Assembly: GCA_026027325.1 (NCBI GenBank)
Contig: JAMSLZ010000012.1
Span: forward strand, 1-64,000
DNA: 64,000 bases
Direction of reading: 5' to 3'
Origin: Actinomucor elegans
Lineage: Eukaryota; Mucoromycota; Mucoromycetes; Mucorales; Mucoraceae
The translations under genes and the position numbers were made by a program. Below are positions 1 through 64,000 of this stretch, one piece after another (position 1 is the first letter of the stretch; the number at the start of each line of letters is the position of its first letter). A model generated the notes under the pieces. The model searched no databases and was not told the origin of the DNA. It worked only from the letters and a program-made list of their open reading frames with translations.

Positions 1-2894
1 ACATTTGATACTTTTCTTGGATCAGGCATCAATTTACCATCTACAATTGACCAACCCAAAATGTGAATACTTTTCTGAGCAAGTACAATCTTTTCTGGAG
101 AAAGTTGAAGATTTGCGTTTGTGAGGCGACGGATAACTTCGGCTACACAATCAGTATGATGTGCTAGAGAATCATTGGTACTGATGCAAATGTCATCGAT
201 ATAGATCGTTACGTAAGGAAGGTCACTGAACAAGTTAGTTAAGGTCCTTTGTACCAAATTAGCAATAAAGGACACACCGAAACATACTTTGCGAAAAGTA
301 TATTGCAAGTTAGTAAAAGGACACATAAAGTTTAACTTGCTTTTGTGAGCAGGGTCAACGAGGAAGCTAGTGAAGCAAGAATGGATATCGATACTAGTAA
401 TGATTTTGGCATTACTTAAGCGTTCATGGATGTCCGAAATGAGAGGTATATTGTACTTATCCGTACTAATAAGAATCGAGTTTAACTCACGAACGTCAGC
501 TACTACTCTAGGCTTCTTAAACGAATAGATACCATCAGCATTTTTCTTACTAACACATAGAAGGGGAGAATTAAAGCCGGTGTGACTTTGTGCAACTTCT
601 ATTACACCTTCATTTTTCCAAGTTTCAATTTGATCTAATACGGATTGCTTGTAGGCAATAGGAATTGGGTATGGCTTACGGTAAGCTACTTTACCGGGTT
701 GCGTTTCCAATTGTACTATTGCGCCAGGCAAATTGCAGTAGGTATTCTTCAAATCGATATTAGCGTTTGCAGCTAACAGTGGTTTAAGTTTAGATTGCAT
801 CAATTGGCGTTCATCAGCAGTACCAAAAGGACTATTATTAGGTTTGATATCTTCAGGATCGATTGGTGATGGCAATGCAGGACCAGTATGATCATCCCAA
901 GTTGATACCAACCCAGTGATAGCGATGTTAAGAAGAGGCATAATGTCAAGACCAAATAAAATAGGCGCACTATCGTCCTCTGTATAGAAATCAAACAATT
1001 CAAATTTATGCTTCAATTGTATTTTATTGTACAAAATGTTCAAAGAAGTATAACCAATCCTAGGTTGTTGCGTGTTAACATGACCAAGCTGAACCGTACC
1101 AGATGAAGGCGTAAAGCCAACACCAAGAGAACGAAAGAAGCGAGGAGAACATATGCTGAACGTACAGCCTGTATCCAAGTATGCGTAGACGCGAATGTTC
1201 TGCACAACAATAGGTAAAAGAATCGCATTAGATCTTTGTTTGGGTAAATTTGAAAATATGTTTGACTTACAAAGTTGTGCCTGGACGGCTGCGTGTTCAT
1301 CGATATTCATGTGTTCCTGAACAGGAACAGCAGAAGATGAAGAGCTAACTTCGGAATTGAATGGAGTTACTGCGGGAGCAACTGTCGATAGGTTCGAGGC
1401 CGGAGCCAACGAAGCAGAAGATGATGCAATAGCACCAGAAGAACCAAAGGCACGAGAAGCAGCACCTGCAATACTCATCATCCCAAAACGATGAGTTGGT
1501 CCTTGATTGGGATCGTTACGCACAGCAGTATTGCAACGATGCTGGCGTGTCCAACCAGGAGCTCCACACGAATGACAAGTACGATTGTTAATAGGAACTT
1601 GACTTGAAGAAGGCAAAGAACCGGAAGCAGCAGCAAGAGGTTGCTGGTTAGCAATAACAGATGACGCACGAGAGATAGCCTTACAGTTGGCAGTATCATG
1701 GGTATTGACTTTGTGAAAAGAACAATATTTCCCAGTGGAAGCAGTAGAAGAAGGACGTTTGGCAACCTTACCAATAGACATGGCAGAAGAGGCAACACCA
1801 AGAGAAGAAGGAACAGCGTGACGAGACTTGTCACTTTCACGGTGCACATAGTTGGCAGCAGAAGGTATGTTTGACACACGCGAAGAAGAACCAGAAGCAG
1901 AAGAAACAGAAGCAGAGACACCAGGAAGACCTTTCTCTTTGTACAAGTCATTGTACAGTTCACGAGCAAGACGCATCACTACATCCACATTCGACTTTTG
2001 ATCCTTTGGTAAGGAAAGACGCGAAGTAATGACCTTGTCAGCAAATTCAGTGGGCAAAGCGTGTAAAAACTTATCCACAAGAATGGAGGCAGGTAAGCAC
2101 TGGTCAACAGCACGACGACGGAGATCATTGAAGCGATCAATGAAAGCAAAAAGAGATTCACCTTTGGCTAACTTGATGTCAACAAGAGAGCGAGCACAGG
2201 CAGCACGATCTTCATCAACGGTTGTACCAAACCGAGAGAGGAACTCATTCTTGAACATGAGCCAAGTAGGGGAAGCAATACCAGCGGCACGAGCGTTCTG
2301 ATGAAACTCAACTTCATACCAGGTAAGTTGAGCTTGCGACATTTGAGACAACACTAATCGTTCATAGTTGGTGTCGAAGTCCAAACGATGAGCATACATT
2401 ACGTTTTGAAAACGTGTCAAACAAGCAGCAGCATCGATAAAAATATGAGCGTTAGGCTCATGAACTTCACCAACCCATTGAAGATAAGGCATGTTGTTGG
2501 GACACACACTAGAAACCTTGATGGGTGCCTTGGGATCAACAACAGCGCGAGCATACTTGACAGAGTCAGCATTGGATTTCTCAATTAAGGCTTTGGTAGC
2601 GATAACAGCCTTAAGAACACTATCCTTCTGCAAGTATTCAGCCTGGAAATCATCGAGATTATCACCAGACAAAGGAGACGAGAGACGAGCAGCAAGAATG
2701 GTTAACTCAATAGTGAGTTGGTTGATAGTATCTTGCATACTACGGAGAGATTCTTCAGCTTGCACTTGTCGATCAACAAAAGAAGCAGCAGAACCAGAAG
2801 ATTCTTCCATGGATGCATCAAGAACAGGTAAGTTGGCTTGAGCAACAGAAACAGTAGGTTCACCAGAGTGAATGGAGGCAGCAGGAGAAGACAT
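1..2894 (-). CDS. Ty3/gypsy gag-protease-reverse transcriptase polyprotein, cut by the window edge
   Basis: One frame is open from the ATG at 2894 to the left edge (about 964 codons), so gag and pol are a single ORF. The N-terminal half is a gag-like helical region. Two zinc knuckles follow, near residues 389 (KYCSFHK...) and 436-452 (CHSCGAPGWTRQHRCN). The aspartic protease has YLDTGCTFS near residue 573. The reverse transcriptase has FHSPLLCVSKK-type strand motifs (here FNSPLLCVSKK) and the catalytic YIDD near residue 897. RNase H and integrase would lie left of the window. The start is the first ATG after the LTR leader. The gag-PR-RT order is the Ty3 order. No stop interrupts the visible part, so it may be functional. 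Confidence 0.9.
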   Translation of the reverse strand, partial: MSSPAASIHSGEPTVSVAQANLPVLDASMEESSGSAASFVDRQVQAEESLRSMQDTINQLTIELTILAARLSSPLSGDNLDDFQAEYLQKDSVLKAVIATKALIEKSNADSVKYARAVVDPKAPIKVSSVCPNNMPYLQWVGEVHEPNAHIFIDAAACLTRFQNVMYAHRLDFDTNYERLVLSQMSQAQLTWYEVEFHQNARAAGIASPTWLMFKNEFLSRFGTTVDEDRAACARSLVDIKLAKGESLFAFIDRFNDLRRRAVDQCLPASILVDKFLHALPTEFADKVITSRLSLPKDQKSNVDVVMRLARELYNDLYKEKGLPGVSASVSSASGSSSRVSNIPSAANYVHRESDKSRHAVPSSLGVASSAMSIGKVAKRPSSTASTGKYCSFHKVNTHDTANCKAISRASSVIANQQPLAAASGSLPSSSQVPINNRTCHSCGAPGWTRQHRCNTAVRNDPNQGPTHRFGMMSIAGAASRAFGSSGAIASSSASLAPASNLSTVAPAVTPFNSEVSSSSSAVPVQEHMNIDEHAAVQAQLCKSNIFSNLPKQRSNAILLPIVVQNIRVYAYLDTGCTFSICSPRFFRSLGVGFTPSSGTVQLGHVNTQQPRIGYTSLNILYNKIQLKHKFELFDFYTEDDSAPILFGLDIMPLLNIAITGLVSTWDDHTGPALPSPIDPEDIKPNNSPFGTADERQLMQSKLKPLLAANANIDLKNTYCNLPGAIVQLETQPGKVAYRKPYPIPIAYKQSVLDQIETWKNEGVIEVAQSHTGFNSPLLCVSKKNADGIYSFKKPRVVADVRELNSILISTDKYNIPLISDIHERLSNAKIITSIDIHSCFTSFLVDPAHKSKLNFMCPFTNLQYTFRKVCFGVSFIANLVQRTLTNLFSDLPYVTIYIDDICISTNDSLAHHTDCVAEVIRRLTNANLQLSPEKIVLAQKSIHILGWSIVDGKLMPDPRKVSN

Positions 2895-2939
2895 TGGTAA
2901 TAAGATTGTAATTGTTGGAAAAAGCTTGATTCAAAAAAA

Positions 2940-3443
2940 TGTTATATCCGGTGCTAAAGACGAAGGATATAATTTAAAATACAATAATAAAAGAATAGAC
3001 AGTCAATGGAATCAGCTATCCTGATAGTAAAAGTTATTCTAATGTTTTATTCACAATTCAAAATCAAGTCTTCTTTATATACATTTCATCAGAGCTTGAT
3101 AGTGTAGCATTCAATATCTATCAGCACGCATGGCCGTACAACGGAGTCCAATCCCAGCAGCCACTAATAAGCCTTTCAACCACGCATTGTTGTAATTGTA
3201 TAACCCACGCGTTATTCGATATTCAGGTCTTATCTTGAGATACACTCGATACTACTCGATAGTATGATGCCGCGTGTTTCTTGTAAGGATTATTGGCTAA
3301 TAGTTCTAAGGATGACACATCGCTTGTATTTATGCAGGCCTCGTTAATCTGATTGGGTTATCAGATAGAGTCCGTGTATGACATAAATGAACAGTTGATT
3401 CCTTACTATTATGTCGATGCAAAATAGTAGGTGGAATACAACA
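2940..3443 (-). repeat. 5' LTR of the minus-strand Ty3 element (family LTR1)
   Basis: This 504-bp unit reads TGTTGTATTCC... to ...GGATATAACA on the minus strand, and the gag ATG follows 45 bp later. The same sequence stands alone at 59178-59678. The outer flank is TTGTA at 3444-3448; the partner TSD lies outside the window. The LTR interrupts a PHc1 transposase gene. The leader after the LTR starts with T-runs, not the TGG of a tRNA primer site. Confidence 0.9.
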
Positions 3444-3444
3444 T

Positions 3445-4176
3445 TGTATATGTTTTGATGGATTATATGAAAACACAGTAAAAGAATTTATAGAAAAATT
3501 TAGTAATATTGGATTTAATATATCCTTGAAAAATTTTTGCTATCCTATAAAAAAAGATAAAGGAGTTGAATTAACCATAGATGAAAAAAAATTCAATGAA
3601 GAATTAGGTGGATTAAGGTCAAAAATAGAAAAATATTTTGCAGAATTAGGTAGTATTTTTAAAAGATTTAGTGGACAAAATAAGATTAGAATAACAGATA
3701 ATAAGACATATAATATACAGCTAAAATTAGCAATAGTATTACTGAACATAAAATATTTTACAGAGTTATTTGGAATTGAAGAAAATGCCCATTACAACAA
3801 ATGGCTAAATGATAATTTTGATTATTATTATAAAAATAATATTGAAATGAATAAAGAAGTAACATTAAAAACACAATATAAAATAGAAAATATCGTTGAT
3901 ATAAAATCATTACAAAATCAATTTTTAAATAATTTAAATATAAATGAAGTGAATATAGATATTATGGATCAAATGGAGGAAGATATCACTAGTAATAATG
4001 ATCAAAATATATATGAAATACAATATATAATTAAACACAAAAAAGTAAAGAACTTATATGAATATTTTGTAAAATGGAAAAAGTATGGTAAAGAACATAA
4101 TTCATGGGTAAAAGAAAAAGATTTTACATCACATGATACTATTTTGAATTATTGGAAATCAATAGAAAATAATTAA
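3445..4176 (+). pseudogene. PHc1 transposase, C-terminal half with chromodomain
   Basis: The reading frame is open from the break at 3445 to the stop at 4174-4176. It holds the second catalytic aspartate (CFDGLYENT), the third-acidic-residue helix (EELGGLRSKIEKYF) and a C-terminal chromodomain (YEIQYIIKHKK ... YFVKWKKYGKEHNSWV). Where it overlaps, the protein appears identical to the intact copy at 15989-17467. The first 240 or so residues are missing because the LTR1 retrotransposon inserted here, so the protein cannot be complete. Confidence 0.88.
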
Positions 4177-4187
4177 TCAATTAATAA

Positions 4188-4408
4188 GAAGAACATTTAG
4201 TATTACAGAAATATGTTCAAAATAGTACAATATATAAAAAAATTAGGAAATAATAGATTTTTTTGAATACAAATAATAATATAAATAAATTTTATTCTAA
4301 AATAGAACAAGTAACCAACATTTTATTTATGGATAAAAAGGCAACATTATATTTATGCCTTGATTTTTTAGGAAAGTTAAAAATATTAAGTAGTTGTAAA
4401 TGTTTATC
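4188..4408 (+). repeat. PHc1 221-bp terminal repeat (reverse orientation)
   Basis: The module runs from GAAGAACATTT to AAATGTTTATC, with short inverted ends, and is the same unit found at both ends of the full copies and alone at 57763-57983. Confidence 0.9.
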
Positions 4409-5455
4409 TTTGAGAAGATTGAACAAGAAATCTTAATCAACCGTCGTTTAATTCAAGATTTGATCCAAATATTAGCACCTCTATTTCCTCGAGAAGCTTC
4501 GAGGGTTTCATCTAACGAAGAAATTGAACAAGCACTTGACGATGGTACAATCATATCTGAAGCATGTTACTACATTCAGTTTTATTAACCTCTTAGCTTG
4601 TCATATATAGCTGAACGAGAAGCAATTGCAAATGCTTTGAATCCTAATTTACGTAGTAAACGGTCAATCCCAAAAGTGCTAGAAGAAGCAAAAGTGCGTT
4701 ATCAACAAAAGGCAACCAAGACAAATGTCACCCCTTCTGCACCATTAAGGTTATATGCCCTCTTGAAACACCTCAAGTATATAAAAGGCCAACAAAATGA
4801 ACTGACCGATGATGATGTTCAACCGCAATACAATACGTTGAAATACTTGGCAAGAGATGTCTTGAAAGACATGGAAAGGGCAAATATAAATATTGTTGGT
4901 AAAACTTGGAGTGAAATTGGCGAAGAGGATACCAGCATTCAAGAACGTTATGCTTTGCTTTTGGAGAAACGTGCTTTAGATGTGGGCTTGCATCTGCATC
5001 TCTGTGTAGAGATGTGGGCTGCCAAGTTACTTTTATCTGAAGCACTCAAAAACAAGAAGACTGTACGTACCAGAAGTAATTCTGCTGAAGAAGGTGAAAG
5101 TCAACAAAATCAAGAATCTGTTGAAGACAATGAGATTGAATCGTTCTTCAGGTTAGATGCTTTTTTATTTCTGTTTTTATATCTTTATTAATATGCTTGT
5201 TATGCAAATAGTGTGGATAATCAGCATATCCTTGTTGATCGTCTAGCTACTTCTGTTGCTCCAGTTGGTCTTGCATCTCCAATTGCTAGCTTGTTGGATC
5301 TACATTCTGCTCGCTCATCAACGAAAAGAAAAGCCATTACGGTTCAACCTGACGTTGGTGAAGATGAGGAGGCTGGATCTGACAATCGTTCCAAAGAAGC
5401 GGATTCCAATAAGCGTAAACCACGCTCTAAGAAAAATACAAAAAAAACGAAATAA
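4409..5455 (+). pseudogene. Unrecognised spliced gene, 3' fragment
   Basis: I do not recognise the family. Three coding blocks join in frame: 4409-4565, 4611-5151 and 5212-5455, with GT-AG introns of 45 nt (4566-4610) and 60 nt (5152-5211). The 5' end is lost at the junction with the PHc1 repeat. Visible features are a charged helical middle (ARDVLKDMERANINIVGKTW, then EEDTSIQERYALLLEKRALD), a Glu/Gln-rich stretch, and a very basic lysine-rich tail before the stop. A diverged copy at 51817-52540 keeps the helical block and the second intron at the same phase, which supports real coding and splicing. Its function is unknown; it may belong to a transposon. Confidence 0.6.
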
Positions 5456-6480
5456 ATATAGACGTTTTTTTATTGGTTTAAGTAGCTGACGTAGCATTTT
5501 TCTGCGGCTTTTCAGTATTAAGAAAAACTTTTTTACACCAATCTTGAGTTTCTTTCTTTTTTTTCGTTTGCTAAATTGGCACATTAAACGTAAGGTTTCT
5601 TGACATTTGTCACTCTTATTGCGCACAACACTTTAACTGAAGCTTCTGTATAATAGGAATTAACCTCAATGTCAGCTTGTAATTGTGTTTTTTTTTCCAA
5701 GCTTTCGAATATTTCCCTCGTTCTTAATGTCGTAATTATCTATAAATACGTCGTCATTCATACTGCTTATATTCTTATACTGACTTGTATTCTTAAATAC
5801 TTATACCACTTCAGTAATACTTATAGCCAGTAATGCCATATAGCTTTTGAACCTTTACTATTAGTTTTAAAGCTAATAACCATTAAGTAAGTGCAATGAT
5901 TACTAATCCATTAATTTCTTTGTATATTAATCTAATACTGTTATAATAGATTTAGTTGTGTATATATACAAGACGAAGACTATTAAAACTGTAGCCCAGT
6001 GAATTATAATTGATTGTGTCTGATATAGTGTTGGTAAGTCTGTAGCAATAGCGAGTTTCATTCAAGAATCTAATCATTACTTACTTTAGGAAAAGATGAT
6101 TAAAATATGCTATTATACAAGCGTGGGCCATTCTTCTAAAGGTTAGTTCAAATATACTCTTAAAATATTGTTTCATCAACGATAACTGACATTATTTATA
6201 CAGTTATTTGCTTAATTCATTTACCTGTTACTTGCCAGTGGGACATAAATTCTTTTATACTTGTATGACAATAAGGTAAGTTAAATACTGTTCGTGTGTG
6301 ATAGAAAGCTGGTTATTGTATATTCAGCTATTGAAGGCTAGTGTGTATTAGAGTAATATCTGTTGAAGTTATATATTATATAAATAAAAAAAATAGCAAT
6401 TAAATTATTATCTGAATAACCAAAATGACTATAATATTATTAGTAGTGTATTGTGAATATATGATAGAAAACTAATAATA
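5456..6480. other. AT-rich DNA with no gene seen
   Basis: I find no supported ORF, RNA gene or repeat boundary here, only T-rich runs and scattered microhomology to other AT-rich spacers. Confidence 0.5.
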
Positions 6481-6746
6481 ATATTGATTATAAATCATCA
6501 ATATGGAGGGATTAATCCATACTATTATTGACTGGAAACCACTACTATTATACAATTTACCCATAATAATATTGAAGGAAAACCCTTAATATTATAGTAT
6601 TTACCCATAATATTATCGAATAAGAGTCACTAATATTATCAACCGCCGAAAAAACACTGCCTAGAAATTGACAATAATTATTAGCAGAACTATAGTCGAT
6701 TTTACCCCTAATATTATCAACTTTTGGGCAAAAACCGACAATATTT
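6481..6746. repeat. Cluster of AATATTATC-type short repeats
   Basis: The motif TAATATTATC or a close variant recurs many times, several times preceded by TTACCC or TTACCCA. The block ends with TTTTCGCCATAGTGA, which also occurs at about 55738-55752, suggesting the shared end of an unidentified element. It directly precedes the truncated Ty3 pol. Confidence 0.4.
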
Positions 6747-6754
6747 TCGCCATA

Positions 6755-7318
6755 GTGAATACGCTCTGGCCAATGCTCCTGTTATCTCGCCTCCAGTTAT
6801 CGGTCAACGATTTCATGTTGCAACAGATGCAAGTGTGTCTGGTATTGGTGCTATGCTGTACCAAATTATCGATAATGAAGTTAAGTTTGTTGCCTTGGCT
6901 TCTCGAAAGCTTAGTGTTTCCGAACGCAACTATAGCACTACCAAACGTGAATTGTTAGCTGTCGTTTATGCATTTGCGAAATTCCACAAGTGGCTGTATC
7001 TTATTCCCTTTACGTTGCATACTGATCATAAAAGTCTCATTTACTTGCAGACTCAAGAAGTACCTAATGCTTTAATGGCTGGTTGGTATGAGGGTATTTT
7101 TGGCTATACGTTCAATACAGTTCACCTGCCTGGATTCAAAAATCTTATTCCTGACGCTCTCTCACGCCTTTATACGGACGAGGATCAACCGATTAATGTT
7201 CTGGAGGGGGGTAGTTGTCTCGATATAGTCGCGCTTGGTGATGTTGGTAGCATTTCAAACAAAAAGAAAAGCTTGAAAAATAGTGAAAAGGGATCTATGG
7301 CTAAAAGCAAAAAGCAAT
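6755..7318 (+). pseudogene. Ty3 pol fragment: RNase H domain
   Basis: The frame begins abruptly inside pol, without gag, protease or reverse transcriptase. It shows the RNase H motifs VATDASVSGIGAM, ERNYSTTKREL, HTDHKSL and the DALSRLY end. It resembles the RNase H of the intact element at 39824-44548. The frame is cut at 7318 by a PHc1 transposon. With the 3-bp duplication AAT removed, codons continue exactly into the integrase at 9824, so the gene was open when the insertion occurred. Confidence 0.88.
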
Positions 7319-7539
7319 GATAAACATTTACAACTACTTAATATTTTTAACTTTCCTAAAAAATCAAGGCATAAATATAATGTTGCCTTTTTATCCATAA
7401 ATAAAATGTTGGTTACTTGTTCTATTTTAGAATAAAATTTATTTATATTATTATTTGTATTCAAAAAAATCTATTATTTCCTAATTTTTTTATATATTGT
7501 ACTATTTTGAACATATTTCTGTAATACTAAATGTTCTTC
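7319..7539 (-). repeat. PHc1 terminal direct repeat, left
   Basis: This 221-bp module has its own short inverted ends (AACATTT / AAATGTT) and an internal conserved core near 7369-7421. Confidence 0.9.
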
Positions 7540-7550
7540 TTATTAATTGA

Positions 7551-9027
7551 TTAATTATTTTCTATTGATTTCCAATAATTCAAAATAGTATCATGTGATG
7601 TAAAATCTTTTTCTTTTACCCATGAATTATGTTCTTTACCATACTTTTTCCATTTTACAAAATATTCATATAAGTTCTTTACTTTTTTGTGTTTAATTAT
7701 ATATTGTATTTCATATATATTTTGATCATTATTACTAGTGATATCTTCCTCCATTTGATCCATAATATCTATATTCACTTCATTTATATTTAAATTATTT
7801 AAAAATTGATTTTGTAATGATTTTATATCAACGATATTTTCTATTTTATATTGTGTTTTTAATGTTACTTCTTTATTCATTTCAATATTATTTTTATAAT
7901 AATAATCAAAATTATCATTTAGCCATTTGTTGTAATGGGCATTTTCTTCAATTCCAAATAACTCTGTAAAATATTTTATGTTCAGTAATACTATTGCTAA
8001 TTTTAGCTGTATATTATATGTCTTATTATCTGTTATTCTAATCTTATTTTGTCCACTAAATCTTTTAAAAATACTACCTAATTCTGCAAAATATTTTTCT
8101 ATTTTTGACCTTAATCCACCTAATTCTTCATTGAATTTTTTTTCATCTATGGTTAATTCAACTCCTTTATCTTTTTTTATAGGATAGCAAAAATTTTTCA
8201 AGGATATATTAAATCCAATATTACTAAATTTTCTATAAATTCTTTTACTGTGTTTTCATATAATCCATCAAAACATATACAATCTATTTCATTATAAAAC
8301 TTATTGATATTTATGTCTAAAAGCATTTTATCATCAGTATTATTTCTACAAGGTAAGGAATCAGATATATAAACACATATTCTATTAATATCTATAATAA
8401 ATTGTGTATTTAATCCATTTCTTTTTAATTTATACGAGAATAACTCTTTTTTATCTAGATTAATATCTTGATATGTTATACGATTATGGTGACCATCAAT
8501 TAGTAATGTTACATTATCTAACATCATTGGATTAAATTTCTTAGCACAAAGTAATCTCAATGTATGTGTAGAAAAACATTTTTCTAATTTATTATTTATC
8601 CATTTTTCCAATAAATCATAATTATTTATATATAATGATTGATATAATTTATAAAAACTAGTAGATGGAATATACATTTCCATTTCATTTATAGATTTTC
8701 CATTTAATAAATGTTCTAATAATATCAATACTTTATCTGCTGTTATATATGGACCTGGTAGTTTTATATTGTTACATAAATCTGTCAAAAATACAAATGG
8801 AGCAATACTTCCTAATTTAATATATATATTTTTTTAATTCTATCAATATTTGGTATACTCGTTATTTTAGATCTATGATATTTCAATTCAACTTTATATA
8901 TATATTCATTTTTCATAAATTTCCAATACCTATTGTAAATATTTCTGTATTCATTTTCAATTAATAAGTCTATATGAGTGTTCATAAACAAATAAAATGA
9001 TGTATTTTTATATAAAGAGAAATTCAA
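7551..9027 (-). pseudogene. PHc1 DDE transposase-chromodomain gene, two frameshifts
   Basis: Compared with the intact 492-codon copy at 15989-17467, this gene is broken in two homopolymer runs: a T is missing near 8225-8230 and another in the T-run near 8829-8836. This gives three open pieces (7551-8201, 8198-8788, 8812-9027). All domains remain: N-terminal region, LLIDGHHNR, CFDGLYENT, the EELGGLRSK helix and the C-terminal chromodomain. Because the only lesions are single-base differences in T-runs, sequencing or assembly error is a real alternative to true decay. Confidence 0.85.
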
Positions 9028-9075
9028 TTTTTAATATTTTCTATATTTAATAAACTTTTATTTATATATGAAAAT

Positions 9076-9444
9076 TCAATTTTTAATATTTTCTATATTT
9101 TCCAAGAACTTATGATTTCTTTTTGCATAATCTAACCATGATTTAAAATTATAAATTTCTTTAATACTAACATATCCTTTTCTTAAACACCAGGATTTGA
9201 AATATTCATTTCTAACTTTTTCGTTATCATCTAAAATTGTTTTTATCACTAAATTGGCATGGATATTTGTATTGTTTTCACCAACATCATAGAAAGGACC
9301 ACTATATAAAATTTTATCAATATTTTTTATATTTCCAACCCATTGCAGTATTTTCTTGTTTAATATTTCGGATGATTTATTCTTGACATCTTTTTTTTCA
9401 GGATTTAGAGTTAAAACCACAGCATAATAATAGATTTTTTCCAT
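9076..9444 (-). CDS. Small Rep/HUH-like protein of PHc1
   Basis: This gene lies upstream of the transposase gene on the same strand. I chose the Met at 9444 (MEKIYYYAVVLTLNP) because the homologue in PHc2 is conserved from the same point; an upstream Met at 9483 is possible. Three blocks recall rolling-circle Rep nucleases: a hydrophobic strand with VVLTLNP, then NIHANLVIKT (one His of a would-be HUH), then KGYVSIKEI...WLDYAKRN with a Tyr and Lys where the nucleophile motif would be. The second His is absent, so the assignment is tentative and the protein could instead only bind DNA. The sequence appears identical to 17516-17884. Confidence 0.55.
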   Translation of the reverse strand: MEKIYYYAVVLTLNPEKKDVKNKSSEILNKKILQWVGNIKNIDKILYSGPFYDVGENNTNIHANLVIKTILDDNEKVRNEYFKSWCLRKGYVSIKEIYNFKSWLDYAKRNHKFLENIENIKN

Positions 9445-9599
9445 TAAATATAATATTGATGTTATTTTAAAAATAATTCTCAAATATTATAGATACTTTT
9501 ATATTTTCCAAAATATCATGCCAAGAATTAGATGCCAAGGAAGTTGTTTTTAGATTTCTCAATGTGATTAAACGCAATGGAAGTCTAAAAATAGGACAA

Positions 9600-9820
9600 G
9601 ATAAACATTTACAACTACTTAATATTTTTAACTTTCCTAAAAAATCAAGGCATAAATATAATGTTGCCTTTTTATCCATAAATAAAATGTTGGTTACTTG
9701 TTCTATTTTAGAATAAAATTTATTTATATTATTATTTGTATTCAAAAAAATCTATTATTTCCTAATTTTTTTATATATTGTACTATTTTGAACATATTTC
9801 TGTAATACTAAATGTTCTTC
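9600..9820 (-). repeat. PHc1 terminal direct repeat, right
   Basis: This is the second copy of the 221-bp module in the same orientation as 7319-7539. Its inner neighbour (CAA) is not a duplication of its outer neighbour (AAT), so the two repeats and the genes between them behave as one unit. Confidence 0.9.
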
Positions 9821-11370
9821 AATTTGCTCAACAGTCACGCCCTAGTATTTATAAAAATAATACTTCTCTCTTAGCTTCTTCTTCAACAGTACCAATATTA
9901 CTTACTGATCAGAGTAATGATACTTGCGCTACTATATCTCCACAACAAACTTCTAATGACGATGAAGACCTGATTCTTCGAACATTAAAGTTTGCTGATT
10001 ATATTACACCACCTAAAAATGAACGTGATAATCTCGTATTTAAAGCACACCTTTTAGGACATTATGGTTTACAAAGCATCGAGAACCAATTACACCATGA
10101 TGGTATTCACTGGACAAACATGCGAAAAGATATTCAACGAATCTTGGGCGAATGTACTGAATGCAATAGGTTCAACATATCCAAAGTTGGTTATCACCCA
10201 CCAAAATCTGTATTGCCTGATCAACCACTTGATCATTGGTGTATGGATTTAGGTACGTTTGATGTCACCTCTTCCCGCGGCAATAACTTTATGTTAGTCA
10301 TGGTAGACTATTATTCAAGGTTTACTGTTCTTAGAGCATTACCTGATAAACATAGTACGACTATCGCTGCCGAACTTTTATCTATATTCTCGTTATTTGG
10401 CTTTCCAAAGATCTTGAATTCGGATAATGGTGCAGAGTTCACAGCTGATATTGTAGCAAAAATGATTGAGATGAGTGGCATTGATCGAAGACTTTCATTA
10501 CCATACTCTCCTACGGGTAACTCGGTAAACGAAGCATATGTCGGTTTGGCAAAACGTACAATTGTTAAGGAATTACGCGGTAAAGGCGCCGACTGGGATT
10601 ATTATTTGAATTATTGTCAATACGCTATGAATTGTAAATACGCACGGTTACATAAGTCTCGTTCTTATACAGTGTTATTCAATAGACAACCAAATGGCTT
10701 TGAAGACTACTCAAATACTAAACCTGTATTGCAACTAGAAGAAACTGACACGAAAATGATTGATGAAAAATTCAAATTTGTCAATGAAGTCGTTATACCA
10801 GCATTGTCTAAACGCATAAGAGATACGCAAGAACGTGATCACGACAGATTCGTAAAAACGCATAGGATTGTAACTAAGCAGTTTCCTGTTGGAAGTAAAG
10901 TTATGATTAAGAATGTAACACGATTAAGCAAATTAGATGCGCGTAATCTCGGTCCATTTTATATACATGGAATCACAAAGAACGGTAGCTATATCTTGAA
11001 AGATAAAGTGGGTACTCTCTTGTCTAGAGATGTACCTACATCGCATATTATATTCATCTCCTCAGATAATATATCTACTGAAGAATATCAAAAGCTTAAA
11101 GAAGATCACTTTGAAATACAAGCAGTCATTGATCATTCTGGTTCACCTGGTAATTATTTATACAGAGTCAAATGGAAAGGATATCCAAACGATGAAGATG
11201 ATACATGGGAACCTCCATCACACTTCGATTCAAAGAAACCAATTGAAATATATTGGGGACGTCGCAATGCTGATCATAAGCAATCCTCTTCCAAGAAACG
11301 TAAGGCTCCTATGACAGTCAATACACGTAAGATAGCTACTCGGAACAAACGCAGTAGAAACCAACAATAG
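9821..11370 (+). pseudogene. Ty3 pol fragment: integrase with chromodomain
   Basis: This is the downstream half of the pol split by PHc1. It has the zinc-binding HHCC domain (HLLGHYGLQ ... CTECNRF), the integrase triad regions CMDLGTFD, SDNGAEF and NSVNEAYV, and a GPY/F-like module (LGPFYIHGITKNGSYILKD). A C-terminal chromodomain follows (FEIQAVIDHSG ... YRVKWKGYPNDEDDTWEP) with a basic tail; the stop is at 11368-11370. The domain order is that of chromoviruses, which target chromatin through the chromodomain. The open frame suggests recent activity, but the element lacks gag and reverse transcriptase here. Confidence 0.9.
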
Positions 11371-11589
11371 ATCATAGACTTTTTATACACAGTCTTGTTT
11401 GTTATTCTTCTTTTCCTTCACTTTTATCCTACGGGTTTTTTACATAAGGTTTTTATCGAGGAATAACTACGATCAGTTCATTACAAGGCGAAAGGACACG
11501 CACCGAAGTATGTAACTTCCTATTAACTTATGCACATTATAGACTACACCTAGTAACAATGCAAACACTCTTAGTATAAGCAACTGTCT

Positions 11590-11601
11590 AGAAGGGGGCA
11601 A
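11590..11601 (+). other. Polypurine tract of the LTR2 Ty3 element
   Basis: The run AGAAGGGGGCAA sits directly before the TG of the 3' LTR, the usual site for plus-strand priming. Confidence 0.75.
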
Positions 11602-12200
11602 TGTTGTAAACATGACTTGTTCAGTGTCCGTCACCAATCAGGTCAATGTTCGACAATGCTTATACTCAGACGGATATCTACAATTAATATATCTTTTAAA
11701 TCTATTGTATATGTCCTATTTTTTTTTAATATATCCATATATTTTATAATTTATAACTTTTTTTCATGAATTAAAATTATTATTAAGTATAATAAACATT
11801 ATCAAGAAGGCAACTGTTCCATTTTGCATGAAAAAGCAATATTATATTTATGCTTTCTCCTAATATACGTACCAAATTTATATGAAACAAGATGTCCGTC
11901 TCAGCTTGTGCTTTGACAGCTTTGTAACGTCGGTTAAGAGATATATATGGAAATCAATGCTTAGTGCAACTAACCTTCATAAACTATCTATCACCGAATA
12001 TAAAGTCGTACTAGAATGGATTACTATAAATCCTTGTTAACTCCATGAGCGCAGTCTTTGACTAACTCAATCGTCTATAATATCAAGTTAAATCCGAACT
12101 TCAATTTTGTATAAATAGCTCATCATTTTAATGCTTTAATAAATCAATTCGTTTTATCAGTCTGGTTATTTTTACAGTCTTTATTATATTCGATATAACA
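11602..12200 (+). repeat. 3' LTR (family LTR2), split by a MITE
   Basis: It reads TGTTGTAAACATGA... to ...CGATATAACA. About 364 bp remain after removing the 232-bp MITE4 and its TSD. It contains a TATAAATAG-like box (near 12111) and AATAAA. Other copies are at 58127-58807 (plus), 45878-46240 (minus) and relics at 29645-30110. It belongs to the truncated element whose pol is at 6755-11370. Confidence 0.88.
11669..11900 (+). mobile_element. MITE4 (PHc2 terminal module) inside LTR2
   Basis: This 232-bp unit runs from GACGGATATC to GATGTCCGTC with a TCA duplication at 11666-11668 and 11901-11903. It is the same family as the terminal repeats of PHc2 (32142-34383), standing alone. Confidence 0.88.
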
Positions 12201-12562
12201 TTCTTCTCATTTATCCTAATCCTAATCTTTTCCTTATATTTGTCCTAATTTGATCCTATTTCTATGTCCTTCTCTGACCCTAACTGTCATTCTATCCTGT
12301 CATTATTCCCTCATTAATATTATCCTTATTCTTAATCTTAATTCTGTTCTTGTTTTTATCATTGCTCTTAATTCATCTCTATTCTTTTCTTTATTTTATT
12401 TTATTCCTATCTTATCTTAATTTTAGTCCTAACTTTACTATTATTCGTCTCACTGTGCATATCTCTAATCCTCATCTTAATTTTAAATTTTTTCCTAATT
12501 CTGTCCTCATATTATCTATATTATTCTTCCTATTTCTATTTAATGTTAACGTAATTTTATTC
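12201..12562 (+). repeat. Degenerate telomere-like CCTAAT tract
   Basis: Loose repeats of TCCTAATCCTAATC type with T-rich interruptions. No gene is seen. Confidence 0.55.
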
Positions 12563-13421
12563 TTATCCATAATCTTATCCTATTTCTTATTTGTGTCTTC
12601 TTCTATTTTTTAATTTAATTTTTAGCCTATTATTATTATTATATCTTTATTTATAATTTACTCTTCATTTAACTTTCTATCTAATGAGGATCTATCTATA
12701 TCCTCATATTGTTTATACCATCTTTTAGATACTCCCATTATATTATTTTTATAAATATATATATAAAGCGTATCCTTAATTAATTAATTGTATCAATAAC
12801 TATTGAAAACGGTCAGTGGGGGTGTCTGACATAGGAACTTAAGCAAATTGTAACCTTCTGGACTGTGGGTGTTGTATCTTGATTTTCTTGGGTTGTGAAA
12901 ATCCATGACACATTGTAGTGGAGTAGTTTGTTCCTCAAAGATAATATTGATAATCCTTAATTTATTGTTTATACAATAGCCTCTGAGCAACGTTAAAAAT
13001 AAAAAAATTAAAATTAGTTTTTAAATTAAACAGTGTTTTTTGTAATTATAATTTTTTTTTGTTATAACACCTTTTTATTGTAATTTTTGAAAGTTTGGTA
13101 ATTAACGTAAAAATAAGAAATTGCAATAATTATGCAAAACTTATAACGATTAAACTTTTATATTACTTTTCAATACAATTAAACTTTTTTTTTCATAATA
13201 TTTCACACCATATCGAAACCCTATTGTGCGACAATGTTTTTCTTTTAAAATTGATTAAAAAGCACGTCGTAAGTTTTTTAGCAACTTACAACTTGATAAA
13301 TAAAGAAAACTATATAATTTTTATTTAATAATATGAAACTAATTATAATATATATATTAATTACTAATGATATGTAATGTAGGTCTCTATTCTATAAGAG
13401 ATGCGCTCTTCTTGAACTCCT
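12563..13421 (+). repeat. Duplicated segment S, left copy
   Basis: About 0.86 kb from TTATCCATAATC to GAACTCCT recurs after the 3' LTR of the Ty3 element at 27456-28796. It holds an X insertion (about 12680-12931), a relic of LTR3, and a MITE2 (12986-13384). No plausible protein gene is seen. Confidence 0.85.
12986..13384 (+). mobile_element. MITE2 copy
   Basis: About 400 bp beginning AGCAACGTTA and ending near TAATGTAGGT. Related copies are at about 28356-28758 and 50899-51297. It contains a hairpin with arms GTAAGTT and AACTTAC near 13268-13290 and lies within an LTR3 relic. Confidence 0.75.
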
Positions 13422-13707
13422 TGTGGTGAAATCCACATATAACATTCTACATTATATTAAAAAGACGGGATTCATTTAATAACTATCCATCAAAAGAGGG
13501 AGTTTTGAATCACCGCTGAAAATACAATTAATGAAGAATGAACATAGATTAAAAAGACCTTTGATTGTTACTAAGAGACCATTTCTTTGGAAGTATAAAT
13601 ACAAGAGATACAAGCTAGATAGAAAAAACTTAACTCACTTTGAATCAATAAAACCCCATAAAACGGTTCTAACTGATTCACTCGCTTTTTATTCAATTTT
13701 TACCGCA
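13422..13707 (+). repeat. 5' LTR (family LTR4)
   Basis: 286 bp, TGTGGTGAAATCC... to ...TTTTTACCGCA. It includes a TATAAATAC-type box near 13595 and a T-rich end. The leader begins with T-runs and has no TGG primer site. Confidence 0.9.
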
Positions 13708-13739
13708 TTTTTTTCAGTTGTACCTATAAAAATCTTACT

Positions 13740-14667
13740 ATGTCTCAATCAAACTCTACTCCAGTTACTATGCCTGGTTCTCCTCTCTCTGAAACTATCA
13801 ATGTTGATATCCCTAATCAACTCAACGATAATATGGACGGTGTTGAAATGGGTGATGCTAATGATGTCTCCCCCACCACTTCCGTTGTTCAAACTGCTTT
13901 TGGTCAAGGTGCTACTAATACTGAAGCTAGTCAAGACACTGCTGCCAATGTTGTATCTGACTCTTCGATTGCAATCAAATCATTGATGGTTCGAAGAGCT
14001 GAAGCTATTCAGCGTTACACCAGCCTACTCACCGGTAACGGGGTAGAACAATTGGGTAATGAACCTGACGCTTATGAACAAACTTTGGGACAGTTGATCA
14101 AGAATATTGACACTTACAATCATCACATTGATGTGATGACAGCAACAATTGCCAAGAAAAGCCAACCAATTACTGCTAGTACTGAATCCACTGAAACACA
14201 AGGAACTACTAATGGTGCCTCGTCGTTTACTTTTCGTTTGACTCCAGGTGATTTGCCTAAATTCCAATTGAAAGGCGACACGGTATACTATCCTGGTGAG
14301 GATTCATACGACTCGGTTGAACATTTTTTGCGTACTTTTGAGAAGACAATCTCTTCTTCCGGGTATAAGGTGGAAAACATCTGGAAACAGTGCATCGAAG
14401 CCACTTTAGCCATGGACTATGACACCTGGATGAATGGTGATCTTTTTGCCCAATCTTCTTGGGATGATGCCAGACAACTCTTCCTGTCAACCTTTGGCGG
14501 TGTCCAAGACAAGTTGGTTGCTCGTCGCCGTGTTATGAATATGCGTATCCGACCTAATGAAACGGTCAATGGTTTCAACCTTCGCTTTTCTCGCGCTGCT
14601 AGTGAAGCTGGATACAGCAAATTTGACTCTACTATTGCCGATGCCTTTTTGTGCGCCTTCCCTCAAT
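13740..14667 (+). pseudogene. Ty3 gag, N-terminal part (split by Merlin1)
   Basis: The ATG at 13740 is the first after the 5' LTR. The protein starts MSQSNSTPVTMPGSPL and has an acidic, Gln-rich N-terminus followed by the gag core (YYPGEDSYDSVEHFLRTFEK, WNDARQLFLSTFGG-like WDDARQLFLSTFGG, and DSTIADAFLCAFPQ). The frame is broken at CCCTCAAT (14660-14667), the 8-bp duplication made by Merlin1, and resumes in frame at 22781 with the sequence SWQTQINTV. Apart from the insertion I see no lesion. Confidence 0.88.
14660..14667 (+). other. Merlin1 target duplication, left
   Basis: CCCTCAAT occurs here and at 22773-22780. Eight bases is the length expected of Merlin/IS1595-type transposition. Confidence 0.88.
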
Positions 14668-14676
14668 GGACACGGT

Positions 14677-14960
14677 ACAAAATAGGTCCAGGGAATGATA
14701 GGTAGTACATAGGAGTTTAAAATTTGGACCACAGGGTTTCTTAATTTTTTAAATCCGATCTACAAATTTTCGGAGCTGTAACTGGAAAACTCAGCTCTCC
14801 AATAAGGATACAAGGTGTAAAATACGTCCAGGGGATGATCTGTAGTACATAGGAGCTTGAAATTTAGACCACAGCATTTTTAAATTGTGTGGATTCGACA
14901 TGCTAACTTTCGGAGTTGTAACTAAAATACTCAGCTCACCAGTAAAGATTATGTGCCTAG
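14677..14960 (+). repeat. Merlin1 left inverted arm, 140-bp units
   Basis: The GTCCAGGG landmark recurs at 14686 and 14826, spacing 140 bp. Each unit holds GTAGTACATAGGA and a CTCAGCTC segment. Confidence 0.82.
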
Positions 14961-14999
14961 TATTGGAACTACGATTCACTAGTTTCAATCGAGTGAATT

Positions 15000-15362
15000 T
15001 CAAACATGATTTTATTCAGTTTCCGCTACCAATCAGGATGCTATTTGGCAATAATTGTACTCAGCTTGTGCTTCAGCAACTCTTCATCGGTCAAAAGGTA
15101 TATATGGAAATCAATACGCAATACAACTAATCTTCATAAACTATTTCTATCTCTCATAGAATGTAAGTCATACTGGAATGGATTACTACAATCGTTGTTA
15201 ACTTTATGAACAGAGTTTTTGACTAACTCATCATTTATAACACCCAGTTAAATTTAAGCTTAAATTTGAATAAATGACACCAATCCTTTTACTAGCTTAA
15301 TACATCTATTCGTTTATCAGCCTGGTCATTTTATGGCCTTTATTATACTCGATGTAACACCA
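15000..15362 (+). repeat. Degenerate LTR2-like sequence in Merlin1 left arm
   Basis: It aligns over most of its length with LTR2: ACATGATTTTATTCAG, then CAGCTTGTGCTT, ATATATGGAAATCAAT, and the end CTCGATGTAACA. It is strongly diverged and no TSD is clear. A mirror-image relic lies in the right arm at about 22030-22300. Confidence 0.7.
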
Positions 15363-15756
15363 TCTTCACTAGAGAAAGACTATAAAATTATGTACCATGA
15401 AGCTATTATTGAAGCAGTTGCAATATTATCATTACTTTCTACCTACTAAGCCTAATTGAAGGTTTATGGCTATAGAATTGAAAAGGATTTATTGGACAAA
15501 AAAAAGATTAAAACAAAAGCTGTTACTTTTATCGACGGGAACGACGACGAGAGGAAGATCGAACTCCATGAGTTCGTGTGGCTGCAGGAGGTCTACCAGC
15601 GCCACGTGGGTTACGGGCGGTACGAGGATGGTGGGATACCACCAGCGGAGTAGAAAAACTAGCAATAGATAATGTTGCCACCTGCCTCTGGCGCGCGGCT
15701 TGTGATCTTGTTTGCCTGGCAATCGTTGGGAAGGTGGGTGATAAAGTGGTCATATA

Positions 15757-15977
15757 GATAAACATTTACAACTACTTAATATTTTTAACTTTCCTAAAAA
15801 ATCAAGGCATAAATATAATGTTGCCTTTTTATCCATAAATAAAATGTTGGTTACTTGTTCTATTTTAGAATAAAATTTATTTATATTATTATTTGTATTC
15901 AAAAAAATCTATTATTTCCTAATTTTTTTATATATTGTACTATTTTGAACATATTTCTGTAATACTAAATGTTCTTC
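15757..15977 (-). repeat. PHc1 terminal direct repeat, left
   Basis: 221-bp module ending AAATGTTCTTC, with the conserved core at about 15807-15859. Confidence 0.9.
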
Positions 15978-15988
15978 TTATTAATTGA

Positions 15989-17467
15989 TTAATTATTTTC
16001 TATTGATTTCCAATAATTCAAAATAGTATCATGTGATGTAAAATCTTTTTCTTTTACCCATGAATTATGTTCTTTACCATACTTTTTCCATTTTACAAAA
16101 TATTCATATAAGTTCTTTACTTTTTTGTGTTTAATTATATATTGTATTTCATATATATTTTGATCATTATTACTAGTGATATCTTCCTCCATTTGATCCA
16201 TAATATCTATATTCACTTCATTTATATTTAAATTATTTAAAAATTGATTTTGTAATGATTTTATATCAACGATATTTTCTATTTTATATTGTGTTTTTAA
16301 TGTTACTTCTTTATTCATTTCAATATTATTTTTATAATAATAATCAAAATTATCATTTAGCCATTTGTTGTAATGGGCATTTTCTTCAATTCCAAATAAC
16401 TCTGTAAAATATTTTATGTTCAGTAATACTATTGCTAATTTTAGCTGTATATTATATGTCTTATTATCTGTTATTCTAATCTTATTTTGTCCACTAAATC
16501 TTTTAAAAATACTACCTAATTCTGCAAAATATTTTTCTATTTTTGACCTTAATCCACCTAATTCTTCATTGAATTTTTTTTCATCTATGGTTAATTCAAC
16601 TCCTTTATCTTTTTTTATAGGATAGCAAAAATTTTTCAAGGATATATTAAATCCAATATTACTAAATTTTTCTATAAATTCTTTTACTGTGTTTTCATAT
16701 AATCCATCAAAACATATACAATCTATTTCATTATAAAACTTATTGATATTTATGTCTAAAAGCATTTTATCATCAGTATTATTTCTACAAGGTAAGGAAT
16801 CAGATATATAAACACATATTCTATTAATATCTATAATAAATTGTGTATTTAATCCATTTCTTTTTAATTTATACGAGAATAACTCTTTTTTATCTAGATT
16901 AATATCTTGATATGTTATACGATTATGGTGACCATCAATTAGTAATGTTACATTATCTAACATCATTGGATTAAATTTCTTAGCACAAAGTAATCTCAAT
17001 GTATGTGTAGAAAAACATTTTTCTAATTTATTATTTATCCATTTTTCCAATAAATCATAATTATTTATATATAATGATTGATATAATTTATAAAAACTAG
17101 TAGATGGAATATACATTTCCATTTCATTTATAGATTTTCCATTTAATAAATGTTCTAATAATATCAATACTTTATCTGCTGTTATATATGGACCTGGTAG
17201 TTTTATATTGTTACATAAATCTGTCAAAAATACAAATGGAGCAATACTTCCTAATTTAATATATATATTTTTTTTAATTCTATCAATATTTGGTATACTC
17301 GTTATTTTAGATCTATGATATTTCAATTCAACTTTATATATATATTCATTTTTCATAAATTTCCAATACCTATTGTAAATATTTCTGTATTCATTTTCAA
17401 TTAATAAGTCTATATGAGTGTTCATAAACAAATAAAATGATGTATTTTTATATAAAGAGAAATTCAA
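15989..17467 (-). CDS. PHc1 transposase: DDE domain fused to a chromodomain
   Basis: This is an intact 492-codon gene. An N-terminal region (NEYRNIYNRYWKFMK, then KYHRSKI) is shared with PHc2 and PHc3. A predicted RNase H-fold catalytic core resembles the DDE_Tnp_4 (PIF/Harbinger) family: the first Asp in LLIDGHHNR near residue 178, the second in CFDGLYENT near 254, and the acidic helix EELGGLRSKIEKYF near 300-312. Residues 439-490 form a chromodomain (YEIQYIIKHKK, EYFVKWKKYG, NSWV). The 3-bp target duplications fit this superfamily. The chromodomain may steer insertion to silent chromatin, consistent with all copies lying in other transposons. It is AT-rich and Lys/Asn/Ile-rich. The gene lies downstream of the Rep-like gene, separated by about 50 bp. 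Confidence 0.88.
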   Translation of the reverse strand: MNFSLYKNTSFYLFMNTHIDLLIENEYRNIYNRYWKFMKNEYIYKVELKYHRSKITSIPNIDRIKKNIYIKLGSIAPFVFLTDLCNNIKLPGPYITADKVLILLEHLLNGKSINEMEMYIPSTSFYKLYQSLYINNYDLLEKWINNKLEKCFSTHTLRLLCAKKFNPMMLDNVTLLIDGHHNRITYQDINLDKKELFSYKLKRNGLNTQFIIDINRICVYISDSLPCRNNTDDKMLLDININKFYNEIDCICFDGLYENTVKEFIEKFSNIGFNISLKNFCYPIKKDKGVELTIDEKKFNEELGGLRSKIEKYFAELGSIFKRFSGQNKIRITDNKTYNIQLKLAIVLLNIKYFTELFGIEENAHYNKWLNDNFDYYYKNNIEMNKEVTLKTQYKIENIVDIKSLQNQFLNNLNINEVNIDIMDQMEEDITSNNDQNIYEIQYIIKHKKVKNLYEYFVKWKKYGKEHNSWVKEKDFTSHDTILNYWKSIENN

Positions 17468-17515
17468 TTTTTAATATTTTCTATATTTAATAAACTTTTA
17501 TTTATATATGAAAAT

Positions 17516-17884
17516 TCAATTTTTAATATTTTCTATATTTTCCAAGAACTTATGATTTCTTTTTGCATAATCTAACCATGATTTAAAATTATAAATTTCT
17601 TTAATACTAACATATCCTTTTCTTAAACACCAGGATTTGAAATATTCATTTCTAACTTTTTCGTTATCATCTAAAATTGTTTTTATCACTAAATTGGCAT
17701 GGATATTTGTATTGTTTTCACCAACATCATAGAAAGGACCACTATATAAAATTTTATCAATATTTTTTATATTTCCAACCCATTGCAGTATTTTCTTGTT
17801 TAATATTTCGGATGATTTATTCTTGACATCTTTTTTTTCAGGATTTAGAGTTAAAACCACAGCATAATAATAGATTTTTTCCAT
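17516..17884 (-). CDS. Small Rep/HUH-like protein of PHc1
   Basis: About 122 codons from the Met chosen by conservation with PHc2 (an in-frame Met at 17923 would add 13). Blocks in order: YYYAVVLTLNP, YSGPFYDVGENNTNIHANL, and KGYVSIKEI followed by WLDYAKRN. The spacing of the hydrophobic strand, the His motif and the Tyr-Lys motif recalls Rep nucleases of single-stranded replicons, but only one His of the HUH pair is seen. It ends just upstream of the transposase gene on the same strand, suggesting co-expression. Harbinger elements usually carry a Myb-like second protein; this one does not look like Myb. Confidence 0.55.
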   Translation of the reverse strand: MEKIYYYAVVLTLNPEKKDVKNKSSEILNKKILQWVGNIKNIDKILYSGPFYDVGENNTNIHANLVIKTILDDNEKVRNEYFKSWCLRKGYVSIKEIYNFKSWLDYAKRNHKFLENIENIKN

Positions 17885-18039
17885 TAAATATAATATTGAT
17901 GTTATTTTAAAAATAATTCTCAAATATTATAGATACTTTTATATTTTCCAAAATATCATGCCAAGAATTAGATGCCAAGGAAGTTGTTTTTAGATTTCTC
18001 AATGTGATTAAACGCAATGGAAGTCTAAAAATAGGACAA

Positions 18040-18260
18040 GATAAACATTTACAACTACTTAATATTTTTAACTTTCCTAAAAAATCAAGGCATAAATATA
18101 ATGTTGCCTTTTTATCCATAAATAAAATGTTGGTTACTTGTTCTATTTTAGAATAAAATTTATTTATATTATTATTTGTATTCAAAAAAATCTATTATTT
18201 CCTAATTTTTTTATATATTGTACTATTTTGAACATATTTCTGTAATACTAAATGTTCCTC
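18040..18260 (-). repeat. PHc1 terminal direct repeat, right
   Basis: 221-bp module in direct orientation to 15757-15977. The outer end CCTC differs by one base from CTTC in other copies. Confidence 0.9.
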
Positions 18261-19533
18261 ATAAGCTTCATCCTCTGCATCATCACCTTCAGCTTCACTT
18301 TCGTTCTCCTGTTGGAAAGCAACATCTTCTATATCTCTGACCCTACGGCGAGCCAACCAACGGTCAAATCTGGCAGCTTCTCGCTCCGCACGGCGCTCAT
18401 TCTCCTCCATGGTGTTACCGTCTTCGCCTCGAGTTATTAATTCGGGTATAAATTCCGTAACGAGGTTGGCCGGATTGTTTGGGTCGAAGGAGACCTCTCT
18501 CAATGCACGGTGTATAGCTGCTTCCAAATCATGCTTGTTAACATCGCGCCATAAGTACTCCATTAGTTTTCCAGGGCAATCTTCAGGGTTTCGGTTCCTA
18601 GGCTTGATGAACTCCTTTAAAGGACGCCAAAAGCTTTCTATCATATTGGTATGAAGCCTACCAGAAGACGGAATACCAGTTATCCCACGGTTGCCACGTA
18701 CTTGGTCTGTAGTTGCAAAGTTTAGAGAATGGTTCACGACTTGATGGGCACGGAAGTGGAACCCTCCTTCATCGTAATCGACAGTGTTTTCCAACACATT
18801 TCCCTCGCTATCCAGGCGTGAACGAGGGTGCAAGCCGCTGTAGGCAGCCCATCCATCCGATCGGATTATGGTACCCCTTGCACAGTACCGATAAATAATC
18901 GGTAGAAGGGTGGCAGCGGAACGATTAGGCACGGTGCAAAAGAATTTGCGTCCAGCTTTGTACTTGGGGCGTAATTCGTCAATGCCCTCATCATTGTTCA
19001 CGTACCTGTATGATTGCCCTGTCTCCAGGCACTCAACCATACCGAAAACCCATACACCTTCAACTCTATGTCCGCGGTGGTTTTTTCTCTTTCCAAACTT
19101 TGATTCATCAATCTGAATGTGATGGCAATTGCGATCCGAACCAAGAAGATAGTCACCGTGATATCTGTGATAGTCTGAGAACATTAATACTTGCGCATCT
19201 CGGAATAACTGGGCCAAGTTGCCTCTTGACATGGAGTGGGTGTTCCAGATTGTTGCTGGCTGAACCCCGCAAAAGTAACTTTTAATGGCCGAATACGTGT
19301 AATTCGTCAAAGTTTTACGACGGTAAAACAACGAATTCCTTGTCACCGCCTCAATGTGATGTCCGGAATGACCACTTCCAGCAACATCTAAGCTACCAGT
19401 AAGACTGCCTACACATCTATAATAATATGGTTGGTTTCTGTTGGCACGTGTATGTTCTTGAAGTTCTAAAGAGCAACCATTGTAACCACAAATCAAGTCA
19501 CTACGGTCAAATGCGCCATTGGAGAGCAAGTGG

Positions 19534-19588
19534 CTAAAAGTTGTGCTTGGTTAATTATTGTATTAAAATATCATATAAGAAATATTAC
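19534..19588 (-). other. 55-nt spliceosomal intron in Merlin1 transposase
   Basis: On the minus strand it begins GTAATATTTC and ends CTTTTAG. Removing it joins ...ADASL(R/S) to SHLLSNGAFDRSDL without a stop, and a TTAAC branch-like motif precedes the acceptor. An alternative acceptor (AACCAAG) would introduce a stop. Confidence 0.75.
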
Positions 19589-19859
19589 CTCAATGAAGCA
19601 TCAGCATTTGCGATGAGTCGAGAATTTTCGATTATATCACCGTAAGCAGGACGACGGGAACGGAAGGGTGCACGACCATTTTGAGTGGAAAGGGGAGTAG
19701 CTTGAATGCGAGAGCTTGCTACGGTAGCTTGAATACGATTACTGCGGCGCTGAGGCTCAATTCTAGCGGTATATTGGCTCATGTTAAATCCCAAAGCAAA
19801 CTATAACGATTGAGAAAGCGCAATTAAGAAAAGTTATTGAAATGAAAACCAAATGTCGA

Positions 19860-20540
19860 GATTGCGGTTCAATTGCATAAAAATGTCGAGATTGCGTTAC
19901 AATTGGTAATAAATGTCAAGATTATGTTGAAATTGAGAATAAATGTCAAGATTGCGTTAAAATTTTGAATAAATGTCGAGATTATATTGCAAATGTGTGC
20001 AAATGTCAAGATTGCGTTAAAATTGGGAATAAATGTTGAGATTATATTGCAAATGTGTGCAAATGTCAAGATTGCGTTAAAATTGAAAATAAATGTCGAG
20101 ATTATATTGCAAATGTGTACAAATGTCAAGATTGCGTTAAAATTGAAAATAAATGTCGAGATTATATTGCAAATGTGTACAAATGTCAAGATTGCGTTAA
20201 AATTGTGAGTAAATGTCGAGATTATATTGCAAATGTGTACAAATGTCAAGATTGCGTTAAAATTGTGAGTAAATGTCGAGATTATATTGCAAATGTGTGC
20301 AAATGTCAAGATTGCGTTAAAATTGAAAATAAATGTCGAGATTATATTGCAAATGTGTACAAATGTCAAGAATGCGTTAAAATTGTGAATAAATGTCAAG
20401 ATTATATTGCAAATGTGTACAAATGTCAAGATTGCGTTAAAATTGAGAATAAATGTCGAGATTATATTGCAAATGTGTGCAAACGTCGAGATTGCGTTGA
20501 AATTGTGAATAGATTGTCAAGATTATGTTGCAATTTTTCA
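19860..20540 (+). repeat. 60-bp tandem array upstream of Merlin1 transposase
   Basis: About 11 units of 60 bp, each made of two diverged 30-bp halves (AAATGTCGAGATTATATTGC and AAATGTCAAGATTGCGTTAA types). As 60 is divisible by 3, the array stays open in frames of both strands, which gives apparent proteins such as repeated KCQDCVKIENKCRDYIANV. I regard these as by-products. The array may hold multiple transposase-binding sites. Confidence 0.85.
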
Positions 20541-22029
20541 AAATTGTTGAGATCACAAGGAAACATAAATAGTTTCATTGTTGCATGTGTGTCAAACGAA
20601 GCGAAATGAATCCAAATTTGTCGTAAAATAAAATCGTGAAACAAAAGCACACATAAATGATGTATATTTCATAAATATAACAAAGTAAACAGAGCAATCG
20701 TAATCAATAGAAAAAAATAAAAAGGCAAAGCTAATTAGCATTTTTGTTTTTATTCTAAACGAAATCTACTTACATTAAAAAAGTTTGCAAAGGGGAAAAG
20801 GGAGGTTTCATTCTCACAGCCCCCCTGAAAATGTTTTTTTCGAAGCAAGTCACGTTATTTTAGAGGAGAAATTTTGTTTTACCCTTAACGCTTCAAGAAA
20901 TGTGAATATATAAACGATTTTATTTTTAATAAATTACTCAAAATACAACTTGTTAGATAGAAAAAAGAAATTGTTTAATATATGGAACAATATAAAATAT
21001 ACTCATTATAATTTATTGGAAGTTAATGAAAGATTGTAAGCTTGTTTGAAAAATTGGAGCATTGAAAAAGAAACAGTATAACTTTCTTAATATAAAAGTC
21101 GTTGCTATTTTATATTTTAAACAAAATCATTTATCATAACCGAGACTCATTGTTACAAAATAAAGAGAAACAATGCAAACATTTTATAACATTCCTTTTT
21201 TTCTGTTTTAATTTAGCAATGGAACTTTTGTTTGCCCAATTATATACTAAAGAAGACTAAAAAGAATACTTTTTGGAACTGTGCTTTTTTAATAATACAA
21301 AAAAAAAAAGAAACTGTGCTTTAATACCCAGGATATATGCAAAGATGAAGATTTTATAACTATGCCTATCTAAGTGCGGTGAAGAGAATATTTAAGAAGG
21401 TGTTATGTTATAGGCGTATATTCCAGATATATATATCCATCTGAGACATGAATATTAAACATATAAACGCATAAGTACTTCCGTCAGGCGCATATTTATA
21501 GCTGAAAAATATAAAAAATAGTCAATAGTGACAAGCATAAATATAATGCTGCCTCTTTATGCATAAACATAAAACTGCTTTCTTGAGTAATTTATCAATT
21601 TATATATAATTTATTATTTTTAAATTAAATATAAGCATATAAAATAGTTATAAATATATAAATTAATATATTCATCTAAAGATAAGATTAATAATGAATA
21701 AGTTATTATTCATATAGTAGTCTCTATTATTTAACATAGGCCACTTATAAAAAATTGAATTTTGGATTTTACTTCACATCATAGAAGAACAATTCAAATT
21801 AAAAGATGTATCTATTATTTTATTTTTATTTTTTTCACTTCTAATTTTATATATTAATATAATTATAATTATACTTCGGATTTAAAATACCCCTAGTTTC
21901 GTACCAGCCACATATGTACGAGAACCTTTCTCTAAGAGAAAGAACCATAAAGAGTCGCGGTGCAAGTTTTTTTGCAACTTACACCTTAAAAACTAATACA
22001 AAATTAAAAAAATATATACAATAATGGAG
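20541..22029. other. Merlin1 interior without genes
   Basis: AT-rich. It contains a relic of the shared MITE core at about 21534-21586 (AGCATAAATATAATGCTGCC...CTGCTTTCTTG) and a MITE2-like hairpin (GCAAGTT ... AACTTAC) at about 21963-21987. No coding region is supported. Confidence 0.6.
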
Positions 22030-22300
22030 TTTAATGGATTCTCATAGTGGATGAGTTAGTCAAAGGCTTCACACAAAAAAAAAAAAAGAGATAGTCAGAC
22101 TGCTCACCTGGATTTAATAAGGGCTTATGATAATCTGTTCCTCTAGTATGACTTCCATTCGGTGATAGATAGTTTATGAAAGTTTGTTACGCTAAATATT
22201 GATTTCCATAGCGACGATAAAAATTGTCAAAGCACAAGCTGAGTATAAACTCTGTTTAACATTAACTTAATTGGTGACGGACAGCGAATAAATCTTGATT
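22030..22300 (-). repeat. Degenerate LTR2-like sequence in Merlin1 right arm
   Basis: In reverse orientation it shows the LTR2 landmarks GGTGATAGATAGTTTATG, CAAAGCACAAGCTGAGTATA and TTGGTGACGGACA. It mirrors the relic in the left arm. Confidence 0.7.
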
Positions 22301-22329
22301 ACAATATATTTGATCGAAATTGCAGGCTT

Positions 22330-22772
22330 TTGACTGCAATATTTGAATCGTAATCTTTATTGGAGAGCTGAGTTTTCCAGTTACACCTCCGAATTTTTGT
22401 AAGTCAAACTTACAAAGCTAATTAATAATGGTCCAAATTTCAAACTCCTACATACTATCCATCATTCCCTGGACGATTTTTGTATCTTGTATTTTTATTG
22501 GAGAGCTGAGTTTTAGAGCTACAGCTCCAAAATTTCGTACATCGGATTCAAAAGATCAAGAAATACTGTGTTCCAAATTTCAAATTCCTATGTACTACCC
22601 ATCATTCCCTGGACGTTTTTTGTATTTTGTATTTTTATTGGAGGGCTGAGTTTTGGAGCTAGAGCTCCGAAAATTTGTATATCGGATTTAAAAAATTAAG
22701 AAATGCTGTGTTCCAAATTTCAAATTCCTATGTACTACCCATCATCCCCTGGACCTATTTTGCACTTCAGCC
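22330..22772 (-). repeat. Merlin1 right inverted arm, 140-bp units
   Basis: The CCCTGGAC landmark ends three successive units (GGAC at 22471, 22611 and 22751), spacing exactly 140 bp. The outermost unit is inverted relative to the left end. Confidence 0.85.
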
Positions 22773-22780
22773 CCCTCAAT

Positions 22781-23451
22781 CTTGGCAAACACAAATTAAC
22801 ACTGTGTTGCACTCACGAGGAAAAGACTCAAGCTCTTGGATTGTAAGTGATATCGCTGCAGCCGCATTGAATGTATATGGCCAACAAGTACCTGGTGACC
22901 TTGTCAACAATTCTGGTACTGGTATGTCTTCTTCTTCTGGTAGCAGTTCTGCGCCCACAATCAACAAGGGAAAGCGCAGAGCTGATGGTTTTGGTTCTGG
23001 TTCTGGTACTGGCTCTGGATCTGGATCTGGTAAAAGACGCACTTCTGGGTCATATTTTTGCCCACGACATGGAGGCAGTCGATCCAACCATGATGACAAG
23101 GACTGTTACAGTGCTTCCAAGAAACCTACTTCGTTCGCTGCTGGACCTTCTTCGTCCTCTAATTCTACCACGTCTTCTCGTTCTGGCTCTGCTACTTCTT
23201 CCGGGCCAAGGTCTATAACGTTCTTGGGAAATACCAACGCACCATTCAGGGCAAATGGTAATAACCCTTGCCGTTATTGCAAGAAACCTTGGTTCCGTGG
23301 GCACTCCTGTGCTGAATACCACCAAGCTATGAGGGCCAGCAATGGACCTTCTGTGCTGGCTATCAGGGCAAATAACGGTACCAACACTTCTGCTTCCGAA
23401 GAGGAAGACAAGAAGGTAAAAGAGGCCATGGAGGACCTTAACTACGACTAG
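22781..23451 (+). pseudogene. Ty3 gag, C-terminal part with zinc knuckles
   Basis: This continues the gag of 13740-14667 in frame. After SWQTQINTVLHSRGKD comes a Ser/Gly-rich linker. Two Cys/His motifs follow: YFCPRHGG...HDDKDC and CRYCKKPWFRGHSC. An acidic tail ends at TAG (23449-23451). The pol frame continues in the same register right after this stop, so TAG may be a readthrough site or a mutation. Confidence 0.85.
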
Positions 23452-23463
23452 GGCATCCGTTTT

Positions 23464-26400
23464 GTGGCAAGGATAGATACTGGTAGTGATACATCCTGCT
23501 TCAATAAAAAACAATTAAATAAAGACTTCTCTGATGTACACATAAACAAAGTCGATGGTTATTTAAACTTCTTAGCACTTAATGGCAAAGGAGAAGGTAG
23601 TAAAGCTAAAAGGATCGGTAAAACACGACCTATGACTATTACATACACGAACAATATATCTTTTAAACATGCCTTCGAAGTCGTAGAGTTTAGTGATATA
23701 ATGCAAACTGAATTTGACGTATTATTAGGCACTGATATATTACCAAAGATGAATATTTATCTTGGAGGCGTTGCTTTTAACTGGCCTAATGACATTGCAA
23801 AAGAAAGTAAACAGTTTGAAAACGTTAACTTCGATAATGACAAGCATTATGACCCTGACAATGCATTATACGGAAACACTGAACAAAGAAAAGAGTATAT
23901 GAAAATGATTCAGGCTTCAATTAACAAAAATATGAATATAAAACCTAAAGCTGTTTGTACCATTCCTGAATCAATCGTAAAGATTCCGATGAAGAATGTT
24001 GCTAATTGCTATGTAAGACAATACCCATTACCTGTTCATGCGAAAGCAGAAATAGAAAAACAACTTAAAGAATGGTTGGATAATGGTATAGTCGAAAAAG
24101 CTAAACCTAGCGCTAAGTTTCATTCACCACTATTAGCTGTACCTAAGAAGGATGAAAACGATAAGCTTACAAAGCTCCGCATTTGTTGTGACTTACGAAA
24201 AATCAATTCATCTATATCAGAAGACTTGCAAGAGAATTTTGCTGTACCAAAAATTACGGAGATCTTCGATAGAGTGTCAAAAAAGGCAAAAATCATGTCT
24301 AAAATCGATCTCAAACAGGCTTATTACTCTTTCGCTGTTGATGAGACTAGTAGAGAAGTACTATCATTCTCTTATAATCATATAAACTACCATTGGTGTC
24401 ACGCTCCTTACGGACTAAAATTTCTTACAAGCCAATACTGCAAGGTCATGAACATCTTGTTAGGTGACTTAGAAGGAGTGGAAACATATGTAGATGATTG
24501 TGTACTCTATAGTGAAACAATAGAAGAACACATCGATCTGATAAACACAGTGCTGGAGAAATTGACTTCTGTAAACTTGAAGATCAATCCCGACAAATGC
24601 ACATGGTTTCAGACATCATTATATTTATTGGGCTTTATCGTTGGACCTGGCATTACAAAGATCGATCATAGACGACTTTCAAACATTGATAAATGGCCAA
24701 TTCCTAAAAATGCTGCACAAGTACGAAGTATTATGGGTGTGATTTCTCATTTAAGGGATTACTGTCCTATGCTTAGTAAAGTAGCTGCACCTTTAGATCA
24801 ACTACGTAATGATAAGGATGTACAAACCAAATGGACGTCTTTACATACTGATCGATTCAATCGGATTAAACAGATTCTTGTATCTAATGCCGTGCTTCAC
24901 CAGCCTGATCTATCCAAGAAATTTTATCTGGAGACAGACGCATCTGTATATGGGATAGCTTGTGCACTCACTCAAAGAGATGAGTTTAACAGAACTATAC
25001 ACATTGCTTTCATTAGCAAGTCTCTCAATTCTGCTGAGCGCAATTGGTCAACCAATAGACGCGAAACTGCTGCAATTGTATTCGGATTGATCAGATTTAG
25101 ACCTTTACTATGGGGGCATCCACTACCTATCGAGGTGCTTACCGATCATATGGCTCTTACTTACATGTTCACATCTACCACGTTGAACAGTACATTACAA
25201 TCTTATATGGATGTTATGGGACAATTCAATTTGAATGTAGTTCACTTAAAAGGCATTGCCAATAAGCTACCTGATGCACTATCTCGCGTTTATCCTCCTA
25301 TTATTGAAGATAAAACGCTGGAGGGGGAGCAGGATCGCAATATTAAACGATTAGAGAAATGCATCTTACTAAGAAGAGCTTCATCTAACAATGACAAAGA
25401 TAGATTTATTCATAAAAAGAAAATCTACTCTAAAGATAAACGTTTGAACATCCTCGCGGTGAAGCTTAATAGTAAAGACTTCAAATCTAAAGGAACAGAG
25501 TATGCTTGTCCTCCAGCCCACGAGAGAGATCAAATCATCCACGATGCACATGCACTTGGACATTTCGGTATTGAGAGTGTAGTAAAGCACATTCACACTT
25601 ACCAGGGGTTACATTGGAATACCATCTACGCTGACTGTAAAGATATCCTTTTACGCTGCAAAGAATGTGCACTTCACAATGTATCCAAGAAGGGTTTCAA
25701 TCCACAAAAATCTATAGTTGCATTCGAACCATTCAGTCATGTAACAATGGATCTCTTTGGACCACTTCCTGTAACTGAGGCTGGTAACATATATGGGCTA
25801 GTACTTGTCGATATTTGCACCAAATATATTATCACTAGACCTTTACCCAACAAACAAAGTGATACCGTAGCTAAAGCTCTGATTAATATCTTTGCTGACT
25901 ATGGATTACCTGACATTATTGGTAGCGATAATGGAAGAGAGTTCAGGAATGGATTAATGCATACATTAACCAATACCTTGGGCATTCAGCACCGCTTCTC
26001 TACACCCTACTATCCCCAATCCAATGGTGCTGCCGAACGATCCGTGCAGATGGTGAAAAATACACTGCGGAAACTTTGTGGTAATGATACAAGTAACTGG
26101 GACGAAAAGCTGGGACTTGTACAATTATGCTGCAACATCAAAGTAAGAGTTCGCACTGCTAGTACACCCTTCTCGTTAATGTTCGCTAGACAGGTAAACT
26201 TGAGTTCGAATCATGATCCTGAGTCAAAGGACAAAACGACTCCTATACCAATAAAAGAGTTGGTAAAGAGAGCTGAATATATGGCTGACGTGGTGTTTCC
26301 TGCTGTTAAAGAGAGAACACGTAAGATCATCGAAAAGTACAATGAGGACTTCAATGGTAAACATCACATTGTCGATATCCCAATAGACACGTCTGTAATG

Positions 26401-26943
26401 ATCAAATTACAAGGTGGTCGATCAACTTCGTTATCACCTCTATATGACGGGCCGTATACTGTAGTGCGAAAGACACGTGCTGGCACCTATGTATTAAAGG
26501 ATGAATCGAATGAGCTATTACATCGCGAATACGTACCTTCTGAACTCAAAGTTGTAACTATAGACGAGTCCGCTATAGAAGAAGAACTGTATGAAGTCGA
26601 AGAAATACGTGATCATAAAGACGAGAATGGACAACGCTTGTATCTTGTAAAATGGGTAGGCTATGGTGAACGAGAGAATGACTGGCTTCCAGTCGATGCA
26701 TTCTCCTCCCCTGTCACTATCGAAAAATACTGGGAAAAGGTTAGACATCTAAAGCGATTAGAAGGAGAAAGGTCGAAAGACACTTTCCAAAAGAAGAGTC
26801 AACACAATTCACCAAGTAAGAATGCAGTTGCTGATCAGGAATCTGACAACGCATCTCATAATAAAAGAAAGAGATCTGTTATGACATCTAAGGTAAATCA
26901 TCCCAAATCGCAGAATAGACGCAGTAAGAGAAGTAGAAAGTGA
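23464..26943 (+). CDS. Ty3 pol: protease, reverse transcriptase, RNase H, integrase, chromodomain
   Basis: The open frame is 1159 codons from GTG 23464; it actually starts at 23452 right after the gag stop in the same frame. The protease motif RIDTGSDTSC is at the very N-terminus. Reverse transcriptase: FHSPLLAVPKKD, KIDLKQAYYSF, HAPYGLKFLTSQ and YVDD near residue 341. RNase H: LETDASVYG near 489 and LTDHMAL. Integrase: HHCC near 695-735 (HALGHFG ... CKECALHN) and triad regions TMDLFGPL, GSDNGREF, NGAAERSVQ. Chromodomain near 1042-1092 (YEVEEIRDHKDENG, YLVKWVGYGERENDWLP), then a basic tail. All catalytic motifs are present, so the enzyme could be active; expression must bypass the TAG or use a separate start. 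Confidence 0.92.
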   Translation: MARIDTGSDTSCFNKKQLNKDFSDVHINKVDGYLNFLALNGKGEGSKAKRIGKTRPMTITYTNNISFKHAFEVVEFSDIMQTEFDVLLGTDILPKMNIYLGGVAFNWPNDIAKESKQFENVNFDNDKHYDPDNALYGNTEQRKEYMKMIQASINKNMNIKPKAVCTIPESIVKIPMKNVANCYVRQYPLPVHAKAEIEKQLKEWLDNGIVEKAKPSAKFHSPLLAVPKKDENDKLTKLRICCDLRKINSSISEDLQENFAVPKITEIFDRVSKKAKIMSKIDLKQAYYSFAVDETSREVLSFSYNHINYHWCHAPYGLKFLTSQYCKVMNILLGDLEGVETYVDDCVLYSETIEEHIDLINTVLEKLTSVNLKINPDKCTWFQTSLYLLGFIVGPGITKIDHRRLSNIDKWPIPKNAAQVRSIMGVISHLRDYCPMLSKVAAPLDQLRNDKDVQTKWTSLHTDRFNRIKQILVSNAVLHQPDLSKKFYLETDASVYGIACALTQRDEFNRTIHIAFISKSLNSAERNWSTNRRETAAIVFGLIRFRPLLWGHPLPIEVLTDHMALTYMFTSTTLNSTLQSYMDVMGQFNLNVVHLKGIANKLPDALSRVYPPIIEDKTLEGEQDRNIKRLEKCILLRRASSNNDKDRFIHKKKIYSKDKRLNILAVKLNSKDFKSKGTEYACPPAHERDQIIHDAHALGHFGIESVVKHIHTYQGLHWNTIYADCKDILLRCKECALHNVSKKGFNPQKSIVAFEPFSHVTMDLFGPLPVTEAGNIYGLVLVDICTKYIITRPLPNKQSDTVAKALINIFADYGLPDIIGSDNGREFRNGLMHTLTNTLGIQHRFSTPYYPQSNGAAERSVQMVKNTLRKLCGNDTSNWDEKLGLVQLCCNIKVRVRTASTPFSLMFARQVNLSSNHDPESKDKTTPIPIKELVKRAEYMADVVFPAVKERTRKIIEKYNEDFNGKHHIVDIPIDTSVMIKLQGGRSTSLSPLYDGPYTVVRKTRAGTYVLKDESNELLHREYVPSELKVVTIDESAIEEELYEVEEIRDHKDENGQRLYLVKWVGYGERENDWLPVDAFSSPVTIEKYWEKVRHLKRLEGERSKDTFQKKSQHNSPSKNAVADQESDNASHNKRKRSVMTSKVNHPKSQNRRSKRSRK

Positions 26944-27159
26944 AAACACGAAAGAAAAGGAATCTTGAATTTCCACTTTCCTAAAAAACAAAAAAAATTA
27001 ACTACGTCACTTGGCAGCTGAAATCAACTCACAGAAACAAAAACAAAAAAACAAAAAAAATCTGGGAAGTTTGAAGCGCTATTGATTGTATTTTTACAAA
27101 ACATATATATAATAACTTACTACTCATTACTAAGTCGATTCAGTGTGCACTGACTCTAG

Positions 27160-27169
27160 TGGGGGAGCA
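27160..27169 (+). other. Polypurine tract of the LTR4 element
   Basis: TGGGGGAGCA directly precedes the TG of the 3' LTR. Confidence 0.7.
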
Positions 27170-27455
27170 TGTGGTGAAATCCACATATAACATTCTACAT
27201 TATATTAAAAAGACGGGATTCATTTAATAACTATCCATCAAAAGAGGGAGTTTTGAATCACCGCTGAAAATACAATTAATGAAGAATGAACATAGATTAA
27301 AAAGACCTTTGATTGTTACTAAGAGACCATTTCTTTGGAAGTATAAATACAAGAGATACAAGCTAGATAGAAAAAACTTAACTCACTTTGAATCAATAAA
27401 ACCCCATAAAACGGTTCTAACTGATTCACTCGCTTTTTATTCAATTTTTACCGCA
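27170..27455 (+). repeat. 3' LTR (family LTR4)
   Basis: 286 bp, identical by eye to 13422-13707, implying recent insertion. Confidence 0.9.
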
Positions 27456-28796
27456 TTATCCATAATCTTATTCATAATCTTATTGTCGTATACACGCTTA
27501 TATTCACAGGCTATACATACGACATGTCTCAATTAAAGCTATCTAACTGCGTAACTGATTGACCCGACAAACAGGTTTCACCAATCAAGCAATTCACGCA
27601 TAACCAATTAAGCTTCTAGATCGATTCATCATCACTTGTCATTAACATTACTCATCAGTAATAATACAAGAACCAATACAAGAACAGTACGTTTACTTGT
27701 ATAAACTAATTCTACCGTAACTTGCAAGTAATCGGCTAAACATGAATTATTGTTTCATTCATTCATTCTCAGCAGTACCTGTCAATCGGTTAAACATAAG
27801 ACCTTTAACTAATATAAATACACCTTCATTTTATGATCGAAATAAAGAATGAACAACTATCTTATTACCAATCAGTAATCTGATTACATATACAAGTCTT
27901 ATTATTATTATTACGTGAATCTTTGGTCTTTAGCTACTTCGGATTCAACACTTATCCAATTTCTGATTTGTGTCTTCTTCTTTTTTTAATTTAATTCTTA
28001 GCCTATTATTATTATTATATCTTTATTTATAATTTACTCTTCATTTAACTTTCTATCTAATGAGTATCTATCTATATCCTTATATTGTTTATACCATCTT
28101 TTAGATACTCCCATTATATTATTTTTATAAATATATATATAAAGCGTATCCTTAATTAATTAACTGTATCAATAACTATTAAAAACGGTCAGTGGGGGTG
28201 TCTGACATAGGAACTTAAGCAAATTGTAACCTTCTGGACTGTGGGTGTTGTATCTTGATTTTCTTGGGTTGTGAAAATCCATGGTACATTGTAGTGGAGT
28301 AGTTTGTTCCTCAAAGATAATATTGTTAATGCTTAATTTATTGTTTATACAATAGCCTCTGAGCAACGTTAAAAATAAAAAATTAAAATTATTTTTTAAA
28401 TTAAACAGTGTTTTTTGTAATTATAATTTTTTTTGTTATAACACTTTTTTATTGTAATTTTTGAAAGTTTGGTAATTAACGTAAAAATAAGAAATTGCAA
28501 TAATTATGCAAAACTTATAACGATTAAACTTTTATATTACTTTTCAATACAATTAAACTTTTTTTTTCATAATATTTCACACCATATCGAAACCCTGTTG
28601 TGCGACAATTTTTTTCTTTTAAAATTGATTAAAAAGCACGTCGTAAGTTTTTTAGCAACTTACAACTTGATAAATAAAGAAAACTATATAATTTTTATTT
28701 AATAATATGAAACTAATTATAATATATATATTAATTACTAATGATATGTAATGTAGGTCTCTATTCTATAAGAGATGCGCTCTTCTTGAACTCCTA
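27456..28796 (+). repeat. Duplicated segment S, right copy, with LTR6 inside
   Basis: It matches 12563-13421 base for base over long stretches but is enlarged by a solo LTR6. It includes the X-like block, an LTR3 relic and a MITE2 (about 28356-28758). Right of GAACTCCT the sequence continues AATGCGAGC, which is probably the original neighbour. Confidence 0.85.
27484..27950 (+). repeat. Solo LTR6
   Basis: 467 bp from TGTCGTATACACGC to ACTTCGGATTCAACA with TSD CTTAT (27479-27483, 27951-27955). A second copy at 58890-59864 carries an LTR1 insertion; this copy preserves the empty site TTCTCAGCAGTACC. Confidence 0.9.
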
Positions 28797-29009
28797 ATGC
28801 GAGCACAAGTGAATAACTGTTAGCCACAATCCAACAAGTAAAAATACAACTTCGAAACAAAAGTTAGTATGAACCAATTGAAGTCAAGTTGAATAAACTT
28901 TTTAACCAAGGTGTAGTAGATTTTTTCTATGTTTTCCTATATTTTTACCACAGTAACATCAATGAATTCACCGCCTGTACAAAACTTGTCGATATTTTTC
29001 AGTCCTTCA
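28797..29009. other. Degenerate LTR5-like spacer
   Basis: It shows eroded LTR5 landmarks (AAGTTGAATAAACT, TTTTTACCACAG). No gene is seen. Confidence 0.4.
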
Positions 29010-29345
29010 TTACCAGGTTAGTGTTCTGTTGATGCTAAATAGGCTACTAACGCATTGGTACACCGTCATGTATACTATCCAATTCCTCGGTCCGCAAGCA
29101 AACCCATGGGTAGCATTTTCTACCAACAATGTAGTAATGCTTCTGTTGTCGTATTCCATAATTAGTTTTTTTTTTTTTAATAATCCAAGCAATGTTATCT
29201 TCAGATAGGGTGTTTCTTCTGCCGGTTGCCTTATTGCTACTACCAACGTCGTTTGTAGCATTCATCCTTGGATCCGAGCCATGGTGCTACCAAAAGTAAG
29301 CTTTTGCCATTTTGCAGGTCCAACTCTTCAAGGCTAATCAAAATA
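29010..29345 (-). pseudogene. Unknown dispersed gene fragment (SEDN family)
   Basis: On the minus strand from 29265 the frame reads MNATNDVGSSNKATGRRNTL then SEDNIAWIIKK, and a second frame continues after a T-run. A related start with the same residues (MNTTKDAGGSNNAAGR... SEDN) is found at 50193-50485, and eroded copies at 37535-37788 and 56100-56350. Conserved residues across diverged copies suggest a former coding exon. I do not recognise the protein. Confidence 0.45.
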
Positions 29346-29493
29346 CGCGATTTTAATTTAATAAGCATGTTATATTTTAGGCCAATATTTTTGAGAAACA
29401 TTTTAATTCACAAGACTTTTTTACAAAATAAAAAAAGAAAAAAATGTTAAAAGTATATTATTTAATACAATTAATACTATTTTCATAAATACA

Positions 29494-29636
29494 AGTATAT
29501 AACCTTCAGTCACAATTCAACGAGTATAAATACAAGCTAGAAGAACTAGTTAGAAAGAATTAATAAATTTAAGTTGAATGAACTATAACCAAGTTATAAT
29601 CGACTTACTACCTGCTTTTATCTTAATTTTATCGCA
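29494..29636 (+). repeat. LTR5 fragment (3' part)
   Basis: It matches the second half of the LTR5 at 29713-30016, from CCTTCAGTCACAATTC to TTTATCGCA, and abuts an LTR2 relic. Confidence 0.7.
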
Positions 29637-29644
29637 CGACTTAT

Positions 29645-30110
29645 CTTCGGTGATAGATAGTTTATGGAGGTTAGTTGCACTAGGCATTGATTTACATATA
29701 TATCTTTTAACCTGTGGTGAAATAACCACATAGTTGAAGTACAGACAGACTAGAGGCCTGTGCGCCCTAGCTGTAGCACATACATACTAAAGCATCATTG
29801 ATTACCTTATACAGCGATACAGTCCTTAAACAGAGATACGTCCTTCTTATACTTTTTATATGAACACAAGTAAATAACCTTCAGTCACAATTCAACGAGT
29901 ATAAATACAAGCTAGAAAAACTAGTTAGAAAGAATTAATCACATTTAAGTTGAATAAACTATAACCAAGTTATAATCGATTTATTACTACCTGCTTTTAT
30001 TTTTAATTTTACCGCATAACCGACGTTACAAAGCTGTCAAAGCACAAGCTGAGTATAAGCATCTTGTCGAGCATTGACCTGATTGGTGACGGACACTGAG
30101 CAAGCCATAA
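29645..30110 (-). repeat. LTR2 relic, split by solo LTR5
   Basis: Pieces 29645-29712 and 30022-30110 together follow the LTR2 order in reverse. LTR5 sits between them. Confidence 0.75.
29713..30016 (+). repeat. Solo LTR5
   Basis: 304 bp, TGTGGTGAAATAACC... to ...TTTTACCGCA, with TSD TAACC (29708-29712, 30017-30021). The ends are shared with LTR4, so the two families are related. Confidence 0.88.
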
Positions 30111-30180
30111 TTCTAGCAGCTCCTTGTATTATTACTGCTGGTAATGTTTATGCCAAGTAATGATGAATGGATCTAGAAGC

Positions 30181-30488
30181 TGTTGTGTTTGCACAATGAA
30201 ATAATAAAGAAGACCAAAGGAAATATTTTTTAGACTGCGCTTTATTATCAAAGATAAATATAAAGATGAAAACCCTATAACTATGTCTAAACTAAACCTA
30301 TTTATATTAATCGTCTATCTAAGTGTGGTGAAGAGGATTTAAGAAGATGTTATGTTATAGGTCTATGTTCTAGATATATATTCATCTGAGACATGAATCT
30401 TAGACATATCAACTCATAAGTACTTCCGTAGAAATGAGATCGATAATGAATAAGTTATTATTCATACAATAGTCTCTATTCTATAACA
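30181..30488 (-). repeat. Solo LTR3, minus orientation
   Basis: About 308 bp, TGTTGTGTTTGCAC... to ...TCTATTCTATAACA, mildly diverged from the LTRs of the element at 39478-44877. No matching TSD. Confidence 0.85.
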
Positions 30489-30898
30489 CTTCTGCAGCTA
30501 CTGTAAACGAAAAAAGGGTTTCAATGTTTTATAAATTAATCTTTTTCTCTTCATATAGCTGTCTAAAATAAAACTATGCAGTTGATGTTAGTATCAATAG
30601 AGAGCTAAAACTTTGGTATTTTTTTCTATAGGTTTTTCTTCATTCTGAACTGTATTTAAAACTAGGGAGTTAAGGAGAAGTTGAGAAATTTTGATTTTTT
30701 GATGTTTCAAAATATGTCGTTACTTAACATCGCATAAACTTATTTTAAATTGAGCTATCGAAGAAATTTAAAACATGGTCCAAAACAATGGGACATTCTT
30801 TATGAATAGGAAAATTAAAATAAAGAATAAAAGAAGCTGGCTCTTCCTGTCCAAATTGAATATTTTCACCACCTTTTTTTTATAAAAAAATTAACATC
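30489..30898 (+). other. 5' part of a Tc1/mariner relic
   Basis: It begins CTTCTGCAGCTACTGTAAAC followed by GAAAAAAGGGTTTCAATG. The same motif occurs inverted near 63250-63284, so this is probably the Tc1 terminal repeat and leader. Confidence 0.55.
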
Positions 30899-31191
30899 AT
30901 GGTTCGTTCTATTACTAAAGATAAGCAAGACACTCTCAAGTCACTGTTGTCAAGAAACATTCCATACTCAAGAATTCAGAAACAACTAGCAGATACTTCT
31001 CTAGCCACTTTATTAGTAGATATAAAGATAAATTTTTTCCTACTACGAAGCCTGCTAGCACTGGAAGGCCATGTTCAGTAAGCAATACAACAAAGAAATA
31101 CATTCAAAATAAAATGAAAACCGTTCAATTCAAATCACCACAAGATATAAAGGCTTTTATCTTATTTCAGTTGGAATTAATATGGCAATGA
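30899..31191 (+). pseudogene. Tc1/mariner transposase, N-terminal DNA-binding region
   Basis: The ATG at 30899 opens MVRSITKDKQDTLKSLLSRN then IPYSRIQKQLADTSLATL, which reads like the first helix-turn-helix of Tc1-type transposases. After a frameshift near 31015 the text continues YKDKFFPTTKPASTGRPCSV, with the GRP-like linker of Tc1 proteins, then NTTKKYIQNKMKTVQFKSPQ. The catalytic domain is missing here; a catalytic fragment of the same superfamily lies at 61003-62848. It is non-functional. Confidence 0.65.
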
Positions 31192-31796
31192 GGAGCATTC
31201 AGTTAATGCTTCATTCTATGAGTCACGTTTATTAGTATATTGTAGTTGTAAGTTACAAAAATAACTTACTACGTGCTTTTTTAATTGATTTTTTGGGTGA
31301 TTACCAAACGAGGTCTCAGATTTAATTTATACTAATAATACATAATATTTTATTTTACACTTCATAGGGAAATGCTTAACATTTTTTGTTTTTTAAGCTT
31401 TTAATATGACCAATAAATATATCAAAAAGTATTTAAATAATTACTATTACTAATTTCTAAAATAATTCTTTTTTTCATATTTTTATCATAAATTCTACTT
31501 TTTCCTTTATTTTCAATATTTTATTTTGTTTTTCTATTAAAACTATTTAATTTTATATATCAAGTAATAGATAATAAAAATATTAATTAAAAATATATAA
31601 TAACAATAAAATTATATTTAAAATGTTTCTCATATGATGAATATAATGAAAATTTATTAGAAATAGATATTGTGAAGGAAGAAATAAAAAACTTAGAAAA
31701 TAAAAATTTAATTTAGATAATAATTATCAGCATGATATAAATGTTAAAATTAATGGAATATATATTGAAAAATTTAATTTAGAAAATATATTTAAA

Positions 31797-32093
31797 TTAT
31801 AATTTAAGTTTTTTCATGATGGGTGCGATTTCATCAAGTATCATATTATTCTTATTATCTAATGTTTTTCTTTTTATACCTTTGTTTTTATCTTTATTAT
31901 ATGTCTTAAATTCATATACTTTTCTTAATCTTTTATTTGAACCATTTTTTTTCATGTAGATTTCATAACACCCATCTTTTTGCTTTATTTTGTATTCTGC
32001 TAAATCATATTTTTTCATATCTTTTATAATTATACTTCGTTTAATATTGTATTTATATTTATCATCTACAATAATATTAAATATTTCATCCAT
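31797..32093 (-). CDS. Merlin2 98-aa lysine-rich protein, unknown function
   Basis: MDEIFNIIVDDKYKYNIKRS... is a basic protein (many Lys, Asn, Ile) ending in a lysine-rich tail (APIMKKLKL). It is identical by eye in copy 2 (48271-48567), while the neighbouring intergenic DNA has small indels. It lies downstream of the transposase on the same strand. A related start with IKRSFVIRNM follows the transposase of Merlin3 at 57629, so the two-gene order is conserved. No known domain is recognised; a DNA-binding accessory role is only a guess. Confidence 0.6.
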   Translation of the reverse strand: MDEIFNIIVDDKYKYNIKRSIIIKDMKKYDLAEYKIKQKDGCYEIYMKKNGSNKRLRKVYEFKTYNKDKNKGIKRKTLDNKNNMILDEIAPIMKKLKL

Positions 32094-32141
32094 TTCTTTT
32101 TTATATTATTACTTTTTCAATTTTTTTTATTTTTTTATAAT

Positions 32142-32373
32142 GAGGGATATCTTTTTTTATATGAATTTAATATATATATTAGTAGAAAACATAAATATAA
32201 TGTTGTTTTTTCATGCATAATGGAACAGTTGCCTTCTTGATAATGTTTATTATACAGAATAATCATTTTAATTTATAAAAAAGGTTATAAAGATATAAAA
32301 ACTATGGATATATTAAAAAGTTTAAATATATATAGAAAAGATAAAAATGATGTAATGTCTGTATATATCCGTC
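32142..32373 (-). repeat. PHc2 terminal direct repeat, left (MITE4 module)
   Basis: 232 bp from GAGGGATATC to ATATATCCGTC, with its own inverted ends and the conserved core near 32187-32240. Confidence 0.9.
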
Positions 32374-32449
32374 TACTATAATAATAATAACAGATTATTA
32401 CTAATTTTTTTCTCTAATATACAAAAATTGAATTTTCTAACTAATAAAA

Positions 32450-33622
32450 ATGGAAACTATTAATATTAAATATAATTTACTAAGAGAATATCAAACTTTA
32501 ACAAATGAATATTGGAAATTTTTAAATTATGGTTTGCCAATTATTAATCAAAAAAAAATATCATACAAAAAGGCCAATTCCTATTAATAAAATCAAGGAA
32601 ATTAAAAAGGTTTTATTTGAGAAGTTGGGAATTATACCAGTTTATTTCTTTTTAGTTACATTGTTTGGTGATGGAAACTATAGAGGATATAGTTTATATG
32701 TGGAGCCAATAATAAATAATTCAGAATTAAATGATTTTAACTTTGTATATCTTATTAGAAAAGATAAAAATATAAATTTAGATGATGTTGAATTAAATTA
32801 TAATGATCAATTTGGTAGTTTTAGATCAAAAATGGAGAAAGTTTTTTCTGATATTGGATTCATATTTCAGAGATTAAATAATAAAAAATCATTTTTAACA
32901 TCTAATATAAATATATATAATATACAATTAAAAATTGCATCTGTACTTCTAAATATTAAAAGATATGTAAAATGGACATGTTTATGTAACATTATAAATC
33001 ATGTGATTTATAATTGTGTAACCAAACATTAATTGTTTTAAATAGAAAATAATAAAAATATAAAACACTTTTTAAAAAGTGTTCTAAATTGTTTTAAGAA
33101 GAAAATATAAATTATTAAAAAATGTTGACATGAATGGCAACTTTTTAATTTTTATTATTTTCAAATGACAAACAATTTGATAATATTTTTATATTTTCAG
33201 AAAGACAAACAATTAAATAATATAGAACATTACAGTTTTCAATCAAATTGGATGAATGATAACTTTGATTTCGAATATAAAAATAATTTAACTAGTAATA
33301 TAGATAGCTATAGTGCACCTCCAAAATTAAATGATAGAATAAATAATTTAGATAAAATGAAATTGTTACAACATCAATTTTTAGGATTACAATTATCAAA
33401 TGTTATAAATGATTTAATAATAATATGGATTTAGAGATAGTTGTAAATGATGATGAAAATATTTATGAGATTGATATTATTTTAGATCATAAAGGATTAG
33501 TAGTTGAAGATAGTTTTTATCTCATAAAATGGAAAAATTACGATAATAGTGAAAATTCTTGGATACATTATACTAAATTTAATACTTTTGAATGTATTAA
33601 TGCTTATTGGAACAGTAAATAA
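32450..33622 (+). pseudogene. PHc2 DDE-chromodomain transposase, internally deleted
   Basis: METINIKYNLLREYQTLTNE then YWKFLNYG aligns with the N-terminus of PHc1. A frameshift near 32560 leads to PINKIKEIKKVLFEKLGIIP and VYFFLVTLF. About 200 codons with the two catalytic Asp regions are missing. FGSFRSKMEKVFSDIGF matches the third-acidic helix of PHc1. A possible 234-nt GT-AG intron (32967-33200) or insertion separates LLNIKRY from KDKQLNNIEHY. A frameshift near 33425 precedes the chromodomain (IYEIDIILDHKG, FYLIKWKNYD, ENSWI). It cannot be catalytic and would depend on another copy. Confidence 0.75.
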
Positions 33623-33681
33623 GTAATATTTTCGGAATAAATATCAATGTTGAAAAAAATATTACAATATTAAATACAACT

Positions 33682-33984
33682 TTATTTAAAATCCCATATT
33701 TCTTTAATACTAATATAACCTTTTCTGAGAAACCATGATTTGAAATATGTTTTTCTAATTTCTTCTGTACTTTTCAATGTTGTTTTTATAACTAAATTTG
33801 CATGTACATTTGTATTATTATCACAAAAATCATAAAATGGACCACTATATAAAATATCTTCAATATTCTTAATGTTTTTAATCCAAAATAATATTTTCTT
33901 GCTTAAAATTTCAAATTTTTTTCCATTAACGTCTTTTTTTTCAGGATCGAGTGTCAATACAACAGCGTAATAATGATATGTCAT
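33682..33984 (-). CDS. Small Rep/HUH-like protein of PHc2
   Basis: MTYHYYAVVLTLDPEKKDV... is clearly homologous to the PHc1 small protein through YSGPFYD, NTNVHANLVIKT and FLRKGYISIKEIWDFK, where it stops. It therefore lacks the WLDYAKRN segment that could hold a nucleophilic Tyr. An upstream in-frame Met at 34035 is not conserved. Here the gene faces the transposase gene (convergent), unlike PHc1. Its retention beside a wrecked transposase hints at an independent role, or simply at later decay. Confidence 0.55.
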   Translation of the reverse strand: MTYHYYAVVLTLDPEKKDVNGKKFEILSKKILFWIKNIKNIEDILYSGPFYDFCDNNTNVHANLVIKTTLKSTEEIRKTYFKSWFLRKGYISIKEIWDFK

Positions 33985-34151
33985 TGTAAAAAGATTAAAT
34001 GTTTTTTTTTGTAAATATATAATAGAATATGTCAATATTTATATTTTTTTTACAAGATATTTTTAGAAATACCAAGAAATTTATTTTTGTAATGTTCATG
34101 TGATTATTTTTAATTAATATAACAACTTTGTATTCCCTATGCCCTATAGAA

Positions 34152-34383
34152 GAGGGATATCTTTTTTTATATGAATTTAATATATATATTAGTAGAAAAC
34201 ATAAATATAATGTTGTTTTTTCATGCATAATGGAACAGTTGCCTTCTTGATAATGTTTATTATACAGAATAATCATTTTAATTTATAAAAAAGGTTATAA
34301 AGATATAAAAACTATGGATATATTAAAAAGTTTAAATATATATAGAAAAGATAAAAATGATGTAATGTCTGTATATATCCGTC
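34152..34383 (-). repeat. PHc2 terminal direct repeat, right (MITE4 module)
   Basis: 232 bp, the same orientation as 32142-32373 and nearly identical. Confidence 0.9.
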
Positions 34384-34609
34384 AATAGATATATTTAATC
34401 CCACTCATAATGTAATACCCAATTGTCTCTGATCTATTACATAATCATTGTGTCTTAAATAGGCTAGTTTACTGACTTAGTCAGGTCCTTGTAATAAGAA
34501 TAATGAATATCAAATATGCATTTCACATTTATAACTATCAATATATTTTCTATCATATTTTTAATAAATATAAAAATTCAATTTTTTGCATTTTTTATGT
34601 AAATTAAAA

Positions 34610-35491
34610 TTAATCCTTTAAAAACTTTTTCCATACGTTATACTCTCTATTTTTCTTACGCCATTGATATTCTTTTAAATACAATACTATATCTTTTTTA
34701 TTTCTATTTCGTGGTATTATACTTTGCTTTAAGCCATTCCATGTGCCTTCAATTGTATTTGTATGCACACCTGTATTTGGATCTTTAAAATGCTTTGAAT
34801 GATTTACAGTTAAATGTTTGTATCCTATATTTTTCAAGTTATTATACCCTTTCCATAAATCCGTATATATTGTTGTACCTTTTTTTACATATCTTTTTAT
34901 AATTAAATCAATATTATCAACATTTCTTTCTTCAATGGGTAATAAAAACATTTTTTTGTTTTCATTTTTTATTTTATTTTTTAGCATACTTCTTTCGATA
35001 CCACCAATTACCCAAGCACCTTCTACCTTATGCCCCTTATTATATTTTCTTTTTGCAATTTTACTTTCATCGATTTCTACAATTTTATTTCTACCTCCAA
35101 TTTTAATATTTCTGTTACCTAACAATTGTTTATTTTTCAAGTATTTTCTGAATATTTTATTGTATGATGACACTGTATTTTTGCTAATTTGCAAACTTGA
35201 TGCTATAAAGGAAGAAGGTGCTTTTCCAAGAAAAAGATATAATATGTGTAATTGAGTATTTAAAGGTAAAGTTAAATTATTAAAAATTGTTCCTTTCAAT
35301 GGTGATATTGCTTTCCTACATTTATAATATCTACAAACATATAATTTTTTATTTAAGTTTAATTTAGTTTCATGTTCACATTTATTACACTTTATATGTT
35401 TATTAACGTAATCATTACTAATTAAATATAATAGTGCTTCTTTTTCATCGTCGAATATTTTTTTTAAAGATTTATATGGTTCTATAAACAT
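34610..35491 (-). CDS. Merlin2 transposase (IS1595/ISXO2-like)
   Basis: 293 codons from the Met in MFIEPYKSLKKIF, chosen because the Merlin3 homologue starts at the same place; the frame is open upstream through the inverted repeat to 35680, where a Met at 35620 lies inside the terminal repeat. Order: a zinc-ribbon with CNKCEHE...CRYYKCR, a helix-turn-helix (ASSLQISKNTVSSYNKIFRK), the catalytic regions IVEIDESKIAKRKYNKGHKV, IYTDLWKGYNNL and HTNTIEGTWNGLKQSI, and a C-terminal EYQWRKKNREYN. The family mobilises DNA with 8-9 bp duplications, as seen here. No lesion is seen, so it may be active. Confidence 0.88.
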   Translation of the reverse strand: MFIEPYKSLKKIFDDEKEALLYLISNDYVNKHIKCNKCEHETKLNLNKKLYVCRYYKCRKAISPLKGTIFNNLTLPLNTQLHILYLFLGKAPSSFIASSLQISKNTVSSYNKIFRKYLKNKQLLGNRNIKIGGRNKIVEIDESKIAKRKYNKGHKVEGAWVIGGIERSMLKNKIKNENKKMFLLPIEERNVDNIDLIIKRYVKKGTTIYTDLWKGYNNLKNIGYKHLTVNHSKHFKDPNTGVHTNTIEGTWNGLKQSIIPRNRNKKDIVLYLKEYQWRKKNREYNVWKKFLKD

Positions 35492-35630
35492 CTGCAATTT
35501 TATTAAATCCTTTTTATTTTTAATTTTAATTTGTAAAAAAAATTCAATTTTTTCATATAACAATAAAATTTGTGGTAGTAGGAGTTTCAATATGGACCTG
35601 AGAGTTCCTTTGGGATACATCCGATTTTTT

Positions 35631-36218
35631 AAAGAAAAAAAATTATGAAATATGTTTTGAAAAATAAAAATTTCACTCATACATATAAAATTATTAAAAT
35701 ATAATTAATGCTATTTATAAATTTATAATTATTTACAAAAATAGTATTAATTAAAAATAAAACGATATATAAAATGTTTTATACAGTATATAATTTATTA
35801 AGGTATTTAAAACAATAAGTTATTTCTATAGTTATATTAAAAATTAAAAGTATATAAATTAGGTTATAATATTATTATAATTTAATTCTGTATCATTACT
35901 CACTACCCAGCCAATTAATAACAAAAGGCTGGCAGTGGTAGAATGAGTCTCTCTATTGTTTTCTCGTTAATTATACACGTACCCAACTAATTACGAACAT
36001 CTCAGGAAACATCTCAAAGCTGAGTATAACCCTTGTCGAATATCGACTGATTGATGACGGACACTGAATAAGCCATGAATACAACAACAACCCTAATATA
36101 ACTTTAGCTTTCGCTATTACTTACTATCTTCTAATTCTAGCAATGCGCTAACTTTACTCCCAACCAATTATTCTCCTAGGGTATCCCTAATCTTAACCCT
36201 AGCCCTAGCCCGGGTATT
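35631..36218 (+). repeat. AT-rich spacer with LTR2-related relic
   Basis: 35898-36090 shows CACTACCCAGCC...GGCTGGCAGTGGTAG and then eroded LTR2 (GCTGAGTATAACCCTTGTCG, GATGACGGACACTGAATAAG). 36090-36218 leads into CCCTAGCCCTAGCCCGGG. About 35890-36218 is duplicated at 38100-38440. Confidence 0.6.
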
Positions 36219-36416
36219 ACCCTTTCTCATGTGGTGTGATTAGCTCTCTCAGCTTACGAGTGTTATAAACCTGAGGTATGCCTTGTGCAAACCCTAGCCC
36301 TAGCCCTCAGGGTACTACCCTTTCTCATGTGGTGTGATTAGCTCTCTCAGCTTACGAGTGTTATAAACCTGAGGTATGCCTTGTGCAAACCCTAGCCCTA
36401 GCCCTCAGGGTACTAC
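36219..36416 (+). repeat. Two 98-bp tandem units with CCCTAGCCCTAG
   Basis: The sequence ACCCTTTCTCATGTGGTGTG recurs at 36219 and 36317, and the unit end GGGTACTACC at 36310 and 36408, period 98 bp. Each unit ends in telomere-like CCCTAGCCCTAGCCCTCAGGG. Confidence 0.88.
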
Positions 36417-37175
36417 CTAATCCTTATTCTAACATTGTTTAACCTTAATCCTTATCTTCACTCTAACCTACTTTTATTCTTAATCCTATTCCTAATTCTA
36501 ATCCTGTTCTAATTCTATTACTAAGCCTATACTAATCATAATGCTCGTTTAACCTAGTCCTTATTTTATGCTTTATCCTAATCCTAATCCTAAATCATAT
36601 TATTCTAAGTCTAATATTTTTTCCCTAACTTTGTTTTTTTTTTTTTTTTTTTTTTTTTAACTTATTCCTATTTAAGTTCATATTTATGTCGCTATTTTAC
36701 CTTTTTTTCTTATGTTAATCCTATCTGTAATTGCATTTCTTATATTTTCTTAATCTTATTCCTGATCCTAATCTCTTTCCTGATCCTAATCTCTTTCCTG
36801 ATCCTATTTATCACTTAGCATTTATTCTAACTTTCATTTTTTAATCATATTCCTAATTATCTTGTTCCTTATTTTGTTCTTGATTTTTTTTTTTTTTTCA
36901 TCGTTATTATTCCTAATATTTGCCGTATTATTAATATTTAGACTAATATTCATCCTATTCCTAAGTCAATTCCTAACATTTGTTCTAAATATTTCTAGCT
37001 GTATCCTTAATCATATCCCTTATCTTGTTCGAAATACTCATTTAATTCTATCTTACTCTTAATTATTTATTTTAATTTTAATTTAATTTTAATTTTAACT
37101 CTGTTTTTACACCTAAATTTTAATCAAAATTCTATCTTTCGTCATATCTCTATCTCTGCCATTACCCTAATCGTA
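36417..37175 (+). repeat. Degenerate telomere-like (CCTAATCC) tract with T-runs
   Basis: Irregular TCCTAATCCTAATC-type repeats, a run of about 23 T (36635-36658) and three CTCTTTCCTGATCCTAAT copies near 36768-36804. No gene is seen. Confidence 0.6.
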
Positions 37176-37180
37176 TTCGT

Positions 37181-37489
37181 TGTTGTGTTTGCACAGTGAA
37201 ATAATAAAGAAGACTAAAAATAGTACTTTTTGAGACTGTGCTTTATTAACAAAGATGAATATAAAGATGAAGATCCTATGATTATGTCTAAACTAAACCT
37301 ATTTATACTAATCGTCTATCTAAGTGTGGTGAAGAGGATTTAAGAAGATGTTATGTTATAGGTCTATGTTCTAGATATATATCCATCTGAGACATGAATC
37401 TTAAACATATCAACTCATAAGTACTTCCGTAAAGATGAGATTGATAATGAATAAGTTATTACTCATACAATAATCTCTATTCTATAACA
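37181..37489 (-). repeat. Solo LTR3, minus orientation
   Basis: 309 bp, close to the LTRs of the element at 39478-44877 in reverse. The flanks TTCGT and CTCTA do not match. Confidence 0.88.
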
Positions 37490-37534
37490 CTCTAGTCCGT
37501 CTGTACTTTAATAATGTTGTTATTTCACCATACC

Positions 37535-37788
37535 ATCCTTCATTACCAATGTGGTGTTCCTACTGATGACACATTGCTAAATGGCTGTATATGCTATCAA
37601 ACTCCTCGGTTCCTAACTAAGCTTACTGTGCCTGATACCCGGAGCGCGGGTAATGTTGCCTATTAGCAATGCAGTAATACTTTTGTGGATGAAGTCCATT
37701 ATAAGTAAGAGTAGTTATAGTTGATCGCTTGAAAATCTCACCCATGTTATCTTCAGGGAAGGAGTTTCTTCTACTAGTTGCCTTATAG
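37535..37788 (-). repeat. Eroded SEDN-family relic
   Basis: It shares CCTTCATTACCA, ACTCCTCGGTTC, GCAGTAATAC and ATGTTATCTTCAG landmarks with 29010-29345, 50193-50485 and 56100-56350. It is no longer coding. Confidence 0.5.
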
Positions 37789-37791
37789 CTA

Positions 37792-38023
37792 GAGGGATAT
37801 CTCTTATTATTATAAAAAAGAAGTCTATTTTAAACAAAGCATAAATGAAAATGTTGCCTTTTATGCATAATAGAACAGTTGCTTTCTTGATTAAATATAT
37901 TATTTATATTTAAATGAAATATCTAGAAGGATAATACTTTGTTTAAATTATAAAAATATATACAATTTTATTTATGAATATTTATAATAAAGATAATCGT
38001 TTAAAAAATAATAGATATCCCTC
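37792..38023 (+). mobile_element. MITE4-like element with GAGGGATATC ends
   Basis: 232 bp, GAGGGATATCT... to ...AGATATCCCTC, an excellent inverted repeat. The flanks are CTA and TAG. It contains the shared core AGCATAAATGAAAATGTTGCC...CTTTCTTG. Confidence 0.8.
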
Positions 38024-38073
38024 TAGTGGACATAACTGCTAAACATAGAATAGTAATAGAAATGTACCTGAAT
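38024..38073 (+). pseudogene. Tc1 transposase, last codons
   Basis: GTGGACATAACTGCTAAACA translates VDITAKHRIVIEMYLNT before a stop. It matches the end of the Tc1 relic at 62810-62848. Confidence 0.45.
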
Positions 38074-38099
38074 ACTTAACTTGTGCAATCGTGACTAGT

Positions 38100-38440
38100 T
38101 ATATTTACTCTACTTAACCACTACCCAGCCCATTAATAACAAAAGGCTGGCAGTGGTAGAATGAATCTCTACTGTTTTCTCGTTAATTATACACGTACCC
38201 TACTAATTACCAACTAATTACGAACATCGCAGGAAACATCTCAAAGCTGAGTATAACCCTTGTCGAATATCGATTGATTAATGACGGACACTGAATAAGC
38301 CATGAATACAACAACGACCCTAATATAACTTTAGCTTTGGCTATTACTTTCTATTTTCTAATTCTAGCAATGCGCCAACTTTACCCCCAATCAATTATTC
38401 TCCTAGGGTATCCCTAATCTTAGCCCTAGCCCTAGCCCGG
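38100..38440 (+). repeat. Second copy of the segment at about 35890-36218
   Basis: The LTR2-related relic plus the AACTTTAGCTTTGG and TATTCTCCTAGGGTATCCC sequence leads into CCCTAGCCCTAGCCCGGG, as at 35890-36218. Confidence 0.7.
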
Positions 38441-38780
38441 GTATTACCCCTTAGCCTTTGTGGTGTAGTCAGCTCTCTCTTAGCCCTAGGTTTTATTGAC
38501 CAAAGGTATCCCTAGCGTAAACCCTAGGGTTAGCCCTAGCCCTAGCCCGGGTATTACCCCTTAGCCTTTGTGGTGTAGTCAGCTCTCTCTTAGCCCTAGG
38601 TTTTATTGACCAAAGGTATCCCTAGCGTAAACCCTAGGGTTAGCCCTAGCCCTAGCCCGGGTATTACCCCTTAGCCTTTGTGGTGTAGTCAGCTCTCTCT
38701 TAGCCCTAGGTTTTATTGACCAAAGGTATCCCTAGCGTAAACCCTAGGGTTAGCCCTAGCCCTAGCCCGGGTATTACCTT
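38441..38780 (+). repeat. Three 110-bp tandem units with CCCTAG
   Basis: GTATTACCCC starts units at 38441, 38551 and 38661, and a truncated fourth starts at 38771, period 110 bp. Each unit includes TTAGCCCTAGCCCTAGCCCGG and ACCCTAGGG. Confidence 0.9.
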
Positions 38781-39057
38781 AACCTTAATTCTAATCATAT
38801 TTTTATCCCTATTCCTGATCCTAATCCTATTCTAATATCAATCTTTACCTTAACCTTATCCTTATCCTTAACTTTATCCCATCTCTAACATTCTTCTTAT
38901 TCCTAACCCTGATCTAATCCTTCCTATATCCTTAATCTTATTCGTAATTCTAATCTTAACCTTAATCCTATCTTAATCTTAATCCTAATTCTAATCCTTG
39001 TCTTAGTCTTGATTATTTATCTAATTGTAAGTATAATCCTCGTCTAGCCCAAATATT
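38781..39057 (+). repeat. Degenerate telomere-like tract
   Basis: Irregular CCTTATCC and CCTAATCT units continue to the TSD of the solo LTR8. No gene is seen. Confidence 0.55.
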
Positions 39058-39315
39058 ATCTCTGTCAGGAACTGGCTAGGATTGGTGAAGTCCTAGAGTT
39101 CCGGTTCTACCTACAGCGTTGGATGCAATGAGAGTATGAATACTAGATTTGTTTATTGTAAGGTAATAAGAGAAGGTTAAGTATTGGAGCAGGGTAGGTA
39201 GAAGAGGATGTTATAAGTATAACTGACAAGGAGACTGGAAACTGTGGGGGAAGTGTAGGGTATTTATATCCTTTAAGGATTGTGCAGGTTCAGGGGTCTA
39301 AGATAACAATGTGAC

Positions 39316-39477
39316 TTGGACTGGGACTTGGATCTGGTACTTGGATCTGGTACTTGGATCTGGTACTTGGATCTGGTACTTGGACTGGGACTTGGATCTG
39401 GTACTTGGGCTGGGACTTGGATCTGGTACTTGAGCTGGGACTTGGATCTGGTGCTTGGATCTGGTACTTGGACTGGG
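39316..39477 (+). repeat. CTTGGATCTGGTA minisatellite inside LTR8
   Basis: Units of about 12 bp (ACTTGGATCTGGT and ACTTGGACTGGG types) repeat here. The Ty3 element inserted at a CTGGG within it. Confidence 0.85.
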
Positions 39478-39786
39478 TGTTATAGAATAGAGACTATTGT
39501 ATGAATAATAACTTATTCATTATCAATCTCATCTTTACGGAAGCACTTATGAGTTGATATGTTTAAGATTCATGTCTCAGATGGATATATATCTAGAACA
39601 TAGACCTATAACATAACATCTTCTTAAATCCTCTTCACCACACTTAGATAGACGATTAGTATAAATAGGTTTAGTTTAGACATAGTTATAGGATCTTCAT
39701 CTTTATATTCCTCTTTGTTAATAAAGCACAGTCTCAAAAAGTACTCTTTTTAGTCTTCTTTATTATTTCACTGTGCAAACACAACA
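39478..39786 (+). repeat. 5' LTR (family LTR3)
   Basis: 309 bp, TGTTATAGAATAG... to ...CAAACACAACA, with a TATAAATAGG box near 39660 and AATAAA near 39720. The leader TTTTACTTTTTGAATTC has no tRNA-type TGG primer site. Confidence 0.93.
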
Positions 39787-39823
39787 TTTTACTTTTTGAA
39801 TTCAACGCTTTATTACACTTACT

Positions 39824-42800
39824 ATGTCTGCTCAAGCCCCTGCTACTGATTCTGGTGTCTCTACCATGGATGGTGTCATTTCTGGTCCCATTGGTGAAGT
39901 TGAGCAAGCTTTCTCCGAGAATCAATCTACTATTGATTCAACCCCTGATGATGCCTCTGATGTAGTTCAAGCATTAACTGAAAACTCTAGAATGCTGTTT
40001 ACTCGTTTGGCTGCCCTGGTTCGTCAAGATCCTAACTCTCCTGCTGCCAACGAGGCATATGTGGCCTACAAATCTGCTGAAGAGAAGCTAGCCCACTTTA
40101 AACAAGCCCAAAACTCTTACCTCAAGATTATGGGTGAATCTTCATCCACTTCTGGTCCTGTCTCTGCATCCCATCGCCCTGCGATTGTACCTGCTGGTCT
40201 ACCTTTTCTTCAATTAAGAGGTGAACACCAATGGAAGCCTCGTGAAGACATGTATGACTCGGCTCATGATTTTTGCGTTTGTTTCGAGAAGGTACTCCGT
40301 GCCCATGTTCAAGACTTGGATACCAATTGGGAGCGCTTGTTGCCTATGTGTTTAAACAACGAGCAAAACTCTTGGTTCGAAGAAGCACTGTTGTCTAAGG
40401 GTATGTCTTGGTCTGCTGCTCGTTCTTCTTTGTTGGATCACTTCGATACTCCGTATCGTAAGTTCTTGTTGATGGCCAAAGTTGGTTCTATACGTCAAGA
40501 AAGGTATGAAACCAACCGTGAATATGCAAGCCGGTTCCAAAAGCTGCGTCGTGAAGCTGGTATGGAAGATAACACGCAACTAGCTGTCACTTTCTTTGTG
40601 TCTCTTCGTGAGGAGGTTCGTGGCCGGTCCCAACAAGCCATTGCTTGTCATTTTGGCAAGAAATTACCTAACTCCATTGTTGAGCTCATTGATTTGGTGA
40701 TCGCTTCAGGTGATGACTCGTCTTTCTTGTCATTGAATGGCAAACGTCCCCGAGTGGACTCTGACTCTGGTTCTTTGGACAACACTACACCTAATAAGGC
40801 CAATTATAAGGTCAATAAAGGTTTTATTCCGTCTCCTTCTCATAAGAATAGCAAGTTTCATGGTCGGGGATCTGGATCTGGTTCTAGTTCTGGTTCCAAT
40901 AATAAACTCTGCCATTATTGTAAGCGAGTATGGAACTATGGACATCGCTGTAACGAATTTATAGAGGCTAAGAGTCATGTGAACTCTAGTGAACCTCGTT
41001 TCCAGCCCATAAGTCGCATGTCTGAGCGAACAAACGCTGGAAATATCGATATTAGTGAACAAGTTAATTCGCAGTTAAATCGGTGTGCCTTAGAATGTAA
41101 GTATTCATCTAAAAATACAATAACTAAGGATTTCAAAAATATTAACGATTCTATTACGTTTCCTATTCTCGTCATTAGAAGGAACTACATACCGGAGCGT
41201 CTGGTGTCTATACTAGATACGGGTGCAAATCATAGCGCTATTAATAAAGACGTTGTTAAAAAATTAAACCTACCTATACTTCCAATTTTAAATGATGACA
41301 TCAAGCATATTAAATTAGCTGACTCTAAATCTACTGTAAAAAGAATTGGCACTACAGAAGTCACCTTAAGATGCAATAACAAAACACTTACTCGTAAACT
41401 GGAAGTTATGGAACTTACAAATAATTACGATTTAAGTATTGGCATTGACTTAATGACTTCTTTTGGAATTGGTATAACTGGACTTCCTATAAAGTATGAT
41501 GAATCCAATTCTGAACATAATAAACTTGACTCCATAAGACGATATAACAATGACAGTGAATTGTTAGAACAAGTCAAACAAGAACTCAATGAGCTTGGCG
41601 ATAATCCTACTGGAACCACAGAGGAATATGAACAAGCAATGAGTTATATTCAACCTTTCATAGCAGCAAATGAGGAAAGAACAAAAGGAAAGTTCTGCAC
41701 TATTCCCGAAAGCGTGGTATACATCAATACACCACCTAACGTAACTGCTTATCGTAAGCCATATCCTGTACCAATTACATATCATGAAGTTGTAGATAAG
41801 CAAATAAATGAATGGTTGAATGAAGGTTTTATAAAACGTGCTACTGGTCATTCTGAATGGAATTGTCCTATAACAGTAGTTCCAAAAACCAATGGTAAAG
41901 GCGAAATAACAGGACATCGAGTCTGTCATGATCCTAGACACGTTAATGCACTATTGCAATCGATTGATCGTATGCCATTACCTATTATCAATGAATTATT
42001 TGAAGAGCTTAAAGGCGCATCCATTTACAGTACTTTGGATCTGAAGTCTGCTTTCAATTCATTATTGCTATATCCTGATCATGCACATAAACTTAATTTC
42101 ACTTGGCGTGGAATTCAGTATACTCCAATCGGCACTGTGTTTGGTGTTAAGCATGTATCAAGTGTCATGCAAAGGACAATGAGTATTGCTCTTGAAGGTA
42201 TGCCATTCGCTAGATGCTTTGTAGATGACGTAGTAATTAAAAGTAACTCTATCGAGGAACATAAGCATCACTTAAGCCTAGTAATTAATAAATTGACAGA
42301 AGTCAATCTTAAACTGCAACCCAAAAAATGTAAGTTTTTCCAGAATAAGATCAATTTACTAGGTTTCACGATTGCTCCTCGTGGCATATCGATGGATCGT
42401 CGCAAGTTGATCAACGTTCTCGAGTTTCCTCGTCCACGTACTGGTAAAGACATCATGAGATACACTGGATTGATTTCTTATCTGAGATCTTTAATTCCAA
42501 AAGTATCCACTTTAATGGCTCCTCTTGATGCATTACGCAATGAAAAATCACTGGATAAGATCTGGAATATTACACATGAAAATGCTTTTAACAATCTAAA
42601 GAAAGCTTTATTAAATGATACAGTGATTTCATATCCTGACTTAAATCATCCTTTCTGTGTAGCTACGGATGCATCCAACGTAGGAGTAGGTGCTGTCCTT
42701 TACCAGATCATAAACGGTGAAATCAAATACCTATCGATGATGGCTAAAAGCCTTTCCTCAAGTGAACGCAATTATTCCGCTACTAAACGTGAATTACTGG

Positions 42801-44548
42801 CTGTTGTGTATGCTTTACAAAAATTCCATAAATACTTGTGGGGTAACCATTTCACTCTGTATACGGATCATAAGGCATTAACTTACTTACACACACAAAA
42901 AATCGCCAATGCTATGATGATAAATTGGTTAGATATTATATTACAATATGCTTTTAAAGTCGTTCATTTGCCAGGCATCGACAATATTTTACCTGACACA
43001 CTATCCAGACTCTTCGAATCTGAGCATCCTGAAAATGAACTGGGAGGGGATAAAGCACTATATAATAAGAGCGCTACGATCGATAACCTACCCAGTGATG
43101 ACAGCGGTGAATATATGACACCCGCGGATCCAGAAGAACGCAAGTTGCTCCTAATGAGAGAACACTTAAAGGGTCATTTTGCTTCTGATGCAATCCATTA
43201 TGGATTAAAACGTAAAGGCATATACTGGGCTAACCTGAAAAATGAAGCTATTGAACTAGTAAAGTCTTGCGTCCAGTGTCAGCAATTTAATATTGTAAAA
43301 AAGGGCTACAATCCATTAAGACCCATAACAGCATCATTGCCAGGTGATAGCTGGGGTATTGATTTAGCTGGACCATTTAAAACATCGATTCAAGGTAACA
43401 ACTACCTGTTGATAATGGTCGACATAGCTACTCGTTACTGCGTATTAAAACCCATTCCTGATAAGTCTTCCTTATCTATTGTCAAAGAATTAGTAAACCT
43501 CATGGTAACGTTTGGTATACCTCGAATAATCCAATCTGATAATGGAACAGAGTTTGTAAATGAAATGATGTCTCTATTAGCCGAGCATTCTGGTTTCGAG
43601 CATAGACTCATAAGTGCATACCATCCAAGGGCAAATGGCGTTAGTGAACGTTGGGTACAAAGTAGCGTAAATACTATAAAAAAACAAGTGAATGGTATGA
43701 ATGCTGACTGGGATCTTTATGTTGGGCCCACACAATTGTATTTAAATACTAAATACAATGAAAGAACTAAAACACCACCATTCACTTTAATGTTTGGTAG
43801 AAACGCAAATGACTTTGAAGATTTCAGTAAAGAAAAAGATAACGCAACGCGAAAGAAAATAAATAATGACCTTCAAGAAAAAGTCAAAATGATGACGGAA
43901 ATAGTATTTCCTGCCATCTATGAGCGTACCAAACTAGTTACACAAAAGCAAAAAGAATCTTTTGACAAAACTCACAAGCTCATTGACATTCCAGTTGGTT
44001 CTGAAGTAATGGTCAAAGTGCTTCAAAAGAATAACAAGTTAGATCCCAATTATATTGGAACTTATAAAGTACTTAGAATAACCAAAGGCGGATCTTATGT
44101 ACTACAAAATGAAAAAGGTCAGATAGAACCACGTAACTATCCACCTTCATTACTAAAACTTGTTAACGGTGATCCCATCAAATCCAATGATAAATTCTTC
44201 GATGTCGAAGCCATCATTGCCCATAAAAAAGTAAATGGCCAATATCTTTATAATGTAAGATGGAAAGACTATACTGAAGAAGATGATACTTGGGAACCCA
44301 GTGAGAGTTTTGTTGATCCTAGATTCATTAAAGAATACTGGAAACGTATTGGTGTAATACCAGAGGATTTCTCTTGGAAACAAAAGTACAAGAATGATGT
44401 TATTAATAAATCTCCAAAATTACTATCAGGCAAACGAGAAATACCATCCACTTCTTATAATACTAGTTACCCTAATTCTCAATTAAATATGCATAAAAGC
44501 AGCAGTAATTACAAGGTAACAAGTAATAAAAGATTTAGACGGTATTAA
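39824..44548 (+). CDS. Ty3 gag-pol polyprotein, intact, with chromodomain
   Basis: 1574 codons from the first ATG after the LTR. The gag core has a zinc knuckle (CHYCKRVWNYGHRCNEF) near residue 361. Protease: LVSILDTGANHSA near 463. Reverse transcriptase: SEWNCPITVVPKTNG, TLDLKSAFNSL, GTVFGVKHVSSVMQ and FVDD near 799. RNase H: VATDASNVGVGAVLYQ near 947, LYTDHKALTYL. Integrase: HHCC near 1110-1150 (HLKGHFASDA ... CVQCQQF), WGIDLAGPF near 1180, QSDNGTEFV, and NGVSERWVQ near 1270. A GPY/F-like YIGTYKVLRITKGGSYVLQ follows. Chromodomain near 1459-1506 (FFDVEAIIAHKKVNG, YNVRWKDYTEEDDTWEP). All catalytic residues are present. The element reverse-transcribes its RNA and integrates the cDNA; the chromodomain likely directs it to marked chromatin. 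Confidence 0.96.
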   Translation: MSAQAPATDSGVSTMDGVISGPIGEVEQAFSENQSTIDSTPDDASDVVQALTENSRMLFTRLAALVRQDPNSPAANEAYVAYKSAEEKLAHFKQAQNSYLKIMGESSSTSGPVSASHRPAIVPAGLPFLQLRGEHQWKPREDMYDSAHDFCVCFEKVLRAHVQDLDTNWERLLPMCLNNEQNSWFEEALLSKGMSWSAARSSLLDHFDTPYRKFLLMAKVGSIRQERYETNREYASRFQKLRREAGMEDNTQLAVTFFVSLREEVRGRSQQAIACHFGKKLPNSIVELIDLVIASGDDSSFLSLNGKRPRVDSDSGSLDNTTPNKANYKVNKGFIPSPSHKNSKFHGRGSGSGSSSGSNNKLCHYCKRVWNYGHRCNEFIEAKSHVNSSEPRFQPISRMSERTNAGNIDISEQVNSQLNRCALECKYSSKNTITKDFKNINDSITFPILVIRRNYIPERLVSILDTGANHSAINKDVVKKLNLPILPILNDDIKHIKLADSKSTVKRIGTTEVTLRCNNKTLTRKLEVMELTNNYDLSIGIDLMTSFGIGITGLPIKYDESNSEHNKLDSIRRYNNDSELLEQVKQELNELGDNPTGTTEEYEQAMSYIQPFIAANEERTKGKFCTIPESVVYINTPPNVTAYRKPYPVPITYHEVVDKQINEWLNEGFIKRATGHSEWNCPITVVPKTNGKGEITGHRVCHDPRHVNALLQSIDRMPLPIINELFEELKGASIYSTLDLKSAFNSLLLYPDHAHKLNFTWRGIQYTPIGTVFGVKHVSSVMQRTMSIALEGMPFARCFVDDVVIKSNSIEEHKHHLSLVINKLTEVNLKLQPKKCKFFQNKINLLGFTIAPRGISMDRRKLINVLEFPRPRTGKDIMRYTGLISYLRSLIPKVSTLMAPLDALRNEKSLDKIWNITHENAFNNLKKALLNDTVISYPDLNHPFCVATDASNVGVGAVLYQIINGEIKYLSMMAKSLSSSERNYSATKRELLAVVYALQKFHKYLWGNHFTLYTDHKALTYLHTQKIANAMMINWLDIILQYAFKVVHLPGIDNILPDTLSRLFESEHPENELGGDKALYNKSATIDNLPSDDSGEYMTPADPEERKLLLMREHLKGHFASDAIHYGLKRKGIYWANLKNEAIELVKSCVQCQQFNIVKKGYNPLRPITASLPGDSWGIDLAGPFKTSIQGNNYLLIMVDIATRYCVLKPIPDKSSLSIVKELVNLMVTFGIPRIIQSDNGTEFVNEMMSLLAEHSGFEHRLISAYHPRANGVSERWVQSSVNTIKKQVNGMNADWDLYVGPTQLYLNTKYNERTKTPPFTLMFGRNANDFEDFSKEKDNATRKKINNDLQEKVKMMTEIVFPAIYERTKLVTQKQKESFDKTHKLIDIPVGSEVMVKVLQKNNKLDPNYIGTYKVLRITKGGSYVLQNEKGQIEPRNYPPSLLKLVNGDPIKSNDKFFDVEAIIAHKKVNGQYLYNVRWKDYTEEDDTWEPSESFVDPRFIKEYWKRIGVIPEDFSWKQKYKNDVINKSPKLLSGKREIPSTSYNTSYPNSQLNMHKSSSNYKVTSNKRFRRY

Positions 44549-44554
44549 TCATAC

Positions 44555-44568
44555 CTGGGAGGGGATAA
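44555..44568 (+). other. Polypurine tract of the LTR3 element
   Basis: CTGGGAGGGGATAA lies directly before the 3' LTR. Confidence 0.75.
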
Positions 44569-44877
44569 TGTTATAGAATAGAGACTATTGTATGAATAAT
44601 AACTTATTCATTATCAATCTCATCTTTACGGAAGCACTTATGAGTTGATATGTTTAAGATTCATGTCTCAGATGGATATATATCTAGAACATAGACCTAT
44701 AACATAACATCTTCTTAAATCCTCTTCACCACACTTAGATAGACGATTAGTATAAATAGGTTTAGTTTAGACATAGTTATAGGATCTTCATCTTTATATT
44801 CCTCTTTGTTAATAAAGCACAGTCTCAAAAAGTACTCTTTTTAGTCTTCTTTATTATTTCACTGTGCAAACACAACA
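44569..44877 (+). repeat. 3' LTR (family LTR3)
   Basis: 309 bp, identical by eye to the 5' LTR. Confidence 0.93.
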
Positions 44878-44917
44878 CTGGGACTTGGGGTCTAGTCTCG
44901 GAGTTCATGACAATCTC

Positions 44918-45531
44918 TTCCCTAATTCTATGTCTACTCCTGTTTCTTATTATCTTCTAATTTTTAATCCTTGTTTAGTTCTATCCTACATCTAATTTAT
45001 GTTCTAACCTTAATCCTATTCCTTATCTTATTTATAACCAAAATCCTAATTGTAATGTGCCTTGATCTTAATCTTAATTCTAATTCTAATATATCATTGA
45101 TTCTTATCTTTTCCCTAATTTATATCTAAGTTATTTCTAGGATCTTATTCTAATCCTTATTAATAATTACCGTGTTCTTAAGTTTAACTGTAACTTTAAT
45201 CTATTTCTTACTCCTATCCCTGTTTTTTGCTCTTACCCTTAATTCTAGCCTTTATATGTTTTTTAATCTAACTGTAATCTTAATCCTCATCTTGGCCCTT
45301 TTCATAATCTTAATTTTACCCTAGTTTTTCTAAAACATTGCTCTTTATTTTTTTTCTTTTTTTTTTTTTTTTTATTTATTGGTAATCGCATCTTCTCGCC
45401 GTTATCATCTCTGTTTTATCTTTTTGTGTCTCTTTGCTTGTCTCTTTTTTGTTTTTTTTTTATTTTTCTCCGTTTTCTTCTTGCCTTTGTCTCTTTTTTC
45501 TCTTTTTTTTCTGTCTGGTCATTGCTAACAA
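44918..45531 (+). repeat. Degenerate telomere-like tract and T-rich DNA
   Basis: CCTTAATCCTATTCC-like repeats up to about 45340, then C/T-rich microsatellite-like DNA before a gene fragment. Confidence 0.55.
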
Positions 45532-45737
45532 ATGTCTACTCATAATACATTGTTCAATGCTCTTAATGAACAGGGTTTGTCCTTGATTCGTCTTGACCCT
45601 CTTCGGGCTGCCACTGATGCTCTAGTCTTTATTCCTGCTTTTGTTTCGATATGATCTTCCTTCCCACAATGGTGTCAAGAAGCCATCATGCGCTGCATGA
45701 ATGAGATTTTCAAGGTCCACCATGAAGAACATTTATA
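45532..45737 (+). pseudogene. N-terminal fragment of a retroelement ORF1/gag-like protein
   Basis: ATG at 45532 reads MSTHNTLFNALNEQGLSLIR then LDPLRAATDALVFIPAFVS to a stop at 45652. After a shift, FPQWCQEAIMRCMNEIFKVH continues. Composition and codon use differ from the AT-rich surroundings and resemble the CCHC protein at 58808-60498, of which it could be the missing N-terminus. This link is inferred, not shown by overlap. Confidence 0.4.
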
Positions 45738-45877
45738 ATTGCATTTTTTTAAATATATTCTTTTGAATGTAATTAAAATTATGAACTAATTATTTTTTTG
45801 GAAATATTATTTTCCTCGAGTTTTACAATTTTAAAAATTAAAAGAATAGTTATATTGTTTTTATTTTTTATAATCAG
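45738..45877. other. AT-rich spacer
   Basis: Nothing recognised. Confidence 0.5.
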
Positions 45878-46240
45878 TGTTATATCGAATATAATAAAGA
45901 CTGTAAAATAACCAGACTGATAAAACGAATTGATTTATTAAAGCATTAAAATGATGAGCTATTTATACAAAATTGAAGTTCGGATTTAACTTGATATTAT
46001 AGACGATTGAGTTATTCAAAGACTGCGCTCATGGAGTTAACAAGGATTTATAGTAATCCATTCTAGTACGACTTTATATTCGGTGATAGATAGTTTATGA
46101 AGGTTAGTTGCACTAAGCATTGATTTCCATATATATCTCTTAACCGACGTTACAAAGCTGTCAAAGCACAAGCTGAGTATAAGCATTGTCGAACATTGAC
46201 CTGATTGGTGACGGACACTGAACAAGTCATGTTTACAACA
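45878..46240 (-). repeat. Solo LTR2, minus orientation
   Basis: 363 bp, TGTTATATCG... to ...TTTACAACA, close to the LTR at 11602-12200. The flanks ATCAG and CACTG do not match, so it may have recombined. Confidence 0.9.
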
Positions 46241-46245
46241 CACTG

Positions 46246-46532
46246 TGCGGTAAAAATTAAATAAAAAGCGAGTGAATCAGTTAGAACCGTTTTATGGGGT
46301 TTTATTGATTCAAAGTGAGTTTAGTTTCTTCTATCTAGCTTGTATCTCTTGTATTTATACTTCAAAGGAAATGGTCTCTTAGTAACAATCAAAGGTCTTT
46401 TTAACCTATATTCATTCATCATTAATTGTATTTTCAGCGGTGATTCAAAACTCCCTCTTTTGATGGATAGTTATTAAATGAACCCCGTCTTTTTAATATA
46501 TATACAGAATGTTATATGTGGATTTCACCACA
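46246..46532 (-). repeat. Solo LTR4, minus orientation
   Basis: 287 bp, TGCGGTAAAAATT... to ...GATTTCACCACA, a few differences from 13422-13707. It lies 5 bp from the LTR2. Confidence 0.9.
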
Positions 46533-46761
46533 GACGGATATATACAGACATTACATCATTTTTATCTTTTCTATATATATTTAAATTTTTTAATATATCC
46601 ATAGTTTTTATATCTTTATAACCTTTTTTATAAATTAAAATGATTATTCTGTATAATAAACATTATCAAGAAGACTGTTCCATTATGCATGAAAAAACAA
46701 CATTATATTTATGTTTTCTACTAATATATATATTAAATTCATATAAAAAAAGATATCCCTC
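46533..46761 (+). mobile_element. MITE4 at the end of LTR4
   Basis: 229 bp, GACGGATATATAC... to ...AAAGATATCCCTC, with TSD ACA (46530-46532, 46762-46764). Confidence 0.88.
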
Positions 46762-47141
46762 ACAATAATAATATTTTATCTTCATTTACATTTTGCTTCA
46801 ATTTTATCTATAAGTCCCTCTATTATAATATTATCCTATTTCTGCTTTTAACATTTTTCCTGTTCTTGATCTTTTTTTTACTTTTTTTATTATTTCATTT
46901 TTAATTTCAATTATATTATTATTGTTATTCTTATCATACCATTTAACTTGTTCCTATTTTATCCATTCTTTTACATTTTTTCATTAATCCCTCCCCTGTC
47001 TTTAATCATCATCTTGTTTCTTCTTTAAAGTTCACCCTTAATCATATCTTTGCCTTATTCTAACCTATTTCTAATCGTAATTATGTGCCTTATCTTAATG
47101 TTTTTTTTTTTTTTATTTTTATATCTATTATTTTCTTGTTT

Positions 47142-47187
<46 letters not shown>

Positions 47188-47213
47188 TACTCTTATGCTC
47201 ATTTTTAAATCAT
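46762..47213 (+). repeat. Low-complexity tract with (TA)n
   Basis: T-rich degenerate DNA with an alternating TA run at about 47148-47185. No gene is seen. Confidence 0.6.
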
Positions 47214-47425
47214 GAGATTCGTCTCAATTTAAAATAATATAATTCATATTTTAAAAATTAAGAAAAAACTAGAATTTAATATTTTATTATATATATTATA
47301 GTTTATGCCAAGTAACCAACTCTTTGTTTATGGATAAAGAAACAACATTACATTTATGTTTTATTTATTATATGTTTTTTACAAATATGATTTTTATATA
47401 GTTTATTTATTTGGAGACACTTCTC
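47214..47425 (-). mobile_element. MITE5 copy
   Basis: 212 bp from GAGATTCGTCTC to GAGACACTTCTC, TSD CAT (47211-47213, 47426-47428), with the shared core reversed (CAAGTAACCAACTCTTTG ... TTACATTTATG). Confidence 0.85.
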
Positions 47426-48270
47426 CATGTCTTTTATCTATTATATACTGTATTTTATTCTTAATTTTGTTCTATTCCTATTATCTGTTTTCTAGCCTAT
47501 GTTTAATATTGATCATAATGAGGATTGATTATTATATTGAATAAATACTTAAAAAAATAAGACTGCTACAAATAATTTCAGAATTGTATAAAACATTATA
47601 TGATTGTCAGTATTGCTTTCTTTAATCATATTCTAAATCAAAATATGTTTATCAAAATCTAATATTACCATCAAAATGTTTTTGGGATAATATATAAAAT
47701 ATCATAATTGTTAAAAATAAATAGAATTATATTAACTAATTTAAAATATTATGTTTGAATTTTAGGGTGATTACCAAACGAGGTCTCAGATTTAATTTAT
47801 ACTAATAATACATAATATTTTAATTTTATTTTACACTTCATAGGGAAATGCTTAACATTTTTGTTTTTTAAGCTTTTAATATGACCAATAAATATATCAA
47901 AAAGTATTTAAATAATTACTATTACTAATTTCTAAAATAATTCTTTTTTTCATATTTTTATCATAAATTCTACTTTTTCCTTTATTTTCAATATTTTATT
48001 TTGTTTTTCTATTAAAACTATTTAATTTTATATATCAAGTAATAGATAATAAAAATATTAATTAAAAATATATAATAACAATAAAATTATATTTAAAATG
48101 TTTCTCATATGATGAATATAATGAAAATTTATTAGAAATAGATATTGTGAAGGAAGAAATAAAAAACTTAGAAAATAAAATTTAATTTAGATAATAATTA
48201 TCAGCATGATATAAATGTTAAAATTAATGGAATATATATTGAAAAATTTAATTTAGAAAATATATTTAAA

Positions 48271-48567
48271 TTATAATTTAAGTTTTTTCATGATGGGTGC
48301 GATTTCATCAAGTATCATATTATTCTTATTATCTAATGTTTTTCTTTTTATACCTTTGTTTTTATCTTTATTATATGTCTTAAATTCATATACTTTTCTT
48401 AATCTTTTATTTGAACCATTTTTTTTCATGTAGATTTCATAACACCCATCTTTTTGCTTTATTTTGTATTCTGCTAAATCATATTTTTTCATATCTTTTA
48501 TAATTATACTTCGTTTAATATTGTATTTATATTTATCATCTACAATAATATTAAATATTTCATCCAT
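48271..48567 (-). CDS. Merlin2 98-aa lysine-rich protein, copy 2
   Basis: Identical by eye to 31797-32093. It stays intact although the transposase of this copy is frameshifted. Function unknown: no domain is recognised, the charge is strongly positive, and the C-terminus is APIMKKLKL. Confidence 0.58.
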   Translation of the reverse strand: MDEIFNIIVDDKYKYNIKRSIIIKDMKKYDLAEYKIKQKDGCYEIYMKKNGSNKRLRKVYEFKTYNKDKNKGIKRKTLDNKNNMILDEIAPIMKKLKL

Positions 48568-48837
48568 TTCTTTTTTATATTATTACTTTTTCAATTTTTT
48601 TATTTTTTTATAATAGATATATTTAATCCCACTCATAATGTAATACCCAATTGTCTCTGATCTATTACATAATCATTGTGTCTTAAATAGGCTAGTTTAC
48701 TGACTTAGTCAGGTCCTTGTAATAAGAATAATGAATATCAAATATGCATTTCACATTTATAACTATCAATATATTTTCTATCATATTTTTAATAAATATA
48801 AAAATTCAATTTTTTGTATTTTTTATGTAAATTAAAA

Positions 48838-49721
48838 TTAATCCTTTAAAAACTTTTTCCATACGTTATACTCTCTATTTTTCTTACGCCATTGATATTC
48901 TTTTAAATACAATACTATATCTTTTTTATTTCTATTTCGTGGTATTATACTTTGCTTTAAGCCATTCCATGTGCCTTCAATTGTATTTGTATGCACACCT
49001 GTATTTGGATCTTTAAAATGCTTTGAATGATTTACAGTTAAATGTTTGTATCCTATATTTTTCAAGTTATTATACCCTTTCCATAAATCCGTATATATTG
49101 TTGTACCTTTTTTTACATATCTTTTTATAATTAAATCAATATTATCAACATTTCTTTCTTCAATGGGTAATAAAAACATTTTTTTGTTTTCATTTTTTAT
49201 TTTATTTTTTAGCATACTTCTTTCGATACCACCAATTACCCAAGCACCTTCTACCTTATGCCCCTTATTATATTTTCTTTTTGCAATTTTACTTTCATCG
49301 ATTTCTACAATTTTATTTCTACCTCCAATTTTAATATTTCTGTTGTTACCTAACAATTGTTTATTTTTCGAGTATTTTCTGAATATTTTATTGTATGATG
49401 ACACTGTATTTTTGCTAATTTGCAAACTTGATGCTATAAAGGAAGAAGGTGCTTTTCCAAGAAAAAGATATAATATGTGTAATTGAGTATTTAAAGGTAA
49501 AGTTAAATTATTAAAATTGTTCCTTTCAATGGTGATATTGCTTTCCTACATTTATAATATCTACAAACATATAATTTTTTATTTAAGTTTAATTTAGTTT
49601 CATGTTCACATTTATTACACTTTATATGTTTATTAACGTAATCATTACTAATTAAATATAATAGTGCTTCTTTTTCATCGTCGAATATTTTTTTTAAAGA
49701 TTTATATGGTTCTATAAACAT
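48838..49721 (-). pseudogene. Merlin2 transposase, copy 2, frameshifted
   Basis: Same gene as 34610-35491. Near 49515 one A is missing from an A/T-run (the equivalent run is longer by one at copy 1), which breaks the frame between the zinc ribbon (49503-49721) and the catalytic part (48838-49425). An extra codon is present in LLGNNRNIK. The DESKIAKRK, TDLWKGY and HTNTIEGTW regions remain. A homopolymer sequencing error is possible. Confidence 0.85.
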
Positions 49722-49914
49722 CTGCAATTTTATTAAATCCTTTTTATTTTTAATTTTAATTTGTAAAAAAATTCAATTTTTTCATATAACAATAAAATTT
49801 GTGGTAGTAGGAGTTTCAATATGGACCTGAGAGTTCCTTTGGGATACATCCGAATTTTAACTTTAATAATAATGGTTTTATCTTTCTTATAATAATTGAT
49901 CGTCAATATTGATA

Positions 49915-50192
49915 TCGAATATAGAGTATTGTATGCATAATAACTTATTCATTATCTATCTCATCTCTACGGAAGTATTTATGAGTTGATATATTTAATA
50001 TTCATGTCTCATATTGAAATATATATCTAGAACATAACGTTATATTAAACCCCCTTCACCATACTTAGATAAACGATTAGTTTAGACAAAGTTTATAGGA
50101 TCTCCATCTTTATAATTATCTTTGATAATAAATCACAGCCTCAAAACGTACTCTTTTTAGTCCTCTTTCTTATTTCATTATTCAAACACAGC
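49915..50192 (+). repeat. Diverged LTR3 relic
   Basis: It follows LTR3 order (GAATATAGAGTATTGTATGC, TTCATGTCTCA, CACAGCCTCAAAACGTACTC, CAAACACAGCA) with many changes and small deletions. Confidence 0.8.
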
Positions 50193-50485
50193 AGGTGCAC
50201 AGGTATATATGCCATCGAATTCCTCGGTTCCCATGTAATATCAGTGACCGATATCTGGACCATAGGTAGCATTTACTACTAATAATGTAGTAACACTTCT
50301 GTTGCACTGTAATTAGTTTTTTTTTTGATAATCTCAGTCATGTTGTCTTCAGAGAAGTTTATTCTGCCAGCTGCATTATTGCTACCACCTGCGTCTTTTG
50401 TAGTATTCATCCTTGCGTCTGAGTCATAGTGCTACTAAAGGTAAGCCTTCGACATTTTGCAGGGCGAACTCTTCGAGACTAATCA
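50193..50485 (-). pseudogene. SEDN-family gene fragment
   Basis: Minus strand: MNTTKDAGGSNNAAGRINF then SEDNMTEIIKK, clearly the same protein start as at 29265. Its upstream AAAATG(T/G)C(A/G)AA-GCTTAC block is conserved too. No known domain. Confidence 0.45.
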
Positions 50486-50811
50486 AAAATATGTGAATTT
50501 TGATTTAATTAGGAAATGAATAAAAAGTGAATCATGAGCTATAAAGCAGTGTATTTTATTCAATAAAATTAGAAGCTAAACTATAAATTGAGGCAATATT
50601 TTTTTTTTTGAAAATACCAAATCCAATAATTTGATTTTTCTCTTCTTATTTCAGAGCTCTAATAAATCTATACCCTAATATGTAGGAAATCCTTATTATA
50701 ATTTTTATTTAACTATTTTCAAATAACATCAAATGTTTCACCTCGCCTTCACTATACCCAGTCCAACCTGGATCCTGGAAAATCATAATATGAATTTAGA
50801 ATCAAGCACCG
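50486..50811. other. AT-rich spacer with no gene
   Basis: Nothing recognised; it ends at the nested LTR3. Confidence 0.5.
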
Positions 50812-50898
50812 TGTTGTGTTTGCACAATAAAATAATAAAGAAGACCAGAAGAAGCACTTTTGAGACTGCGCTTTATTATCAAAGATGAAGATCCTATG

Positions 50899-51297
50899 AG
50901 CAACGTTAAAAATAAAAAAAAATAAAAATTAGTTTTTAAATTAAATAGTGTTTTTTGTAATTATATTTTTTTTGTTTAGCACTTTTTTATTGTAATTTTT
51001 GAAAGTTTGGTAATTAACGTAAAAATAAGAAATTGCAATAATTATGCAAAACTTATAAAGATTAAACTTTTATATTACTTTTCAATACAATTAAACTTTT
51101 TTTTTTCATAATATTTCACACCAGATCGAAACCCTGTTGTGCGACAATTTTTTTCTTTTAAAATTGATTAAAAAGCACGCCGTAAGTTTTTTAGCAACTT
51201 ACAACTTGATAAATAAAGAAAACTATATAATTTTAATTTAATAATATGAAAATAATTATAATATATATATTAATTATTAATGATATGTAATGTAGCT
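50899..51297 (+). mobile_element. MITE2 in LTR3
   Basis: 399 bp, AGCAACGTTA... to ...TAATGTAGCT (inverted ends AGCWACRTTA), TSD CTATG (50894-50898, 51298-51302). It holds the GTAAGTT...AACTTAC hairpin near 51182-51202. Confidence 0.85.
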
Positions 51298-51459
51298 CTA
51301 TGACTATGTCTAAACTAAACCTATTTATACTAATCGTCTATCTAAGTGTGGTGAAGAGGATTTAAGAAGATGTTATGTTATAGATATATATCCATCTGAG
51401 ACATGAATCTTAAACATATCAACTCATGGGTACTTCCGTAGAGATGAAATTGATAATGA

Positions 51460-51725
51460 GGATTAGTCACTATCTTTATTATATTTTGGTAATTCCGAAG
51501 ATATATAAAACATATTATAAAATATAAAGTTTTTTTTTTATATCAATTTAAAATCTTTCATAATAATAATTTATTGTATCATTATAAAAGTTACTGTATC
51601 ACTAAATATAAAAAATGGTCAGTGAAAGTAAGCAAAGTGCAACCTTCTGGACTGTGGGTGTTGTATCTTGATTTTCTTGGGTTGTGAAAATCCATGATAC
51701 ATTGTAGTGGAGTAGTTTGTTCCTC
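51460..51725 (+). mobile_element. Element X in LTR3
   Basis: 266 bp between AATGA duplications (51455-51459, 51726-51730). Its right half (CTTCTGGACTGTGGGTGTTG ... GTAGTTTGTTCCTC) also occurs in both S segments. Inverted ends are weak. Confidence 0.7.
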
Positions 51726-51769
51726 AATGAATAAGTTATTATTGATACAATAGTCTCTATTCTATAACA

Positions 51770-51816
51770 CAAGTTATAATCGACTTACTACCTGCTTTTA
51801 TCTTAATTTTACCGCA
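51770..51816 (+). repeat. LTR5 end fragment
   Basis: CAAGTTATAATCGACTTACT followed by ACCTGCTTTTATC...TTTTACCGCA matches the end of LTR5. Confidence 0.7.
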
Positions 51817-52540
51817 GCTGGAAGAGCGAAAGCGGAACGCAACTGTAGGTGATGAGGAAGTCAATGACCTCTATAACCAGTTGCGTATGGCAGCAAGAGA
51901 TGTCGTGAAAACGATGATCAAGAGCTTGAAAAAACTGGTGAATATGCTGACGGTATGTCAATAATCAGTTGCGCATGACAGCAAGAGATGTCGTGCAGAC
52001 AATGATTAAGGAATTGAAGAATACTAGTGAATACGTTGACAATATGTCGTTCAAAGATATCGCCAAAATTGATACTAGCATTCAAGAACGCTACTGTCTT
52101 ATCTTGGAAAAGAAGGCTTTGGATGAGAATCATATCGATTTGCATTTATGCAAAGGTTTTGATTACTGCAGTATTGAAAAACAAGAACAACGGTTTAAAG
52201 AGTAAAGCTTCCATCTCTACCGCTTCTATGTCTGTCTCTGGTTTAACAGGTAATGTATTTTATCACAACGAAGCTGAAAGAAGTGATGTTTCTATTGATT
52301 TAGAAAATGAATCTGAGTTCAGGTATGGGACATTTGCAATTTATTGCTCAACAGCCTTTTTATTCACATATTTTTTTTATATATATAAACAGTGTGTTAA
52401 ATCAGCATTGCTTTGCTTCTGCGGTTCAAGTACGAGAATCTCCTTTTGCTGGCGATTGCAGTAATTCTGCTGGGTTAATGAGGAAGATAACTGACATAAA
52501 TTCTTATTTACAAAATTTCAAAGTACATTATCCATCTTAA
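51817..52540 (+). pseudogene. Unrecognised spliced gene, second fragment
   Basis: This is a diverged copy of the 4409-5455 gene. ARDVVKTMIKSLKK and, in an overlapping second block, ARDVVQTMIKELKN show an internal tandem duplication of about 85 bp. SFKDIAKIDTSIQERYCLIL follows. Frameshifts separate the blocks. A 70-nt GT-AG intron (52323-52392) sits at the same place and phase as in the first copy (the codon is split as AG|T) and leads to SVLNQHCFASAVQVRESPFA, ending at 52538-52540. It is preceded directly by an LTR5 end. Function unknown. Confidence 0.55.
52323..52392 (+). other. Conserved intron in the unrecognised gene
   Basis: It begins GTATGGG and ends ATAAACAG. The equivalent intron of the other copy is 5152-5211. 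Confidence 0.6.
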
Positions 52541-52558
52541 ACATAAATAATTATATAT

Positions 52559-53368
52559 CTATATTTTATCCAAAATATTTATTATATTAGTAATTATATT
52601 ATTAAAATCTTCTGGTATTTTATTTAAGTCGCTTACATTATTTGTGATTTTTATTAATTTATTAAAAACTTTTTTAGGATTTTCTTTATTCACCAAATCA
52701 AATATTTCTTTAAGAGTATTTATAGTAAATGTTGCTATTTCTAATAGCTTTGAGATTTCATTAACAATATCTTCTTTTATTATATCTTTTCTATTTATAT
52801 TTGTATTGGTTGAATCAATGTAGTTTGTTACATTATTTTTAGATATATTATCATTAGATGCAAAATTAGTTGATTCATTATCTGTATATTCACAATTATC
52901 GCATATATCTAAGATAGTTATTTCACTAGCAAATTCTTTATCACATTTTACACAATTTCGAACATAATTAACACATATATTACAGTAAGTGTCCTTTTTA
53001 TCTATTTCAAAAGTACAATTTTTATTTTTAGATTTAAAAAAATTACCATTTTCACCATTATCTTTTTCAATATTTACATTATTTTCCATATGAGATTCAT
53101 TTTTGCCTTGATTTATGTTATAATTTCTTTCATCATTATTTTTTGAACAATTACTATTGCATGAAGCGTTTTCATCGGAAAGTTCATTAAAGCGATTTGT
53201 ATTTTCAGAATCTATGTTCGTATTAATTTCTAATTTTTTTGATTTTTTATTTTTTCTTGATACAGATTTATTTCTCCTTCTTTTAACTTTATATTTAAAG
53301 AAAGGATTATTATCTTTTATAAATTTTATTTCAAAAGACTTTATGTCATTATTATGTACTATATGTAC
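52559..53368 (-). pseudogene. Cys-rich AT-rich protein gene, 5' end lost to LTR3
   Basis: The frame is open from the LTR3 border (53368) to the stop at 52559-52561, 269 codons; a Met at 53089 opens the last 176. The N-terminal half is very basic (FKYKVKRRRNKSVSRKNKKS). The middle has paired Cys motifs (CNICVNYVRNCVKC and CDNC) suggesting a zinc-binding module, and the C-terminus is helical. A minus-strand start MDEDIEIVNKKYKDKLNKEI at 54472, beyond the LTR3 insertions, is probably its severed N-terminus and resembles the start of the 98-aa Merlin2 protein (MDEIFNIIVDDKYK). Function unknown. Confidence 0.5.
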
Positions 53369-53677
53369 TGTTATAGAATAGAGACTATTGTATGAATAAT
53401 AACTTATTCATTATCAATCTCATCTTTACGGAAGCACTTATGAGTTGATATGTTTAAGATTCATGTCTCAGATGGATATATATCTAGAACATAGACCTAT
53501 AACATAACATCTTCTTAAATCCTCTTCACCACACTTAGATAGACGATTAGTATAAATAGGTTTAGTTTAGACATAGTTATAGGATCTTCATCTTTATATT
53601 CATCTTTGTTAATAAAGCACAGTCTCAAAAAGTACTCTTTTTAGTCTTCTTTATTATTTCACTGTGAAAACACAACA
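53369..53677 (+). repeat. Solo LTR3, plus orientation
   Basis: 309 bp and nearly identical to the active LTR3. It abuts an inverted LTR3 relic, so the pair is tail to tail and no TSD is visible. Confidence 0.9.
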
Positions 53678-54206
53678 AATATAAAGATGAAGATGCTACA
53701 ACTATGACGATCAATTATTATAAGAAAGTTAAAACCATTATTATTAAAGTTAAAATTCAAATATAATATTTTAAATTAGTTAATATAATTTTATTTATTT
53801 TTAACAATTATGATATTTTATATATATTATCCCAAAAACATTTTGATGGTAATATTAAATTTTGATAAACATATTTTGATTTAGAATATGATTAAAGAAC
53901 GCAATACTGACAATCATATAATGTTTTATACATTTCTGAAATTATTTGTAGCAGTCTTATTTTTTTAAGTATTTATTCAATATAATAATCAATCCTCTAT
54001 GTCTAAACTAAACCTATTTATGTACTAATCGTCTATCTAAGTGTGGTGAAGAGGATTTAAGAAGATGTTATGTTATAGGTCTATGTTCTAGATATATATC
54101 CATCTGAGACATGAATCTTAAACATATCAACTCATAAGTGCTTCCGTAAAGATGAGATTGATAATGAATAAGTTATTATTCATACAATAATCTCTATTCT
54201 ATAACA
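53678..54206 (-). repeat. LTR3 relic (minus), split by MITE3
   Basis: It lacks about the first 75 bp of the reversed LTR3. Parts 53678-53706 and 53997-54206 flank MITE3. Confidence 0.85.
53707..53996 (+). mobile_element. MITE3 in LTR3
   Basis: 290 bp, ACGATCAATTATTATA... to ...AATAATCAATCCT, TSD CTATG (53702-53706, 53997-54001). It inserted at the same LTR3 pentamer as MITE2 at 50899. Confidence 0.85.
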
Positions 54207-54472
54207 GTTAACTAAGAATCATCTTTTACCTTTCTATACAATAAACCATTAGAAGGATTTTAATTGTATTCTTATAACGTTTTTATATATTTTTTATAAC
54301 ACTTCTTTTGCTATTTTTATATTACCATTTTTTATTTCTTTTAATTCTGTTCTGTGATTATATGTATTTATTTAATATTAATTTCCAATTTCATTACAGA
54401 TGAGATTATTTATTTCTTTATTTAATTTGTCTTTATATTTTTTGTTTACAATTTCTATATCTTCGTCCATAA
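54207..54472 (-). pseudogene. Severed N-terminus of the Cys-rich protein gene (probable)
   Basis: MDEDIEIVNKKYKDKLNKEI then NNLICNEIGN to a stop; later fragments (TELKEIKNGNIKIAKEVL) lie in a second frame with stops. Position and strand fit the upstream part of 52559-53368. Confidence 0.4.
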
Positions 54473-54664
54473 ATTATTTTTAATATAAGAGTTGTTCAAT
54501 TATAAAAGTTTTAATACGTAAACTATTCCTGTTATTTTAAAATAATAATTTAAATAAAAACTAACAACTGTATAGAATTTATTTGTTTAAGGAACTAATG
54601 AATAGTCTGCTAATCCAGCGGCAGAGATATTAACAGTCAAATAAATATACCTCCACCTTCTTGG
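54473..54664. other. AT-rich spacer
   Basis: Nothing recognised. Confidence 0.4.
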
Positions 54665-55060
54665 ATGGAAGATTTTAAACAAGATCCCATGAACTATTTT
54701 GATGAAAAGCTTCAACCCTCTTCAAACATAGGAAGCTCAAAAAGTATCCTATTGCCAAAGAAGCAAAGGAGAGTAAACTCTAAAGTCTATATCCAATGCT
54801 TTTTAAAAGAACACCTAAAGGAGCCAGTGCTTAGTGATGAAGATATTAGCAGCCTGATGGAAATACTTGATCAAGGAGCTTTCTCTTCAATACCAACTTT
54901 TGAGTAGCAGAACCCAGAAGCTGCATGTAAAAACTGGAGGCAACTTTCTTCTCTTAATAAGCTCTCCATGATACAGTCGGTACTACAGCAGTCGATGGCA
55001 TCAGATGAACGGCCTGCTAGAGAGATATTCACCATTTCTGCATTAAGCTTTTATGAAATA
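54665..55060 (+). pseudogene. Unrecognised protein fragment with in-frame amber stop
   Basis: ATG 54665 opens MEDFKQDPMNYFDEKLQPSS, a charged stretch (LLPKKQRRVNSKVYIQCFLK) and EPVLSDEDISSLMEILDQGA. A TAG at 54905-54907 is followed in the same frame by about 50 more codons of normal protein-like sequence (QNPEAACKNWRQLSSLNKLS, QSMASDERPAREIF). Codon use is less AT-rich than the surroundings. The best reading is a decayed gene fragment; readthrough is less likely. No family recognised. Confidence 0.4.
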
Positions 55061-55199
55061 GATACCTATTTATAAATTTGGGTAAATATCTATTTTTTAA
55101 CCAAAATTTTATTATTTTAGGATATTGTGGATAAATATATACTTCATATATAATCAAGAAAACAACATTATGTCTATGCGTAGATAGCAATTTTTCATT
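55061..55199 (-). repeat. Relic of the shared MITE core
   Basis: On the minus strand near 55150-55195 it reads TTGCTATCTACGCATAGACA and TAATGTTGTTTTCTTGAT, a diverged form of the core found in MITE4 and MITE5. Confidence 0.45.
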
Positions 55200-55421
55200 G
55201 AGAAGTGTCTCCAAATAAATAAACTGTATAAAAATCATATTTGTAAAAAACATATAATAAATAAAAACATAAATGTAATGTTGTTTCTTTATCCATAAAC
55301 AAAGAGTTAGTTACTTGGCATAAACTATAATATAATATAAATATATAATAAATTATTAAATTCTAGTTTTTTCTTAATTTTTAAAATATGAATTATATTA
55401 TTTTAAATTGAGACGAATCTC
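55200..55421 (+). mobile_element. MITE5 copy
   Basis: 222 bp, GAGAAGTGTCTCC... to ...GAGACGAATCTC, TSD ATT (55197-55199, 55422-55424). Confidence 0.88.
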
Positions 55422-56099
55422 ATTGAGGAATTATCTGCTCCACTAACACGTATCAAGCATATTCACAACCCCTGAATATCATGATACCACACTCACAGTC
55501 AAGAAGGTTGCGCTCTGCTTACCTTCCCACGTCAGACTCCCTCCCTGACCGTTTTTATTATTTAATGATACAAAATAGACAAGGATATAGAAATAAAAAA
55601 CGTTTTTCTGCCAATTCCAAGAAAAGTCTTTCATTTTTTCGGCGTAAAAACTTAGAAAAAAAAATTTCCTCAATTTTCATTGGTTAATAAAACCAATTGG
55701 CATATTTTATGCCTTTATTGGCAGCTAGTAACCAATTTTTTCGCCATAGTGAGTTCAATTAACTATAGCAAAGTTATAATCGATTTTTTTACTACTGAGG
55801 ATTGTTCTAATATTCTAAAATTTTAAAAATAATAATAAGGTGAAATATCTCATGGTAATCAATATTTCATAATTTTTTTTTCTTCCAAAAAATTAATTAA
55901 AAAAAGCATGACTAAGTTTTTTGTAACTTAATCATAAGGAGGATAAATATAATAATTTTATTGTTTTTTAATTCCAAAAATTAACATTAAATCCAAATGT
56001 ATATATAATTTCATATTTACAGAATCATTCCTCACTACTTTTATTATATCTTTACCGCAGTAACGTCAGTGAATTCATCACAAGCGAAAAATTAGTTAA
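55422..56099. other. AT-rich spacer with hairpin relics
   Basis: Contains a core-like palindrome GGCATATTTTATGCC near 55698, the TTTTCGCCATAGTGA motif near 55738, an LTR5-like scrap (AAAGTTATAATCGATT), and a MITE2-like hairpin (TAAGTTTTTTGTAACTTA) near 55912. No gene is supported. Confidence 0.5.
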
Positions 56100-56350
56100 T
56101 GGCTTTTCCATCCTTCATTACCAGACTAGTGTTTTATTGACCCCTAATGGACAGCTGACGCATTGGAGTGCACGATTATTTATACCATCGAACTCATCGG
56201 TTCTTAAGTAAACTTATAGTGCCCGATGAATGGAGCACGGTTAACGATTGCTATTAGTAGTGTAGTAATGATTCTATTTATATAATCCATTATAAGTAAG
56301 TGTAGATATAGTTGATTATTTGATAATCTCAGCCATGTTATCTTCAGAGA
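56100..56350 (-). repeat. Eroded SEDN-family relic
   Basis: Same landmarks as 37535-37788; it ends exactly where Merlin3 begins. Confidence 0.5.
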
Positions 56351-56463
56351 AGAAGTTTCGGATGTATCCTATTATAGTTGACAGAACATGTTTTAAACTC
56401 AGTTTGAAATATATTTTATTCAAAAATTGAATTTTTTATATACAAAAAAAATAAAAGTGTCAA

Positions 56464-57568
56464 ATGTTAATTGAACCATATAAAATATTGAAGGATATTT
56501 TTAATGATGAGGAAAAAGCCATACACTATTTAATGAAAAATGATTATATTGATAAATATAAAAAAATGCAGTATATGTAATACAGATACAAAATTTTACC
56601 TTAAAGAAAAAATATTTAAATGCAGAAATTATAAATGTCGTAAAGGATTTTCACCATTCCGAGGTACAACTTTTAGTAAAATGAAACTACCTATAAATAT
56701 ACAATTACACATATTATATGAATTTGTTAAAAAAGACCATGTAGTAGTATATGTTCAAGTTTACAAGTTGATAAAAATACAATTACATGATATAATAAAT
56801 TATTTCGAAAATATTTACGAGATAAACAAAAATTCAATAAAAATAATAAAATTGGTGGAAAAAATAAAATTGTAGAGATTGATGAAAGTAAAATTGCAAA
56901 AAGAAAATACAATAAAGGACATCATGTTGAAGGTGCATGGGTAATAGGTGGTATAGAAAGAAGCATATTGAAAAATAAAATACAAAATGAGAATAGGAAA
57001 TTGTTTTTATGTCCTATTGAAGTAGGAAATTCTGTAAATATTGATAATATTATAAAAAAATATGTAAAAAAAAGGTACAATGATATATACTGATTTATGG
57101 AAAGGTTATAATAATTTAAAAAAAATAGGATATAAACACATGACAGTTAATCACAAAAAACATTTCAAAGATCCTATTACTAATGTTCATACTAACCATA
57201 GAGAAGGAACATGGAACGCATTGAAACAGAGTATTATACCAAGAGATAGAACAAAAAAAGATATTGTTTTATACCTTGGGGAATATCAGTGAGAAGTGTC
57301 TCCAAATAAATAAACTATATAAAAATCATATTTGTAAAAAACATATAATAAATAAAAACATAAATGTAATGTTGTTTCTTTATCCATAAACAAAGAGTTG
57401 GTTACTTGGAATAAACTATAATATAATATAAATATATAATAAATTATTAAATTTTAGTTTTTTCTTAATTTTTAAAATATGAATTATATTATTTTAAATT
57501 GAGACGAATCTCAGTGGAGAAAACGAAATAGAGAATATAATTTATGGAAAAAGTTTTTGAAAGATTAA
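56464..57568 (+). pseudogene. Merlin3 transposase (IS1595-like), decayed and split by MITE5
   Basis: MLIEPYKILKDIFNDEEKAI starts as in Merlin2. Frameshifts near 56560, 56740-56880 and 57070 separate the zinc ribbon (CSICNTD...CRNYKCR), the catalytic part EIDESKIAKRKYNKGHHVEG, and IYTDLWKGYNNLKKIG. The third catalytic region reads HTNHREGTWNALKQ, so TIE has become HRE. MITE5 with TSD AGT splits the EYQ|WRKRNREYNLW codons. It is not functional. Confidence 0.85.
57291..57512 (+). mobile_element. MITE5 inside Merlin3 transposase
   Basis: 222 bp with TSD AGT (57288-57290, 57513-57515). Removing it restores the conserved EYQWRK-type frame. Confidence 0.92.
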
Positions 57569-57628
57569 TGAAAAAATATTATTATAGAATTGAAATTGAA
57601 TTTTATCCAATATAAAAAAGTTGACATC

Positions 57629-57748
57629 ATGAATCCATTTGAAAATAGTAAATTTCTAAAAAATATAAAAAGATCTTTTGTAATTAGAAATATGATAAAT
57701 GAAAATAATGAAAAATTAAAAATTTCGGAATGTGTTTTTAAGGAATAA
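57629..57748 (+). CDS. Merlin3 small downstream ORF, partial
   Basis: MNPFENSKFLKNIKRSFVIR then NMINENNEKLKISECVFKE. The IKRS-I/V-I-K/R-x-M pattern matches the 98-aa protein of Merlin2, at the same place behind the transposase. It is probably shortened by a frameshift: beyond the PHc1 module another frame reads YMSIKIHGDNNTYKYHYIPK before the LTR2 border. Confidence 0.4.
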   Translation: MNPFENSKFLKNIKRSFVIRNMINENNEKLKISECVFKE

Positions 57749-57762
57749 AGAATGATGTTATT

Positions 57763-57983
57763 GATAAACATTTACAACTACTTAATATTTTTAACTTTCC
57801 TAAAAAATCAAGGCATAAATATAATGTTGCATTTTTATCCATAAATATAATGTTGGTTACTTGTTCTATTTTAGAATAAAATTTATTTATATTATTATTT
57901 GTATTCAAAAAAATCTATTATTTCCTAATTTTTTTATATATTGTACTATTTTGAACATATTTCTGTAATACTAAATGTTCTTC
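57763..57983 (-). mobile_element. Solo PHc1 221-bp module
   Basis: GATAAACATTT... to ...AAATGTTCTTC with TSD ATT (57760-57762, 57984-57986). It has either moved alone or was left by recombination between the two repeats of a full PHc1. Confidence 0.92.
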
Positions 57984-58126
57984 ATTTATATGTCTATTAA
58001 AATACATGGAGATAATAATACCTACAAATATCATTATATCCCAAAACAATTACAGGTCGTTAATAACATTAAACATTATAAAAAAACAGAAAAATATAAA
58101 ACTTGTATAGATGACTTAAAAGATGA

Positions 58127-58807
58127 TGTTGTTGTTGTGTTTGCACAGTGAAATAATAAAGAAGACTAAAAAGAGTACTTTTTGAGACTGTGCTTTATTA
58201 ACAAAGATGAATATAAAGATGAAGATCCTATAGCTATGTCTAAACTAAACCTATTTATACTAATCGTCTATCTAAGTGTGGTGAAGAGGATTTAAGAAGA
58301 TGTTATGTTATAGGTCTATGTTCTAGATATATATCCATCTGAGACATGAATCTTAAACATATCAACTCATAATTGCTTCCGTAAAGATGAGATTGATAAT
58401 GAATAAGTTATTATTCATACAATAGTCTCTATTCTATAACAGTTGTAAACATGACTTGTTCAGTGTCCGTCACCAATCAGGTCAATGTTCGACAATGCTT
58501 ATACTCCGCTTGTGCTTTGACAGCTTTGTAACGTCGGTTAAGAGATATATATGGAAATCAATGCTTAGTGCAACTAACCTTCATAAACTATCTATCACCG
58601 AATATAAAGTCGTACTAGAATGGATTACTATAAATCCTTGTTAACTCCAGATGAGCGCAGTCTTTGACTAACTCAATCGTCCCTATAATATCATGTTAAA
58701 TCCGAACTTCAATTTTGTATAAATAGCTCATCATTTTAATGCTTTAATAAATAAATTCGTTTTATCAGTCTGGTTATTTTACAGTCTTTATTATATTCGA
58801 TATAACA
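58127..58807 (+). repeat. Solo LTR2, split by solo LTR3
   Basis: The first 6 bp (58127-58132) are separated from the rest (58442-58807) by LTR3. The end is CGATATAACA. It interrupts both the Merlin3 relic and, on the right, the CCHC gene. Confidence 0.88.
58133..58441 (-). repeat. Solo LTR3, minus orientation, in LTR2
   Basis: 309 bp, TSD GTTGT (58128-58132, 58442-58446). Confidence 0.92.
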
Positions 58808-58889
58808 GATAGAACTTGGTTGAAACGTTCATCCAGTATCGTGTCTTTCACCGATCGTAGTCCGCCTTTGGTTTCTTTGGGATTCATAG

Positions 58890-59864
58890 TGTCGTATACA
58901 TGCTTATATTCACAGGCTATACATACGACATGTCTCAATTAAAGCTATCTAACTGCGTAACTGATTGACCCGTCAAACAGGTTTCACCAATCAAGCAATC
59001 ACGCATAATCAATTAAGCTTCTAGATCGATTCAGCATCACTTGTCATTAACATTACTCATCAGTATTAATACAAGAACCAATACAAGAACAGTACGTTTA
59101 CTTGTATAAACTAATTCTACCGTAACTTGCAAGTAATCGGCTAAACATGAATTATTGTTTCATTCATTCATTCTCAGTGTTGTATTCCACCTACTATTTT
59201 GCATCGACATAATAGTAAGGAATCAACTGTTCATTTATGTCATACACGGACTCTATCTGATAACCCAATCAGATTAACGAGGCCTGCATAAATACAAGCG
59301 ATGTGTCATCCTTAGAACTATTAGCCAATAATCCTTACAAGAAACACGCGGTATCATACTATCGAGTAGTATCGAGTGTATCTCAAGATAAGACCTGAAT
59401 ATCGAATAACGCGTGGGTTATACAATTACAACAATGCGTGGTTGAAAGGTTTATTAGTGGCTGCTGGGATTGGACTCCGTTGTACGGCCATGCGTGCTGA
59501 TAGATATTGAATGCTGACACTATTAAGCTCTGATGAAATGTATATAAAGACTTGATTTTGAATTGTGAATAAAGATTAGAATAACTTTTACTATCAGGAT
59601 AGCTGATTCCATTTACTGTCTATTCTTTTATTATTGTATTTTAAATTATATCCTTCGTCTTTAGCACCGGATATAACACTCAGCAGTACCTGTCAATCGG
59701 TTAAACATAAGACCTTTAACTAATATAAATACGCCTTCATTTTATGATCGAAATAAAGAACAATCAATAACTATCTTATTACCAATCAGTAATCTGATTA
59801 CTTATACAAGTCTTATTATTATTATTACGTGAATCTTTGGTCTTTAGCTACTTCGGATTCAACA
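58890..59864 (+). repeat. Solo LTR6, split by solo LTR1
   Basis: TGTCGTATACATGC... to ...TTCGGATTCAACA, TSD CATAG (58885-58889, 59865-59869). Confidence 0.92.
59178..59678 (+). repeat. Solo LTR1 in LTR6
   Basis: 501 bp, TSD CTCAG (59173-59177, 59679-59683). The LTR6 at 27484-27950 shows the uninterrupted site. Confidence 0.95.
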
Positions 59865-60498
59865 CATAGAAACTTTTCCGGCATCTTGATCCTTTTTACC
59901 TCCAGGAGCATATACAGAGAGTAAGAGCTGCTCAGAAGGTGGGGGAGTAGTTGAACGTTCGGGTGACTTTGAAGTCTTACGTGCTTTTTTATAAGGGCTA
60001 AGCTTCTGGGAACCATATTTCACTTCGGGGCAATCAATTTGTTTGTGCCCATATTTGTCGCAGGCATAGCACAAGATACTAGCTTGAGCTTTCTTGCATT
60101 CATATTTGGTGTGACCTTCATCGAGACAATATCTGCACCATGTAGGCATTTCAGGGAAGGTAGCATGACAGAATTCTCCACTGTCGCCCCAGGAAATAGT
60201 ATGACAAAGCTTAGGATATTCTTTGTTGTCATCTTGTTGAATCACAGCATAACCAGTGCCCATAAAGAAACCGTATGTCGTTTCTTGATGCAGACCAAAG
60301 TCTAAGATGGTGCCAAAGTGGCTTAGTGTTTCCTGGAGTCCCTTTTGTAGTTCATCTTCCAAGAGACAAGGAAGGTCAGTGAGTGAGAGCTGGATGACTT
60401 TGCCTGATCCTTCTAGGGCCTTGCACGGAAGAAGACGAATCTTTTCCTTCTCATAACTAATTCCTTCACTATAGAACTTCTGAGCTATGGGTTGGCGG

Positions 60499-61000
60499 TG
60501 TTGTGTACGTGGATAGAAAGAGGATTATAATAGAAGAACAGAAGAATAATATCAAAACTGTGGTAAGTCTTTTATTTCAAAATTAAATTTCGAATGATCT
60601 TTTTCTAATCAGCTAAGAGCTCGTCCTTTTATACTTTTCAGCTTGCTGCGGTTGACTGATGATATTATGGGTATACGTAAGCTAGTAGCTTGTTGACTGC
60701 TCGGCTCATAGTGACTTGCTGATATTCCAAGATGATGATGATGGCCGACATACTGCGGTACCGTATCGGACTGTAAATAAAGGTAAGCATTTTATCTCGG
60801 CATAACACTCGATTAGGAATTTGTCTTTTACTGCTATTCCTTGTTTTATAATAAAGCGTAATAATTACACAGTTGTTCATATTCTGGATTCGGGTAATAA
60901 TGAGTTACATCTTCAAGCTATTCATAAAGGCGGGCATATGGCTACCAAAGTAGCCTATACAACCTCTTCTTTACTGATATAATCATGAGCGTTTACAACA
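60499..61000 (+). repeat. Solo LTR7
   Basis: 502 bp, TGTTGTGTACGTGG... to ...GAGCGTTTACAACA. A diverged relative is at 63447-63955. The flanks GGCGG and CCTTA differ. Confidence 0.7.
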
Positions 61001-61334
61001 CCTTAGACTATTATGAGTTGGATTCAAAACATGTTCGTTTTCAACGAGACAAGGCCACTCCTCATAGATCAACTATTGCTAAAAAGTTGTTTCCCAAAAA
61101 CAAGTTCAATGTGGACCAAATTTATAACTGGCACCACAAAGCCCGGATTTGAACCCAATTGAACATATGTGGCACCAATTGAAAAACCGTTTGGGACAGT
61201 ACCCAAGTAAACCTCATACTGTAGAAGAACTAGAAAAGAGGATCAATATAGAGTGGTATAAATTTACTAAGGAGGACTGCCTGAAATATATTGATAGCAT
61301 GCCTGGTAGAATTGAAGCTGTTGTAGTGGACATA

Positions 61335-61616
61335 GGAGGTCATACAGATACTCGCAATTGTTGTACAATTACTCGTACAGGTTCTGGGTTAGTGGATGAC
61401 CGGGTGCAATAGAATGTGGTTATACAATATGTCTCCGGCATTCCAAATATTTCTAGCCGTTTTAAAAATTGGAAATAGCCATTTAAATGGGTACACATAT
61501 CCAGAGAACATCACAGCAGCCAAAAATATGCCCATGAGTAAATACCTAAGGTCATCCACTAACCCAGAACCTGTACGAGTAATTGTACAACAATTGCGAG
61601 TATCTGTATGACCTCC
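61335..61616 (+). repeat. PHc3 terminal module (MITE7), left
   Basis: 282 bp with 70-bp inverted ends of its own (GGAGGTCATACAGATACTCG ... mirrored). TA follows directly inside. The same module is at 62528-62809 in reverse. Confidence 0.88.
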
Positions 61617-61838
61617 TAGTGGGATATCTCACCACACACTGGTAGACATACGTTCCATAGCAAGGTAGTAGAGAGGGGGGGGGGGCCAAAAGGGATGATC
61701 TTGTCCAGAGACCTGAATAGTTTCAGCCCCCCTGGGAATGGAAACTAAGGAGCCTAAGGCTACACTGTAGGACTGGGAGTGAACAACAGCATTTGGTAGC
61801 ATACAACTCCTATTATACTACAGCATTCTTAAATAAAC

Positions 61839-62060
61839 ATGTTTCCGAAAGAAATAGTAGATGCGTTTACGTTGCTTATGGCGACTTACTGGCAGTTTCT
61901 TTCTAAAGATTGGCCAGTGTTGGAAAAGACTAAGTATCACCGGTCTGAGGTTAAGCCTGTAAAAGATATCCAGCATGTAAAAACTTATGTGTTGGAGCAT
62001 CTTGGCTACATACCTGTTTTTTTCTTTCTCGTAGAGCTGTTTGCAAACCAAGAATATCCT
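61839..62060 (+). pseudogene. PHc3 transposase N-terminus, left arm
   Basis: MFPKEIVDAFTLLMATYWQF, KYHRSEVKPVKDIQHVKTYV and LGYIPVFFFLVELFANQEYP align with the N-termini of PHc1 (NRYWKFMK, KYHRSK) and PHc2 (KLGIIPVYFFLVTLF). The gene stops at the palindrome centre, so only 74 codons of the original are present. It is less AT-rich than PHc1 and PHc2. Confidence 0.75.
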
Positions 62061-62305
62061 TTGTCCACGTTGGAATATGGACCAGGATATTCTTGGTTTG
62101 CAAACAGCTCTACGAGAAAGAAAAAAACAGGTATGTAGCCAAGATGCTCCAACACATAAGTTTTTACATGCTGGATATCTTTTACAGGCTTAACCTCAGA
62201 CCGGTGATACTTAGTCTTTTCCAACACTGGCCAATCTTTAGAAAGAAACTGCCAGTAAGTCGCCATAAGCAACGTAAACGCATCTACTATTTCTTTCGGA
62301 AACAT
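62061..62305 (-). pseudogene. PHc3 transposase N-terminus, right arm, reading through the centre
   Basis: Mirror copy of 61839-62060. Read leftward, its frame passes through the 23-bp centre and gives EYPGPYSNVDK, which matches the PHc1 residues KLPGPYITADK. The centre therefore belongs to this arm's original gene, and the left arm is the copied one. Confidence 0.75.
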
Positions 62306-62527
62306 GTTTATTTAAGAATGCTGTAGTATAATAGGAGTTGTATGCTACCAAATGCTGTTGTTCACTCCCAGTCCTACAGTGTAGCCTTAGGCTCCTTAGT
62401 TTCCATTCCCAGGGGGGCTGAAACTATTCAGGTCTCTGGACAAGATCATCCCTTTTGGCCCCCCCCCCCTCTCTACTACCTTGCTATGGAACGTATGTCT
62501 ACCAGTGTGTGGTGAGATATCCCACTA

Positions 62528-62809
62528 GGAGGTCATACAGATACTCGCAATTGTTGTACAATTACTCGTACAGGTTCTGGGTTAGTGGATGACCTTAGGT
62601 ATTTACTCATGGGCATATTTTTGGCTGCTGTGATGTTCTCTGGATATGTGTACCCATTTAAATGGCTATTTCCAATTTTTAAAACGGCTAGAAATATTTG
62701 GAATGCCGGAGACATATTGTATAACCACATTCTATTGCACCCGGTCATCCACTAACCCAGAACCTGTACGAGTAATTGTACAACAATTGCGAGTATCTGT
62801 ATGACCTCC
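62528..62809 (-). repeat. PHc3 terminal module (MITE7), right
   Basis: Inverted copy of 61335-61616. Confidence 0.88.
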
Positions 62810-62848
62810 ATAACTACTTTACATAGAATAGTAATAGAAGTGGCCTGA

Positions 62849-63284
62849 ATAGTTAACTTGTGTAATCGTGACTAGTTATATTTACTATATGTAACCACCA
62901 CCCAGCCTATTAATAACAGAAGGCGGGCAGTGGTAGAATAAATCTCTGGCTTGTTTTCTGTCTCGTTAATTAAACACGTACCTAACTAATTACGAACATC
63001 TCAGGAAACATCTCAGCTGTTATAAAAAGTAAAGGTCAACAAACAAATTATTAATTTTTTTTTCCGTAATTTTTAGCAAGCTTAATTTTTTACTTTTTAA
63101 CTTTATACTTATATAAGTACTAATAAACTTTTGTTTGTTAAGAACAAAGCATATATCATCTGAAAGCCCTTCATTTCTTCTACAACTTTCTCTAAGTAAC
63201 ATGTTTGTTTTATAGAGTTATAAGCTGCTTATATGATGAAATATTCAAAATTGGAAAACATTGAAACCCTTTTTTCGCATACAG
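62849..63284 (+). other. LTR2-related relic and Tc1 3' end
   Basis: 62880-63015 matches the CACCCAGCC...GGCGGGCAGTGG relic seen at 35898 and 38105. About 63016-63284 ends with CATTGAAACCCTTTTTTCGC, the inverted form of the Tc1 leader at 30503. No intact gene. Confidence 0.55.
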
Positions 63285-63446
63285 TAGATTAAAAAGACCT
63301 TTGATTGTTACTAAGAGACCATTTCTTTGGAAGTATAAATACAAGAGATACAAGCTAGATAGAAAAACTTAACTCAATTTGAATCAATAAAACCCCATAA
63401 AACGGTTCTAACTGATTCATTCGCTTTTTATTCAATTTTTACCGCA
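63285..63446 (+). repeat. LTR4 fragment (3' half)
   Basis: Matches LTR4 from AGATTAAAAAGACC to TTTTTACCGCA; the 5' half is absent. Confidence 0.85.
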
Positions 63447-63955
63447 GTTGTAAAGGTGGTAGATAGAGATTTTGAAAGATAGAAATACTTTTAAAACTGT
63501 GGATAGTTTTTTATTATAGATCAAGAATTGATTAACTGGTCAAAAGGTGATAAAACGCATCTCTTATATACTTTTTCACGATCGGCACTTAATTCTAAAT
63601 TCATATTACGATTTGCCAGGAACAAGGTTGGACTGCGTATAAAGAAGACCAGGGATAATAACCAAATGAGCGGACCAAGATTAGCGGCGAGGAGTGTCGG
63701 GATCATTATATTCAAAGGTAATAGTATTGGATGTAATATTTGGTGTGAGAGATAGTATTTATCAATTAGCGTCTACTTGCTCAGAGTGATATATAAATAA
63801 AGATATTTTAACATAATCAAATACAGTCATTTACATTCTGGTTCTTGGTAATAATGCTTTATACACTTCTGCAGCTATATATAAGTAAGGATATCTATAC
63901 GATTTTCTAACTGTACAGTATTCTCTTATTAATATAATCATGAGCGTTTACAACA
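63447..63955 (+). repeat. LTR7-like repeat
   Basis: GTTGTAAAGGTGGTAGATAG... to ...ATCATGAGCGTTTACAACA, sharing its end and scattered blocks with 60499-61000. The last 45 bases of the window after it are unassigned. Confidence 0.6.
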
Positions 63956-64000
63956 GTAGTAATGCGATTGTTATTGATAGCCGCGGCTGCATATGAGCGA

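What the first reader, a model, noticed from the sequence alone, without database searches (positions are those of the whole stretch)
7319..34383. Harbinger-like transposons whose ends are direct repeats of complete MITE modules
PHc1 (7319-9820, 15757-18260) and PHc2 (32142-34383) end in 221- and 232-bp repeats in direct, not inverted, orientation. Each repeat has its own inverted ends and also occurs alone with a 3-bp TSD (57763-57983 ATT; 11669-11900 TCA; 46533-46761 ACA). The whole units also make 3-bp TSDs (AAT, ATA, AAT), and the PHc2 target is preserved empty at 48612. Cut-and-paste elements normally have one inverted repeat pair. Here the unit looks like a composite of MITE, genes and MITE, like a bacterial composite transposon or an LTR element, and the solo modules may form by recombination or by separate mobilisation.
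Basis: seen in the sequence. Interest (0 to 1): 0.88.

Follow-up and report, generated by a model that had tools for sequence, protein, structure and literature searches.

The report
Harbinger transposons ending in complete MITEs
A fungal family of jumping genes is built like a sandwich: the same small complete mobile element sits at both ends in the same direction, the whole sandwich appears to jump as one piece, and the end pieces also occur alone or shared between units in a row, an arrangement already described for a different transposon group in animals.

Summary
Confirmed, and a genome-wide rule. End patterns find 199 modules of three related families (PHc1-3): 72 module-genes-module adjacencies at near-fixed spacing, two dimers, and many lone modules. 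Of 21 composites with both flanks in hand, 19 have an outer 3-bp TSD and 0 a TSD across an inner edge; 11 of 21 have a full-length paralogous empty site. So they landed as units. All 41 left and 41 right PHc1 interior ends found still carry a module. PHc2 and PHc3 modules differ by 18%, but left and right modules of one element, where compared, by 0-2 bases, so the ends are kept alike. The transposase is DDE_Tnp_4 (PIF/Harbinger-type) with an HP1-like chromodomain. PHc1 has a second small protein, ferredoxin-like in models, with invariant HxN and Tyr: possibly an HUH nuclease, unproven; the PHc2 version stops before that Tyr. The architecture is known from animal KolobokP (PMC9587614). New here: another superfamily, a fungus, a different second protein, and evidence of concerted evolution. 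The 55195-57521 pair is a chance pair and serves as negative control.

The parts
7319..9820 (-). PHc1 composite, copy 1 (genes on minus strand); TSD AAT; inserted in a Ty3/gypsy-type pol gene; transposase frame broken relative to copy 2
7319..7539 (+). PHc1 left module (221 bp, own imperfect TIRs GATAAACATTTA/GAAGAACATTTA)
9600..9820 (+). PHc1 right module, identical to the left
15757..18260 (-). PHc1 composite, copy 2, open reading frames; TSD ATA; inserted at the edge of an ISXO2-like (DDE_Tnp_IS1595) transposase frame (18195-19550)
15989..17470 (-). 493-aa stop-to-stop frame: DDE_Tnp_4 transposase with C-terminal chromodomain
17516..17890 (-). ORF2, 124 aa: small protein with ferredoxin-like model, invariant H64-x-N66 and Y108; candidate HUH-like nuclease
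3443..4408 (+). truncated third PHc1 copy (left module 4188-4408 plus about 745 bp of interior), reverse orientation
32142..34383 (+). PHc2 composite; TSD AAT; transposase gene lacks a middle part relative to PHc3; empty site at 48612
32142..32373 (+). PHc2 left module (232 bp)
34152..34383 (+). PHc2 right module, identical to the left
33682..34035 (-). PHc2 ORF2 homologue (117-aa frame), 70% identical to PHc1 ORF2 over 99 aa, opposite strand to the transposase; stops before the conserved Tyr
57763..57983 (+). solo PHc1 module, TSD ATT, two substitutions
46533..46761 (-). solo PHc2 module, TSD ACA (same insertion also at C18:13438)
11669..11900 (-). solo PHc3 module, TSD TCA; full-length empty site at C8:391523-391759
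50898..51298 (-). solo 401-bp module of a further family (F49, transposase 49% identical), TSD ATA
48612..48911 (+). right side of the unoccupied paralogue of the PHc2 insertion site
55200..55421 (+). solo PHc4 module (shares the module core), TSD ATT
57291..57512 (+). solo PHc4 module inserted in an ISXO2-like (Merlin-type) transposase gene, TSD AGT; with 55200-55421 a chance pair (negative control)
47213..47425 (-). solo PHc4 module, TSD ATG

Best explanation
PHc1, PHc2 and PHc3 are PIF/Harbinger-type DNA transposons with a composite-like body: a complete 221-232-bp MITE (module M) at each end in direct orientation around an interior (INT) that encodes the transposase. SHOWN: M-INT-M is the usual state of an interior; it sits between one 3-bp TSD and has clean paralogous empty sites, so it is inserted as one unit from the outermost left TIR to the outermost right TIR. 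SHOWN: M also exists alone with its own TSD, and M-INT-M-INT-M dimers exist inside a single TSD. INFERRED: the chromodomain DDE transposase uses the outer TIRs; any left TIR can be paired with any downstream right TIR, so M, M-INT-M or longer arrays are all substrates. INFERRED: homologous exchange between the direct modules (unequal crossover, or loss of an M-INT circle) gives solos and dimers, and sub-unit transposition from dimers keeps both ends alike over long times. INFERRED and weaker: ORF2, where intact, is a nicking nuclease that stimulates such exchange, playing the part proposed for the homing nuclease of KolobokP.
For: 37, 16 and 19 adjacencies at near-constant spacing in PHc1, PHc2, PHc3. 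Outer TSD in 11 of 12 PHc1 and 8 of 9 PHc2 pairs; inner-edge TSD in 0 of 21. One PHc3 composite read: TSD AAG, modules 232/232 identical. Dimers with one TSD: PHc1 C22:9970-14753, ACT; PHc2 C22:744089-748338, ATA. Full-length empty sites for 11 of 21 composites (10 independent insertions). PHc2 and PHc3 share 7-8 bp of interior next to both modules; modules 82%, interior pieces 75-81%, while L and R of one element differ by 0-2 bp in the pairs compared. Transposase: DDE_Tnp_4 plus Chromo in 19 of 19 scanned (window and 18 of the 69 found). All 41 left and 41 right interior ends found carry a module. Of 38 PHc1 interior stretches in hand 24 equal the reference and none has more than 2 differences (loci had been picked as best matches).
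Against: No direct sight of movement, circle or exchange. No locus was found where one paralogue has a composite and another a solo at the same TSD (only flanks in hand compared). Two composites (C8:46935, C21:3593187) and one solo (C7:31136) lack an exact 3-bp TSD. L and R are not always identical: 7 of 16 PHc2 adjacencies have modules differing by 1-2 bp in length and 2 of 12 PHc1 pairs differ. The concerted-evolution argument rests mainly on one family pair, and the shared junction stretches are short. No intact transposase was read in PHc2 (middle missing) or PHc3 (frame split in two), so PHc1 alone is shown with open frames. Many 1-bp differences could be assembly errors. TSDs are not of the TWA/TTA type that I recall for PIF/Harbinger.
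Confidence: 0.8

Rival explanations
1. Two MITEs landed by chance on both sides of the same genes, and the rest is drift.
For: Modules do occur alone, and chance pairs exist: 55200/57291 direct and C18:13438/14491 inverted.
Against: Those chance pairs each show private TSDs for each module, whereas 0 of 21 composites do. Near-fixed spacing in 72 adjacencies and empty sites for 11 of 21.
Confidence: 0.02
2. Replicative, circle-based element: ORF2 (HUH-like) nicks a module, an M-INT circle is copied by rolling circle, and the transposase inserts M-INT-M cut from the concatemer. The direct ends are then terminal redundancy, as in LTR elements.
For: ORF2 model and invariant HxN/Tyr; named rows of the viral structure library include several replication initiators; dimers exist; L and R nearly identical.
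Against: ORF2 not shown to be a nuclease; not found in the PHc3 copy read; cut short before the Tyr in the 17 PHc2-type matches listed. Only 1 dimer among 36 PHc1 loci with an M-INT-M. Foldseek against PDB gave no hit at E<=0.001 with either model.
Confidence: 0.18
3. IS26-like targeted joining: a translocatable circle (M-INT) joins next to an existing solo M, so composites are rebuilt at solos.
For: Solos and dimers coexist; the KolobokP authors propose the same as an option.
Against: No solo/composite pair at one TSD was seen among the loci in hand; empty sites fit de novo insertion but do not exclude a solo stage.
Confidence: 0.15
4. Assembly artefact or segmental duplication multiplying a few odd loci.
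For: Some flanks are shared (C5:24143 with C9:581672; C22:700367 with C22:707745; C12:3681537 with C12:3695200).
Against: Most TSDs and flanks in hand differ between copies, and several contigs hold unoccupied paralogues.
Confidence: 0.03

Closest known systems
KolobokP (Kojima & Bao 2022, Mob DNA 13:24, PMC9587614; parts 1-4 of 6 read)
   Same: LTDR-INT-LTDR with each LTDR carrying its own TIRs; TSDs; solo LTDRs; (LTDR-INT)n-LTDR multimers in one TSD; transposase plus a small second protein, on opposite strands as in PHc2. Termini 5'-RR...YY-3' as given for Kolobok also fit PHc modules (GA...TC).
   Different: Kolobok transposase and His-Me nuclease, reported from animals, LTDRs near 450 or 660 bp, interiors lacking one LTDR frequent in one family. 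Here DDE_Tnp_4 plus chromodomain, a fungus, 221-402-bp modules, a second protein of another kind, and no PHc1 interior end without a module among the 82 found.
PIF/Harbinger superfamily and Tourist-like MITEs (features recalled)
   Same: DDE_Tnp_4 domain, 3-bp TSD, short TIRs, solo modules like MITEs.
   Different: Four TIRs per unit, direct modules, chromodomain fused to the transposase, no Myb-like partner found.
Bacterial composite and IS26-type pseudo-compound transposons (recalled; also discussed in PMC9587614)
   Same: Two complete mobile modules flank cargo in direct orientation; the unit moves as a whole.
   Different: The modules carry no transposase gene; it is in the middle.
LTR retrotransposons (recalled)
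   Same: Direct terminal repeats, solos, shared-repeat tandems.
   Different: No reverse transcriptase seen in the interior; modules have TIRs; DDE transposase of another kind.

Membership tests
PIF/Harbinger | DDE_Tnp_4-type transposase | tested here: met
   PF13359 above cut-off in the window protein and matched in 19 of 19 scanned (window and 18 of 69 relatives found)
PIF/Harbinger | 3-bp target site duplication | tested here: met
   19 of 21 composites, 8 of 9 PHc1/PHc2 solos in hand
PIF/Harbinger | TWA/TTA target preference (recalled) | tested here: not met
   TSDs AAT, ATA, AAG, TCT, ATT, ACT, AAA, CAA, TTG, ATG, TTA, TAA
PIF/Harbinger | Myb-like second protein (recalled) | tested here: not met
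   no Pfam match above cut-off for ORF2 in 10 of 10 and 6 of 6 proteins scanned; model ferredoxin-like
PIF/Harbinger | one pair of inverted ends | tested here: not met
   two complete modules, four TIRs
KolobokP | direct terminal modules with own TIRs, solos and multimers in one TSD | tested here: met
KolobokP | termini 5'-RR and YY-3' | tested here: met
   PHc1-4 modules start GA and end TC, which speaks against a simple separation from Kolobok by ends alone
KolobokP | Kolobok-type transposase with C/DxxH between second D and last E | tested here: not met
   no His between D255 and E312 of the window transposase, triad assigned by me; DDE_Tnp_4. No Kolobok sequence was aligned.
KolobokP | His-Me/His-Cys box nuclease with eight conserved H/C | tested here: not met
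   invariant residues of 12 aligned ORF2 (window and 11 of 16 found) hold one His and no Cys
KolobokP | LTDR about 450 or 660 bp | tested here: not met
   221, 232, 232, 401-402 bp
HUH endonuclease (for ORF2) | His-hydrophobic-His (or variant) on a strand and a Tyr on a helix of a ferredoxin-like fold (recalled) | tested here: inconclusive
LTR retrotransposon | reverse transcriptase and integrase between the repeats | tested here: not met
   interior frames scanned give only DDE_Tnp_4 and Chromo above cut-off; ORF2 has none
MITE (solo modules) | short, non-coding, TIRs, TSD, multicopy | tested here: met

The most novel reading that the evidence does not exclude
The PHc elements are two-enzyme transposons. 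A DDE transposase handles integration, and an HUH-like nuclease nicks the conserved core of the modules to drive rolling-circle copying or directed exchange, so that the direct end modules are terminal redundancy rebuilt each cycle, as in LTR elements but without RNA. The same principle then arose independently in animal Kolobok (homing nuclease) and fungal Harbinger (HUH nuclease). PHc2, whose ORF2 is cut short, would be served in trans.
Probability: 0.22. Interest if true: 0.87.

Novelty: new variant of a known kind. Interest (0 to 1): 0.66.

Why it matters
It shows that the MITE-genes-MITE body is not a peculiarity of one animal transposon lineage but occurs with another transposase superfamily and in another kingdom, with a different accessory protein. 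The PHc2/PHc3 comparison indicates that the two ends are held alike over long divergence, so a DDE element here behaves like an LTR element. The PHc1 interiors in hand are nearly identical (recent activity), so how solos, dimers and end homogenisation arise could be tested directly. It also offers a source for MITEs: end modules of their own autonomous parent.

Tried and rejected
Chance co-insertion: rejected by inner-edge TSDs 0 of 21, spacing and empty sites.

A fourth composite at 55195-57521 with an ISXO2-like (Merlin-type) transposase: I believed this at first (direct 231-bp repeats, 97%), then rejected it. Each module has its own TSD and one is inserted inside the transposase gene. PHc4 has 6 end-pattern matches genome-wide and no other pair.

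An inverted PHc2 composite at C18:13438-14491: rejected, two solos with TSDs ACA and TAA.

The 35983/38210 direct repeats: 86% alike over 442 columns, no frame over 86 aa in between; I saw no module ends and left it.

F34 (transposase 34% identical): its 282-bp end modules have 67-bp perfect TIRs. I noted them as inverted (note 5); that note is wrong or at least unproven. A later check shows the window's N-side arm and two C-side loci with the module in the same orientation relative to the transposase, with the adjoining about 140 bp inverted. No complete copy was read, so I draw no firm conclusion.

ORF2 identity by sequence: no Pfam match above cut-off, only weak PHROGs matches, the best E 0.006 and one of them, E 0.17, named homing endonuclease, no PDB sequence relative. 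The viral library gave 2 unnamed hits at E<=0.001; among the named rows of its top 50 (E 0.006-0.06) are several replication proteins beside unrelated phage and adenovirus proteins. The better model (pLDDT 84.9) lists HUH nucleases (class recalled) among many equally ranked unrelated folds. The viral library was not searched with the better model.

Relatives in viral contigs: 23 pattern matches, none confirmed. Literature searches in the held PMC library: (one search failed). Judged from titles and abstract beginnings, none listed a Harbinger or fungal element of this architecture; only PMC9587614 was opened (parts 1-4 of 6). Subscription papers and Repbase reports are not covered.

Changes made on checking this report: the statement that left equals right was corrected for 7 of 16 PHc2 adjacencies of unequal length; the stop in PHc2 ORF2 was added and the novel case lowered from 0.25 to 0.22 and the circle rival from 0.20 to 0.18 for it; the RR/YY termini were added.


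Full report
WHERE IT IS. The window is bases 1-64000 of contig C4 of a 36.5-Mb, 27-contig assembly. The only transposase relatives with an organism name in the listing are Mucor flavus proteins, so the host is most likely a Mucor-like fungus; the species was not determined.

THE OBSERVATION. PHc1 modules are 221 bp with imperfect TIRs (GATAAACATTTA/GAAGAACATTTA); PHc2 modules are 232 bp. Two corrections: 11669-11900 belongs to a third family, PHc3 (82% to PHc2), and a truncated PHc1 copy lies at 3443-4408.

A GENOME-WIDE RULE. Patterns of one module end (up to 3 mismatches) found 96 PHc1, 42 PHc2 and 61 PHc3 modules, with 0 matches to the reversed control pattern in each. PHc1 modules were classified by interior left ends, ORF2 position and spacing: 37 module-INT-module adjacencies (two of them share a middle module), 15 modules with no interior on either side, and 4 left plus 4 right modules whose partner is not at normal distance. 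Two of 43 ORF2 matches had no right module at normal distance; one (C13) is half of a split match whose other half has one, the other (C21:329516) lies in a disrupted copy. By spacing alone PHc2 gives 16 adjacencies (one dimer) and 11 unpaired modules, and PHc3 gives 19 adjacencies and 23 unpaired modules. Of the PHc2 unpaired, C21:668049 and C21:678573 are the two ends of one interrupted composite with TSD CAA. Some PHc3 unpaired modules are probably also interrupted pairs, for example C3:143384/151661 and C21:668506/676784, both about 8.28 kb apart (from coordinates).

THE UNIT MOVES AS ONE. Sequence was held for both outer flanks of 21 composites: 12 PHc1 (two of them, C5:24143 and C9:581672, are the same insertion in a duplicated region) and 9 PHc2. 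These loci were the best-scoring ones, not a random draw. Outer 3-bp TSDs match in 11 of 12 and 8 of 9; random trimers in these loci match with probability 0.026. Joined flanks (one TSD copy) find an unoccupied paralogue over the full 237 bp at 98% or more for 7 of 12 PHc1 and 4 of 9 PHc2 composites among the loci in hand (rows covering part of the query not counted). The one PHc3 composite read in full (C1:72492-74830) has TSD AAG and identical 232-bp modules.

NEGATIVE CONTROLS FOUND ON THE WAY. Window 55200-55421 and 57291-57512 look like a composite but are two PHc4 singles with TSDs ATT and AGT, the second inside an ISXO2-like transposase gene (the name Merlin is recalled). C18:13438 and 14491 look like an inverted composite but are two PHc2 solos, TSDs ACA and TAA. 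Chance pairs therefore look different from the real composites.

SOLOS AND DIMERS. Among modules in hand without interior, 4 of 5 PHc1 and 4 of 4 PHc2 have a 3-bp TSD. The PHc1 triple at C22:9970-14753 has ACT on both sides (left flank, right flank). The PHc2 triple at C22:744089-748338 has ATA on both sides (its middle module is known only). All 41 PHc1 interior left ends and all 41 right ends found (up to 3 mismatches) abut a module. If solos were mostly cut out of composites, interiors lacking a module should exist, as in KolobokP-4N1; none was found. This favours recombination between modules for PHc1 solos, unless excision gaps are repaired. PHc4, with 6 singles and no composite found, favours movement of single modules in trans, or loss of its composites.

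THE ENDS ARE KEPT ALIKE. PHc2 and PHc3 share 8 bp of interior next to the left module and 7 bp next to the right and a homologous transposase; their modules are 82% identical and interior pieces 75-81%. Within an element the modules are nearly the same: PHc3 232/232 in the one copy read; PHc2 identical in the 9 pairs in hand, while by the lengths only 9 of 16 adjacencies have modules of equal length and 7 differ by 1-2 bp; PHc1 identical in 10 of 12, the others differing by one base. If the common ancestor of PHc2 and PHc3 was already a composite, as the shared junctions suggest, both ends changed together after the split. Young copies add little: of 38 PHc1 interior stretches in hand (several partial, reference included, picked as best matches) 24 equal the reference and none has more than two differences, one of these being a 162-bp insertion. 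A further family, F49 (transposase 49% identical), has 401-402-bp modules on the left side at C5:192789 and the right side at C21:3604667 in the same direction, but no single copy was read at both ends and its composite TSD is untested.

PROTEINS. The PHc1 transposase frame (493 aa) has DDE_Tnp_4 and a C-terminal chromodomain; so have all 19 scanned (the window's and 18 of 69 relatives found), and the chromodomain is closest to HP1 among solved structures. PHc2 lacks the middle of the transposase gene relative to PHc3, and the PHc3 copy read has its frame split in two, so only PHc1 is shown with open frames; PHc2 is probably driven in trans (inference). ORF2 (124 aa) lies upstream of the transposase on the same strand in PHc1 and on the opposite strand in PHc2; none was found in the PHc3 copy read. 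The PHc2 version stops before the conserved Tyr: all 17 PHc2-type matches listed contain a stop. Twelve aligned proteins (window and 11 of 16 found) down to 34% identity keep H64, N66, W87, W105 and Y108. The second AlphaFold model (pLDDT 84.9, pTM 0.77) is ferredoxin-like with H64 on the third strand and Y108 in the last helix. Among its structural neighbours are the SIRV1 ORF119 protein, circovirus Rep domains and the ISHp608 and ISDra2 transposases (HUH class recalled), but ribosomal protein S6 and ACT domains score as well. An HUH-like nuclease is a fair reading, not a result; I put it near 0.5.

THE MODULE CORE. Modules of PHc1-4 share about 50 bp near the left end, with CATAAATATAATGTTG or a near variant; in PHc1 a near repeat follows 26 bp later. 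The 16-mer (one mismatch allowed) has 326 matches genome-wide against 9 for the reversed control (100 places listed). A protein-binding site or a promoter are both possible.

MECHANISM. Shown: unit insertion, solos, dimers, ends alike within and different between families. Inferred: the transposase pairs any left with any right TIR; module exchange makes solos and dimers; sub-unit transposition from dimers equalises the ends; ORF2 may stimulate exchange. KolobokP was given a similar scheme with a homing nuclease.

NOVELTY. The architecture is known from KolobokP. New, as far as the searches named in Tried and rejected show, are its presence in a PIF/Harbinger-type lineage, in a fungus, with a chromodomain transposase and a second protein of another kind, and the interfamily evidence that the ends evolve in concert.

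Noticed in passing
61335-62809: Fold-back element: 726-bp arms (100%), 23-nt spacer, TSD ATA; arms carry a frame resembling the N-terminal part of a chromodomain Harbinger transposase (F34, by position and eye) and a 282-bp end module with 67-bp perfect TIRs.
   Followed up: partly
C8:49876-50157, C3:98770-99051, C12:3673977 (G000): F34 end modules: two C-side loci carry the module in the orientation of the window's N-side arm while the adjoining about 140 bp is inverted; at C12 the module seems flipped (judged on 3-4 bp only).
   Followed up: partly
7319 and 18260: Both window PHc1 copies sit in other transposons: copy 1 splits a Ty3/gypsy-type pol gene (RNase H domains before it, integrase core and chromodomain after it), copy 2 borders an ISXO2-like transposase frame.
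   Followed up: partly
19731-20630: Array of 30-bp tandem repeats open on both strands (215 and 189 aa), Cys-rich on the plus strand.
   Followed up: no
37792-37903 (also C11:512642, C21:3596733): 112 bp resembling the left half of the PHc2 module (76%), same break in the three copies in hand, inside a longer repeat of about 1 kb: possibly a further module family.
   Followed up: no
L094 (C22:765350-765950): Divergent ORF2 (42%) just upstream of what looks like a transposase start, so at least one more ORF2-bearing family probably exists.
   Followed up: partly
G000, PHc1 modules: 46 of 89 PHc1 modules on contigs of known length lie within 100 kb of a contig end; others cluster inside contigs. 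This would fit heterochromatin targeting by the HP1-like chromodomain (inference, no control made).
   Followed up: no
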